Part shown: positions 1 to 64,000 of the stretch, in pieces | Layout of the letters: each line of letters begins with the position of its first letter | Numbering within the stretch: position 1 is the first letter of the stretch | Assembly: GCA_032622095.1 (NCBI GenBank) | Contig: CP136062.1 | Coordinates: 54,727,849-54,791,848 of the forward strand | DNA: 64,000 nt | Source: Siphonodentalium dalli | Lineage: Eukaryota > Mollusca > Scaphopoda > Gadilida > Siphonodentaliidae | Direction: 5' to 3' | Position numbers and translations under genes: made by a program | The notes under the pieces: generated by a model | What the model was told of the DNA's origin: nothing | Seen by the model: only the letters and a program-made list of their open reading frames with translations | Databases searched by the model: none

Positions 1-526
1 CGAGCCATCGATATTCTGCAATGTCGTAAGTGATGAGTGAATTTGAGTCCCAATATTGGTTGAGGGTGATAACGCATAATCCGGCCCTAAATTACTATTT
101 ACTATTACTAAACAAAATATTAGATTTGAGTCGAGGAACCCACCAACCAAAGCCCAGATATGTGATTTTTCACCACTTCGAAAATTTGTCGTCCTGGCAA
201 ATATTCGTCTAAAGCTGACCGACGTAGTCTCGATTGTGTAGAATGCCAGATTGCGCTGAACAAATTTTTTATATTAAAAACTGTTTGGACAATTTTATAC
301 TATAGTTGACAATCATGGTTATCATTATTGTTTTGGCAATTAATCGATTCTGATAACTGAACTTCATTTCAAGAACTGTTGTTGTTGTTGGGAACGCTAT
401 TTGCAGGCTTGATTGGCACAATTCACAACGCGCGTGTGTGTTCGCAAATCGTCGAGCCATCGATATTCTGCAATGTAGTAAGTGATGAGTGAATTTGAGT
501 CCCAATATTGGTTGAGGGTGATAACG
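1..526. repeat. Diverged dispersed repeat (GATGCATAATCC-end family) with an internal direct repeat
   Basis: Positions 1-73 recur almost unchanged at 452-526 (both begin cgagccatcgatattctgca). Positions 81-410 match 1057-1420 and, more weakly, 15000-15352 (inverted) and 61571-61930. The shared text includes 'gagtcgaggaaccca' and 'caattaatcgattctgataa'. No coding exon is apparent; the short ORFs here have no recognisable domain. Confidence 0.7.
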
Positions 527-530
527 CCGC

Positions 531-1420
531 CGTTATATAAGATGCATAATCTGATTAAATTATAAAGTCTTCTTTTAAAGATGCATAATCCGATTAACCC
601 TTTACCCAACAGAGCGGCCCTGTGCCAATGCATTCTCTTATATATATGCGAGTCGACCATAGGTCGCCTCGCATATATAAGAGAATGCATTGCCTTAACA
701 TATTAAAAATGATAAAATTGTCAAAGAATGTTGAAAAATATTATAAAAAATGTCAAAAAATGTAAGAAAAATTTATAAAATTGTTAAAGAATGTAAGAAA
801 AAATGGTAAAAAGTGTTAAAAAAGATTTTTTTTAGGCCAATGCATTCTCTTATATATGCGAGGCGACCTATGGTCGACTCGCATATATAAGAGAATGCAT
901 TAGCACAGGGCATAACTGTGACCATCACAATGTGGTCAATGAACCGGTTCCAATGATATCCATATTTGTATGGTGTTATTGAGACAGACCGAAGATATTT
1001 TAGGCTGTTGAAGCTTTATTTGGGCGTTTTTGGCCGCTTTGTTGGGTAAAGGGTTAAACGGTCCTAAATTACTATTTATTTAATTTCGGGCGTAAACAAA
1101 CTATTAGATTTGAGTCGAGGAACCCACAAACCAACGCCCAGATATGTGATTTTTCACCACTTCGAAAATTTGTCGTCCTGGCAAATATTCGTCTAAAGCT
1201 GACCGACGTAGTCTCGACTGTATAGGATACCAGATTGCGTTGAACAAAATTTTTATATTAAAAACTGTTTGGACAATTTTATACTATAGTTGACAATCAT
1301 GGTTATCATTATTGTTTTGGCAATTAATCGATTCTGATAACTGAAACTTCATTTCAAGAACTGTTGTTGTTGTTGGAATCTGATGATATGGGAACAATCG
1401 AATCGGATTGTGAACCTTTA
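531..1420. repeat. GATGCATAATCC-end element copy, split by a MITE
   Basis: The left end reads gatgcataatccgattaa and the right part matches 61571-61930 and the inverted copy at 15000-15352. The element is interrupted at its TTAA by the MITE at 598-1053. The other copies (for example 61580-61600, reading across the site without an insert) give the empty-site form. The element has an AT-rich interior and no ORF of its own that I trust. Confidence 0.65.
598..1053. mobile_element. TTAA-inserting MITE, copy 1 (ends CCCTTTACCCAAC)
   Basis: It is flanked by TTAA on both sides (594-597 and 1054-1057). The terminal inverted repeats read CCCTTTACCCAAC and GTTGGGTAAAGGG. Inside are two hairpins of about 65 bp (about 627-691 and 841-902) that are reverse complements of each other; each begins tgcattctcttatata. 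A second copy lies at 30072-30411. The TTAA duplication and the CCC start are typical of piggyBac-type elements, so a non-autonomous piggyBac-like element is the best reading. It has no transposase. Confidence 0.85.
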
Positions 1421-1499
1421 ATTGACTAATCGTTGTCTCAGTGATCCTCAATGGTCGTCGGCGCATGTACATTACCTTTGGATATCACTCGAACGCCAA

Positions 1500-1630
1500 G
1501 AAAATCCTTCTCAATACTTTCTGAATAAAGTTCCCGTCAGAATAAAGAGCATTCGGAATATAGAACCTTCGAAATAAAGATTCTGCGGAATAAAGAACAT
1601 TCGGAATAGCTAACATTTGGAATAAAGACA
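1500..1630. repeat. Short tandem motif array (cattcggaataaaga-like)
   Basis: About six degenerate units of 17-20 bp with the core cggaataaaga, ending in ataaagacatga. A cleaner relative occurs at 48780-48910 (core ccttcggaatagcgaa, ending atagagacatg), so this is a dispersed tandem-repeat family and not chance. It lies about 250 bp upstream of the signal-peptide exon. Confidence 0.55.
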
Positions 1631-1869
1631 TGACTCGATTCGAACTGTCCTCGAGTTTTTCATAATACGTTTATTCTCTGAAAAGATAAAGATATTGAGA
1701 TACAAGTAGAAGATATATACAAAAGATTGAGAATATAGCATTATATGTACAATATAATTATACAAGAACTTCCCATCGTCGTCATCATTATCGTCATCTC
1801 TATTTGTAAGGGATGATTACAAGTACGGAATTGAGTTCGGACCGATAGTCTATAAATTTTCTTTTCAAG

Positions 1870-2167
1870 ATGCTGATGCAATTATTTATATTAACATCCA
1901 TCATCTCGCTCGGTGTTGGGTTCGTCCAGGGGGACCGAGCCGGGTACAACACGAGCTACGAGAGTCAACATGCCAACAACTCGTCAATCAATAAAACATC
2001 AACCAAACATTCAACCAATAAAACATCAACCGAACATTCAACCACAGACGATTCTACCAGCGACCACAAACAATGCGACGACAAAGCGACTTCAACGCGC
2101 CATGTCATCGTGGAACACGGGGACTTCACTGCGTATGTGGTGGAGTCGGAATATCTGGACAAGCCAA
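1870..2167 (+). CDS. Exon 1 of TSP1-FReD gene: signal peptide and Ser/Thr-rich region
   Basis: The ATG at 1870 opens a typical secretory signal: a hydrophobic stretch (residues 5-19, LFILTSIISLGVGFV) and a likely cleavage after Gly21. The mature part is rich in Ser/Thr with N-glycosylation sequons at Asn27, 36, 37, 41 and 50, a small internal repeat (KTSTKHSTN/KTSTEHST), then a more structured tail. I end the exon at 2167 because CCAA|GTAACT gives a phase-1 donor, the phase required by the TSP1 exons downstream; exon 10923-11090 uses the same CCAA|GT form. If it is not spliced there, the frame stops after 103 residues and this would be a short secreted peptide. The link to the TSP1 exons rests on strand, phase and order, not on transcripts. 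Confidence 0.6.
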
Positions 2168-2195
2168 GTAACTGCATATGACTTCATATATTTTT

Positions 2196-2690
2196 AGATC
2201 ATGCCATGAATCTCTACTCTGGCTGACTCCCGTAGTGATCACATTCCACCAATACAAACCTTGGAACTTTTTGAAGTTTTGACAGGGAACCTGATATAAA
2301 ATCGAAAAAATAACGCGGGGAATATATTTCTTAATTGTTATCTGTTTCGTAATAATGTACTTCACTGCAGGTGAAGGTCTCAACTCGAAATTTCACGATT
2401 TAAGTGAATTTGCGAGCGATATTGCATCGCGTCGCATACAATTGCTGTTTATTGCGATATCGGCTTTTACAAGTCAGAGAAAAGCACGCAATTTTGACTT
2501 GGGACATTCACTTACAGTGAAGTACATTATTAAGGAAAAGATAACAACTAAGAAATATATTCCCCGTGTTATGTTTTCGACTTTTTAGATTCCCTCCCTG
2601 TCAATACTTCAAAAAGTTCCCAGGTTTTGTACTGGTGGAACATGATCTCTACGGGCGTCAGCCAGAGTAGAGATTCATGGCATGATGAAC
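2196..2690. repeat. Foldback element of about 0.5 kb (copy 1)
   Basis: The two ends are inverted copies: the left reads 'atgccatgaatctctactctgg' region and the right 'ccagagtagagattcatggc' region, with further arms around 'cgcggggaatatatttct'. A diverged second copy is at 56445-56910. It sits in the intron after exon 1, starting about 30 bp past the proposed donor. No ORF of note. Confidence 0.75.
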
Positions 2691-2741
2691 TATATTGTAT
2701 CCTTAAATTGAGAGAGAACAGAGCAGGAAATATACATTCAT

Positions 2742-3184
2742 AGGTACTCAATCCGACCAGCCGCTCCTAAATTACTATTTCTTTGGTATCGGGTGTTAAC
2801 AAATATTTGATTCTAGTCGAGGAACCTATACCCATCAAAGCTCAGAGTGATCAGATATCGATTTTTAAAGTTTGTTATTTCAATTGTTTGTGGGCCAGAA
2901 ACACGTGTTCAAATGGACGGTCTTGCAGATAAAGATGGATAACTCTAAAATCAAGTGGTTATTATATCACAACTTGATTGTATTAGAGTAATCCATCTTT
3001 ATCTGCACGACCGTACGTTTTACCTCGTGTTTCAGGCCCACAATCAATTGAAATAACAAACTTCAAAAATCGATATCTGATCAATCTCAGCTTTGATGGG
3101 TTGGTTCCGACTCGAATAAAATATATTTTACCACCGAAGCCAAAGAAATAGTAATTTAGGAGCGTCTGATAGGATTGAGTACCT
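2742..3184. mobile_element. TTAA foldback element (ends AGGTACTCAATCC), copy 1
   Basis: A near-complete palindrome: the left arm starts aggtactcaatccga and the right arm ends ggattgagtacct, followed by TTAA at 3185-3188. The left target site has decayed to TCAT. The arms share 'ttactatttctttgg', 'gagtcgaggaac' and 'gatcagatatcgattttt'. The same family with intact TTAA on both sides is at 27513-27992. It has no coding capacity; mobility would have to be supplied in trans, probably by a piggyBac-like transposase. Confidence 0.85.
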
Positions 3185-3196
3185 TTAAGACGTTAA

Positions 3197-3502
3197 AGGG
3201 GTAGTGTATACTAAATCCAACCGTTTATGGGACCATCTCATTTTATACTCAACAGAATATATGCAAACAAATGAATGAATTTGAGCCATGGATTAGTGCA
3301 AAATACACAAATATTGTCTGTGAACGATAACACAATATGGTAATTATATTGAAAATGAATTTATGACTAGAGTATAATTACCATATATGAGTGTATTTTC
3401 ACTAATCCACGGCTCAAATTTATTCATTTGTTGCATATATTCTGTTCAGGGTAAAAGGAGAAATGGTCTCATAAATGGCCTGATTTAGTATACAATATCC
3501 CT
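3197..3502. mobile_element. TTAA foldback element (ends AGGGGTAGTGTATACT)
   Basis: TTAA at 3193-3196 and 3503-3506 flanks inverted ends AGGGGTAGTGTATACTAAAT (left) and its imperfect mirror (right, ATTTAGTATACAATATCCCT). The arms continue through 'gaacagaatatatgca'-type sequence to a central loop near 3340. It abuts the preceding TTAA element with only about 8 bp between the two sites, so two related insertions sit side by side in this intron. Confidence 0.8.
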
Positions 3503-3874
3503 TTAAGTTTGAACCAATCCTCATTTGTGTAGAAATGGAACTCTATACTAGTGTATATCGCGTTGCGTGCTTTTGACATGCCATAATTAACCTGATTATA
3601 CGTTTACCTCAGATTTTAGCAATTTGATTGCTAATTATGGCATATAGTTCAAATTTTAACAGAAAAAATATCTAAATCGATATCATTTTATCCAAAAAAA
3701 AGGAAAAGAAAAAAAAAAGAAGCACATAATTTTATTTGTGATAGTTATTTCATTTTTTTACAATGACGTTTATCCAATATTTCCTCAAAAATGAAGAAAT
3801 ATATGTCTCAATAGGCCTCAATCTACATCTTGCTCGGCTTATATTGTGCATGAAAGCTACCCTTTCTGCTACAG

Positions 3875-4042
3875 TTAATGGACAGTGGTCTCGCTGGCAC
3901 GACTCAGAATGCCTTGTGACTTGTGGTATCGGCTACGTTGTAAGCATTCGGACTTGCACAGACCCATCACCCTCTAATGGGGGAGAACAGTGCAATGGAA
4001 AATCGATGCAGATGGCGACCTGCTGGAAACCAAGCTGCCCAG
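3875..4042 (+). CDS. TSP1 domain exon 1 (of eight)
   Basis: Acceptor 'tctgctacag' precedes 3875 and donor CCAG|GTGAGT follows 4042; 168 nt, phase 1 at both ends. It encodes one thrombospondin type 1 repeat: a WSRW motif at residues 5-8 of the module, then CLVTCGIGY, RTC, SNGGEQC and the terminal SCPG, with the six cysteines of the family. TSP1 modules act outside the cell, binding glycans and proteins, and the WxxW motif is a known C-mannosylation site. This is the most diverged of the eight repeats (SIRTC where the others have RTRTC). It is immediately followed by an array that repeats its own 3' end and donor. Confidence in the domain is high; assignment to one gene is by phase and order. 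Confidence 0.85.
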
Positions 4043-4402
4043 GTGAGTCCAAACTACGCGGCAGAGTTATCTCCCCGCTATGTTTGATCAGGCCAACCCG
4101 ACCAGGCAAGTCCTTAACTACGCGATAGAGTTATCCCCCCGCCATGTTTGACTAAGCCAAGCTGCCCAGGTGAGTCAAAACTGCACGACAGAGTTATCTC
4201 CCCCGCTGTGATTGATCAAGCCATGTTACCCAGGTGAGTACAAACTACACAGCGTGGGAGATAACATTGCTGTGATTGATCAAGTCAAGATACCCAGGTG
4301 AGTCCAAACTACATGATAGATTTTTCTCCCCCGCTGTGATTGATCAAGCCAAGCTACACAGGCGAGTCCAAACATCACAGCAAAGTTATCTCTCCCGACT
4401 GT
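4031..4402 (+). repeat. 63-64 bp minisatellite spanning an exon end and splice donor
   Basis: Six units begin at 4031, 4094, 4158, 4222, 4286 and 4350. Each repeats the last codons of the TSP1 exon, the donor and about 45 bp of intron (caagctgcccaggtgagt, then 'aactac..gagttatctcccc'). Units 1, 3, 4 and 5 keep a GTGAGT donor; unit 2 has GCAAGT and unit 6 GCGAGT. Related single copies of the intron part lie downstream of other TSP1 exons (about 10317, 11340 and 19088), so the unit derives from shared intron sequence. Confidence 0.9.
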
Positions 4403-5082
4403 TTTGTTTTTGTTTTTTTGTTTTTACATCACAATGATTTCGATATGCTAAATCTAATTATTGAAGAATGTCATTCTATTTTCACATGTAATCGTTACCG
4501 TCGTTATGAAATTAATTTTATTTCGCATGAAAGCATATTGGAAGCATTGCTTCCCACTCGACCAATCATGCAGACTGGTATAGTCCAAGAATCCTTCGAC
4601 GTAATCTGGCTAGTGGAATCGGAAGTAATAATTCTGGTTCACGTCGTAGGACAGTCGCCTTATGGATTTAAAATCACAAATGATGGTTATAAAATGTCAC
4701 AATCGTGAAAGTAACCCACTCTATTCCACACAATAGACAACATTACATTTGCCAACTCCGCAAGAGTTGCCAACTGAAAGTAATACTTTAATATCAAAAA
4801 TATATAATCTCACAATATCGACATTAAAAAACCACGTTCTCATTTGGCCTCGCGCAGGAGTACATCATTATGATCGTAAGATATCACTCTTTCTGATAAA
4901 TGCAATATTTTGTATTTATTGTTATGATAAAGTCGATTTAAATTAGCGAAATATCCCGCCATTGGATCTGGACATAAAGTCAGCTCTACAATAGTAAGGC
5001 AACCATACTTTCACTTTACGTCAACGGAAACTTGAACAAGCAACATGCACGTGTTAGGGACAACTATATTACCATTAAGAAA
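4403..5082. other. Intronic stretch without recognised feature
   Basis: AT-rich sequence between the minisatellite and the next repeat. An ORF at 4340-4708 and one at 4749-4946 show no domain and no conserved boundary. I see nothing functional. Confidence 0.5.
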
Positions 5083-5262
5083 TAACTCTTGTTTCGATTA
5101 AGGTTATGAAGTTATAACAAAAATGTTTGAAGATAACTTATATAACGCGGGTAGCGCTGTTATAGACAATTTATCTTCAAACTTTTCGATTATAACTCAT
5201 AACCTTAATCGAAACGAGAGTTATTTTTTATAATTTAATCCGTCATTTCACAGGAGAACCAC
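5083..5262. repeat. Foldback repeat (cttgtttcgattaaggtt arms)
   Basis: The arms 'ctcttgtttcgattaaggtt' near 5088 and its complement 'aaccttaatcgaaacgagag' near 5202 form a hairpin of about 140 bp. A related copy is at 59600-59775, including the shared tail 'atttcacaagagaacc'. The large TIR element starting at 5265 is inserted directly next to it. Confidence 0.7.
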
Positions 5263-5357
5263 TAGTCAGGTTCGAAATGGAATAAAAGTGAAAGGTGCGG
5301 GCATTTTTCTTTCAAACGCTGTTGAGAATTGTTTCTAATGGTATATATTTCAAAAAC

Positions 5358-6140
5358 CAATGTTGGCAATTCGACAAATATTATTTCTGACCCAAAATAA
5401 CAATTCAAAATGGCCGCCATCAGAACAAAGTCTAGATTTTCGTTTACTGTTATATGTTGTTCTAAGACATTTGAATATTATGCATTTCCGTACTTTCGAA
5501 CGAATTATGACAAGAGACACTATACACAGAACACATGTGGTAACTTAAAGTGAACATGTTTGACATTTAACCCAATTTATGCCCAAAAATGACAAAAAAC
5601 GCGAATTTTATAAATTATTGCGGTCTTAAATGGCAGAAAGTGAAGTATGCCGGAAATATATCCTTCAAATAGTTTAGACAGTTATGTCTAAATGAAATGT
5701 GTATTCTGATTCCAAAAAAGAATGTGGCAACTCGACAAATAATTATTTCTGACCTAAAATGACAATTCAAAATGGCCACCAACAGAACAAAGTCTGGATT
5801 TTCGTTTACTGTTATATGTTGTTCTAAGACGTTTGAATATTATGCATTCCGTACTTTCGAACGAATTGTGACAGGAGACACAATACACAGAACATATGTG
5901 GTAATTTAAAGTGAACATGTTTGACATTTAACCCAATTTATGCCCAAAAATGACAAAAAACGCGAATTTTAGAAATTATTGCGGTCTAAAAAGGCAGAAA
6001 GTGAAGTATGCCGGAAATATATCCTTCAAATGGTTTAGAAAGTTGTGTCTAAATGTAATTTGTATTCTGATTCTAAAAAACAATGATGGCAACTCGACAA
6101 ATAATTATTTCTGACCTAAAATGACAATTCAAAATGGCCA
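5358..6140. repeat. Left subterminal tandem array (361-bp unit)
   Basis: Units start at 5358, 5720 and 6081 with the motif 'ggcaactcgacaaataatta'. Each contains 'gccaccatcagaacaaagtc'-like and 'ttcgaacgaattatgaca'-like text. The same unit recurs in reverse orientation at 7240-8060, so the array belongs to the element and not to the host intron. Confidence 0.85.
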
Positions 6141-6188
6141 ATGCGACACAATTTGCCATCATATAGCCAAAAATGGTCACAAAAAGCC

Positions 6189-7049
6189 TTATTTATTATT
6201 GCAGTCAGTTCCACAATTGCAGAATGGTGTGCAGAGTAACTCTGATTTTCTGCATGTACACCTTGCTGTTAGACACCCCTTCTTGTACCCACATTTGATT
6301 ATTTCGAGACATGATTTTGGAATGGGTTCCAGTGACATCATGGTTGGATCTAATCGACCATTTTCTTCTTTCCATCCCATTGTCGAAGGATCCAGTAATG
6401 TTTGCACAGGAATGGTTACTTGTTTCCAAACTAAAACCTGGTAGTTTGTTTGCAAAGGGTGGTAATGAAATGAGTCACTGGTTGGTGGAAGCTTTTCAGG
6501 ATATTCAGTCCGAGTGAATATCCTGAATCTTGCATTGTTGAGTTTTGCAGCTGAAACTCCATACAACTTGCATACAAAATGTTCAGCACTTTCAATTGTT
6601 TCAGTGGATATTGCAATATTACATATACCCTTTAAGAGTTCACAACATTCCAGGTAAATCTTCCATGCGGATCGGTTAGACACCCCATATATGAACGAAG
6701 TGGAATCACACCCGTTAAAGCATGAAACGCTAGAATATAGTTCAGAGCGTCGGTCGATATTTGGGTGGCAACATCCCTGATGGGTATAATTTTAGGGCTT
6801 TTGGAAGTTCCAGCCATCATGAACACATCACAATCTGCAGGTAATTTGTCTAGGTAACCAAGCAATAACACTAGAACATCGACGTCCCCACTTACCGCAA
6901 TAACTTGTTTCAGATTGCACCCCATGCTGGCATCAAATGCATGAATGATAAGTCTAGTGTAAGCCTCTTCGTGATTAGACTCTAACCCTTTCAAGTCTGT
7001 TCCATCTACCGAACAATCTACTCTGGAATCTTCTGGTAACCCCCCATGC

Positions 7050-7083
<34 letters not shown>

Positions 7084-7147
7084 GTAACACCTTCTGTTTT
7101 CGCTTTGGTAACAAGTTCTCGAGACAATAAGGCTTTTTTGTGACCAT
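6189..7147 (-). pseudogene. Transposon-borne protein with HEE..TR, D-x-D and Cys-rich C-terminal motifs, frameshifted
   Basis: Two overlapping minus-strand frames form one gene. The upstream part (7147 to 6632) carries NHEEAYTR, then SGDVDVLVLL about 28 residues on, then FHALTG. The downstream part (6683 to 6189) continues with AWKIYLECCELLKG and ends in a Cys-rich block (KCGYKKGC, RCTCRKSELLC, CNCGTDCNN) resembling a CXC (tesmin/TSO1-like) motif. This combination is a repetitive protein family I know from many invertebrate genomes, usually unannotated; the acidic motifs suggest a metal-dependent nuclease fold, which is inference. The break falls just after the FHALTG motif. A TTG run at 7050-7083 gives a leucine homopolymer. 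The gene lies inside the long-TIR element and is probably dead. Confidence 0.7.
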
Positions 7148-7239
7148 TTTTGGCTACATGATGGCAAATTGTGTCGCATTTGGGTGTTGATGAACCAGTT
7201 CCATAATATTACTGATGATTTTCGAATTTTTAACTGATT

Positions 7240-8060
7240 ATTATACTAGTCAGCCATTTTGAATTGTCATTTTAGGTTAGAAATAATTATTTGTTGAGTT
7301 GTCAACATTGTTGTTGTGGAATCAGAATACCAATTACATTTAGGCACAACTGTCTAAACCATTTGAAGAATATATTTCCGGCATACTTGACTTTCTACCA
7401 TTTAAGACCGCAATAATGTATAAAATTTGCATTTTTTGTCATTTTTGGGCATAAATTGGGTTAATTGTCAAACATTTTCACTTTAAATTACCACAAATGT
7501 TCTGTGTATAGTGTCTCTTGTCACAATTCGTTCGAAAGTACGGAAACGCACAATATTCAAACGTCTTAGAACAACATATAACAGTAAACGAAAATCTAGA
7601 CTTTGTTCTGATGGCGGCCATTTTGAATTGTCATTTTGGTTCAGAAATAATAATTTGTCGAATTGCCAACATTGTTTTTTGGAATTAGATTAGAAATTAC
7701 ATTTAGACACAACTGTCTGTACCATTTGAGGGATACGTTTTTAGCATATTTCACTTTCTGCCATTTAAGACCGTAATAATTTATAAAATTCGCGTTTTTT
7801 GTCATATTTTGGGCATAAATGGGGTTACATGTCAAACATGTTCACTTTAAATTACCACATATGTTCTGTGTATACTTCTTCTTGTTCCAATTCGTTTGAA
7901 AGTACGGAAATACTCAATATTCGAACGTCTTATAGCAATACATAACAACAATCGTAAAGTTAGACTTTGTTTTGATAGCGGCCATTTTGAATGGCCATTT
8001 TTGACCAGAAATAATAATTTTTAAACTTGCCAACATTTGGGTTTTGAAATCAGCATAACA
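7240..8060. repeat. Right subterminal tandem array, inverted
   Basis: Reverse-complement copies of the 361-bp unit, spaced about 362 bp ('gccaacattg' near 7300, 7665 and 8025). It mirrors the left array and supports reading 5265-8149 as one element. Confidence 0.85.
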
Positions 8061-8149
8061 AATACCTTTAGAAACAATTCTCAAAAGCTTTTGAAAGAAA
8101 AATGCCCGCACCTTTGTTTCTAGAAGGTTTTTAGATTTTCGAACCTGAC

Positions 8150-8600
8150 TACACCAACAGGTATATTATCAGTTGGAAGTATAACGGGCATATAACATTG
8201 AGACTCTTTCCGACGAAAAAGACACGTCAAGTTGAAAGCGACACCTGTCACTGAAAACTCGTCATCGAACATCGGCAATTCAACAGTTTTGATAGGCTGG
8301 TCGCAACTGATCACGGGTCGCGTTCCACCGGGCAGCTGCTCCGAAATTTCATGTTAAATCGTTTCGAAAAGTTTCCATGTACATTTTAAGCCACGCGGTA
8401 TAGGTGTGGTCACTCGACGCTGTTGTCATTCTGTAGCTGGTAAAGTAATCACGAAATGTAGGTTATCGAGAAATAACCTAAATGGCCAAGTATGTGTCAA
8501 CCAATTGTTTTGCAGTATTCCGTGGGTTGACAGCTTATAATTAAATTATTGATACAGGTATTAAACTCCAAGAATCTCATTTCATTGTGGTTCGTGTTAA
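8150..8600. other. Stretch between the long-TIR element and the next TSP1 exon
   Basis: On the minus strand 8337-8120 an ORF of about 70 codons (contains FNLTCLFRRKESQC and MPVILPTDN) could be an exon scrap, but I see no convincing splice sites and it runs into the element end. The remainder is ordinary AT-rich intron. Confidence 0.35.
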
Positions 8601-8607
8601 TTTTAAG

Positions 8608-8775
8608 TTGACGGAGGTTGGTCTCGATGGAAGGACGGTGTATGCAGTAGAACGTGTGGCCTTGGGAAGCAGACGCGGACCAGGACGTGCACACGACCGA
8701 CTCCGACACTCGGCGGGAAGGATTGTCCGGATTCAGACGGAGATGTGGCGCTGTGTGAACAATCAGCATGTCCAG
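8608..8775 (+). CDS. TSP1 domain exon 2, subfamily GLGKQ
   Basis: Acceptor 'aattttaag' before 8608 and donor CCAG|GTACCG after 8775; 168 nt, phase 1 at both ends. The frame that follows the phase-1 acceptor reads GGWSRWKDGVCSRTCGLG, then RTRTCTRPTPTLGGKDC and LCEQSACPG: the complete six-cysteine TSP1 pattern with a WSRW motif. It is easy to miss because ORFs in other frames cover it. The closest relative is the exon at 15897-16064 (same CGLGK, LGGKDCPDS and LCEQS blocks). A donor-spanning 45-bp minisatellite follows. Confidence 0.88.
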
Positions 8776-9070
8776 GTACCGGACATACATTACCATTCAA
8801 ACCCATGCGTCTCGATCCAGGTACCAGACATACATTACCATTCAAACTCATGCGTCTCGATCCAGGTACCAGACATACATTACCATTCAAACCCATGCGT
8901 CTCGATCCAGGTACCAGACATACATTACCATTCAAACCCATGCGTCTCGATCCAGGTACCAGACATACAATACCATTAAAACCCATGCGTCTCGATCTGG
9001 CCGACTCCACACCACGGCTATCGGACACACAATACCATTCAAACTCATGCGTCTCGATCAGGCCGTCTCC
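8772..9070 (+). repeat. 45-bp minisatellite spanning a splice donor
   Basis: Near-perfect units start with CCAGGTACC at 8772, 8817, 8862, 8907 and 8952, followed by two diverged units without the donor (about 8990-9070). Core: 'catacattaccattcaaa' then 'catgcgtctcgatc'. The period is 15 codons and the TSP1 frame stays open through the array, to a stop near 9104, so each repeated donor would be in frame. The downstream intron is homologous to that after 16064. Confidence 0.92.
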
Positions 9071-10020
9071 ACATCACGGCTATTTCTGCCGGGTCTCTGG
9101 ATAAATAGCAATTGTTTTATGTGTTTAACAAGAACAAAAAACGAAAAATGTTAGAGGAATCAGGGAGCTAAATGTGTTCTAGAGTCGGGGAACGAGTACA
9201 CCGTGGAATGCTAAAGGTGAAGGTAACTGAAGAATGACCTTCACCTGATACATGCGACACGTTATTAAAGGATGACATCGCGTTTATTTGATTTGTACAT
9301 CATATCTAAATAATTTAACCTGGTGAATGAATGGGGGAATGGATTTTTGTGAGCGGGAAATTTATTTAACTAGCTGCTGTAGTTCTGGATTTGTCCAGAT
9401 CAAATTTGGCTGTGGGATAGCCCTGTCGTACATTTGGGGATTTATTTTAAAAAGTAAACACATGACCTATGATTTTTCGTCCATTTTCGTGATCAACTGG
9501 TGTCAATCTAGCCGGGTAAACATCACTGATATGGCCTGCAGGCTTCAATTCAGTGAATTTGGCCGAAACGTTAACACTGTCGCCTATGGGAAACCATTTA
9601 GTTCCGTGATTCCTAGAACATAATTATATGTATAGCTTTTAAGCCATGAACTATGTTCACAAAGTAGTGCGATGTTTTTCCACATCCACTGCCCGTTTGA
9701 AAGACCAGTTACTCTGATTCTGCTGATCTATTCTGAATCATTATATTTTTCACATTGCATGAAGAATTTGAGAATTAAAACTATTTGTTTTTTATGAAAT
9801 ATATAATTGGCACATATAACGTGTGGAAGATAAATTATATGCCTCAAAATACACAATTGCACAACTGATGACTGTGGAAAATGGGCATATACATATTGGT
9901 ATCTGTGAAGAAACACTGTTATATAATTATGTTGGTTGTTATTTTTTTTATTCGAACATTACTAATCTTAGTTTCAACGGTTGTTACACCTGTTTATGTT
10001 CAATGTATAAACTGTGCTAA
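9071..10020. other. Intronic stretch without recognised feature
   Basis: AT-rich intron. ORFs at 9327-9623 and 9823-10020 show no domain. 'aggtgaaggt'/'accttcacct' near 9218-9245 makes a short hairpin. Nothing else stands out. Confidence 0.5.
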
Positions 10021-10030
10021 ATAGTTCCAG

Positions 10031-10198
10031 TTGATGGATCATGGTCGGAATAGATCCACAGTGTCTGTAGTGGTAGTTGCGGTAAGGGGATCCAGATTCG
10101 GACACGAACCTGTAACAACCCCGCACCAACGAACGGAGGGAATTACTGTCAGGGTAACAACACTGAGTTGATTGATTGCTGGAATACACCATGTCCAG
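10031..10198 (+). pseudogene. TSP1 domain exon 3 with an in-frame TAG
   Basis: Acceptor 'aaatagttccag', donor CCAG|GTATTT, 168 nt, phase 1-1. All six cysteines and the motifs CSGSCGKGIQ, RTRTCNNPAPTNGGNYC and WNTPCPG are intact, but codon 7 of the full codons, the conserved second Trp of WSEW, is TAG (10051-10053) where the sister exons have TGG. One G-to-A change explains it. Since the exon length is a multiple of three with matching phases, skipping it would leave the rest of the protein in frame. It could be an allele, a sequencing error, or an exon decaying under alternative splicing. Confidence 0.85.
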
Positions 10199-10316
10199 GT
10201 ATTTATCGATCCAAATATATCATATCACTGTTTTCCTTACAGTTTGAATGTGTTAGAGGTGCAGCCAAAACTATTTTGCTAATTTCTCAATACGATCACA
10301 TTCCTTGGTTACATAT

Positions 10317-11130
10317 GCCCAAACTACACGATAGAGTTATCTCCCTATTGGCGATCAATCGAATCGAGTTTTATTATCAATTATGTTAGAGTTTCACTAC
10401 CCTTGTCAGATTCGGATCTAACAGGAGTGATAATAGGTGGTGGGGTGATATAAACGACCCTATCGGTAATTACAATTTGGAAAATAAATCATACAATTAT
10501 AGCGCGAGTAACAACGATGCGGATTAATATATTTCATTACTGGCAATAATAGTTTTTACAGCAATTCCGAAATTTACAAAGGGATGCGTTAAGAAAAAGT
10601 AGTTATTTTTTTATCTAAAGTTATAATGTTTACGGTATTTTGCCAATTTTGGTGATTAAAGCAAAATCCAGCATCTGTATAACACTCAAGAACATATATT
10701 TTAAACTATATTTTAATAACAGTGGCGCTGGTGTCTGCAAAACAACAAAGATAGCCAAACACAGCTATTATTAAAATAGTTAACAATATACATGTTTTGA
10801 ATGTTTTATGCACATACAGTTGATTGTTGTTCTCCTCCCCCAACACTACGACCGTTAGCTTCAACACATGGGCTTCTCGAATTGAATATGTGCAATGTCT
10901 AAACTGTGCTTAATAGTTTCAGTTGATGGCTCTTGGTCGGAATGGGTCAACAGCGCCTGTAGCGGTAGTTGCGGTAAGGGGATCCAACTTCGAACACGAA
11001 CTTGTAACAACCCCACACCAACCAACGGAGGAAATTACTGTCAGAGAAACAATACTGAGATGATCGATTGCTGGAATACACCGTGTCCAAGTATTTATCG
11101 AATCCAAATATATCATTACGGTGGTTAAAA
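10317..11130. repeat. Segmental duplication unit including a TSP1 exon (copy 1)
   Basis: Intron text from about 10340 ('tcgaatcgagttttattatc', 'gtcagattcggatctaa', 'ggtaattacaattt') through the exon at 10923 is repeated at about 12386-13360. Substitutions and small indels are spread over both copies, so this is older than the 17.1/18.0-kb duplication. Confidence 0.85.
10923..11090 (+). CDS. TSP1 domain exon 4, subfamily GKGIQ
   Basis: Acceptor 'gcttaatagtttcag', 168 nt, phase 1-1. It encodes GSWSEWVNSACSGSCGKG, RTRTCNNPTPTNGGNYC and CWNTPCPS with six cysteines and a WSEW motif. The donor is CCAA|GTATTT, so the split codon would begin with A instead of G (Ser or another residue in place of Gly) and the site is weaker than in the sister exons. 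NNT near the C-terminal third is a glycosylation sequon. It is closest to the exons at 10031 and 13154. Confidence 0.85.
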
Positions 11131-12230
11131 ACGTATATTCATGGATTCTATAATTTTTTACATCTTGTTGTGGATCTAAAAAGTTTAACTAAAACAATTG
11201 TAACGAGAAGGATCGCTTTAAAACAATGTATGATATTCAATTGTATATCCACTTTTTCCATATAGTTTGAATGTGTCAGAGGGGTAGCCAAAACTATTTT
11301 GCTAATTTCTCAATACGAATACATCCCTTGATTGCATAGGTCCAACCTACAAGATAGAGTTTTCTCCCACCCCTACACACTTTAGCACAGGCAGCCAGTG
11401 TGAGATAGCTGGGTGAGATTTCCCTGTCTCACATAACACGTGACCATCTATATCACACCACCCACGTGACTGCTTTACCTATTTAATTAAGAGCCGGAAC
11501 TAATTTAACAATCCGTCATCATGTTTTGTGTGAACTAAAACAGATCAAAACAATGGCGACCAACCAGTTACGCTTCACGTTTCAATTAATAAATACGAAC
11601 GAATTCGTGGACGCTAATACAAATGGAGATAAGCCTCAACTGTTAATCACGAAAAACCTTCAACATAACCTCACTTGCAGACACAGAGTTGCATATATAA
11701 CATGAAATATAAACGACTAATTTGCGAACATATTCCATAAAACGGAAGACCCCAAGCGAAACTGGCACCACTGGCACATTTCGGTAAACAATAGCCGCTT
11801 CACAAATGACGAACGAAATAATTCCACATTCGAACAGTTGTCATCGTCGAACGCGTCTAACTAACATTTGTCTGTCATATATTCACATGTTTCCTTTTCT
11901 AATGGTATCGATATGGTCATTTCCGATGACAAACACGATTAGTCCAGTTGTATATACTTCATATCAATACGCGCGTTTCTCGGAATTTATGCAGGTGCAA
12001 CGATGTGACGTATTCGTGTCGTTTTCACAAGACCGTGTCGATTTCACTCTAACGTATTAACCCTGTGCGCACGGGTAACGCGCTTTGTTTTTATACTGAA
12101 ATCATCCTAGTTAATCACGAATATCGCATCAGATTTCTCCCCAGATATACCGTTACAAAGCTACTGGAATGTGCCAAAGATTGGTATAAAACAAAAAATC
12201 GGAATGAGGCTCTTGGGTTGGGAGAAAAAT
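11131..12230. other. Intronic stretch without recognised feature
   Basis: AT-rich. Around 11340-11390 a copy of the intron motif 'aagatagagttttctccca' found after other TSP1 exons is visible. The 84-codon ORF at 11806-12060 has no recognisable domain. Confidence 0.5.
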
Positions 12231-12381
12231 GATCCATCATGACCTGGGGGTGTGGGATGGGAAAATCTCACCCTCGGGGCCAGATATTTGGTCTGGACAC
12301 TCGGCAAGCCTCGTATCCGGCCCAAATATCTGGCCCCTCGGGTGAGATTTTTCCATCCCACACCCCATGGCATGATGGATA
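12231..12381. repeat. Foldback of about 150 bp (gatccatcatgacctggggg arms)
   Basis: The left arm 12231-12293 (atccatcatg, ggtgtgggatgg, aaatctcaccc, ggggccagatatttgg) is mirrored at 12315-12381. The loop is about 20 bp. GC-richer than its surroundings; probably a short MITE, since no second copy is seen here. Confidence 0.75.
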
Positions 12382-12385
12382 ATAT

Positions 12386-13360
12386 TAATCTCCCTAGTTG
12401 CGATTAATCGAATCGAGTTTTATTATCAACTCTATCAGAGTTTTACTACCCTTGTCAGATTCGGATCTAATAGGAGTGATAACAGGCGTTGGGGTGATCA
12501 AAACGACCCTGTCGGTAATTACAATTTAGAAAATAAATTATACAATTATATCGGGAAGTAACAGCGATGCGGATTAATATATTTCCATACTGGCAATAAT
12601 AGTTTTTACCGCAATTCCGAAATTTGCAAAGAGATTCTGTTAAGAAAAAGTAGTTATTTTTCATCCAAATTTGTAATTGTTACGGTATGTTGCTAATTTT
12701 GGTGATTAAACCAGCGTCTGTATAACATTCAAGAACATATATTTTAAACTATATTTTAATAGTAGTGGCTCTGTTTTTTGCAAAACAACAAGGATAGCTA
12801 AACAGAGCTATTATTAAACTATTTCACAATATACATGTTTTTGAATATTTTATGCAAGTGGTTTTCTTCTATTTGTTCAGATGAGCCAAACGTCGAAAAT
12901 GACAAATTTAATTGAAATAACGGTACTTTTTCCTTAATAACATCGTTTATCCCTCCCAACATTATAAATATCCAAAAGAGCCCACCAGTATCAGAGCAAA
13001 TTAGCAGGACCACTTAACGAGGTGTCAAATATGGACAGATGGACTATGGACAGATCGGTTTTCTTTCGTATTCACACTATGACCGTTAGCGTCAACGCAC
13101 ATCCTTCTCGAATTGTACGTGTACAATGTATAGGCTGTGCTTAATAGTTTCAGTTGATGGCTCTTGGTCGGAATGGATCCACAGTGTCTGTAGTGGTAGT
13201 TGCGGTAAGGGGATCCAGATTCGGACACGAACTTGTAACAACCCCGCTCCAAGCCACGGAGGGAATTACTGTCAGGGAAACAATACTGGGATGACCGATT
13301 GCACGAATAAACCATGTCCAGGTATTTATCGACTCCAAATATATCATTACGGTGCTTAAA
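12386..13360. repeat. Segmental duplication unit including a TSP1 exon (copy 2)
   Basis: Counterpart of 10317-11130 (see there). The match resumes right after the foldback at 12231-12381 and runs through the exon at 13154 into the following 'atatatcattacggtg'. Confidence 0.85.
13154..13321 (+). CDS. TSP1 domain exon 5, subfamily GKGIQ
   Basis: Acceptor 'gcttaatagtttcag', donor CCAG|GTATTT, 168 nt, phase 1-1. It encodes GSWSEWIHSVCSGSCGKG, RTRTCNNPAPSHGGNYC and CTNKPCPG: six cysteines and the WSEW motif. The Trp usually following the fifth Cys (CWN in the sisters) is Thr here. It matches the nonsense exon at 10031 closely and shows what that exon looked like before its stop. Confidence 0.87.
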
Positions 13361-13379
13361 GACGTGTAATCGGTATACC

Positions 13380-14281
13380 GGTCTATCTATTGGTTAGGGT
13401 ATCCGTACATGTAGCGTAGGCTTCACAAAGTGAGTGCTTTTTCACACCCACTGTCCGTTTGTAAGACCAGTTTATTAGCACGCGTGTATACTGTGGCCCA
13501 AATTATAAAATTCCTTGGTTCCATGTAAGTTTTATGGTTTTTCCGGTTTATTAGTTTAAAAGTCGAACTGCGCGATCAGGAGGCCGGTCACCGGTTTGTT
13601 AGTTTAAAAGTCGAACTGTGCGATCAGGTAAACGGTGTAGTTGGGAATGTCAATTTCGTTTATTGTCCTTTACATTATTATGTCAATAATGTTGATTTTT
13701 GGTTTGTGACAAGCTATGTCAATTACCAATAAAAGAAATTTAAAAGATAAATTGTAAGTCTTATATATAAACTTTTATAGATATTTTTCGATCTGCAGCC
13801 CACTGGTGGTTGTGTTGTGATGGTATTATATAGTTACAGTATGTAATAATTATGACCGCGTTAATTGCTTTCGATCTTTAGGTATGAACAATGGCTGGAC
13901 CATGCACTCTTGGCGGGAACACAATACCTCCGATTTTTTATCCGCATTTAGAAGCTTTCTGGTGTGGTGAATGAAAAACCTGCAGTAATAAGCCGTAGTT
14001 GTTTGTAATAATTCGAAGGATTAGTTGTTTTGCTGATCTAACAGGAGTGAAATAATGCGATGGGATTCCGATTAGAGTCGTGATGTCACAGAAGAAGGTG
14101 ATAAGTCCATTGGATTGTTTTTTCGCTGTTAAGTTTTTGTCTTAAGTTTTGGGTCAATATTTGTTGTACACGGACTAATTATGTGTAAACGTTTGGTACG
14201 ATAAACTTCGGCGTCTCAGGATCTTCATTTGAGGCGATAGACATTAAGACAGATTGACTTGTACACTACATTTGAAGAAAT
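13380..14281. other. Intronic stretch with a small tandem duplication
   Basis: 'ttagtttaaaagtcgaactg' occurs twice about 53 bp apart (about 13550 and 13601), each followed by cgatcagg. No coding exon or further structure is recognised. Confidence 0.5.
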
Positions 14282-14521
14282 ATGTCGGTCCCGTATATTC
14301 CAGCAGCTATTGAAAGATGGAGAAAACATTTCAGAGACATGGTTCGTGGGAAGTTAAAGCCAGATTATATGAGTCGATACTTACTGTCCGAAGCCGCTAC
14401 TGATTGCGGAAAAGAAGACGTTATAAAAACACACATTAAAGTCGTAACACCAGTAGCCCAAGCCGTGGAAATGGCTAAAGCTGAGATCGCAGAAAATAAG
14501 CTAGAGTTAAATAGTTCATGA
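14282..14521 (+). CDS. Small ORF of 79 codons, unrecognised
   Basis: ATG at 14282 in a reasonable context (aaatATGtc), stop TGA at 14519-14521. The protein is hydrophilic and looks like real coding sequence: an N-terminal helix-like stretch with RWRKHFRDMVRGK, then IKVVTPVAQAVEMAKAEI and a short acidic tail. No signal peptide or membrane segment. I do not recognise the family; small ORFs of this flavour can belong to large DNA transposons, but no polymerase or integrase is nearby. It lies on the plus strand inside the intron between TSP1 exons 5 and 6. Confidence 0.35.
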   Translation: MSVPYIPAAIERWRKHFRDMVRGKLKPDYMSRYLLSEAATDCGKEDVIKTHIKVVTPVAQAVEMAKAEIAENKLELNSS

Positions 14522-14999
14522 AGTTTTATTACGTTAGGTCGGCTGCAATAGTGTGGTTTGATATATTTCAATCTCAGATCTCTCAACTGCGGGAAGATGA
14601 AAATGGTGTGGTATTCGTCATCTATATAGCGCGTCCATACATTTCCTATCGGAATACGGGTATATTTATCCACGAACCAGTTTCCACTGGCAATTTGTGG
14701 TTTCTAGTTCTGAATTTAAGGAGGGTCAGTAAGGAGCTGTTGTCATCTAAGGATATATATATATATATTAGCATCACGACGAACACTCGACTCTGGTGAC
14801 ATTTTTTCTACATTGGCACACACTAAACGTGTGGACAATTTAGTTTAGTTTATGTATACATATCTAAGATATGGAAAAAAGATGGTCTCGGCTAAAACTA
14901 GCCAGTTTATTAAACATTGAGGATTACACAATCACACGACATGGCTATCATATATCAACGGTACTCAAATAGATTCGATGGTCCTCATATCGTCTGAAA

Positions 15000-15352
15000 T
15001 GCCGGTTCAGTTATCAGAATCGATTAATTGCCAAAACATAATGCTAACCACAGTCAACTATAGTATAAAATTTCCCAAAAACTTGTTATTTACCAATATT
15101 TTGTCAAACTAAATATGGCAGGTTTGTCGAATATCTGACACACAAAAGCCACTTGATTTTAACGTTATCCATCTTCATCCGCAATTTGGTCTACTAAAAG
15201 TACCGGTGGTGAAAAATAATAGTTTCCAAAAGTCGATATCTGATAACTCTGAGCTTTGATGGGTGTGTTCCTAGACTCGATCCAAACATTTTTTACACCA
15301 GAAGCCAAAGAAATAGTAATTTGCGAGCGTTAATTCGGATTATGCTTCTTTA
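15000..15352 (-). repeat. GATGCATAATCC-end element, inverted copy
   Basis: Reverse complement of 61571-61930: shares 'ttcggattatgcttctt', 'gaagccaaagaaatagtaat', 'gtcgatatctgataa' and 'gattaattgcc'. It places the element end near 15352. Non-coding. Confidence 0.75.
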
Positions 15353-15890
15353 AACATTAAATGCTGCCCATGCGCGTGCTATAGTGGAACAGCTCCACCA
15401 GTTTTGGACTTCATTGACTTTCTTCAAGTGAACTCAAAGTTTCATACTACTTATGGAGTCCATTATGTTAACAAGAAATAATAATGTTATCAATACGACC
15501 TTTGGTATATGTCGCTAAATGGTCAACAGATTTTGTTATTAATATATGTAAAAACGAGCATTTGGATTTTAGCAACACATCTGAACTGAAAATGTCGAAT
15601 TTTTCGAAGTGGCCCGAAGTTCAAGGTCGTATAAAATGCCGGGATTGGTTGTAGTAATGAGTGAATTATTTCTTGAGAAGAGTTGGAGCTGGACGCGGAA
15701 TAATTATTTATACTAATAAGTAATAAGCATACATGCTGTGCGTTTAGGAACAATTATATGTATATTGGAGTGCAATTGCAGCTGACTTGACCTGGAACAA
15801 AAGTGATTGAGGTACAAGTTTTGTTGAATTGAAGTTTTACGTGTATCAAACGACATACACGAGTCGTATTTCATTGCGTTTCATGTTAAT
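15353..15890. other. Intronic stretch without recognised feature
   Basis: AT-rich with short spurious ORFs. The last 100 bp before the TSP1 acceptor resemble the region before 8608 ('ttcattgcgtttcatgttaa' against 'ttcattgtggttcgtgttaa'). Confidence 0.5.
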
Positions 15891-15896
15891 TTATAG

Positions 15897-16064
15897 TTGA
15901 CGGAGGCTGGTCTAGTTGGAGGGACGGTGGATGCAGTACTACATGTGGCCTTGGGAAACAGATGCGGACGAGAACGTGTACACAACCGACACCAGCACTC
16001 GGCGGGAAAGATTGTCCGGATTCAAATTCAGATCTGTCGCTCTGCGAACAATCATCATGTCCAG
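15897..16064 (+). CDS. TSP1 domain exon 6, subfamily GLGKQ
   Basis: Acceptor 'gttaatttatag', donor CCAG|GTACCA, 168 nt, phase 1-1. It encodes GGWSSWRDGGCSTTCGLG, RTRTCTQPTPALGGKDC and LCEQSSCPG: six cysteines and a WSSW motif. It is the close sister of 8608-8775, and the intron after it is homologous too (CCAGGTACCA repeated 62 bp later at 16123, 'caaacccatgcatgtc'). Together with the order of the other subfamilies this supports a block duplication within the gene. Confidence 0.88.
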
Positions 16065-16245
16065 GTACCACACTTATATAGCACATTTCTATGTATATAC
16101 CTGTTCGCCCGCCTCTCTGGGACCAGGTACCACATTCATACTATTCAAACCCATGCATGTCAAACTGGCCGACACAACCACATTATGGCTGTTTCGTATG
16201 CCTGTCTGGCTAATAACATAATGTTTATGAAGAACAAAACATAAA

Positions 16246-16975
16246 TTTATAGGGGTGTGTATATAATGGATATGGGTGTGCGTGGAATGAATAGCGGTGT
16301 GTGTATAATGTATAGGGTGTGTTGTGGATGTGTATAATTGACAGGGGTGTGTATAGAATGGATAGGGTGTTCGTATAATGGATAGGGATGTGTGGAGAAT
16401 GGATAGGGGTGTGTATATAATGGATAGGGTGTGTGTATAAAATGAATAGGGATGTGTGTAGAATTGACAGGGGTGTGTATATACTGGATAGGGATGTGTA
16501 TAGCATGGATATGGTGCGTGTATATATTGGATAGGGGTGTATGTAGTGTGGATAGGGGTTTGCATATAATGTATATGGGTGTGTAGAATGGATAAGGATG
16601 TGGATAGCATGAATAGGGATGCGTATATAGAACTGATAGGGTTTATTGAATGGATAGGGTGTGTATATAGTGGATATGGTATGTGTATAATGAATAGGGT
16701 GTGTATATAATAGACATGGGTGTGTATATAATGGCTAATAGTGTATATATAATGGATATGGTGTGTATATAATGGATAGGGTGTATATGTAATGGATATG
16801 GGTGTATATATAATGGATATGGTGTATATATAATGGATAGGGTATGTATATACTAAATAGGGGTATATATAATTGAAAGGAGTGTGTATATAATGGATAG
16901 GGGTGTGTATATAATGTATAGGGGTGTATATCATGGATAGGGTGTAAATACAATGGATTGTGTACACGTGTATAT
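16246..16975. repeat. G-rich strand minisatellite (ggtgtgtatataatggata)
   Basis: About 35-38 degenerate units of 18-22 bp with core 'gtgtgtataatggatagg'. It creates a spurious 309-codon minus-strand ORF of Tyr/His/Ile/Thr/Pro. Two isolated units reappear at about 17978-18012, just before the second copy of the 891-bp duplication, so that duplication once included the array end. Confidence 0.9.
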
Positions 16976-17132
16976 AATGTGTGTACATAGCGTTTAAGCC
17001 CAAAATAATTGACTTCACAAAACGATATACATATATCCCATTTCTACTATTTCATGAGCATCAGCGTTTGTTAATTGTTGTTGCCAAGAAAAGGGATATA
17101 ACAATTATATTACTCATAACTGTGATTAGTCT

Positions 17133-17650
17133 TGTTTTGTACGAGTAAGTCCTTCCTATAATGCCGATGTACATTATATACAGGTTGTTATCGATGGATG
17201 TCCTGCTCATGTTTATGACAATGTATAGACTGTTATAAATATTTCCAGTTGATGGCTCTTGGTCGGAATGGATCAACAACACATGTAGTGTAAGTTGCGG
17301 TAAGGGGACCCAGATCCGGAATAGAACGTGCAACAGCCCCGAACCAAGCAACGGAGGGAACTATTGCCATGGCAACCACACTGCGACGACCGAATGCTGG
17401 AACTCGCCGTGTCCAGGTATTTATCAACTCAAAATAAATCATTACCGTGTTTAAAGATGTATTCAGGGATCCGTGACATATTTATGACACCAACTTCACT
17501 TCACTATAAAAATCCCACCAAAAGACACTATCTCGTTTGATATTTAATTTTCTATCGATTTATTTTATATAGATTCAATGTATTAGAAGGAAAGTAATAA
17601 TTACAATACCGCCAATTTTCTAAGAACATGGGATGGAGGTTACTGGATAG
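17133..17650 (+). repeat. 891-bp-offset tandem duplication, copy 1
   Basis: From 'ttgtacgagtaa' to 'ttactggatagactttgtccgtg' this matches 18024-18540 with few substitutions. It contains TSP1 exon 7, whose 168 nt are identical to exon 8. The similarity extends through 5' and 3' introns, so this is a segmental event and not exon shuffling. Confidence 0.93.
17249..17416 (+). CDS. TSP1 domain exon 7, subfamily GKGTQ
   Basis: Acceptor 'ataaatatttccag', donor CCAG|GTATTT, 168 nt, phase 1-1. It encodes GSWSEWINNTCSVSCGKG, RNRTCNSPEPSNGGNYC and CWNSPCPG with six cysteines and WSEW. Three sequons (NNT, NRT, NHT) make this repeat potentially glycan-rich. Nucleotide-identical to exon 8. Confidence 0.88.
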
Positions 17651-18020
17651 ACTTTGTCCGTGTGTATATATGTCTGTCCTTCTGTATATATGTCTGTCCG
17701 TGTGTTTATCCTTCTGTCCGGGTATAGATGTCTCTTTCTTTATTTATCTGAACAGTTTCGTGTTTTGCCAGTCTGCACATATATCTCAGTCATGGGTTAT
17801 GGAATGCAATTTGGTATGGATGTTGATCATTATGACTGCTTAAATTCAAAAGAGTGTCCAAATTCCGTCTGTACAAACATATCATATTGTAACTTGGATG
17901 TCTTTGTCAGTTGGTATTCTGACCAGAGCTTGGGAGAAAGGATACGCACATATTGTGGAGTTCGTCCATTCTTTTTCATGGATAGGATGTAAATAGAATG
18001 GATAGGGGTTTTGGAAATCA
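17651..18020. other. Insert between the two duplicated TSP1 segments
   Basis: Starts with tgtctgtcc/ctgtatatatg low-complexity sequence, then an open frame of about 75 codons (17789-17992; contains YGMQFGMDVDHYDC and CPNSVC) preceded by 'atatatctcag'. Its end is minisatellite-derived and there is no recognisable domain, so I do not call it an exon. Confidence 0.35.
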
Positions 18021-18023
18021 TTC

Positions 18024-18540
18024 TGTTTTGTACGAGTAAATCCTTCCTATATTGCCGATGTACATTATATACAGGTTGTTATCGATGGATGTCCTGCTCA
18101 TGTTTATGACAATGTATAGACTGTTATAAATATTTCCAGTTGATGGCTCTTGGTCGGAATGGATCAACAACACATGTAGTGTAAGTTGCGGTAAGGGGAC
18201 CCAGATCCGGAATAGAACGTGCAACAGCCCCGAACCAAGCAACGGAGGGAACTATTGCCATGGCAACCACACTGCGACGACCGAATGCTGGAACTCGCCG
18301 TGTCCAGGTATTTATCAACTCAAAATAAATCATTACCGTGTTTAAAGATGTATTCAGGGATCCGTGACATATTTTTGACACCAACTTCACTTCACTATAA
18401 AAATCCCACAAAAAGACACTCTCTCGTTTGAAATTTATTTTTCTATCGATTTATTTTATATAGATTCAATGTTTTAGAAGGAAAATAATAATTACAATAC
18501 CGCCAATTTTCTAAGAACATGAGGTGGAGATTACTGGATA
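18024..18540 (+). repeat. 891-bp-offset tandem duplication, copy 2
   Basis: See 17133-17650. The two copies differ at scattered intron sites (for example catatttatgac against catatttttgac, and cccaccaaaag against cccacaaaaag) but not in the exon. Confidence 0.93.
18140..18307 (+). CDS. TSP1 domain exon 8, subfamily GKGTQ
   Basis: Identical at all 168 positions to 17249-17416, same acceptor and donor. It is the last TSP1 exon before the FReD exon. Its phase-1 donor joins in frame to the phase-1 acceptor at 24590, giving CPD/CKGLK across the junction. The intron of 6.3 kb is full of repeats, and no further exon was seen in it. Confidence 0.88.
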
Positions 18541-21417
18541 GACTTTGTCCGTGTATATGTCTGTCTGACCGTCCGTCTTTCCGTTCGGGCATATATCTCT
18601 CCTTCCTTATTTATCTGAACAGTTTGGTGTTTAACTCCACTAGCAATGGTCATACTTGAATGCTTATTGTAATATATCAGGATTGTTCGAAGTATATACT
18701 GACAGGTTTCGTTCATGTATTTTGTCAGAGTTATTTCCCTGTTTTGGACTTGTAGCAAGTTTTCCAACTGTGCATCGCATTTAGCATTCTTACTCAAGTA
18801 CCAACAGTTGGCTTGGAGATCTTTTTGGAATCGTGATAGGCAAGTGTGCGAGAAAGGATACAATGCCATGGGTGTTATGCTTTGGTTTTCCTCAGAGTGA
18901 CAGACCTTGGAATTCATACACATATTTAGCTTTACCCACTCTCTAAACTGAGCGCTCGGGATTGCCCTTGATTCAGATCTTGGTTCATTCCTGACCATGT
19001 TTCAATTTTGCAATGTTGGAGTGTGCCACCACCCGAAGTGCAACCTCTTGGCTTGATAATATTTAACTAACTAAATTACATTATTTGGTACGAATAGGTC
19101 CAAACTACATGACAAGAGTTTTCTTCCTCTCTACACACGGATTACGTACGGGGGGGGGGAGTAATTTGATACTAATTTGTAGGCTCTATAACATAAAGTG
19201 ATGGGTTCAATTTAATAAAAAATCACGTTAAGTCGTAGGGACACGAAAGAGCGTTGTATTGCTCACTAGGCTACACCAGATTTACAACTTCCACAAAATG
19301 CGCACTAAAAATTGACGACAGCAACACCGGTCTGACCTTGACCGATAGCATATTAATCAACTCAGCTTATTATTTATTAACAACTTATAGTCTTAATTAA
19401 TCAACTTAATTATTTTGATTATTAAAGATTAACTTGATTAATCTATTTAGTTATATTGGTTAATCGACTTAGCAATCTTGACTCTATAGTATCTGGATAG
19501 GCCTGGTGAAATATTAACGATATTTTATGCATGTGCATGCAATGTCGATTCTGGCTCAATTGGCCACTAATTCGCCCTCTAAAATACACGATAATGATAC
19601 AGGTGACCAATTCCAAGACTATATGAGTGTTGCCGAGAAAAACCGTTGTCTCCTCCACCAACTAACATCGTTGTGGTATGACTTAGCGATCGAATGGATA
19701 TGAACGCCAATAACCAAAACAAACCTATTCTTCCGAACAGGACGCCCATATTGGCGGCCATTTTATGTAATTATATTGAAAGCAATTAACATTCGGTATG
19801 AAACGAGATACAGCAATAAGCATGTCAAAACAATAGCGCAGATGCATCAATTCTGCACAGGATAAAACCCCATATCGGAAACTTCAGTTATATATGGCTG
19901 CCATATTGGAAACCATTTTCTATAAATACAGGTTCCCATGGCTACATAGTGGCATTGCGCTATGATTTAGAACTTTGTTATTTTCTAGAGATGAACACTA
20001 ACCGAATGATCTATATTATATAGTATCTCTATGTAAGTCATGCAGACATAGACCCAAGTTCGTCAACGTATGATCTGGCGGTACTTTTTACGCTTGGGGG
20101 GGGGGGTAAGTTTAGCGTTATTGCGTCCATATGATTGGTCCTTCCATCCAAAATTTAAAAAAATTCTGTGTAGGCCTATTAATATGCCTGAAGTAATTTT
20201 AGACGAAAAATGATCCCAAAATGTGTTAACAATTCGAGCTGTGATCAGTTTTCATGATACGATTGCTTGAAAAAAAAAAGACACATTTTTTTGCGATAAG
20301 TCAACATTTTTCGGGCAAATATCGCAACAGATTTCTGTCTCCTTTGATGCTATTCGTGTTTTTGGCCATCAGCTTAATTATGTTTAAAATCAATTATAAT
20401 GTCATTTTTTAAATTATGTTTAGTCAATGTGAGCAAAATCTAAAATTTTGAGATGTTTCTCCCAAAATTGCAATAAAATATTTTTTTTCTGGGTCGCGAC
20501 AATCGTATTTTTTATTTGTCCACCGTACGATATGCGCCAGGTGCCATGCAGTGTCAAATTATTTTTTCTGAAATCCGTACCGGCCTATTTCTTAAAAAGT
20601 CTGTCAATGATCCAAAACAAAACGTAATGTTAAAAATTCGCGGGACTCTTTGGCCCCACAAAATTAAAGATACGGGCAGCCTTCCCGGTTGGGTATAGCT
20701 GTTAAAATAGTCACATCCGCTAAAACCGCCATAAACAGAAAGACATATATTGTTCTTATGCCAATCATAAATATCGCGCACATTGCATGTTATTGTATTT
20801 GTACGCTGTGTTAGGTAAACAAACATAAAAACGTTACAGAACCAATTGTTTATAGACAAACACTCGGAACTACCGGATCGTTCAATGAAAAAGTCGGAGA
20901 TAAATCGAATTCAAATCACACCAAATTGTATTTTAATCGACCCATCCTACCCGCTGTCAGTTCAAAATCCAGCTAATCCACGTTACTTCATGATTGGGAA
21001 ATTATCAGACACGAAACGTGTACATAATAATTGTTCTTGCAAAGAGATGAATATTTTTCAATCTATTTAGTATTTTCTCCTAACCTATATAATTATGGTA
21101 ATACATACCAAATAAGAAATTTACTAGATGAAAGTAGTGTGAGTTGTAAGTTGTAGACGCACAAAATTAAGGGTTTAACAACCGATGTATAATGCGCGCG
21201 AATCTAAATAAGGAAATTACGCAATATCATGACTCTGCTTCTTAACAATTCACTGCGCTTTTTGCGAGAAACTAAACAACACTCGACCTTCATTTTCTCT
21301 GACACAAAGCGTGTTTTGTGAATAATATCGCATTCATATCATCATTATGGTATACTATTGGTATATTCTTGAGAAAGTTGTCATAATCTGATAACTGTTA
21401 TTTCTAAATTATAACCT
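18541..21417. other. Long intronic stretch without a supported gene
   Basis: Contains a tgtctgtctgacc-type low-complexity patch at 18550-18600, an isolated TSP1-intron motif at about 19088 ('ccaaactacatgacaagag'), G runs at about 19150 and 20096, and a minus-strand ORF of 155 codons (18998-18531) with scattered cysteines but no recognised domain. ORFs at 20516-21070 are likewise unsupported. Confidence 0.5.
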
Positions 21418-21648
21418 ACTAGCAGGTTAGCCCGCCACTGGCGTGGTTGGTCAGAAACATGACATTTTTTAATTTTTTTTATATTAATTTAATGTTTTTT
21501 AAATTTAATTTAGGTTTTTTTGAATTATAAAAATTAAATAAATATTAAAAAATTCAAAAAAACCTAAATTTAATTTAAAAAACATTAAATTAAAAAAAAA
21601 ATGTCATGTTTCTGACCAACCACGCCAGTGGCGGGCTAACATGCTAGT
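21418..21648. mobile_element. Near-perfect palindrome with ACTAG/CTAGT ends (paired Helitron-like 3' ends)
   Basis: Begins ACTAGCAGGTTAGCCCGCC and ends GGCGGGCTAACATGCTAGT. The arms extend about 110 bp through 'ccactggcgtggttggtcag' to an A/T-only centre ('aaatttaatttaggttttt' and mirror). Each end has a small GC hairpin just inside CTAGT, the layout of Helitron 3' termini, but here two such ends face outwards. Confidence 0.7.
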
Positions 21649-21789
21649 ATTTATTTAATTTGTATTCCAATTGACCTATTTATTTAATTTTTATTCTAAT
21701 TGACCCGATGAAATCCCCCCTTCCTAGGAACGACAGACAACGCATTCTTTGTTTTACTTTATTTTTTAACCTGCCCGTACCCGTCCTAA

Positions 21790-22195
21790 TGTCACAATAT
21801 TTCGAGCGATAACATTACATTGCATTGAAAACAAACGCTTCCCGTCGTGAAATCTCTCTACGATAACATTGCATTGAAAACAAACGCTTCCCTGTCGTGA
21901 AATCGCTCTGCATAATATTTCGAGTCTGCCGTACCCGTCCTAATGTCGTGAAATCTCTCTGCATTTCAATAAACGCTTCCCGTCGTGAAATCTCTCTACG
22001 ATAACATTGCATTGAAAACAAACGCTTCCCGTCGTGAAATCTCTCTGCATAATATTTCGAGTCTGTCGTACCCGTCCTAATGTCATGAAATCTCTCTGCA
22101 TAATATTTCGAGCGATAACATTGCATTGAATTGAAAACAAACGCTTTCCGTCGTGAAATCTCTCTGCATAATATTTCGAGCGACAGGCTACAATT
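21790..22195. repeat. Tandem array (gtcgtgaaatctctctgcat units)
   Basis: About eight imperfect units of about 50-65 bp built from 'cgtgaaatctctct', 'ataatatttcgag', 'gataacattgcattgaaa' and 'acaaacgcttcc'. The minus-strand ORF of 128 codons through it is a by-product of the repeat. Confidence 0.85.
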
Positions 22196-22439
22196 CGTCA
22201 TACAGATAAGTAGATAGCGAAAACGACGCTCTTTATATAGACACTGCGGAAAACGAACGCTCTTTATATATCAACGCTATTAACCCCGAAGTGCCGATTG
22301 CGGTGATTTTGATGATTGGGAAGGGAGAAACAGTGCTTTGAGGTTCTCCAAAACGCGACCACGGCGGTGTCCGTGGGATTATACACTTATATACGAAATT
22401 TCAACACAATCGAGCCAGCCGTTTTCGATTCTATAAAGT

Positions 22440-22440
<1 letters not shown>

Positions 22441-22513
<73 letters not shown>
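22441..22513. repeat. (CA)n(TA)n microsatellite
   Basis: About 11 CA followed by about 25 TA units. It directly precedes the start of a Helitron-like element (tctcatatatattttgaag), a common target context. Confidence 0.95.
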
Positions 22514-22516
<3 letters not shown>

Positions 22517-23061
22517 ATATATATTTTGAAGACCTCTGTCTGTCTGTCTGTCTGTTTGTTTGTTTGTCTGTCTGTTTGTCATTAATACAAATCTACGATT
22601 CTCGACCGATCGGGACGAAACTTGGTACGTGTGTGTAGTTGTCGTATTGGCGAGCCCGTGCGACGCCCATGCAGCGCATGCGCAGACGAGATCTCGGAAA
22701 CGGGTGGAGCTATCGACTTGAAATTTGCTATGTAAATGTATCTTGCCCCGGATACGAATTTTATCGGGTCGCCGAGCCCGTGCGACATCAGCTTCGCGCA
22801 TGCGCAGACGAGATCTCGGAAACGGGTGGAGCTATCGACTTGAAATTTGGTATGTGAATGTATCTTGCCCCGGATACGAATTGTATCGGGTCGTCGAGCC
22901 CGTGCGACGCCAGCTTCGCGCATGCGCAGACCAGATCTCGGAAACGGGTGGAGCTATCGACTTGAAATTTGGTTTACAGACCAGATCTCGGAAACGGGTG
23001 GAGCTATCGACTTGAAATTTGGTTTTTGAATAGCCCGGACAACGTCGGGCTCATCGGCTAG
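22511..23061 (+). mobile_element. Helitron-like non-autonomous element, left copy
   Basis: Starts tctcatatatattttgaag with a (TCTG)n stretch and ends in a GC hairpin (AGCCCGGACAACGTCGGGCT) plus catcggCTAGT. Inside are 122-bp tandem units (gagcccgtgcgac at 22652, 22774 and 22896) each with 'gagatctcggaaacgggtgg'. An inverted copy is at 23780-24347. TC start and hairpin plus CTAG-T end fit Helitrons; no Rep/helicase gene is present. Confidence 0.7.
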
Positions 23062-23737
23062 TCTATTATATATTTTGGAAGATCTGTGTGTGTGTGTGTC
23101 TGTCTGTAATCGATGGACTCGAAAACGGCCGAGCCGATTTCGATGAAACTTGGTATGTGGGGGTATTTTCGGGCAAGGAGTAACATAGGCCTATTAATTT
23201 TCAGATCCGAGGTAAACTTTTCACGTGCCGAGGTCAAATCTGTTTTTACGCTGTGTTACGGGACTTTCATTTGAGTTCGGTGCTTACAAATCGATTCGAA
23301 ACAGCGCGAATAATAAAATGCTTGTCATAATAATGACACTGTGAGAATCTTTCGTGTTTCCTCTTTCCAACGATATATAATGCGTATGTATCTGTTTTAG
23401 TTATCTGCCTCAATTATCAAGAAGAAGTGGTACTATCTTCCATCAGGATAAAAACAATGCGTAACTTCTATGACGTCGTTAGAGGTCATAACGTTAGATC
23501 ACGTTAACGCTTAACCGGCCGATGCATTTGACTGTTTAAGACGTCTTGGTGATATCTACTCTATACGGACGAAATTTGATGCATAGGGTATCTCGGTATC
23601 CGCTGGGCCGATTTCCCGGTATCCGCTGGGCCGTTTTCCACCATTTTTGGGGTGTTGGTGTTGGACCCCACCTGACCTTGACCTTCAAAATGGTCAATTC
23701 AAGGTCAAAGCCCGGACGAAGTCGGGTCACCTTCTAG
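23062..23737 (+). mobile_element. Second Helitron-like element between the inverted pair
   Basis: Begins tctattatatattttggaag with (TG)n/(TCTG)n and ends with hairpin CCCGGACGAAGTCGGG, tcacctt, CTAGT at 23734-23738. Its interior is unlike the flanking pair. It starts at the CTAGT end of the left copy, a head-to-tail arrangement. Confidence 0.65.
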
Positions 23738-23779
23738 TATATATATATATATATATACGGAAGTCTCAAAAGATATAGT

Positions 23780-24347
23780 ACTAGCCGATGAGCCCGACGT
23801 TGTCCGGGCTATTACAAAACCAAATTTCAAGTCGATAGCTCTACCCAGCCCGACGTTTTCCGGGCTATTCAAAAACCAAATTTCAAGTCGATAGCTCTAC
23901 CCGTTTCCGAGATCTAGTCTGCGCATGCGCGAATCTGGCGTCGCTCGGTCTCGGCGACCCGATAAAATTCGTATCTGGGGCAAGATACATTCACATACCA
24001 AATTTCAAGTCGATAGCTCCACCCGTTTCCGAGATCTCGTCTGCGCATGCGCGAAGCTGGCGTCGCACGGGCTCGGCGACCCGATAAAATTCGTATCCGG
24101 GGCAAGATACATTCACATAGCAAATTTCAAGTCGATAGCTCCACCCGTTTCCGAGATCTCGTCTGCGCATGCGCGAAGCGGGCGCCGCACGGGCTCACCA
24201 ATACGACAACGTCGACCGCCTGGTCAAACTACACGCACGTACCAAGTTTCGTCCCGATCGGTCGTGAATCGTAGATTTGTATTAATGACAGACAAACATA
24301 CAGACAAACAAACAGACAGAGGTCTTCAAAATATATATGAGATAGAT
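23780..24347 (-). mobile_element. Helitron-like non-autonomous element, inverted right copy
   Basis: Begins ACTAGccgatgagcccgacg and ends in cagacagaggtcttcaaaat, the reverse complement of the left copy at 22511-23061, with the same 122-bp internal units. The pair forms a 1.8-kb inverted repeat that could fold in a transcript of the host intron. Confidence 0.7.
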
Positions 24348-24589
24348 AGATAGACAACGAAGGCCGCCTACCCCTTTAATATTGGAACGTTTTGTACACC
24401 AGAAGAATATAATATCGTTCCATAGAGCCCATTAATATGAGGTACGATGGTCAGATAGCAATCCCACATGGAAACTTCGAGATAATATATTTAAACTTGG
24501 TGCTGGGGGAACTATATGGTTCTGCTGTCTAGAAATGCTGTTTACATATTTGAAGTCAGTGTTTCCCCGCATACTGTTTTCTGTTTCAG

Positions 24590-25230
24590 ACTGTAAAGGG
24601 TTGAAAGCAACAGGCGTTCTGACTGACGGTTCCTATAAAATCACACCAGGTGGCACTACAGAAGTCGATGTCGTTTGCGACATGACAACAGGCGAGGGCG
24701 GGTGGACTGTACTACAGCAAAGAAGAGACGGAACCACCAACTTTTACAGGAACTGGGCAGAGTATGAAAACGGATTTGGTGACCGTACCACAGTCGGAAA
24801 CTACTGGATCGGACTGAAGAACATTCACCAACTCTCTTCAAAAGGCACTACCGAGTTGTACGTCAAACTGACAACAGCAGGCGGACAGGAAAAATATGCT
24901 CGATATTCCAGCTTCAGTGTTGACGACGCTTCAAACAACTACGCTCTCCGCGTGTCAGGTTACAGCGGTGACGCGGGCGATTCTCTGAAATATCATAACG
25001 GGAAGCAGTTCAGCACGTTCGACAACGACCACACCCGATCTGGATGTTCCGTCACCCACTGTACCGTCACGTATCACGGGGCGTGGTGGTACGACTGCTG
25101 CCACTACAGTAACTTGAACGGAGAGTATCTAAACACAACGAGAGGAAGTGACCGTGGAATGAAGTGGTTCCACGACCTCCGCTCGAACTCTATGATGCAC
25201 ACCACGATGATGCTCCGCTCGGTTGGTTAA
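24590..25230 (+). CDS. Fibrinogen-related domain (FReD) terminal exon
   Basis: Acceptor 'tgttttctgtttcag', phase 1; stop TAA at 25228-25230; 213 codons plus two bases. The whole FReD is present: DCKGLKATGV start, VVCDMTTGEGGWTVLQQRRDG, WAEYENGFGD, NYWIGLKNIHQLS, ALRVSGYSGDAGDSL, then FSTFDNDHTRSGC and HGAWWYDCCHYSNLNGEY, ending NSMMHTTMMLRSVG. This is the ficolin/FREP/tenascin-type globular lectin fold, which binds acetylated sugars or proteins outside the cell. The calcium loop is reduced to DND compared with the usual longer acidic run, and an extra Cys (CC) follows WWYD. The last 12 codons before the stop were seeded into a 55-bp array downstream. It is predicted to be the C-terminus of the TSP1 protein; alternatively it could head its own transcript. 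Confidence 0.9.
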
Positions 25231-26335
25231 CCTCGGGATGAACTCTATGATGCACACCACGATGATGCTCCGTTCGGTTGGTTGACCTCGGGATGAACTC
25301 TATGATGCACACCACGATGATGCTCCGTTCGGTTGGTTGACCTCGGGATGAACTCTATGATGCACAACACGATGATGCTCCGCTCGGTTGGTTGACCTCG
25401 GGATGAACTCTATGATGCACACCACGATGATGCTCCGCTCGGTTGGTTGACCTCGGGATGAACTCTATGATGCACAACACGACGATGCTCCGCTCGGCTG
25501 GTTGACCTCGGGATGAACTCTATGATGCACACCACGATGATGCTCCGTTCGGTTGGTTGACCTCGACATGAACTCTATGATGCACACCACGATGATGCTC
25601 CGTTCGGTTGGTTGACCTCGACATGAACTCTATGAAGCACACCACGATGATGCTCCGCTCGGTTGGTTGACCTCGGGACGAACTCTATGATGCACACCAC
25701 GATGATGCTCCGCTCGGTTGGTTGACCTCGGGATGAACTCTATGATGCACACCACGATGATGCTCCGCTCGGTTGGTTGACCTCGGGATGAACTCTATGA
25801 TGCACACCACGATGATGCTCCGCTCGGTTGGTTGACCTCGGGATGAACTCTATGATGCACAACACGATGATGCTCCGCTCGGTTGGTTGACCTCGGGATG
25901 AACTCTATGATGCACACCACGACGATGCTCCGTTCGGTTGGTTGACCTCGACGTGAACTCTATGATGCACACCACGATGATGCTCTGCTCGGTTGGTTGA
26001 CCTCGGGATGAACTCTATGATGCACACCACGATGATGCTCCTTTCGGTTGGTTGACCTCGACATGAACTCTATGATGCACAACACGATGATGCTCCGCTC
26101 GGTTGGTTGACCTCGGGATGAACTCTATGATGCACACCACGATGATGCTCCGCTCGGTTGTTTGACCTCGGGATGAACTCTATGATGCACACCACGATGA
26201 TGCTCCGTTCGGTTGGTTGACCTCGGGATGAACTCTATGATGCACACCACGATGATGCTACGCTCGGTTGGTTGACCTCTACGTGAACTCTATGATCCAC
26301 ACCACGATGATGCTCCGCTCGGTTGGATGATTCGC
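25186..26335 (+). repeat. 55-bp minisatellite, 21 units, seeded by the FReD coding end
   Basis: Units start with aactctatgatgcac at 25186 and every 55 bp to 26286 with no length change at all. Unit 1 is the end of the coding exon. From unit 2 on the stop reads TGA (ggttggttgacctc) instead of TAA. The last junction has 'cctctacgtg', and the final unit runs into ggttggatgattcgcttcac. The same 3' flank and penultimate junction occur in the three-unit array at 60605-60795, so the arrays are homologous. Expected to lie in the 3' UTR. Confidence 0.96.
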
Positions 26336-26597
26336 TTCACTGCTTCTCGATCGGAGGGTCATATGGGTAAAATGCAGTCAATCAATTAATCAGTTTAATT
26401 ATCATAACCTAGGCATGGAGGTAATAATAATTAACTATTAAAGTGCGAGGAGATAGTTTGAAATTTGGGATAGAGCCAAGATACTGAGAAGATATCTAGT
26501 TGGAGAGCAAAGAGATACATCTCCGATAGAGTGGGAGAAGATGTATAGCTAGAATAATATGTAATATATAGAGAATATCTACACTTTTTGATTCGAT

Positions 26598-26695
26598 ATG
26601 AGAATTATCTCATGAGTGATGACAACAAAATTAATTTCCACGAGTGGTTCTGCCACGAGTGGAAATATTTTTTTTTATGTCATAACGAATGAGAT
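26598..26695. repeat. Degenerate foldback (aattatctcatgagtg arms)
   Basis: Arms gagaattatctcatgagtg and tcataacgaatgagat with inner atttccacgagtgg/ccacgagtggaaat. It is a worn relative of the near-perfect palindrome at 38168-38320. Confidence 0.7.
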
Positions 26696-27069
26696 ATTTA
26701 CCATAAAGGTGTATATCCAAGCATAGCCATTAATGAGCTTGTGCATATAAAAATAGTTCCATTTTCAGACATATAGGTTGAGGGATAAAGGGGCTAATAT
26801 CATAGTATGTTTAACAAAACAAATATTGTTTATGACCTGTTACATGTTCAACCTGAACACTCAGGAATTTTGGCACAGTGATGTTTACTCATCTAGTAAT
26901 GAATCACTTTTAATTTTTAGCGCGGATGGATACGAGTGCCATAGCGATATCTCGCTAGACGGATACTGGTTTTTATCTAATGAACAAAATACTACTATTT
27001 GATAGCTTAGCATATAGTAAAACATTTAATCTCAAAGCTTCCAAATCAAGATAAAACAACTGCCATGTA

Positions 27070-27245
27070 CAGTAATGCCCTAAGTAATCGACTCCTTAAC
27101 CACAGCAGACTTATGGGTAACTTTTCAGGATTTAGTCGGAAATATGGTTTGTTGCCATTCATCGGAAACTCTCCCCGACTAAATCCTGAAAAGTTACCCA
27201 TAATTTTGCTGTGGTTAAGGAGTTGATTACTTAGGGCATTACTGT
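27070..27245. mobile_element. TA-inserting foldback MITE (ends CAGTAATGC), copy 1
   Basis: Flanked by TA (27068-27069 and 27246-27247). Arms run from cagtaatgccctaa to ttagggcattactg through 'aggatttagtcggaaatatgg'/'actaaatcctgaaaagtt'. A second, larger copy is at 32836-33045. TA duplication is typical of Tc1/mariner-mobilised MITEs. Confidence 0.85.
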
Positions 27246-27512
27246 ATTCACGTTTCCGAGCTTGAGCAGAACAACCGAGATGGAACCTATGAACCCATCC
27301 ATGCATGATGACTATGCTGGTCGGATTTTGACTTTTAGGTAGTTTTACCAGGATTTGAATTTTTATCTGACGTCCAAACCAAAGATAATAATAACTTTTA
27401 GAGATTTATTAATCACATGTTTTGGGATTGCGGCCATGTACAGGCCTCAGTGATTGTGTTAATGTTATATAAGCATCAAACTATATATATGTTCCACGAA
27501 AATGACGATTAA

Positions 27513-27992
27513 AGGTACTCAATCCGATAAAACTCCTCTCAATTACTATTTCAATGGCTTCGGGGGTCAAAAATATTTGATTCGAGTCGAGGATGTCACC
27601 CATCAAAGCTCGGATTTGTCAGATATCGATTTTAGAAATCTATTATTTTTCATTATCGGGAATACTTTCTGGCCCAGATCTCAGTCAAAATTGAGTTATT
27701 ATTACCACTTGATTTTAGAGTTATCCATCCTTGTCTGTTTGAATAGAGTTTTGGGTTACAAATCTCGAGCAGGATACGAAATTGACGGCAATTATTAGTA
27801 CTCATCTCGAGAACATAACAAATTTCAAAAATCAATATATAATAATTCTGAGCTTTGTTTGATGGGTTCCTCGACTCGAATCAAATATTTTTTACCCCCA
27901 AAGCCAAAGAAATAGTAATATAGGACCCTCTGATCGGATTGTTGTTGTTGGAATCTGTTGAGATGGGGACCCTCTTTACGGATTGAGTACCT
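27513..27992. mobile_element. TTAA foldback element (ends AGGTACTCAATCC), copy 2
   Basis: Intact TTAA duplications at 27509-27512 and 27993-27996. Termini AGGTACTCAATCCGAT and GGATTGAGTACCT. The matching empty site, with a single TTAA, is in the inverted copy near 57896 (reads attaatcgtcag on the plus strand). Direct evidence of a TTAA-specific insertion. Confidence 0.92.
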
Positions 27993-28258
27993 TTAATCTT
28001 GACACAACGTCAGTAAATATCATTAAATTTTACAACACGCCTAGACAGTGTCGCTTCTTGTTAAACAATCTATCCATCGGACTATATCTATAGTCAAACC
28101 AAGCATACAGCACGATGTCACTCGAAACTCAAAGATTTCTATATAAAAAAAACTTGCTTCTTATCACAATGCACCGTTGAGATGTATGTGCGACTAATAT
28201 GGGTACAATTAATAACATCAATCTATGTCTCACAATCGAACGAAGTGACTGAATTCTA

Positions 28259-28375
28259 GGTGTGCCTGTCATTTGCAGAATGAGGTCCCCAGAGGGTGAA
28301 TTTAGTTATACTACCCCGCATAGCGGGCTAGCATAACCAAATTCACCCTCTGGGGACCTCATTCTGCTGGCAAAG
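28259..28375. mobile_element. Short TA-flanked foldback (gaatgaggtcc core), copy 1
   Basis: A 117-bp insert flanked by TA (28257-28258 and 28376-28377). Core palindrome 28275-28367 with centre cccgcatagcggg. The empty site is visible in the inverted copy near 57585 (ccaaaatatagaattcag on the plus strand). Two relatives lie at 54777-54867 and 55072-55162. Confidence 0.88.
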
Positions 28376-28492
28376 TATGATTTTGGCTTTTGATGACTCA
28401 TGTATGAGTCTCAACCCCAGCTGAGCGGCGTAAAATTCGATGCTCCAACCATACTGTCATCTATGTTGAGAGTTGAATATACCCGACACATC

Positions 28493-28846
<354 letters not shown>

Positions 28847-29219
28847 ACCACTACCGTTGCTGCATTTCGATCAGTCATTCATGAGATAAGCTACAGTGTC
28901 AATGTTGATACTTTCATATTAAATTTTCAGAAGAGTTCTCATTTTACATCACTTTCAGACTTAATAACTGTCTTGGTGTGAAATAATTAATCTGTACCCT
29001 GGCCAGAAAATACTGAACGGTCTATTGAAGACCGTTTGGTCTTTTTAGACTGATTTCAGGTTCTCCCTGACCTGTACAACAGCATAAGGTTGGGCCCCAC
29101 ATAACAAATCAGCTAAATAACTCATTTCGGCTTAGTAAGATGAAATCACACGTGTTGGAATTTGTGACAAAAAATTGCTTTTCAGACAAATTCACAAAAT
29201 AACAGTAAAAAAAAACCCA

Positions 29220-29335
29220 AATAAAAGGACAAGGTGTGAAGGCTACTGTGGATCCACGCCATTCGAGTGTGCAACTGTTGAACATCACTTACTCGAATGG
29301 CATAGATCCGTGGTAGAAAATCTCTATGACCTAAT
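29220..29335. repeat. Hairpin (ccattcgagt/actcgaatgg)
   Basis: 'ctgtggatccacgccattcg' near 29250 pairs with 'cgaatggcatagatccgtgg' near 29295. A short imperfect foldback between the two duplicated blocks. Confidence 0.6.
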
Positions 29336-29578
29336 TTAAAGCCATAAAAGTGTGAATAAATAACGTATCTATGTCGAGTTAGAAATTTGCGAAGAACTTC
29401 TGCATTTGGACACTGTTATTTCAAGTATTCGTTGGACGATTTTCATAACATTGGTATTAAAATGAAGGTTAATCAATTCCTGCAAGTTAAATCTCAATGG
29501 ATCAATAGAAATATTTCTCGCAATTTGACCGTTTGTCGAAGTGGTGTGAAATTCGCAGCTCCACAGGTTATAACCCTA

Positions 29579-29615
<37 letters not shown>

Positions 29616-29618
<3 letters not shown>

Positions 29619-29862
29619 CTACCATATGGTATCACGTTGGTAGGTAGGTGTGTAGAACGAAAAATGGGAGAACAATTTTATGGATGAATGTGCATGGATT
29701 CGGAAGTCATGAAACTTACGGGAAGTCAATTGTTCTTAGATCCAACTGCAGCGGGCGGTCGATTGTGGCAAAATTTATCAAGAAAAATTGTCAATTTCCG
29801 TAGTTATATCGAATTGAAGACACCAAACCACGTGCAAGCTAAGATGTGTAAATTTTAACCCT
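29616..29862 (+). repeat. Direct duplication of about 246 bp, copy 2
   Basis: See 28601-28846. After the shared end the sequences diverge: copy 1 continues into 'gtaaccactaccgttgctgc', which itself recurs at about 30687. Confidence 0.85.
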
Positions 29863-30071
29863 CTGTAACTCTGTTTCATTTTGCTGCACAAGTACGTGTT
29901 ATCGGGATCGAGACATGTTTAGGTTTTAAAAAGACGTGGTCTTAAATTCCAGTGTGCTGACTGATTCTTTGTTGGCACTTGCCCAGCAGTGCCTAAATTT
30001 AAAACAAGTACCGGTATTTGCTCCAAATCAAAATCCTGCAACATGCAGTACTGTCGGTGATCATGGCTTAA

Positions 30072-30411
30072 CCCTTTACCCAACAGAACGGCCCTGTGCC
30101 AATGCATTCTCTTATATATGCGAGTCGACCATAGGTCGCCTCGCATATATAAGAGAATGCATTGGCTTAACACATTAAAAATTATAAAATGTAAGAAAAA
30201 ATGGTAAATGCATTCTCTTATATATGCGAGGCGACCTATGGTCGACTCGCATATATAAGAGAATGCATTGGCACAGGGCATAACTGTAAATATCACAATG
30301 TGGTCAAGGAGCCGGTTCCAATGATATCCATATTTGTATGGTTCTATTGGGACAGACCGAAGATATTTTAGGCTGTTGAAGCTTTATTTGGCCGGTTTGT
30401 TGGGTAAAGGG
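30072..30411. mobile_element. TTAA-inserting MITE (ends CCCTTTACCCAAC), copy 2
   Basis: TTAA at 30068-30071 and 30412-30415. Same terminal repeats and paired internal hairpins as 598-1053, but 116 bp shorter, mainly through loss of the A/T-rich spacer between the hairpins. Confidence 0.9.
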
Positions 30412-30415
30412 TTAA

Positions 30416-31515
30416 GTCAAATTTTGAAAGGCAACCTCGCGCTTCAGAAATGGATTTTAACATTCAAATAATATTAGCTGATTCTTTGGTGTATGTCTAT
30501 CTTGTCATGCCCTGCCTGAAATGTGTGCAGGCCCCACGGACCACTGGTATATAGGCGCTGGATATCGGAATCCTGCAGTAGTACTGTTACCATTATGTTG
30601 AGGTCCAAAAGATTTATTTTTTGTCAGATTTTTTCAGCTCATTTCTCGGCGGCTCTAGTTTTAATGAAAGTATGGTATTCATTGTAACCACTACCGTTGC
30701 TGCATTTCGATCAGTTATTCATGAGATAAGCTACAGTGTCAATGTTGATACTTTCATCTTAAAGAAATGTTCGGTGACAGCTGCGCGACAGTGTACATGT
30801 ACCAGTATAGGCGCCGTATATTGAAATCCTGCAACAGGAACATCGTTGATCGCGACTGAAATCGGAGACATTCTCATGCTTTAGATGCATACTTCAACCG
30901 TTTAATAAATAAAAAATTATATTATGCATAAAACGTGTATTATACATAAAACGCCAGGCTTCGCATTCTAGCGGGGCCTTTAGGCCCAGGCCCCGTAATC
31001 AGCCCTGTTAGGGCTTTGTTCTGGGCCTATTATTCAGCCCAGTGAGATTTTTAATCAACTCCAATTGTGTTAAAAAATTATGTATATGGTCTTTGCAAGC
31101 AAGCACAAACAAGCAAGCACCAGGTCTTAGTGACTAATTCCATAGACAGGGGGTATATAATTTCGCTATCAGCATACTATTTTTCGACTATGAAAATTTC
31201 AACATTTTTAGCTTATCTTGACTTGTCAAGCTAAGCTATTGCCATCAAGTGTGCGGAAGTCTGTCCGTCCACATTTCCTCCCGCACAGTCTACAGACCGC
31301 ATTTCTCATCCGATCATCACCAAATTTCATATGCAGCCATAAATGCAGGTTCACGTCAAGGTCTAGGCGAGGACGTCCCCTTTAGAGTTTCTTGAAAAAA
31401 GGATTAATTTAAAAAAAAAATTAAATTCTTTGCTTTTCAGCTCATTTCTCGAAAAAAAAAATCTTTTTTTTTTTTTTCAAATGTTTTTTTTTTATTTAAA
31501 AAAAAATTAGATATA
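30416..31515. other. Stretch without recognised gene
   Basis: Holds repeats of intron text ('gctgcatttcgatcagttat' at about 30700, also at about 28860), a 'gtctgtccgtccacattt' repeat-like patch near 31260, and long A/T homopolymer tracts at 31410-31507. No supported coding exon. Confidence 0.5.
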
Positions 31516-32374
31516 CATTAGCTTAGGCTTGCCACGATCATTCGATTAATCGACTAACCTTCGGCAGGTGTGGTAGTCGACTGTTATTTACTTTTGTCAA
31601 CTAATCGCCCAACAGGGGGGGGTGATGTGGGGTATGGTTGTGTATTTAAGCAGTGCTATGCGCAAATACCATGCCTAGAAGTAAAAGTTAACAGTGTTTG
31701 TAGCGCAATTTACCACCGACAGCCTGTAGCCTACTATCGCCACTTCTAATGCGGCTTCCTTTGATAACGCAGCCAACGTGTGGCGGTCATCTTCAAAGGG
31801 TTCGGTGTTACAGACTTGACATTGTTTATGTATTATGTTTAAATGTAAACCTATCTTCCGATGGATCTGTAGTTAGCGATCAACATATCCAAAATGGACT
31901 CATCTATATATATTTTTTTTCAAATTTCATACTGTAAAACGTTCACCATTATTGATAATAATTGACAAAGTCATAAAGTTCGCGGGACATGGATTGTTTA
32001 GTGTTACTAGACAGTTAATAACAAATTGATGTCATCACTTATTAGTGCTACATACATTACATTCTCCAACTTGGTAACATATATACCCCCCTCACCCCAT
32101 TACTGCACGATGCGTTGCATGCACTTTGAATAACAGAACTAAAATAATGTGTCAGGTGAAGCAATCGGTACACAATGGGATTTTCTGCAAAACATAACTA
32201 TAGTCCGTTTTCAATAAGTATGCGACAATTCCGCATGCTTTCATGTTTTGTCGCTGTGACCGCGATACATGTTCACAGGTAACATTGATTGACTGGACAG
32301 ATATTTAAAACAATTCTCGTCCGTGGGAATAGCGATGAGGAGGGCTATGGGAGGCCAAATTCACATTTAATAAT

Positions 32375-32525
32375 GAATTGCGCTTAAGCGCAATTGATTG
32401 CTCTTAAGCGCAAATAATTGCGCTTAAGCGCAAATACCACATATTGTGCTTAAGCGCAAATAGGGCATTTAAGCTTAAGCGCAATTAATTGCGCTTAAGC
32501 GCAATGAATTGCGCTTAAGCGTAAT
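32375..32525. repeat. Array of palindromic TTGCGCTTAAGCGCAA motifs
   Basis: About eight copies or part-copies spaced by 1-20 bp; a smaller cluster is at 33567-33640 near the other end of the host element. Each unit is its own reverse complement, so both orientations are equivalent. Confidence 0.92.
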
Positions 32526-32835
32526 TGTGACTACTATCTAACCTACCCATAAACTATTAGCATGACCTGGTGTATCACCTAGCAACACAAGATGAGCATT
32601 GGGCTAATTTTGACCTGTACTCAACAGTCAAACTGTGAGTATGTGTTCAACAAGGAGAATCCCCTAATTACATATCAGCATCCCTCTATCCAAAGAATTG
32701 ATGTCGCCTTCCCGGAACTCTAGTAATGTTTTGTATGATGTTTTTAATGTATTTTTGCACAGATTTTAGCCTTTACTATGGTAATATCCTATACATGCAT
32801 GCGGTGTCACTGCATGAGGGCTTTCTTACCTCATA

Positions 32836-33045
32836 CAGTAATGCTCTATTTAATTGACTTCTTAACCACAGCAGAATTATGGGTAACTTTTCAGGATTTA
32901 GTCGGAAATATGGCTTGTTGCCATTCATCGAAAAGCTCTCGAGAGCTTTCCGATGAATGGCAACAAGCCATATTTCCGACTAAATCCTGAAAAGTTATCC
33001 ATAATTCTGCTGTGGTTAAGGAGTCGATTAATTAGAGCATTACTG
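32836..33045. mobile_element. TA-inserting foldback MITE (ends CAGTAATGC), copy 2
   Basis: TA at 32834-32835 and 33046-33047. Almost perfect palindrome of about 100-bp arms meeting at agctctcgagagct. Third level of a nest: foldback in TIR element in hAT. Confidence 0.92.
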
Positions 33046-33919
33046 TATGGTTTACTTATTGACTTAAATCAGGGGGAAAAAACCCTATTTTCATATTATC
33101 AGCATCCCTGTCCAAAAAATGGTGTGTAATTACTGGAGCTTTGGTGTCTCAGTCCTGAAGCTCTAGTTTTTCTTATTAAATCAGCAGCTCTTGCACAAAT
33201 CTATAGTATTTCCATGATCATATAGTGTGAATGTGGTGTCACCGAGGGCTTGCTTCCCTCATATGGTGTGCCTGTATACTCGAAAATTTAAGAAAATCAA
33301 TGTCGCCCCGACTAATACAGAAAGTAATGCTATTGCAAGTAGCCCCAACTAATATATACCGAAGATAATATAATGCTATCACGAATCGCTCCAACTAAAA
33401 CAGAAGGTGATACTATTGCGAGTCAGCCATTTTGATAAAGAAGTTGTGCTAGCTCCCTACCCATCCAAACCAATGAAACCAAGAAGTGACATATCAATAG
33501 GAGTTAATGCTAAGTTATGGAGAAACCTATTTATTCACCAGGGGTGTTTTGTTACATATAACCATGAATTGCGCTTAAGCGCAATTAATTGCGCTTAAGC
33601 GCAATCAAACGCAATTGATTGCGCTTAAGCACAATTAATTATTAAATGTGAATTTGGCCTCCCATAGAGGGCGTTTACCTGCTGCGTAAATTTGAGTTTA
33701 GGTGGCCGATGACGGGTGGGTGCCTCAGAATGACAAGCCTGCTGATTGACAGTTTATAACTGTGTTCAGACTGAATGTATTGTAGTCATTGTAATTTCGA
33801 TTTGATCACGTCTTTACCTGCCCAGGTGCAATATAGGCCACATATAAACGATTAATCGACTAACCGTCGACTATAACAGTTGATTATGAAAACTCAGTCG
33901 TGGCAACCCTACATTAGTT

Positions 33920-34204
33920 CCATTGCATAGTACTATCATCAGAGCTGATGCTTGTTAAAATGAAAGTGAGATAAGCTACAGTGTCATTGACACTTTCATT
34001 TAATCCATGTATGGTATTCATTATGACCACTACAGTATGTAGACCATGCATGCATGTTGCTGTAAATATGGCAACGGAAGGAGATTATTTCTATAGTCCC
34101 AGATGGAGTTAAAAACATTTGGGAACAAAATTGTCTAGGGCTGAGTATGGCCAGATATGATGCCCAGATTGAGTTCACTCATTAATTCCCGTTACTCTTT
34201 TCAG
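33920..34204. other. Probable intron end before the exon at 34205
   Basis: Contains another version of the 'gagataagctacagtgtca' repeat (33968) also seen at 28882 and 30721. Ends with 'tcccgttactcttttcag', a good polypyrimidine tract and acceptor. Confidence 0.5.
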
Positions 34205-34758
34205 AAAATGGAATCCAACTATGGCAACTCTTAAATTTCACTGAAGCAGACATATTGGACTTGTTCAAAAACTTCTTGGACAGACATAAGATAAGAAAAT
34301 TTCTTTGCAAGGACACTAATACCGATACAGATGGCGAGTCTGATATTTTGAGTAGTCCAGTTACTCAAGTAAATGGTGACACTAGTTTTAATGATGAATT
34401 ACATGTATCCTCACTCGATGCTCAAGTGAATACATGTACCGATGTCAATAATGAATTTTCTGAAGAAGAATTACTGCAGATGAAACCTCTAAGAGGGAAA
34501 CCAACACTGGCACAGAAGCTCTTTACCAATGTTCTGAAGGATGCTGCAGTAAACGCCAAAATCTGGAAAAATGCCCCGAAGTTGTCTGCGTTACCAAGTT
34601 CAAGACGAGAACGTTTTTTTGAACAGGTATTTAATGTTCTTCCTCAGCTGAAAAAAAAGGGGCACCGTTCTCAAAAGACTTGGGAAACAACTGCAGAACA
34701 GGCGGAAGTACACACAAGACTGTACAAATGGGAAGCGAGGGACCAAAAAAAACATTGA
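34205..34758 (+). CDS. Unrecognised protein-coding exon (first frame)
   Basis: Begins after 'gttactcttttcag' in phase 1 and stays open for about 184 codons to TGA at 34756-34758. The start is ENGIQLWQLLNFTEADIL, then an acidic, Ser/Thr-rich linker and a basic block (LRGKPTLAQKLFTNVLKDAA, SRRERFFEQVFNVLPQLKKK). No signal peptide or membrane segment; it looks nuclear or cytoplasmic. The next ORF begins 4 nt later in the +1 frame, and an A8 run just before the stop is the likely break, so the two probably form one protein interrupted by a one-base change (real, or an assembly error). I do not recognise the family; a transposon-derived gene is possible. The upstream exon was not found. Confidence 0.55.
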
Positions 34759-34762
34759 AACA

Positions 34763-35389
34763 ATGCCCCAAAGTTCTGAAAGTTGTCTGCGTTACCAAGC
34801 AGGGGATGAAGTGGTTCTTTTAAATAGACAAAGGAATGTGAAAATTGGACTTGGTATATTCCTTCTATCCAGTTCGGATCTCTTTTCTGAAATTGTTGTT
34901 AAATCTGTTGTGACAAATGATATTGATATAAATGAAAATGACATGGAGTTACCTTCAGGATGTGGTAGTACCGGGACCGGTACAAGATTGCACAAAGACA
35001 TTGGTAGGATTTTATATTGGACAGAAAGGTTAGCTAAAAAAGATAAATTAATAAGACAAACAGAGAAGCAGTCTGACTCTGATAACAAGAAGAGGGCCAC
35101 TGGTAAAGAAAAGAAGAAAAAAACGCAGAAGCTTATAATTAATAAGACATCAGAGAAAGTAATTGATGAATTGGCATCAGTTCAATCAACCATTGCCAAA
35201 CAAAGTGATGTGATTTACAACAAAAAGTTGCCTAATTCAATGATAGAGAAGAAAATTAAGCAGAAAGCTTCAAATTCAGAGAGAACAACGCAGAAGCTTA
35301 ATATAAAGACATCAACCGTTGCCAAACAAAGTGATGTGATTGACAACAAAAAGTCCTCTATACTTTCATTTCCTCTAGAGCAGCTTTAA
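34763..35389 (+). CDS. Continuation ORF of the unrecognised gene (second frame)
   Basis: 208 codons. The N-terminal part (YQAGDEVVLLNRQRNVKIGL, a gap, then GTRLHKDIGRILYWTERLAK) looks like a folded domain reminiscent of C-terminal domains of some DNA-transposon proteins (G-D-x-V near the start, G-x-x-L-x-W-x-x-x-L at the end); this likeness is weak. The C-terminal half is Lys-rich and repetitive: KTQKL, STIAKQSDVIYNKK and STVAKQSDVIDNKK are internal repeats about 45 residues apart. It ends at TAA near 35389; AATAAA-like sequence follows at about 35480. Best read as the second part of the 34205 gene. Confidence 0.5.
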   Translation: MPQSSESCLRYQAGDEVVLLNRQRNVKIGLGIFLLSSSDLFSEIVVKSVVTNDIDINENDMELPSGCGSTGTGTRLHKDIGRILYWTERLAKKDKLIRQTEKQSDSDNKKRATGKEKKKKTQKLIINKTSEKVIDELASVQSTIAKQSDVIYNKKLPNSMIEKKIKQKASNSERTTQKLNIKTSTVAKQSDVIDNKKSSILSFPLEQL

Positions 35390-36520
35390 TGCGGTGTGAT
35401 AATTCCTGCTCTCCATATATTGAAGCTATGTAACTATATATCGTAGATGTACTGTACAACCTTCGTGACTGCTATTTGGAAAATAAAAATAATCTTCATC
35501 CCGCCCCATTTTTGAAAACAATCTGGATGAAAACATAGCTATTTTTTTATTGTGGCCTAAGCACCCTCCATTAATAATTAACAGCATCCTGTCTTATCAG
35601 ACATAACATCCAGCTTGCAGGTTATGAAACCTGGAACTGTTGATAACATGTGAGGGTAATGAACTGTACATATGTATAGCCCTTGAAATCACTATTGTAT
35701 GTGAGTGGAACCTTAATTTTATGGTCTTCATATTTTAATTGAATTTTATCTAAATTTTACTTGCTTACGATATTGTCCACTGATGCTATTTTGTGAATAC
35801 ATTTATATATGTTTATTGAAGGGACACAAAGACATACACATTTTGTGAATAATCTCAAACCAACTCACCATATTTGTAAAGTTTAGCCCTGCGACCACTC
35901 TTAGACATTTCTAAAATCTCATTTTTGAGGAATTAAGACATACAATTCTTCTATTTGGTCAGTAATGTTCTTTGTGGGTCACCGTTTGTCTCCACAAAGA
36001 TGTGTATTTAAAACTGACTCCACAAATTTCAAGATGTTTATTTTAAAAAATGTGATGTTTGGAAATTATCTTATGTTAAACACTTTTGGTACACTTTTTG
36101 ATGAAACTTTAAATAGCTAAGTGTGTTCTGAAAGTTATGTATGTTATGAACTGAGACCCGAAATATAAATACTTTTGAAGACCCAAGTTGTAAAACACTT
36201 TTTAGCTATAGTCGTCACTCATCATGCGTTAGTCTGTCAACAATTTCTTCAAATGACTTCTTCTCCAAAACCCCTTGGCCGATTTTGCTCAAAAACTTTG
36301 TGTCTATATACTTTTGATGATAGGGCATCCGTGTCGAAATAGGCTCGATTGGTTAATTAGGCGCTGGCAATTGGGTTCAAATACTGTTTGTGATCACAAA
36401 TTCATCATATATCACAGTTTATCTTATAGTCTATAATTTATTTATGTATGACTGGGTTAATCATGCTCAACAAATTAGCATCGCATGCAATGATAGAAAT
36501 ATGAAGCTTAAGGCACTACA
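35390..36520. other. Downstream flank, probable 3' UTR and intergenic
   Basis: 'ggaaaataaaaataatc' near 35478 contains a polyadenylation-type AATAAA about 90 bp after the stop. The rest is A/T-rich with no feature I can support. Confidence 0.45.
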
Positions 36521-36526
36521 CCATAT

Positions 36527-37187
36527 CAGGTGCACAGGCGACTACCATGAGTATATACCTTAATACAAGGTTTATATCTATCCGACCTATATTGAGCATA
36601 GATTCGCTTGCGATAAAAATTCATCAATATCCCCTGTGTATAATATAATGCCGCATACCAAGTTCTTTAGACCATATTCGCACCTTTAATTTGGTGTATC
36701 TCCCACATCGATACGTGGAAGATCGCCAAAGATATTTATGAATATGTGCACACTTTCAAAATCAGACAAACCCCTGAACAGATTCCCATCAAATATAGCA
36801 CAGTAGCACTGCAGAATTTACTCTGCTGAGGTCACACAGACAGGACCATCCATTGTGAATTATTGTGACAAGTGGAATTCTGCAGTAGTACTACTAGTAT
36901 GCTGTATTTGATGGGAATCTGTTCAAGGGTTTGTCTGGATTTGAAAGTGTGCACACATTCAGATATATCTTTGGTGATCGTACACGTATCGATGCAAGAG
37001 ATCTAGATACACCAAATTAAAGGTGTGAATATGGTCTAAAGAACTGGGGATGTGACATTATCTTATGTACAGAGGATATTGATGAAATTAGATTGCAAGT
37101 GAGTCTATGCTCAATATAGGTCCGATAGATACATGTATAAACCTTGTATTAAGGTATATACTTATGGTAGTGTTGTCGCACCAGGGG
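36527..37187. mobile_element. Giant foldback of about 660 bp
   Basis: The arms are about 290 bp each: 'tatataccttaatacaagg' near 36555 pairs with 'ccttgtattaaggtatata' near 37142; 'accaaattaaaggtg' pairs with its mirror near 36690; 'gattcccatcaaata' (36780) pairs with 'tatttgatgggaatc' (36907). Loop near 36810-36890. No ORF. No second copy in the window. Confidence 0.88.
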
Positions 37188-37199
37188 ACCTGTGGTCAG

Positions 37200-38160
37200 G
37201 TGAGCGTCCCAGCCGCCCTGTCAGCTCTAGTTTATTTACAGAATACACAATTATGCCTGGCCCAATGCTTCACCCACCAGCCCAGAAATGACATGCGACA
37301 TGACATTAGACCATGAACTGGGTCACAGTTTCCCCATAGTCAACCTGATGATTTAGCAGCCCCAGTGAACACAGTATTACTAGCTAGTCATCTACTCTCA
37401 TATAAAAAGAGGTCCGAGATCAATGAAAGACATACACAGCCCAATAATTTGGTGGACCAAATATTTGCATGAAAACCCTTTCATAACATATCAAAATTGA
37501 TAAACTGGAACAAAAACAATATTTTCCAAGTCTCAGCTCATAATATACAGAAATTTCAGAACTATCTTAAGCATTTATTGTTCACATACTATTTGAAGTT
37601 TCTTCATAAAGTGTACCACAAGCTCTTCACATAGGATTGGTTCCAAATGTCAAAATTTCAAGTCTATATGGTGTCAATGTTAATGACAAACCCGTAAAAT
37701 AACATTATTGACCATATGAAAAAAATGACTTTGTCGTCCCGATGACCGTCTGTGGTCAGATTTCAGGAATGATTTCTTTTCCTTTGCATGGTTCAAACAA
37801 CTACATTTTTTGGCACAATGTTCCTTAGACAATGCCCATTCTTTTGGTATATGGAATGACTGACGACTGAGTATATCCAGAGAAATACATATTTGGGTTT
37901 TTTTATGCAACTATGTATATACTCTGTCCTTACTATTCAATCAAAGCTTTTATTTGCCTTTCATGATAAATACGCAATTGCGCATAATCCATCTTGTATG
38001 TTTGAGTTGGCATGAAAATCCCAATTCATGTTCTGTTAGTTTTATCTTCTCAAATAATGAGCATGTTCGCTGTTTCGTTTGATTCCTTGTTAAAATAAAG
38101 TTTATTCACAGTTGTTACAATGTTCTACATTATATTACAATTAGATGCAAATGATAAAAA
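37200..38160. other. Stretch without recognised gene
   Basis: Small ORFs only (for example 37680-37910 minus). A short GC-richer patch at 37195-37320 might be a repeat tail. Nothing supportable. Confidence 0.5.
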
Positions 38161-38167
38161 CAGAATA

Positions 38168-38320
38168 CCTACGAGTTTTGGTTGAATACCCGAATTATCT
38201 CATGAGTGGGTGCAAGGAAGTACAGAATTTCCACGAGCGGCTGCAAGCCGCGAGTGGAAATTCTGTACTTCCTTGCACCCACGAATGAGATAATCCGGGT
38301 ATTCAACCAAAACCCGTAGG
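38168..38320. repeat. Near-perfect palindrome of 153 bp
   Basis: Left arm cctacgagttttggttgaat, right arm attcaaccaaaacccgtagg; the centre is agcggctgcaagccgcg. A worn relative lies at 26598-26695, sharing aattatctcatgagtg and atttccacgag. Likely a foldback MITE. Confidence 0.88.
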
Positions 38321-39027
38321 TTTTCTTTTTATTATATGCGCTATAAACCGCACCAAAACTGCTAATTTTTTCCTACAGTTCACTTCAAATTGTTAGAAAG
38401 CTTCGACATTTGCATTTTGTTTACATTCCATCAATTGATTTGCTCACCACCGAATGACAAATATCGAGCATAGCCGCCATAAGAAATAGTCCCCATTGTT
38501 TTATTCTGAAATGATGCGAGAAAATTAATGTATACATAATTTAGTGATAAGAATATATTAAAACAAATGAGTTAACATTATAACAATTAAATAACAGTTT
38601 ATGAACCGTGAAAATCAATAATTAAAACCATAGTCCGGCTGTTATTGATACGCTTTGAAACTTAATGTGATTCGCCGCTATAAACCGGAAGTAATCTCCA
38701 AAAAAGTAATACTATTGTGTTATCCATCGAGTCGGTCAGTGTTATCCATCGAGTCGGTCCAGGCGATGGATATAACGCTCTACGCCACGGCAATTTCCCA
38801 CTATTTAATGGGGAAGCATATAATAAACACATTTATCACATGAACATTGTCGGATACTGTGTGTGATCTAATCAGGAGTGTAGAATAGATGGTCGCAGGA
38901 AATAAACAAAATGGTATGTCTATATATTGCGTCCATATAAATCTCAGGGCGAATATTTTATGCAAAAACTTTGCAACCCTATGTGGAAATGGGTTTACGA
39001 ACACTCACCCAGCGTAATATGGGTATA
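38321..39027. other. Stretch without recognised gene
   Basis: A/T-rich; 'gttatccatcgagtcggtc' is tandemly repeated near 38720-38760. No exon recognised. Confidence 0.5.
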
Positions 39028-39384
39028 TACCCTGCTGGACAAAACAAGTGTCCACTTAACTGCGGTGCGGTTAGCATTGCCACCGCCGCCGAAATGCAAC
39101 TACACGCGGCTCCACCGGCTAACTACAGTTGGGCCGCGGTGTAATTGCCATTCAGCATGGTGTATTTGCCACGGTGTACTTTCATCAAACTGAAAAAAAG
39201 ACAATACAAACCAGAAATCTAACCACGGTGTACATGCCATTCGACCGTGAGGGTAGTTGCCTTTCGGCCGCAGTGAATTTGTCGTTTGGCCGCAGTGTTC
39301 AACTGCAGTTACAAACTCTGACACCGCAGCCGAACGGCAAATACAACACGGTGCCAATGGACACTTGTTTTGTCCAGCGGGGTA
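39028..39384. mobile_element. TIR element of about 357 bp (ends TACCCTGCTGGACAAAAC)
   Basis: TACCCTGCTGGACAAAACAA at the left is mirrored by TTGTTTTGTCCAGCGGGGTA at the right; 'agtgtcca' follows on both sides. The interior is GC-rich with repeated 'gccgc.gtg.aattgcc' words in both orientations. Possible TA target. No protein. Confidence 0.85.
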
Positions 39385-39749
39385 CATGTGGAATAGTATA
39401 TATTATATATAGGGAACTAGCGGTTGGTGCTGCCGTTTTTCACCACGTCATGAAAATTGATATCTTATTGCAGGAATTGATTTAATTTGATACCAAATTT
39501 ATTAAAATCAGTCTATCGGTGTTATAGACCCCGAACCAGAAATACCTGCGTGGATAATTTTCCTACCAAACATGGCGGCACAGGTAAGGATGTAGCACTC
39601 ACTGATAAATGGCAGACCGCATTTGTTACGGTACTGGGGTATGCGCAGTCGATGGCTTATAATTTTAGATCTAGTGTGCCTTTTTTCACGATGCATCATG
39701 CATGTGTCATGCTGAAGCTGACATACAGTATAAGGCCCGTGGTTTTTTA

Positions 39750-40065
39750 CATGTCCACGGAAGACCACGCGCGATTCTTCCGTGATTTTTCCGTGTTCAA
39801 AATCTGAACTCGCCAAGAACACGGTCTGGTTAAACGTGTTCAATCGTGTTCAGATTTTTAACACGCTCTGATCACGTTTGAACACGCTCTGATCACGTTT
39901 GAACACGGAACATCCACGCTATGACCACGGTACGATCAACGGGTGACCACGGCCAAATGATCACGTTTGAACACGGAACATCCACGCTATGACCACGGGT
40001 GAACACGGCCATAACACAGGTGACCGCGACATGAACACGGAGGAACATGGCTGAACACGGAAACA
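39750..40065. repeat. Degenerate CACGG-motif array
   Basis: Many copies of 8-11 bp words such as tgaacacgg, tgaccacgg and tgatcacgtt, some larger blocks repeated ('tttgaacacggaacatccac' three times between 39895 and 40570). A second patch is at 40545-40660. It introduces each of the first two units of the triplication that follows. Confidence 0.85.
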
Positions 40066-40102
40066 TCGCTGGCGGCCGGAGCTTGACACGCCGCTGTGGC
40101 GG

Positions 40103-40540
40103 AGCTCGCGGTGTCCGTTACGTAATTAATTATCACCTCCCTAGTTCAAAATATATTCTCGAAATTGCTGCTCAAAGTGGCAAATGAGCAGCACCATTTT
40201 ATTTATCGGAAATTTCATCGAAATTCAACCCGTCGATTGTGAAAATTGGCCCAGAAAAAGTAAAGATACCAATCTGCAATATACCGTGATTACTCATAAA
40301 AATAACTTATATATGGGAGGCGGAATTGTACCGATACACTTGCATTATTTCAAGCAGAGTGCTAACTCAATACTAAATAACTCGAATATTTTGACAGGAA
40401 CATATGACTATAAATATTTATTGAATTTTATAGATTTACATCGTCCTGATCGAAAATAACTTTATGGGACCTTTGATAAATGTTCAATTTAGTTTCAATT
40501 TAGAATGTTTCTGGTATCAATGTCCGTTTAGTTTTAAACA
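40103..40540 (+). repeat. Tandem triplication, unit 1 (truncated)
   Basis: Starts gagctcgcggtgtccgttac and ends in ccgtttagttttaaac. Contains an ORF of 91 codons (40184-40459) beginning at an ATG shared with the other units. The frame is broken in units 2 and 3, so I do not call a gene. Confidence 0.9.
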
Positions 40541-40697
40541 AACCTTGATCACGTTTGAACACGGAACATCCACGCTATGACCACGGGTGACCACGGCCAT
40601 AACACGGGTGACCACGGCCATAATACAGGTGACCGCGACATGAACATGGCTGAACACTGAGCCATCGCTGGCGGCCGGAGCTTGGCACGCCGCGGCG

Positions 40698-42560
40698 GCG
40701 GAGCTCGCGGTGAGCGTTACGTAATTAATTATCACCTCCCTAGTCCAAAATATATTCTCGAAATTGCTGCTCAAATTGGCAAATGAGCAGCATCATTTTA
40801 TTTAACGGAAATTTCATCGAAATTCAACCCGTCGATTGTAAAAATTGGCCCAGAGAAAGTAAAGATACCAATATACCGCGATTACTCATAAAAATAACTT
40901 ATATATGGGAGTAGGAATGGTACCGATACACGTGCATTATTTCAAGAAGGGTGCTAACTTAATACTAAATAACTCGAATATTTTGACAATAACATATGAC
41001 TATATATATTTATTGAATCTTATAGATTTACATCTTCCTGTTGTTAGATCGAAAATATCTTGATAAATATCTTGATAAATGTTCAATTTAGTTTCAATTT
41101 AGAATTTGTCTGGTATCAATGTCCGTTTAGTTTTAAACGAACATTCGAACGTTGTGTCGGATCAGAACCTTTCAACTTATTTTACTCCAATATATTTACA
41201 CGAATATATGAATATTTAATATGTGTTAAAAGAATAATATATTCTGACCTGATATAATTCGTTACATGGAAACTATTTCGATGGATGGATGGCTTGGTTT
41301 TGCTAATTCTTTCATACATGTATAATCGATATCCGTAACCAGCGCAGAGGGCTTCTGCTCAAAATGTCCCTATTTTAAATTTGATTTTACTGCAATATTT
41401 TGTTTACAGAAATATGTGATTATGTTTTATATATATTAAACGAATATAATATTCAAACTGATAATCGGTCGTTACAAGCATGGCAATTATGTCCACGGAA
41501 ACTTATTTATTGTCAGTTTTGTTAACCAACATGATGTGGTGGGGTTAGGGTATTTACTGCTATTGATGACCATAACCTGCGTGTGTGTATATTCGACCTC
41601 ATGTCAAGTGCCCTCCCATAAGTTTTACGATAATATTTATTTTTATATACTTTATTGAAATTAATTAACGTATGGGTCAATTCAAGTTTCAACTTTTAAA
41701 ACACAGTGGCCAGTTATTAGTTGGTCAGCTGATTATGAAACACCAGTGTTTTGAAAACGCATTGGCTTCTTCCTAGAATTATGATATAACACCATGCGGA
41801 CACCATCGAAAACAAAGAGGTCAGCTAAATTAAGTACACTTAGACAAATAGTGTAGATAAGGTTCGTGTTGGGGCTTAGTGTGGTATTGCAAAATTGAGT
41901 TTATTTAATTTAAATTAAAAATTTTGCAAATGATTTTTCACCAATGCAAATGAAATAGTCCTTGTAAATTCAATAAAGAAACTAAAATTAAAATTAATTG
42001 TTTTGAAAGTTATATATATCAATACAACTATAATGGTAACTAAAACAAGATCAGTAGGAAGACGACCAATCCTGACCATACTGCCCCTGTACAAAACAAA
42101 TTATCCACTTGTTATCACTGTCGTGCAATCGTCCGTATACCGCGATTAGAAACTGTACTCTGTAACCGATGTCCCATATCCGCAAACTCCGTGTGAAATT
42201 GTCTCTCCGATGTGCAATGCATCATGCATGTATGGGCGTAGGACGTGGAGTCTATGTTGTGTACAAATCATGCAATGCATGTAGCCCTGTTCAGTTATCA
42301 CTGTAATTATATATTCCGCAGGCACCCGGAAATTAATAACGGACGGACAAAAATGAGACAATGGGCTAATCAAGCCATTGTTTAGAGATTATCAAAAGGG
42401 TGCCATTTCCTGCTATGCATTTTAAAAAGCGGCGATGGTTGAAGTCAGTGCTCAAGAAACCGCCGATTTTTTTTATATGAGATATGGACATTTGAATTAA
42501 ATTAACTCATTCGATGTCAGATTCGGTCGTACCAAGAAGGGGAATGTTCCCCGCCTGTGC
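40698..42560 (+). repeat. Tandem triplication, unit 2
   Basis: Full-length unit: gagctcgcggtgagcgttac to ggggaatgttccccgcctgt. Relative to unit 1 it lacks 7 bp near 40873, which breaks the shared frame. A second frame (42168-42386 region) matches unit 3 but is also shifted. Confidence 0.9.
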
Positions 42561-42624
42561 ATTGGGTATGTGGCATCGAAACCACCCGCGCGTACAATGA
42601 AATATATATTTATATTGGAGGAGG

Positions 42625-44528
42625 AGCTCGCGGTGTGTGCGTTACGTAATTAATTATCACCTCCATAGTCCAAATTATATTCTTGAAATTGCTGCTCAAA
42701 TTGGCAAATGAGCAGCACCATTTTATTTAACGGAAATTTCATTGAAATTCAACCCGTCGATTGTGAAAATTAAAGACACCACCACACCGCGATTATTCAT
42801 AAAAATAACTTATATATGGGAGTCGGAATGGTACCGATACACGTGCATTATTTCAAGAAGGGTGCTAACTTAATACTAAATAACTAAACTATTTTGACAG
42901 GTACATATGACTATAATCACTATATATATTTATTGAATCTTATAGATTTACATCTTCCTGTTGATAGATCGAAAATATCTTGACGGAACCTTTGATAAAT
43001 GTTAATTTAGTTTCAATTTAGAATTTGTCTGGTATCAATGTCCGTTTAGTTTTAAACAAACATTCGAACGTTGTGTCGGATCAGAAACTTTCAACTTATT
43101 TTACTCCAATATATTTACACGAACTTATGAATATTTAATATGTGTTAAAAGAATAATATATTCTGACCTGATATAATTCGTTACATTTATAATCGATATC
43201 CTTAACCAGCGCAGAGGGCTTCAGCTCAAAAGGTCCCTATTTTAAATTTGATTTTACTGCAATATTTTGTTTACAGAAATATGTGATTATGTTTTATATA
43301 TATTAAACGAATAAAATATTCAAAATGATAATCGGTCGTTACAAGCATGGCAATTATGTCCACGGAAACTTATTTATTGTCAGTTTTGTTAACCTGCATG
43401 ATGTGGGTGGGATTATGGTATTTACTCTGTTATTGATGACCATAACCGGCGTGCGTGTATATTCGACCTCATGTCAAGTGCCCTCCCATAAGTTTTACGA
43501 TAATATTTATTTTTATATACTTTATTGAAATTAATTAACGTATGGGTCAATTCAAGTTTCAACTTTTAAAACACGGTGGTCAGTGATAAGTTGGTCAGCT
43601 GATTATGAAGCATTTTAAAAACACATTGCTTATTTATAGCATTATGATATAACCCCATGCAGACACCATTGAAGGCAGAGAGGTCAGCTAAATTAAGCTA
43701 AATTAAGTACAATTAGACAAATAGTGTAGATACCGTTAGTTTTGGGTGATTTTAGTGTGGTATTGAACATTTTTGTTTTTTAAATTTAAATTTAAATTTT
43801 TGAAAATGATTTTTTACCAATGCAACTGAAATAGTCCTGGTAAATTCAAAAAAGAAACTAAAATTAAAATGTATTGTTTTGAAAGTTATGTCCATCAATA
43901 CAACTATAACGGTAATTTAAAAAAGGGCAGTAGGAAGACGACCAATCCTGGCCATACTGCCCCATGTACAAAACAAATTCTCCACTTGTTCTCACTGCAT
44001 GTTGTAATGTAAATGTTTTGTGCGAATAAAGTATCTAATCTGAACTAAAAATAATCTTGGGCAATCTTTGACGGGCAGATGTCCGGGATGCAATCTTCCT
44101 TATCCCGCGATTAGAAACTGTACTCTGTAACCGATGTCCCATATCCGTAAACTCCGTGTGAAATTGTCTCTCCGAGGTCCAATGCATCATGCATGTATGT
44201 GCGTAGGACGTGGAGTCTATGTTGTGTACAAATCATGTAATGCCTGTAAAGACCTGTTCAGTTATCACTGTAACTGCATGTTCCGCAGGCACCCGGAAAT
44301 TAATAACGGATGGACAAAAATGAGACAATGGGCTAATCAAGCCATTGTTTAGAGATTATCAAAAGGGTGCCATTTCCTGCTATGCCTTTTTAAAAGCGGC
44401 GATGGGTGAAGTCAGTGCTCAAGAAACCGCCGATTTTTTTAATATGAGATATGGACATTTGAATTAAATTAACTCATTCGATGTCAGATTCGGTCGTACC
44501 AAGAATGGGAATGTTCCCCGCCTGTAGT
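42625..44528 (+). repeat. Tandem triplication, unit 3
   Basis: Full-length unit, about 1.9 kb from the unit-2 start. It holds two short frames: 43325-43528 (with MVFTLLLMTITGVRVYSTSC, signal-like) and 44134-44352 (72 codons, Cys-containing). The unit-2 counterparts are disrupted. Coding status unproven. Confidence 0.9.
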
Positions 44529-46890
44529 ATGTCTGTATTGCCTCTTTCTAAGGAGAGATTGAATATATTACAATAATATACACAGACGACAGTATAAATA
44601 GTGATGTGGGTTTTGAGAAAAAATAACAGGAATATTGAATGTGATGGAAGCTCAGAATGCTTTGTGATTGGTATGTCGAAATGAGTGATAACTGGACTAA
44701 ACGACAAATTTTCAAGTGTGAAAAACTTTCCAGAAATGGTAAATGGAATCTATGTTGTTTGGAAGATCAGGTAAGCACCAATTGAACATTTGCGATATAT
44801 GTTTATTTATGAAATGCTGATTTATCTCCGATTATTTTGACAGAAACATGCGAATATTTTGTCAATTTCAAAAGCGTTTCTGTGGATATCCGAGTCCGTT
44901 ATCAGATCGAAAATATTTACACATGAACTTTGTTTAGTTTACCTGGTTGTTGATGTGGGACATGCGGAATACCAACAAATTATTGTTTATGTTTTACCGG
45001 TATTTCATTGTTTTATTTTTCTCGTTTTATTTACAAGACAGTTTTTGTTTTACTGTACCACACGCAAAATATTATCAGGAAGTTCCTTATAAGCACTCGG
45101 GTTTTAACTGTCTGTTTCCAATATATCAATCCTCGACGACACGAATATTATCTGTGATGTCAATTTACGAATAATTCCATAATATCAAATGACGGAATTA
45201 TTTAAGATTGATTATGTGATCGAATTGATGTTATTGTACGCATCAAATGAATCAGACTCATTTTACTTGCAATATTATTGAAACATTATATTCTATGCGA
45301 AACACGTACTACCGCTCGATTTAGGGTAGGTGAGAAGTAGATGTGGGTTATGAGAGACACATTTACACAAGCTGGTCAGTGTGCGCGCAATCGGCGTTTA
45401 TAAAAGAAAATTACCAGACATTTGTACCTTAACGTAATTTTTTTAATGAATCCGTGTGAAATATATATTACTGAAATATCTCGCCAACATGGGTGCATTG
45501 GAACTGTTATGTAGAGTGGGATGTCATAATGACAACAAACTGAATAAAACATTTGATGTTTATTTGAATAACATTTTTTACAGTCATCAACAACAATTAA
45601 TTTGTTATTACTATGAATATGGATATGCCACGTACAGCTAATATCACAATTTATCACATAATTAGCCCATAAAACCAGTTTAGTAATTATCGATAAGACA
45701 CACGTGTAATATCAGTGCGTGTGATGACATCACACCATTCTTTAAATGACGTGCGATCGCTGCAGTTTATTATTGTTGTTTTCGATGAATATTTTGCGTT
45801 TATTTGATCATGTGATAAAAGGTATCTCGCACTCGATCTATTTTATACGTAATTTATCAACCTCGTCCACAAAATTTTATTTGAGCCTCGGTAAAAATCG
45901 GTTCAAATCGAATTTAGTAAACTTGGTTGATAAATTCCATATAAAATAGAAACTCATCTGAGATGCTCAATATCTAAAATTAATAAAGTAACATGTTTGC
46001 GGTTTGTATTTGCCCAATTCTCGGGTCAATTGTTCTGTGTACATGTAACCGTTTACTATTTGATATACATGTATGGAGTCCAAATATTATAATGAGAATA
46101 TTGAACATTAAATTAAAATTTAAAACTTTAGGTACGTTTTGAACATTAAATTCGAAATTTTAAAGTGATGTGAAACACTCTGGTAGGCTGATCAAATAGA
46201 AATGGAGAATAATCTTGCTGAAAGTAGTTATTTTTACAAATATTATATCCAAATTGACAAAACATACCGTAATTCATATATATTCATTAAATACAGTGAC
46301 CCCCCGATGGCGAAATCGTTTGTGTTAATTTACCGCCGATAGTTGCCTCCCGAATCGGGAAGTACATTTTACAATTGAGCGTAGTTCAGACGATGTTTTT
46401 TATGATGTGGTACGACGATTTGCTTGAGATTTTTGGCAATGTTAGTAGAATTCTACATTCCCCGAGTTGGCATAGCGCCTGCATACTAACTAAACAATTT
46501 CACGCCCCCGAACAAGTGCATTATATGTCTTTAACTTATGAATTTTTGTAATGTTATATCCAATTTTTCAGCCATTTGTTGGAACACGATATCGCCGCAC
46601 AAACTACCGAAACCATTTGCGTACATGTAATATGAACAAACACAAGAAAATAGTAATGCCAACTAAAATAAAATGCGACAACAAAACATGACACGGATAT
46701 AAAGGCCATAGACACAGATAAACAAATATGCATATATACTTCAATATATGAAATTGTTTTTTATTATAAAAGATTTTATCTGACAATTCTTTATTCATTG
46801 ACGAAATCAATCCGGGCCAAATATACCCTAAAATCGATGTCATCCCACTTTTTTGGATACAGATTCAGTTCAATTTGTGCGATCTCATGC
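44529..46890. other. Stretch without recognised gene
   Basis: A/T-rich, ORFs under 95 codons on both strands, none with a domain or convincing splice sites. I see no repeat copies either. Confidence 0.5.
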
Positions 46891-46898
46891 ACACAACG

Positions 46899-47864
46899 AT
46901 GCCGCACCTTACAGAACAGGATCGTGCGATTGCCATTGGGCTTTTGGAAGCCAATACTCCAGTAAAGCAGGTAGCGCGGAGAATGGGTGTGTCGCCGAAT
47001 GCCATTCGGAAACTACGGGCGAAATTTCAGCAAACTGGTTCGGTGAAGGATCGACCAAAGAGCGGGCGTCCAAAAGTGACAACACCACGCGATGACAGGT
47101 TTATCGCATTGACGGCACTGAGGAGGTGAACACTTACAGGTGCGAAGGACATTTTCGTTATTCCAATGGGCGAAAATATTCATTTTATTTTTTTCGTAAC
47201 GCAACCAATTATGGTCATTCTCATGTTTTTCAGCTGTAGAGATACGAGACCAGGTGCACACAGTCGCTGGTAGAGGGGCCAGAAGACTCAGCCGCCAGAC
47301 CATCCGGAACCGTCTACATGGTGCCCAGCTATACGGGCCCGGCGTTTGGTGAAAAAGGAAGCCCTCCTGGTGCGACACAAGGCAGCGAGGTTGGCGTGGG
47401 CCAGACATCACGCACGCTGGACAAGACGACAATGGTCAAACGTCTTGTTCACCGACGAGACGAGGGCTTGTCTGCTCAACGGTGTGATGTACCGGGACGA
47501 TGTGCTCCTACCACATGTCATCCCACAAGATCAGGTGGATGGTAACCAGCTCGTACTTATGGATGACAATGCCCGCCCCCACCGAGCCCGGGTTGTGAAC
47601 GAGATTCTGATTGCCAATGGGATCGAGCGAATGGTATGGCCAGCAAATTCCCCCGATCTGAATCCCATCGAACACTTATGGGATCAACTCAAGAGGGCTG
47701 TTTACCGGCGAGTTGACGAGGGGACCACTATGGTTGATCTGCGGCGTCTTTTACAAGAGGAATGGGCAGCAATTCCGCAAAACCGTGTAGCAAAGCTTGT
47801 GAACACCATGAGGGCAAGATGTCAACACGTTCTGCATCGACACGGAAGTTACACCAGATATTGA
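46899..47864 (+). pseudogene. Tc1/mariner-type transposase, broken
   Basis: The N-terminal part (46899-47129) has a helix-turn-helix pattern: AIAIGLLEANTPVKQVARRM, then PNAIRKLRAKF and KDRPKSGRPK. After an AT-rich interruption with a TGA (about 47127) comes RRLSRQTIRNRLH, then a frame change near 47335, then the catalytic part to 47864: WSNVLFTDET (first Asp), LMDDNARPHRARVV (second Asp) and SPDLNPIEHLWDQLK (Glu, 34-residue spacing as in DD34E). About 40-50 residues normally found between the first and second Asp are missing. Inactive copy; terminal inverted repeats were not located with confidence. Confidence 0.93.
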
Positions 47865-47869
47865 AGTCA

Positions 47870-48775
47870 CGAACTCAAAAAAATCAAATTCCCTTACCCG
47901 AAATCAATGAATTAAATGTTCTGTAGAATTAAAATTGACCCCTTGTTTGGCTACTTGCTGCTCATTGAACCATGTCGCTATGAATATGTTCACAAATAAG
48001 CGCATCATATTGGTAAATGGACCATTGGAATAAGTGTGAAATTTCACAAATATCCACCCATCATATTGGAATTATTAGTCATTATATGAGGGGGGAACTT
48101 ACTTTTTGTGTTGTGTTTATATGCCACTATATATACCATTTGAAATATGTTATTCCCCTTCAATTGAAAATACATTAGGTTGAATTCTGTTGCATTCTGA
48201 GAGCCATGACATATAACGGGAGAATTTTTTATGATTTAAGATGTTTTCTATTTCTCTAGGGGCATCTTCTGATACAGACGTTTGGAATGGTGATGAACTA
48301 TATATATATGGTGTTTAATCATATTTATGGCACAGATTGTGTTTAAAACCTGATATCCGATGACTCGAAAATTAAGTGGGCCTTACAATCCAATACAAAT
48401 TCACAATTGCAGTTAGGTTCAACTCATACCCGTCTATTCAACGACATTCTGCTTCGCAGTATTCATTAAGAGTTATAGTCCCGCTGTTTTAATCCCACCT
48501 TTAGTTGACGTATTGTTGCCTCTGTGCCTGTAAGATTATTGAGATATAACGCCATACGCGATGACATTAAATCGCATGGAAAGAGCAATTGTGTGGGCTG
48601 CCTGACGTGAATATGTATTGGAAAATAACGTCATACGTAATGACATTAAATCTCAAGGAAACCCGCGAAAAAATAAAAAATATCGTTTATTGTTTCAATG
48701 TTTTAAGTTATTTCCTTCATAAAAAACAGTCTTCGTGATAAAGAACCCTCTCAATATATACTTGAATATAGAATT
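47870..48775. other. Stretch without recognised gene
   Basis: Probably the 3' part of the Tc1/mariner copy followed by host DNA. 'aacgtcatacgtaatgacatt' and 'aacgccatacgcgatgacatt' occur about 75 bp apart (48550 and 48625), a diverged direct repeat. Confidence 0.45.
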
Positions 48776-48779
48776 AACC

Positions 48780-48910
48780 TTTAAAAACAAAAATCTTCGG
48801 AATAACGAACCTTCGGAATAGCGAACATTCGGAATAGCGAACCTTCGGAGTAGTGAACCTTCGGAATAGTGAACCTTCGGAATAGCGAACCTTCGGAATA
48901 GAGACATGTT
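48780..48910. repeat. Tandem array (ccttcggaatagcgaa, 16-17 bp)
   Basis: About seven units; related to 1500-1630, and both arrays end in a gacatg. The ORFs at 48695-48989 are repeat artefacts. Confidence 0.88.
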
Positions 48911-48989
48911 CCCCGTAGCAACCCCTATGGTACCAGAATATGAACGGAAAGATGCATATATAACGCATATTTACCAAAGATAACGACAT

Positions 48990-49850
48990 GACTAGTAAAT
49001 TTTCGGTAGTTCCACAGGACTGGTGCCGGTGCTACTAACACATTGCCTTAAAATATCTGTATGACTGAATCTTGCGAGATAATTGCAGGTTATTTACTGA
49101 CAAGATTCGATAGCATCGATAATGGTGGAACTACATCAACCCTGGTCAAGTGGTCCTGCTAATATGATATGATGCTGGTGGTCCTGCTGAATTGTTATGA
49201 TGCGGGTAGGGCAAACTGATGCCGTTACGAAAAAGTACCGTTATTTTTTCTACTAAAGTTGTCATTTTCGCGGTGTTTGGCTAATCCGAGAGATTTAAGA
49301 AAAAAACGGTGTGTGTATGAAACATTCAAGAACATATATATTTTTGAAAAATAATAACAATGCCTGCGCTGGTGATTCTAAAACGACATGAATATCCATC
49401 GATTTTCAACAGCTAATAAAACCAGTATTAAAAATATTTCGCAATAAATATGTTTTTGAATGTTTGATATGCATAATGGCTTTTCCTGGATATGTTCAGT
49501 TTACCAGAACACTACGAAAAAGTCAAATTAAAATAATATAACGGTACTTTTTGTTAACAGCATCAGTTTGCCCTAACAGCATCATAGCAATTCATGATGC
49601 TATGACCCAACCATATCATGGCACATTAGCAGGACCACTTGACCAGGGGTGTACATATAGTTTGTACTTCTCAAGTAGATAGTAGTTGTGAATATGCATT
49701 TTATAAAAATAATGCATTCGGTTTCTGGTATAATGTAGCGTTCTATACTAAAATGCCTGCAAAAAAATACCTCATAATTTTGCGAATGTATGAACCTTAC
49801 CTTATGTTACCTTACGTTACCTTATGTGGTAACTGGACGCAGGCTCACGC
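48990..49850. other. Stretch without recognised gene
   Basis: 'ggtcctgctaa'/'ttagcaggacc' near 49150 and 49625, with 'acttgaccaggg'/'ccctggtcaagt', form the ends of an inverted arrangement about 0.5 kb long (about 49138-49650), possibly a diverged foldback. No coding exon. Confidence 0.45.
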
Positions 49851-49879
49851 CTCTTTGTCCAGATCATCGATTTCATCTT

Positions 49880-50180
49880 CAGGGGTGACAGAGCAATCTC
49901 TTTTACCCCTTTCATCTAGTTTATGTTCTACGTCTTCGTTCCGGTTTGTTTTTCTATTGCTTCCCGAGGGAGACAGAGCAATCTCTTTTTACCCACTTCT
50001 TCTGATTGTACTGTTATCTACGTTTGTTTTTGATATGTCATCCATATCTTCTGTTATGTGGGGGCCCAGAGCAATCTCTTGTTCCCCATTGACTCATTCG
50101 TTCCGTATTGTTTCTTCATTTTCCAGTGTTGTATTTTCCATAAGGGAGACAGAGCAATCTCTTTTTCCCTTGGCTCCTTT
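49880..50180 (-). repeat. Repeated motif in a retrotransposon 3' tail (gagacagagcaatctcttt)
   Basis: Four copies of 'gacagagcaatctctttt' or close variants (about 49887, 49971, 50069 and 50149) spaced 80-100 bp. They lie directly downstream, on the minus strand, of the reverse-transcriptase remnant, so they belong to its 3' untranslated tail. Confidence 0.75.
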
Positions 50181-50184
50181 GTTC

Positions 50185-50390
50185 CCTTTTTTTGGATAAT
50201 GATTTGTCGATTTCTTCTAGATAATCAAACATCATAGGCTGGTCATGGAAATGGTTATCCAAGCTGTTCTTGAAACCATTTATACTTTCTTCCAGGATCA
50301 CTTCTGATGGTAAACTATTCCATATCTCTGTTATTCAGTCTGCAAAGTAGTATTTCCGAATATCCCTATAGAACCTCACTTTTTCTACTT
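50185..50390 (-). pseudogene. C-terminal remnant of a non-LTR retrotransposon polyprotein
   Basis: The minus-strand frame reads RFYRDIRKYYFAD, stop, ITEIWNSLPSEVILEESING then FKNSLDNHF, then DQPMMFDY. The W-N-S-L-P-x-E-V block followed by S-I-x-x-F-K-N-x-L-D is the standard C-terminal end of CR1/Jockey-like reverse transcriptase ORFs. One in-frame TGA (complement of 50335-50337) interrupts it, and no RT catalytic core is present upstream, as in a 5'-truncated, old insertion. Confidence 0.8.
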
Positions 50391-50399
50391 TCATTTCAT

Positions 50400-50838
50400 T
50401 GAAGAAACCCTATTATAGTTTTCACACATTTTCTGAAATAGTATCCATAATGTCAACATACCAGTGGGTATTAGGCTTAATTATATCAATATGTCTTTTG
50501 GACTAAACACGTAGTACAAATCTGTGTAAGTGTGTGCTATGAAAGCTGTATAGAATCCCGTATATTAGTTAAATATTGTCTATATCTCCCTAAAGTTGTT
50601 TTATATAGTTTCCGGGTATAGAATAATATATGCGACTCGAAGACACCTGTCCGGAAACGATTATATCAATTAATATTGATTTAATATCGATATTTTCTTA
50701 TATAATACCAAACTGATGGGACATTTTTTCGCTTCTTTTTTCATAATTTTTAGATAGAGTTATCCCGTATGGTATTCTCCGGGCGAACGGAAGCCATACA
50801 TTCTCATAACTTGATTGTATGTATCTATATCTATATTT
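50400..50838. other. Stretch without recognised gene
   Basis: A/T-rich; could hold more of the minus-strand retrotransposon but I could not read any conserved motif. Confidence 0.4.
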
Positions 50839-50839
50839 A

Positions 50840-50843
50840 CGAA

Positions 50844-50882
<39 letters not shown>

Positions 50883-53800
50883 GTTCTATAGAAATTCACA
50901 GGGGACCATCTAGATGATGCCAAAGGGGTCTACTAGAAGTACCTTTTTACGAGAAAGATAATGGTCGGGGTTAGAATTTTCTAAAGTGACGCCGTTGTTG
51001 TCAGGGGCAGAAAAGGGGGAGGGGCAGAAAAATAAATTGTCGCCGATTGCCGCCAAATTTATACATAATAATCCCCATGTTATGAGGAATCTAATGGTGT
51101 GGTTTAAATATGGCAAAAGTCGCGCCGTTCGCGTCAGGGGTGCCCGGAAGGGAGAGGGGCAGATTTTTTTCTGTCGCCGATTTCCACCAAACTTATATAT
51201 AATCATCCCCATGATATAAAAAAAACCAACGGTGTGGTTTAAAAGTGCCGTCGTTCGAGTCAGGGATGCACAGAAGAGGAGAGGGGCACCAAAATTGAAA
51301 AACTAATTTTAGCGCCGATCTCCACCAAATTGATATATATTCTTCTTCATGATATAAGGAATCTAATTGTGCGATTTAACAACGCCAAACCCATGATATG
51401 AAAAAACCAACGGTGTGGTTTAAAAGTGGCGTCGTTCGAGTCAGGGGTGCACGGAAGGGGAGAGGGCACCAAAATTGAAAAACTAATTTTAGCGCCGATC
51501 TCCACCAAATTGATATATATTCTTCTTCATTATACAAGGAATCAAATTGTGCGCTTTAACAACGCCAAATTGTTGTCTTTTGGTTGAGAGATTGGGATGG
51601 GTGGGCACTAAATTTTATAATAATTGGTTTAGTCGCCGATTGCCACCACACTTATACAAAATCATCCCCATGGTATGAGGAGTCTAATGGTGTTGCTTAT
51701 ATCTGTCAAATGTGGCCTCATTCGAGTCAGGGTTGCATTGAAAGGGGCGCCAAAATTGATGCACAATATTTTTGCGCAAATTTCCACCAAATTGATACAC
51801 GTTCTTATCCAAGATACGAAGAATCTAATCTTGTGATTTAAAGACGCCATAGTGGTGCTGTTTGTTTGAGAGACGGGGGTGTGGATTGGCACCAAATTTG
51901 ATAATAAAAAAATTGTTTAGTCGCCGATTATCACCAAACTTATAAACAATCATCTCCATGATATCAGGAGTATAATCGTATGGTTTAAGGATGTCATAAG
52001 TTGGGCCATTCGAGTCAGTGGTGAATAGAGATGAGAGGGACACAACAAATTATATCTATATGTTTAGTGCCGATTTCCACCAGACTGATACATATTCTTC
52101 TCTGTGATACGAGGAATCTTATCGTGTCATTTAGATACACCAAATTTGTGCCCTATGGGTGAGAGATATGGGGACCTTAAATTTGATACGAATTTGTATA
52201 CTCGCCAATTTTCACCAATTTCATATATATGCATCTCTAATCTCTAATGAGTCTTAGTGTGTGCAGCTTGAGACTGAAATAGGGACGGGAGGGTCACCAA
52301 GACTGATACAAAATATTTTTACTACTAATTACCATCAAATTCAGACACGTTCTTCTCAAATGATACAAGAAATCAAATCGTGCTGTCTGTCTGTCTTTCT
52401 GTCTGTCTGTCTGTGTGCGTTCTATATATAAATTCACGCGGTACAATCGAGATGGCACCAAGGCGTTCTAAGAGGGGTAGCTGTTTACAAGGAAGATAAC
52501 GGTGCGGGTAAATATTTTCTAAAATGACGCTGTTGGTGTCAGGGGAAGAAAAGGGGGAGGTCGGCAAAATTAAAAATATATCGAGAAATAGTTTTGTCGC
52601 CGATTTCCACCAAACGAATACATAATCACCTTCGCAATATGGCGTTGTTCGAGTCAACGTTGCATCAACAATTGATTTAATAAACTATTTTTAGCCCAGA
52701 TTTCCACCAAATTGATATATTATTCTTCTCTATGATACGAGGAATATCATCGTGTGATTTAAAGACGTCAAATTGCTGTCGGTTGGGTGAGAGATATTGG
52801 TCATAACTATTCTCAGAATTTGTTCAGTTGCTGTTTACCACCAAACATTTATATAATCATCGCCAGTATATCATGCACCCATGAGTCTAATGGGAGTGGT
52901 TTAAATATGTCCAAAGAGGCAAACGCTGGTAGAAATTTATTTGGCACCAATTTCCACCGAATTCATACACGTTTTTCTCTAATGATATACCATGAATTAA
53001 ATCACATTTGGTGTCGTTTGCGTTGCGGATGGCGAGCGGATATGCACTATCATTGATAAGATTGCTATTCGCCTCTATCCACATATACGTTATATACAGT
53101 CACCCAGGCCATCTCCATATCATTTTAAGTAGTTTTGGAAGTTCACATTTCACAATCCCGACATATGGTGACCCACTTAAGTCACTTGAACAATTATATC
53201 TTCTCAACTGTCATATTTATATGGGAATAGCAATCATGGCATTCACAAAATGAGCTAGCAAAAGGAGATACATAGAAGAAGCATTAAACGTATATTTATC
53301 ATTCTACTGAAGAGATACATATATTCGTGCAAACTGGTAGACCCCGAACCGTCAAAGGATTGCATGTATATTATAACAAAATTGAGTATGTTCCATTCAA
53401 TACAGTTTCCATAAAAAGTTACAATTTGTCAAGAGATATGGAAGGCCTGTTCAAAAATAGTGGTCACAGTGTGCAGTCAAATATAGTTTCTTCTGATAGA
53501 CAAGAAAATGCAGTTAGTAGCATAAGACTTTTCAGGATCCTCCCAATACTGCACATCTGACAAGGGATTTATAACAGACTCCTCGACTGACATAAGCAAC
53601 TCAAAATCTCGCTCTGTGTCTGGCACATGTAGCTAATAGTTAGGCGCATCAACATTTCGTTTAAACTGAGAATATTTAGCCAATATATAGCACCATGAAC
53701 AGAGGAGCACCTGGAAATTTCTTTGAAACATCTGTATCTTCATGGAGATAGCCAGGTGTCATCGAGAACTTAGTCCAACCCACTAAATTGATTGATACAT

Positions 53801-54155
53801 CTCAATATTTAAAACCCAATTATCATCGTTTATCGAACTAATGTGTTTATGATATTCATGTATCATATTATAACGTCTAATGTATACGCAGTTGTAAATA
53901 AATAAATACATACTTCATTATTGTTGGAACGGATTAATCGCAGCGACAAACAGAATGACAATTGACAAGGTGATCCACTACTTATATCCCATGACTGTAA
54001 TAATCATGTTTTATGATGCTATTTGAATATACAATTTATGAGAAAACGTATCACACTTTTAAGCAAGAGCATTCTCTATCCCCAACAAATATCCACAGCA
54101 TACTGAGTGTTTCTCATCGCATTAACCTGGGCAACGCCGGGTAACCCAGCTAGTA
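50840..54155 (+). mobile_element. Helitron-like repeat region
   Basis: Begins with (TCTG)n at about 50844-50881 followed by ttctatagaaattcac; the same head recurs at about 52382-52440. From 50990 to 53000 the motif 'tcgccgatttccaccaaa' followed by 'atgata..aggaatctaat' repeats a dozen or so times at about 100-180 bp spacing. The 3' end is a GC hairpin (cctgggcaacgccgggtaac) followed by ccagCTAGT at about 54148-54153. Head with TCTG repeats and hairpin plus CTAGT tail fit a non-autonomous Helitron-type family; the two heads suggest nesting or tandem copies. No Rep/helicase. Confidence 0.6.
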
Positions 54156-54736
54156 TTATACTAAAGACATTCGAAAACAAATCAATGTTAATTGACAGAA
54201 GCAATTCCAGACAGGGGGCTTCGATTCATATGGATATATTAGTTTATACCCAGGAAACTATATAAACTTGTTATAGGAAGAGATAGACAATCTTTAACAG
54301 ACGGGTATACATGAATCCCGCGCTTACTGCCTGATGATGGCCTGAACCCCGCGTAAATATAGAGAGAGGGGTGACATCCTCATAAGTCCTAAAACAAACC
54401 ATATCTGTGTCACCGCAAACGCTGTCGATATTCTATATTTGGAAAACATTTTGGAGAAGATTTACTCTATCAAAGATTTAATGTTTAGAATATTTAATGT
54501 ATAGAATAGTTTATGTATCGAATATTTAATATCTATAATATTTAATGTATAGAACATTTATTGTATATAATAGTTAATGTTTAGCAGAATTGAAATACAC
54601 GGAACTAAGTTAATTGAGAGGTTTAGCATGAAAACGTATAACTTCACCTGCCAAGAAAAATCAGACTCTTCTCTTAATCACGGTGTTGTGGGAAATCGTG
54701 ACCAACCGGATAACACCATGCAGTCCTATAGTTTGT
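54156..54736. other. Stretch with short tandem words
   Basis: 'tttaatgtatagaat'-like 14-19 bp words repeat about six times at 54478-54585; similar words recur at 56140-56180. No gene. Confidence 0.55.
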
Positions 54737-55202
54737 TGCCCAACCCCGAGCCTGCAAATAGTGTGTCTGTCATTTTCAGAATGAGGTCCACAGAGGGTGA
54801 ATTTAGTGACGCTATCCCGCATAGCGGGCTATCATCACTACATTCACCCTCCGAGGACCTCATGCTGCTAAGGCCCTCAACTGCTATGGCAGACCTAGGA
54901 TCAGATTGAAGTTCCCCCAGTTGAAGTTGGTGATGTTCACCCATTGGGAACCTCAATTATGAATTTTATCTTCTGAAAATTACGGGATATAGAAACTTCC
55001 TAGCAGGGAAATGTAACTAAAATCAATGTTAATTTAATACTATGGATACTTCCCAGAAGATGAGGCCTAATCAGAATGATGTCTCCAGAGGGTGAATTTG
55101 GTGATGCCAGCCCGCTGTGCGGGATAGTATCACTAAATTCTCCCTCTGGGGACCTCATTCTTCAAATGACAGACACGCTATTTGCAGGATTGCCCAACTC
55201 CG
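54737..55202. repeat. Inverted pair of gaatgaggtcc foldbacks
   Basis: Each half contains one foldback (54777-54867 and 55072-55162; cores cccgcatagcggg and cccgctgtgcggg), and the outer flanks are also inverted ('gcaaatagtgtgtctgtcatt' against its mirror near 55165-55190). So a palindromic unit is embedded in a larger palindrome. Confidence 0.85.
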
Positions 55203-56440
55203 AACAGCACCGAGTGTGAGTGCTAGATGTAAGTATCGGCCGCATTTGATGCTACATTTTGTATGGCAAGTTCCGCGTCTCGTTAACCACTAACCAAGTC
55301 GCTGTTATGTTGCACCGACTTCGTTTGGAAATAGAACGTAGCTGGTCGACTACTGGATAATACTTTAATACCTCGGCCACAGCTAATTATAGTCTGCTAT
55401 GATTGACATGCCACGTTATGAATTATAATATATGTTGTGCTTGGCGGGCGACGTTATGAAATTTACCAATCTGAACCACCTTAATATTACTGTTGATACA
55501 TTTCTGAAAAAATCTGAAGCTATATGAGAAAATTAGGAGCCCCAACGTATAGGTCGTCTATCTCTCCAGCAAACATGTACTCAATGGGAAATTCAACAAC
55601 TTATCAATTTGTTTCTTCTCTCAGAGTATTACTTCAGAAAATCTGCATCTACAGGGGAGGGGGGGGGGTAAGTATAGAGAGATGATTTATATATTTTTTA
55701 TTGTAAAAACAATCGCAAGGAAAATTTCATAAACAAAAAACCCACATTCATTTCTAAGTAAAGATAATGTTAACAAGTACTCTCAAACACTGTATTTAGA
55801 ATGTAATGAGAATTAACGTTGGACAAAAATAAAGATAAAACATGTTCAAACTCGCACATACATACGGCAGCGTAGAGCCGCCACCCCAATTATGTTACTA
55901 ACCTGTAAGTGGAGGTGGCGGTTCTACACTGGCATACATACCTCTCTAACTACTCGCAATTTCCAGTACTTGCACCAGCTAAGTTCTGTGACTTTTTAGT
56001 GAATATATAAGTTTGCGGGCGATTTTTTTTTGTATAAATCTTCCAGGTCTACAAATTCAGAAATAAACCATCCACAAACTTATAGCCATCGTTAATGCTG
56101 TCGATATTCAATATTTGGAAATTATTAGAGAAGATAAAATGTGTAGAAGATTTAATGTGTAGAAGATTTAATGTGTAGAATCAATGGAATAAACTTCAAT
56201 TATTTAATATAATTGTTGATAATTTCTGAAGAAAGTTGAACTTGTGTGATTGACAAATGTTTTCTTCTCTATGACTCCAGAAAATATACAGCTATATTGA
56301 GCTAACTATATTGTAAAATTAAAAGTCTTGTACTTCTTAAATTGTATTAGAAAACAATCACAACACAACTGCCATAGCCAAAAATGCCGCATTCGTTTCT
56401 AAATCAAGATAAGACATTATTCTCACATACCTCTCACATT
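55203..56440. other. Stretch without recognised gene
   Basis: Contains a small hairpin at 55865-55935 (gtagagccgccacc/ggtggcggttctac) and a G run at about 55659. ORFs are short. Nothing supported. Confidence 0.5.
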
Positions 56441-56444
56441 GCAT

Positions 56445-56910
56445 TAGATCATGTCATTGATCTATACTCTGACTAACGCCCGTGGAGATCATATACCACC
56501 AGTACAAAACCTGTGAACTTGTTGAAGTGTTGACAGGGAACCTTATAAAGTCGAAACAGTAACGCGGGGAATATATTTCTTTGTTGATACCTGTTGCTTA
56601 ATAGTTGCTTCGTCGGGGGGGCGCGAAGGTCACAGCTCGAGATTGCATTATTGAAGGGACTTTGTGCGATATCGCCTCGCTAAAGTCACTAAAAAGCATG
56701 CAATTTCGAGCTGGGACCACCCAATAATTTGAAGCAGATTATCGAGCAACAAATATAAACAAAGAAATGTGTTCCCTGCCTTGTTTGTTCAACGTTATAA
56801 AGATCCCTGTCAGAACGGGTCAAAACATCAAAAACATCAAAGTGCCCAATTTTTGTACTGGTGGATTAAGATATCTACGGGTGTTAGCCAGAGCATATGT
56901 CCATGACATG
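56445..56910. repeat. Foldback element of about 0.5 kb (copy 2)
   Basis: Diverged copy of 2196-2690: shares 'ttgacagggaacct', 'cgcggggaatatatttct' and the end text 'agccagagcat'/'gctctgg'-like. Its arms (ttagatcatgtcat and atgacatgatctaa) are inverted. Confidence 0.72.
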
Positions 56911-57469
56911 ATCTAACATTGCACAGACTTTCCTCATTACTACGTTTACTCACCAGCGACATCGGATAAATAGAGGATCTCTAATGAGTCGCAATTCTAT
57001 TAACCGAGTGCATTAAATTCGAATCGAACCTTGCTTTAGCGAAACTCGAACCGAATTTAGTGGACGAAGTTAATAAATTTCGTATAGAATTGCGACGAAA
57101 TTGATATCCATATTATCGCATAATCACATTTTAGCAATATAAAACGATATTGAAACGGTTGTGGTTAAAACAAATTAATATTGATTTTCCTTATCACAAC
57201 AACGTAAAGAAAACTTGCAAGAAAAGATATAGTTCTATTTTAAATTGTCTTTTCCTGTTGTTCAACCACCCTTTTAATCTCACATACAACATTAAATAAC
57301 CCAACACAAATTGATTATCGTAATTGTATTCTAATTAACTTAATAATAAAGTTACAGCATTGATAGCGATAGCATTGCACTAATAAACTTGTGTCTTACT
57401 AAATATATATGAGGCCGATTTAGGGGCTAATTGTGTGATAAATGTATATAATACACGTACATACAGTTT

Positions 57470-58005
57470 TCAAACGTCTTTTTTCATATGGGATGTATCG
57501 GGTATATTCAACTCTCAACATAGATGATATTGCGGTATGGTTGGGGTGAGACTCATACATGCGTCATCAAAAGCCAAAATATAGAATTCAGTCACTTCGT
57601 TCGATTGTGAGACATAGATTGATGTTATTAATTGTACCCATATCATTCGCACATACATCTCAACGGTGCATTGTGATAAGAAGCCAGTTTTTTTTTTCGA
57701 GAAATCTTTGAGTTTCGAGTGACATCGTGCTGTATGCTTTCCGCATCGGTATCTACATTCCAGATCTGAGGACTACGTTGACAAATAAATGTCTTGGTTT
57801 GACTATAGTCCGATGAATAGATTGTTTAACTAGAAGCCACACTGTCCAGGCGTGTTGTAAAGTTTAATGATATTTACTGACATTGTGTCAAGATTAATCG
57901 TCAGCTTCGTGGAACAGAGATTGATGCTTATATAACATTAACACAATCACTGAAGCCTGTACATGGCCGCAATCCCAAAACATGTGATTAATATATCTCT
58001 AAAAG
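57470..58005. repeat. Inverted duplication of 27408-28500 (empty-site copy)
   Basis: See 27408-28500. It keeps single TTAA and TA target sites where the other copy has insertions, so it represents the pre-insertion state. Confidence 0.85.
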
Positions 58006-59595
58006 TTATTTATCACCCCCGTGTACGTGGTATCGCCAAAACCGAGGGTATCGCCAAAACCGAGAATATGGGAAAGTCATTTTCACGTATATGATATGGG
58101 GATATGTTTGTTTCTCATCGTAATACAGACATCGAGCATCATATGTGTATGTCCACACGAAGCAGGAGTATTTATCCACTAGTTGTCATTTAGTTTTCCC
58201 AGATCAGACCATTAAAAGTTTTTTGGCGAATTTTTTCAATGGTGTTTTTGCTTTTGCTCACTCAAATTTTCGAGAACATCCATTCACTAGTATAGTTCCT
58301 GGACTCCCACACTTCCAAAGCAAATGCCGGTATATAGTTGAATCTGTCAATGAAGCATATGATTTCACAGAATTTAAAAAATCCGTGTCGTTCTCAATAT
58401 CCGCGCGATATGAAGGGACCACTGTCGGTCCAGAAAGATGCTAACGGCACAGATGAAGATGCGACCAAACGCCGAGCTTCTGTGCAGTACATATTCGTAT
58501 CACTTAAGCAGTTCTGATGAGTTTTCGAGTGTTTTATGTGTATCTGAGACTGATCAATTGGACTGCGAATGTCAACTGAAATATGAATCCATAACATATT
58601 CGAAATAATGTGTGCATATTATATTATGAATGTATTTCAATTGAAATAAATTGAACATCCATCTCAGCATTCATATTTGCGATCTCAATAACGTGAATGA
58701 ATGATAACTCGATGTCTTGATCACACGCACATGAATGCTGCCGTTCGCATGCATGCAGCTAATCGGATATTCGTTTAGTATTAACATGCTTGGAGTTTGT
58801 ATATAGACCACACATGCCGGACGACACGCTGCGGTGTATCAACGATTTGTTATAATCATGTTTATTTTACAGACTTTATTACTCGTTCCCACTCAAGTAG
58901 ACCGTTACGCGACAATGAAACCGAATCATCTTATCGAATATATATATATATATATATATCATATTGCTCCAAATTATGCAATTCTGGCTTTTTTGAGAGT
59001 CATCATATAAAATTGAAACGATTCTATGTTAACACACTAAACATCCGAACATATATGAACAAACACACAACAAAGTGACTGCTATTTATAATAAACACTT
59101 CACTGTGGAACATGGGTAACTATACTGCCATAATTGTTATGTGCACATGTAAATTACACTATAGTTTATAACTTTTCTAATTTAGCCCATAGGACCACAT
59201 ATTTTGTGGGCATAATATTTACACAAGACTTCATTATGTTATCGTATAGGTTGCATATACTGCATGTAATTGATATGTATTTTTAACCGAAATGAATCTT
59301 ATCTTATCAGGGTCTCCGTCCTGAGTTTGGTTTATGGTTCTAACCACAATTGTTATGGATGTTCAGTTTCACGATGACTTTCAATTCGTATTGTTCGCAG
59401 ATTTAGTTTTCGGCTTGTTAAGTTCTAGAATTATTCTTTTTCGCTTATTTTGAAAAAAAGTAATATCGCTAAGATTTGCACACAACAATCTAAATGAAAT
59501 TGTGCATAAATCTCCATCATCTTGGGAACTATTACATGAGGTCATCGTGTTGTTGTTTTGGTAGATTCAATATTTTAACGTTATCATTCTTAGTT
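58006..59595. other. Stretch without supported gene
   Basis: A 99-codon ORF at 58145-58444 has no recognised domain. A piece around 58885-59010 (cgaatcatcttatcgaatat) is repeated inverted at about 60070-60130. A TA microsatellite is at 58937-58960. Confidence 0.5.
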
Positions 59596-59599
59596 TAAC

Positions 59600-59775
59600 G
59601 AGGTCAGAAATGACTCTTGTTTCGATTAATGGTCTGCAGTTATAACCGAAAAGTTTGAAAACAAATTATACAACGCACAGCCGGTTATATGGTAAATTTG
59701 TCTTATAACTGCATAGGCTTAATATGAATATTTATTTCTTATAATGCCACGCGTTATTTCACAAGAGAACCGCCA
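59600..59775. repeat. cttgtttcgatta foldback, second copy
   Basis: Related to 5083-5262 ('ctcttgtttcgattaa', 'aaaagtttgaa', 'atttcacaagagaacc'). The right arm is more diverged than in the first copy. Confidence 0.65.
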
Positions 59776-60604
59776 AAGTAGACACTTCCCGAGAGATATA
59801 TATATATAGCTTCATCTGAGGAAGATACGTTATTTATCAAAACCGCATGGTCTGGTTTGATTTTGTTTAAACATGGTGTTGTAGGTTGGTAAGCTGACTA
59901 CATGTGCTACATAGACACACCACAGAGGCCCATCGACATCCAGATAAGAAGGCACACACGTGTGCCACACATTGTGATGATATATGTTCGGATGTTACAA
60001 GAATCGTTACAATTTTATCTGATGACTCTTAAATAAGCCAGAATTTCATAATTTTGAGCAATACGCTATGTATATTCGATAAGATGATTCGGTTTCATTG
60101 TCGCGTAACGGTCTACTCGAGTGGGAACGAGTCATAAAGTCTTATTTTAGAATTTGCGAAATGATATTCCTAATAGTATAATTTTCCGCAACATTGAGTC
60201 TTATTCTGTGGTTTATCATACAACAATAAACCAATCACCGAAACATTAAATTGTAGAAGGGATGTTTCATCAGAAGGGCACATTCCAAGAGGAATAGCTA
60301 TGTAAACACCACCACCACATTATATATATACGGGTAATCCCTCACCCAGCAATACTAATGCTATCAGATTAACTGCATCTTAATAAAGGTGTTAACTTTT
60401 CCTAGACCTTATAAAACACCACTAATATAATTATATTGTAAGAGTTTCCTGAAATGAATGATATTGATTGACCAATATTTTTCAACATTTTTGAGGAATT
60501 AAAAAGTGACTTGCCAATGAAAATATTTTTTGCCAAATGTGAATTAGTTTTGCCATTGGCAAATTTGGCAAGTGGCAGCGCGAACCCTGCATTTGACCCA
60601 TATG

Positions 60605-60795
60605 ACCCTTCGACCGAGCAGCAGTGAAGCGAATCATCCAACCGAGCGGAGCATCATCGTGGTGTGCATCATAGAGTTCACGTAGAGGTCAACAAACCGA
60701 GCGTAACGTCATCGTGGTGTGCATCATAGAGTTCTTGCCGATGTCAACCAACCGAGCGGAGCATCATCGTGGTGTGCATCATAGAGTTCTTGCCA
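60605..60795 (-). repeat. 55-bp minisatellite, three units, at the FReD-2 coding end
   Basis: 'gagttc' marks at 60674, 60729 and 60784 give an exact 55-bp period. The gene-proximal unit is the FReD coding end, the next has cgtagaggtcaac (mirror of the penultimate junction in the 21-unit array), and the flank gcagtgaagcgaatcatcc matches the flank after 26325. Same array as at 25186-26335, unexpanded. Confidence 0.93.
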
Positions 60796-61381
60796 AGGGC
60801 ATAATACCATACCATTCCGCTCCAACTTCCGCTCGTTGTGTTTAGATACTCTCCGTTCAAGTGACTGTAGTGGCAGCAGTCGTACCACCACGCCCCGTGG
60901 CGTGCGACCGAGCATGAAGTATCGATGGCACATCCAGATCGGGTGTGGTCGTATGTGCTGAATTGCTTCCCGTTATGATATTTCAGAGAATCGCCCGCGT
61001 CACCGCTGTAACCTGACACGTGGAGAGCGTAGTTGTTTGTTGCGTCGTCGAGTCTGAAGCTTGAATATCGAGCATATTTCTTCCGTCCTCCTGTTGTGGT
61101 CAGTTTGACGTACAACTCGGTAGTGCCTTTTGAAGAGAGTTGGTGAATGTTCTTCAGTCCGATCCAGTAGTTTCCGACTGTGGTACGGTCACCAAATCCG
61201 TTTTCATACTCTGCCCAGTTCCTGTAAAAGTTGGTGGTTCCGTCTCTTCTTTGCTGTATTACAGTCCATCCACCCTCGCCTGTTGTCATGTCGCAAACGA
61301 CGTCGACTTCTGTGGTGCCACCTGGTGTGATTTTATAGGAACCGTCATTCAGAACGCCTGTTGCTTTCAGCCCTTTACAGT
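60744..61381 (-). CDS. Fibrinogen-related domain exon, second gene
   Basis: Minus strand. Acceptor 'actgttttatgttgcag', phase 1, at 61381; stop TGA at 60746-60744; 212 codons including the stop, plus two bases. It encodes a complete FReD nearly identical to 24590-25230 up to the calcium loop: DCKGLKATGV, CDMTTGEGGWTVIQQRRDG, NYWIGLKNIHQLS and YSGDAGDSLKYHNGKQFS. Here the loop reads YDHTRSGC (two residues shorter, no DND), then a different Cys loop (AIDTSCSVARHGAWWYDCC) and a canonical end GMVWYYALGKNSMMHTT. The ORF stays open upstream to 61523, but that part looks like intron (it matches the pyrimidine-rich intron end of FReD-1), so I start at the acceptor. No TSP1 exon is seen in the remaining 2.6 kb. 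Confidence 0.9.
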
Positions 61382-61570
61382 CTGCAACATAAAACAGTAT
61401 GCGGCCATTAACGTGCGTCATTTTCACTTTCGTGCCATCGTTCGCGTGTTCACACGCTTTGATTGGCCACGTTTGCTGTTCCACCTGGACTTTTAATGGA
61501 AACCGATGACTCAAATTCCTCATGCGTGGTATTACAAGGACCTCAGCTACCAGTTTGTGTTATTTAACTT

Positions 61571-61925
61571 AAAGATGCATAATCCGAATTAACGCTCGCA
61601 AATTACTATTCCCTTGTTTTCGGGAGTAAAACATATTTGATTCGAGTCGAGGAACTTACCCATCGAAGCTCAGGGTGATCAGATATCGATTTTCGAAATC
61701 AATTATTTTTCACCACCGATAATATTAAGTGGCCCAGTAAACAGTCGACAAGAAGAGCGTCTGGGACCAAATTGCCAATGAAGATGGAAAACTCTAAAAT
61801 CAAGTGGCTTTTTGTGTCAGATATTTGACAAACCGGCGTTGATAAATAACAGGTTTTGGGCGATGTTATACTATATATGACTGTGGTTAGCATTAATTGT
61901 GGGCAATTACTCGATTATGATTACT
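61571..61925. repeat. GATGCATAATCC-end element copy
   Basis: Starts gatgcataatccgaattaac and shares 'gattcgagtcgaggaac' and 'gatcagatatcgatttt' with the AGGTACTCAATCC family subterminal parts, linking the two families. It is the inverted counterpart of 15000-15352. Confidence 0.75.
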
Positions 61926-61927
61926 GC

Positions 61928-62022
<95 letters not shown>
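61928..62022. repeat. (GA)n microsatellite
   Basis: About 95 bp of GA with rare A substitutions. The ORFs across it (Arg-Glu on one strand, Ser-Leu on the other) are artefacts. Confidence 0.97.
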
Positions 62023-62024
<2 letters not shown>

Positions 62025-63155
62025 AACCAAATATGGCAATGTTTTTTTTTTGCTAGTACAGTTGCAATAAATAGGCACACTTTTTTAAACGACAATTCCG
62101 GGATCTTAATAAGATTGACACATATTTTGTGCACTCCTTTGAATAATTGCCCATTACTAAATTGCATTTTGAGTCCCTATAAATTATTTGTGGGTAGGAT
62201 CAGCTTTGTTTTCTCTGTCTGTCAGCTCATGTCATCGGATTATTTACGGATAGCGATAATGGTCTAGTTGATTGTATACATGTATATGCATATCAATCAA
62301 CATATGTTCAGTAATTAAAACCCTACGCTGTTTGAGCCGGAACTTATGCATCCTCGCTTGTTCGTCGTTTTTTGTTAAAACGAGTAAGCATTAGCAATTA
62401 GCATATACTGAGAAGACTCATTATTGCTTTATCGTATACAGTTCTTGGGAAACGAAAGCATGGAGGCTCTTTATCAGTGACGATCATTTTTGTTAGCTTC
62501 ATAAAAAAATTTAAAAAAATGTTAAAATTCCTATTTTGAAAGTCGGTATTTAACAATCAACATACACGATCATGAGGAGCATTTTCGTAACGTAACATAA
62601 GTGTACCGTAAATAATTATCCATCTGATACACAGATTGTCCTGACTGTATCACCTTGTGATAAATTTCGAACGTTCTTTGGTGGTGCAGATAGTTGCGAC
62701 CAAACATTGTGGTGACTTTGACTTTTAAATGGAGTTCGCTTGGACTCGCTCGTCTGGCAGCATTGAATTTATTATATTCTTTTACACATATCTAATTAAT
62801 TGTGCCTTGTGATATTTCAATTTAGCAGTTTTCATACCCGCCTATGTGTAAGTTTAATTTTTGATATTTTCAATTGGCATTTATGTTTTCATACTTTGAA
62901 TTTGCAATTATCAAAATAGGTGTGCTCCATTTGTTGCCCGGGACATTTTTATTTAGTATTTTTAATTATTTATTAGCAATTTCATCTCAATCATGGTTCG
63001 ATTTGCACATTCATTATTCTCACTTTCATTTCATGTCCCATCTTTATTCACCTTTTCTGTTTCATCTAGATGTCATCACACATCATGGAACTCATATCGC
63101 ATGCGTATGGGCGTTTTTATTTTTTTCTTTCATTGTGTCATTTCATCTCTCAACA
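62023..63155. other. Stretch without recognised gene
   Basis: A/T-rich. The ORF at 62874-63158 is hydrophobic and His/Phe-rich from T-rich DNA; no domain. No TSP1-like exon on the minus strand. Confidence 0.5.
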
Positions 63156-63158
63156 TAA

Positions 63159-63815
63159 GTGCCACCGCAGACGCTACGATTAAAATCGTAAGTGGTGGAA
63201 AATCGTAGGTGGAGAAATCGTAGCTTGCCCGCAGACGCTACGGTGCTGCGATGTTTGCAGCTACGATGATTTTATCAACGTGATCGATCACATGATAGCA
63301 AAATGTTATACCACATTCTCCGAATTATGAAACTATGCAACTAAATACATATGGCATGTATCTCAATGTTCTCAACTAACAAGTTGATGTTGAAAGTTCA
63401 AGTGAAATTGATAAAAAAAAATATTTTGACATTTTTGTACCTGTCAACTCAACAGGCTCAGCTGCCCCAATTGGATTTCAACAATTGCGGCACCCCTCTA
63501 CTCCTTGCCTGATATGTGGTATATGCCTGCACTCCCTGCCGTGTCACATCTCCACCAATGTGGCCTCGTTTTTGTAAGTGCAAGAAGTTTGTAAACTTTG
63601 CGCCATTTTTGAATGTTTTCTTTTCGTGGTATTTACAACATGACCAGTGCGACAGTGGTCATGTGACAGCTACGATCGCGGTAAAATCCTGGTAAAATCA
63701 AACAGTGCTTGATTGCTACGATTTGGCTACGATATTGTCGTGGGCATGCGCATTGGATGCTTCCTCCTGCGATTTTCCCCACTTACGATTTTAATCGCAG
63801 CGTGTGCGGTGGCAC
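63159..63815. mobile_element. TIR element of 657 bp (ends GTGCCACCGC), PIF/Harbinger-like target
   Basis: Flanked by TAA on both sides (63156-63158 and 63816-63818). Ends GTGCCACCGCAGACGCTACG and its mirror CAGCGTGTGCGGTGGCAC; subterminal gattaaaatcgtaagtgg/ccacttacgattttaatc. 'gctacgat' words recur throughout. A 3-bp TWA duplication suits PIF/Harbinger, which is inference. No transposase. Confidence 0.8.
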
Positions 63816-64000
63816 TAAATTGCTTCATATCATTTATCCACCTGCATCTCATTCATTCACTTCACAAGCATATGGTCGTGTTTAGTCTTATATTTATTTA
63901 AAAGCTTTACTATAATCTTATCCTATAATTAAGAATCATGGTTTGGTATGTTACATGTTCTCATCAATTGGATTGGATTATTAGTCACATGTATGATCTC

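Follow-up and report, generated by a model that had tools for sequence, protein, structure and literature searches.

A predicted secreted protein of Siphonodentalium dalli that couples a stalk of TSP1 repeats to a C-terminal FReD

The window, a 64,000-nucleotide stretch of the genome of the scaphopod Siphonodentalium dalli, carries a set of exons that probably form a single gene of ~23 kb. Its predicted product is a secreted glycoprotein with a signal peptide, a leader containing one cysteine, a stalk of seven TSP1 repeats and a C-terminal FReD as the putative recognition head. By analogy, the protein is best read as a secreted recognition lectin with a long stalk, similar to the rhamnospondin of cnidarians. 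A search for the molluscan haemocyanin domain, intended as a lineage marker, matched nothing in this genome and nothing in its control genomes either. Sequence agrees with the initial annotation in that signal peptide, TSP1 repeats and FReD belong to one gene, while the soluble recognition role proposed there is argued by analogy only.

All exons lie on the forward strand. The leader exon (1870..2167) encodes a signal peptide predicted by hydrophobicity, and its phase-1 donor was verified at 2167. The exon also contains an Asn/Ser/Thr-rich stretch, five N-glycosylation sequons, a single cysteine and the conserved block KATSxRHxIVEHGDFTAYxVESEY, and it is without any Pfam match. It is followed by eight TSP1 exons at 3875..4042, 8608..8775, 10031..10198, 10923..11090, 13154..13321, 15897..16064, 17249..17416 and 18140..18307, all found where they had been annotated and each 168 nt long, bounded by an AG acceptor and a GT donor, running from phase 1 to phase 1 and encoding six cysteines. 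Five of the eight were scanned with Pfam, and all five scored above the 21.6-bit cut-off for TSP_1. TSP1 exons 7 and 8 are identical and lie in a 544-nt block duplicated in tandem at 97%. The terminal FReD exon (24590..25230), with its phase-1 acceptor verified at 24590, ends in a stop codon and matches Fibrinogen_C (PF00147) over profile positions 5-219 of 221 (E 1.9e-57, 195.1 bits). Its final coding bases gave rise to a 55-nt minisatellite of 20.8 copies (25185..26330, forward strand). Exon size, frame and splice sites, together with the Pfam scores and the recurrence of the same order elsewhere in the genome, place this set of exons beyond chance.

Although eight TSP1 exons are present, only seven are open, because the third (10031..10198) reads WSE* at an in-frame TAG. 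All seven open repeats contain both WxxW and CxxS/TCxxG, which we take to be C-mannose and O-fucose sites, respectively. Since the nonsense exon is a symmetric phase-1 exon, skipping it keeps the frame; with it left out, the signal, seven TSP1 and FReD parts sum to 2115 nt, a multiple of three encoding 704 residues plus a stop, as originally calculated. The exon is probably skipped, or else the window copy is decaying. In the latter case the TAG would truncate the product and only other copies would function, an outcome we regard as unlikely. The stop is flanked by intact splice sites, broken relatives are frequent in the genome, and none of the nine TSP1 exon matches listed for a near-identical copy on chromosome 5 contains a stop. 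However, the remaining nine window exons are open, the window and chromosome-5 copies share 99% identity in the FReD, and the symmetry of the exon lets the frame survive skipping.

Among the four closest copies, which are the window gene, an inverted neighbour and two on chromosome 5, the window copy is the only one with a stop in a TSP1 exon among the matches listed. The inverted neighbour, which shares the window and was absent from the initial annotation, has the same signal-TSP1-FReD order. Its FReD exon lies at 60744..61381 on the reverse strand, with three copies of the same 55-nt minisatellite unit behind it (60634..60798, reverse strand), and the rest of the gene, six TSP1 exons and a leader exon, lies outside the window on that strand (G000:C2:54796909-54812548). 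The exon order is leader-T1-T2-T6-T7-T7-T7-FReD, and a search for a second leader-type exon between its leader and FReD found none. In one of its TSP1 repeats the CxxS/TCxxG sequon is lost by an in-frame deletion. For this neighbour the matches listed include six TSP1 exons, against nine for the closest copy on chromosome 5. The window leader exon is matched at 99-100% by three others; the match of the leader exon at C2:54.52 Mb is split into two pieces.

The order and strand of the exons recur across the genome. A TSP1 exon lies within 10 kb of 8 of the 150 scored FReDs, each time upstream and on the same strand, and the other three configurations of strand and side occur at none of the 150; within 40 kb, a same-strand TSP1 exon is also found downstream of four. 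Leader exons behave correspondingly, with a TSP1 exon within 10 kb at 32 of 65 places, always downstream on the same strand and never otherwise, and within 40 kb downstream at 39 of 65. These statistics use the T2- and T4-type TSP1 lists (267 distinct places), with the T1 and T7 lists inspected by eye. The searches scored 150 of 690 FReD candidates, 150 of 1548 T2-type and 150 of 1617 T4-type TSP1 candidates, and all 106 leader candidates; as at most 150 were scored per search, the family sizes are at least the figures given. Chance assembly of unrelated exons is ruled out by this recurrence of order and strand. By itself the recurring order does not prove a single gene, because neighbours duplicated together would keep it as well.

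The exons could then belong to two adjacent genes, a secreted TSP1-only gene ending after 18307 and a FReD gene with its own 5' exon in 18307-24590 or starting at the ATG at 24535. An in-frame ATG followed by a weakly hydrophobic leader does precede the window FReD frame, yet such an ATG is found in 10 of 29 FReDs, whereas a phase-1 AG acceptor is present in all 29 copies examined (29 of the 30 fetched loci, leaving out L024, whose match has no start). A single-exon FReD gene from 24535 is disfavoured by the same counts. Among seven hydrophobic ATG frames in 18308-24589, one, a 29-codon frame at 19700, is open in the inverted paralogue too and has a phase-1 donor, but it starts MNANNQNKP and was judged unlike a signal peptide. 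At C2:54.55 Mb the TSP1 donor and FReD acceptor are only ~1.4 kb apart, and an ATG frame that is both hydrophobic and followed by a phase-1 donor was not found in this interval. The two-gene arrangement also draws on the absence of a scored FReD from most leader-TSP1 loci (C5:57.53, C2:37.71 and C1:98.46 Mb are examples) and on related FReDs without a TSP1 neighbour among the matches listed, which suggests that FReD exons also combine with other partners. Taken together, we consider two genes improbable and retain the single gene.

According to the initial annotation, the single gene would be contradicted by a further exon in 18307-24590 that carries a stop or a transmembrane segment. We compared open phase 1-1 exons of 60-400 nt with the inverted paralogue, keeping those with AG, GT and frame conserved there. 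Eight consensus candidates were obtained and none was conserved, in a comparison covering the 3123 of 6282 bases that could be aligned, which a copy-specific exon could escape; on these figures we rejected an overlooked conserved exon in this interval. When 82 open stretches of the interval were searched by tblastn against the same paralogue, each of the three frames produced matches, many of them interrupted by gaps or stops. Some short frames are open in both copies, for example 18309-18428 (40 codons) and 20819-21067 (83 codons, interrupted by a gap of three residues).

Within a larger family of leader-TSP1 genes, the TSP1n-FReD genes make up one branch, since 39 of the 65 leaders have TSP1 exons and only eight loci reach a scored FReD. 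The leader places of this wider family, which was absent from the initial annotation, are distributed across all nine contigs, and some of them are partial. No further FReD was found by eye beside leader-TSP1 loci in a Pfam Fibrinogen_C search (150 scored of 677 candidates). Of nine FReDs linked to TSP1 exons, four are partial or broken (C8:25.13, C5:3.31, C1:37.99 and C6:176.78 Mb). In a FReD tree of 31 rows, six of them TSP1-linked, the linked copies group with two apparently unlinked ones, L023 and L024, which have no TSP1 exon nearby among the matches listed (T1, T2, T4 and T7 lists). The tree has three changes between linked and unlinked labels, and one clade of linked copies is not rejected (p-AU 0.25), so a single origin of the union is possible. 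The union probably arose when a phase-1 FReD exon joined a leader-TSP1 gene; duplication ensued, with gain and loss of TSP1 exons. More tentatively, the family may share a common leader and first-TSP1 module, with phase-1 TSP1 arrays gained and lost, exchangeable heads that include the pocket-diversified FReD, and a leader and 5' flank kept near-identical from one neighbouring copy to another within a large inverted repeat.

The FReD was compared in an alignment of 25 sequences, from 24 of the 30 fetched loci and one from L016; the near-duplicate L020, L024, the stop-bearing L035, L040, L047 and L048 were excluded. The cysteines are conserved in the FReD copies, as are most calcium-site aspartates (Asp144 in 24 of 25, Asp146 in 21 of 25). 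The hydrophobic acetyl pocket of ficolin, tachylectin-5A and FIBCD1 is described, in the part of the source available, as formed by Tyr405, His415, Tyr431 and Ala432 or their equivalents (PMC3908420). The equivalent positions, 161, 171, 186 and 187 as aligned by eye, are all variable among the 25 FReDs, a feature the initial annotation did not mention. The window copy has Tyr161 and His171 but Ser186-Asp187 in place of the Tyr-Ala pair, and binding of acetylated sugars is unsupported because that pair is not conserved. Between the window FReD and its inverted neighbour dN/dS is 0.35 overall, 0.21 for residues 1-141 and 0.45 for residues 142-212; the contrast is reversed in the L028-L033 pair, and in none of nine FReD pairs is dN/dS of the C-terminal third clearly >1. 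The part of the FReD expected to touch the target is the one that varies most within a small family.

The same single gene could instead encode a tenascin-like matrix or adhesion protein of tissue or biomineral matrix. Matrix proteins commonly carry TSP1 arrays, and tenascin-R and tenascin-C lead a search with the single FReD sequence. However, a profile of the 25 FReDs against the PDB ranked ficolin-2 first (1e-30; no match at 1e-60), and the large FReD expansion and variable pocket positions fit recognition better, making a matrix role rather unlikely. As a recognition lectin, the protein would have its FReD held away from the leader by the TSP1 stalk, and the single leader cysteine, Cys69, common to most paralogues, may link chains. 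The FReD would bind a surface ligand, carbohydrate or other, through a pocket stabilised by calcium. The putative contact residues appear to have diversified between paralogues, and we propose that the paralogues would for this reason recognise different targets.

FReD lectins are one of the main immune families of invertebrates, and how they multimerise and act is believed to depend on their partner modules. TSP1 repeats and a FReD in one secreted chain had been put forward as an undescribed architecture; no description of it was found in the literature searched, as far as its text was available. Ficolins, FIBCD1 and tachylectin-5A carry collagen or membrane regions beside the FReD. The window copy resembles them in its FReD sequence, calcium-site aspartates and Cys-His motif, but TSP1 exons replace those regions, the pocket Tyr-Ala pair is not conserved and, as read from the alignment, cysteines 152 and 169 are extra. 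Like tenascins, the protein would have an N-terminal region, a modular stalk and one C-terminal FReD, though TSP1 exons precede it rather than the EGF and FN3 domains that the available text gives for tenascin stalks (PMC11401434). The FREPs of heterobranch snails (VIgL family) are described in the excerpts at hand as having one or two IgSF domains (PMC7588048, PMC8878817); they share N-terminal modules, a C-terminal fibrinogen domain and a multigene family, whereas the exons ahead of the window FReD are TSP1 and the leader matches nothing in Pfam. FReM (EGF-like plus FReD), a PAN/Apple-bearing FREP and single-domain molluscan FReDs have other or no partner modules, and the available portions of the literature name no TSP1 partner for them.

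The closest parallel is cnidarian. Hydractinia rhamnospondin (Rsp) and Hydra Tsrp2 are, according to the accessible parts of the reports, secreted proteins with a lectin domain and eight and 11 TSP1 repeats, respectively, and for Rsp a role in binding microbes that enter through the mouth was proposed (PMC4820225, PMC5446238). The predicted protein would likewise be a secreted chain of many TSP1 repeats and a lectin domain, but its head is Fibrinogen_C, unlike the rhamnose/galactose-binding lectin described there. Such a parallel with an unrelated head would suggest that the combination of TSP1 stalk and lectin head arose more than once, and near-identical leaders with diverged heads would provide a ready set for the evolution of ligand specificity by duplication.

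The window gene extends over 1870-25230 of the window (G000:C2:54727849-54791848) on the plus strand and consists of a leader exon encoding a signal peptide, eight TSP1 exons and a terminal FReD exon. All the exons proposed in the initial annotation were found in place with AG/GT borders: the leader at 1870-2167 with a GT donor, the TSP1 exons of 168 nt each starting at 3875, 8608, 10031, 10923, 13154, 15897, 17249 and 18140 with AG acceptors and GT donors, and the FReD exon at 24590-25230 with an AG acceptor. The TSP1 exon at 10031 contains an in-frame TAG and, with that exon left out, the coding sum is 2115 nt or 704 residues, as had been claimed. Pfam identifies the FReD as Fibrinogen_C (1.9e-57), and TSP_1 scored above the Pfam cut-off in all five of the eight TSP1 exons that were scanned. 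The 12 bases preceding the leader ATG, tttcttttcaag (1858-1869), are kept in nine of ten paralogues (loci L049-L058) and are possibly the acceptor of a 5'-UTR exon. Behind this FReD exon and that of a second, inverted leader-TSP1-FReD gene lies a 55-nt minisatellite (25185-26330, 20.8 copies; 60634-60798, 3 copies) with units from the FReD's own 3' coding end, many of which still translate as NSMMHTTMMLRSVG. Elsewhere on the plus strand are transposase remains with helix-turn-helix and DDE_3 matches (46770-47864), in our judgement Tc1/mariner-like, and two open frames, of 190 and 245 codons, that overlap each other and have no Pfam match (34186-35389).

Each of the seven open TSP1 repeats has six cysteines, a WxxW motif and a CxxS/TCxxG sequon, the latter two being, we assume, C-mannosylation and O-fucosylation sites; in the inverted neighbour, the sequon is missing from one repeat. 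By eye, the 49 cysteines of the 704-residue chain divide into 42 in TSP1 repeats, six in the FReD and one in the leader. The leader exon, in which Pfam found no match, contains a conserved block (KATSxRHxIVEHGDFTAYxVESEY), and its cysteine stands at the same place ahead of this block in nine of the ten leader exons examined, from which we make the testable guess that it may form an intermolecular disulfide.

The FReD of the inverted neighbour (60744-61381, minus strand) is 86-88% identical to the window FReD. Outside the window, on the same strand and upstream of this FReD, lie three TSP1 exons resembling the window gene's seventh (T7), then T6, T2 and T1 exons and a leader 99% identical to that of the window gene; the exon order is the same, and no additional leader-type exon was found between leader and FReD. 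With their 3' ends pointing at each other, the two genes lie inside a large inverted repeat (-22304 to 391 versus 85187 to 118026, in window coordinates extended past its ends). Identity reaches 99.4% in the ~21 kb 5' flank forming the outer arms and ~97-99.5% in the leader region, whereas colinear pieces of the gene bodies between the arms are ~86-91% identical, a contrast suggesting that 5' flank and leader were recently duplicated or converted. A mirror-placed FReD pair, 49% identical to the window FReD, flanks the repeat (L016:2652-3275 and the end of L018; C2:54700500 and 54851283). On another contig, a copy at G000:C5:234917392-234948288 is 97.7-99.9% identical in the main pieces compared, with nine TSP1 exon matches free of stops, and reflects either segmental duplication in the recent past or a haplotype assigned to the wrong place. 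A fourth copy (C5:234.877-234.893 Mb) has a leader, TSP1 exons and a FReD at 81%.

Do the TSP1 exons and the FReD belong to one gene? The initial annotation held that a further exon with a stop or a transmembrane segment between 18307 and 24590 would speak against it. None of the eight possible phase 1-1 exons in 18308-24589 has both its splice borders and its frame intact in the inverted paralogue, where about half of the stretch is alignable. At C2:54.55 Mb the gap between TSP1 and FReD is just 1.4 kb and contains no signal-exon candidate with a phase-1 donor. A phase-1 AG acceptor precedes the FReD in 29 of 29 copies examined, and an in-frame ATG lies upstream in 10 of them. Some short frames in 18308-24589, however, are open in both genes, which counts against a single gene. 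Linkage was counted genome-wide (2.23 Gb, nine contigs) among 150 FReD places scored out of 690 candidates and the T2- and T4-type TSP1 matches listed. A TSP1 exon lies within 10 kb of eight FReDs and within 20 kb of nine, always upstream on the same strand, the other three configurations being empty; within 40 kb, same-strand linkage is upstream in nine cases and downstream in four. Likewise, 32 of 65 leader places are accompanied by a TSP1 exon no more than 10 kb away, every one downstream on the same strand. Since duplicated copies are not independent, these counts are supportive rather than conclusive. Points in favour of a single gene are the 1.4-kb gap, the phase-1 acceptor shared by all copies examined and the lack of a conserved exon among the eight candidates.

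The 65 leader matches, some partial, come from 106 candidates, all scored; inspected by eye, many adjoin T1-type exons, and 39 have a T2- or T4-type exon within 40 kb downstream among the TSP1 matches listed. Eight leader loci lead to one of the 150 scored FReDs. The leader-TSP1-FReD locus at C1:37.93 Mb spans ~60 kb, and a ninth TSP1-FReD pair, at C6:176.78 Mb, has no leader match. The FReD is broken or partial in four of the nine loci. A dense cluster of TSP1 matches at C3:161.59-161.82 Mb (plus strand) includes the strongest listed in the genome. Judged by sequence, the window locus appears to be a real gene and member of a small family.

By sequence the head is a FReD of ficolin type, with two calcium-site aspartates and six cysteines conserved. 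A single-sequence search with the window FReD ranks tenascins first; with a profile of 25 sequences, ficolin-2 comes out on top. Pocket positions were assigned by eye through a ficolin-2 alignment, using a partly assumed ficolin-FIBCD1 residue correspondence. FIBCD1 binds acetyl groups through residues including Tyr405, His415, Tyr431 and Ala432 (PMC3908420). At the equivalent positions the window FReD has Tyr161, His171 and, at the last two, Ser186-Asp187. Across the 25 aligned FReDs, Arg occupies position 161 in 12, Glu in six and Tyr in four; at position 171, nine have Tyr, six Ser and five His; and positions 186 and 187 show nine and eight kinds of residue. Mean column entropy peaks at 181-200 (1.76) and 141-160 (1.33), with other blocks at 0.5-1.0. 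In seven of eight informative pairs dN/dS is higher in residues 142-212 (0.42-1.02) than in 1-141 (0.21-0.78); the L028-L033 pair shows the reverse (0.12 versus 0.35), and a ninth pair has no synonymous changes. The pattern suggests that change around the putative pocket has been relaxed or diversifying, but it falls short of proving positive selection. We infer that the product is most likely a secreted recognition lectin.

In the open-access literature searched, we found no report of TSP1 repeats and a FReD in one chain and no earlier description of this family's architecture, a negative that falls short of proof of absence. FREPs combine IgSF domains with a FReD (PMC7588048, PMC8878817), and other molluscan FReD proteins comprise GREPs, CREPs, FReM (EGF-like plus FReD), a PAN/Apple variant and single FReDs (PMC7588048 and PMC8878817 among others). 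Tenascins are described for chordates (PMC11401434), and cnidarian multi-TSP1 lectins have a rhamnose/galactose-binding head (PMC4820225, PMC5446238). None of the descriptions consulted names a combination of TSP1 repeats with a FReD. We place the window gene among FReD proteins whose phase-1 partner modules have been shuffled.
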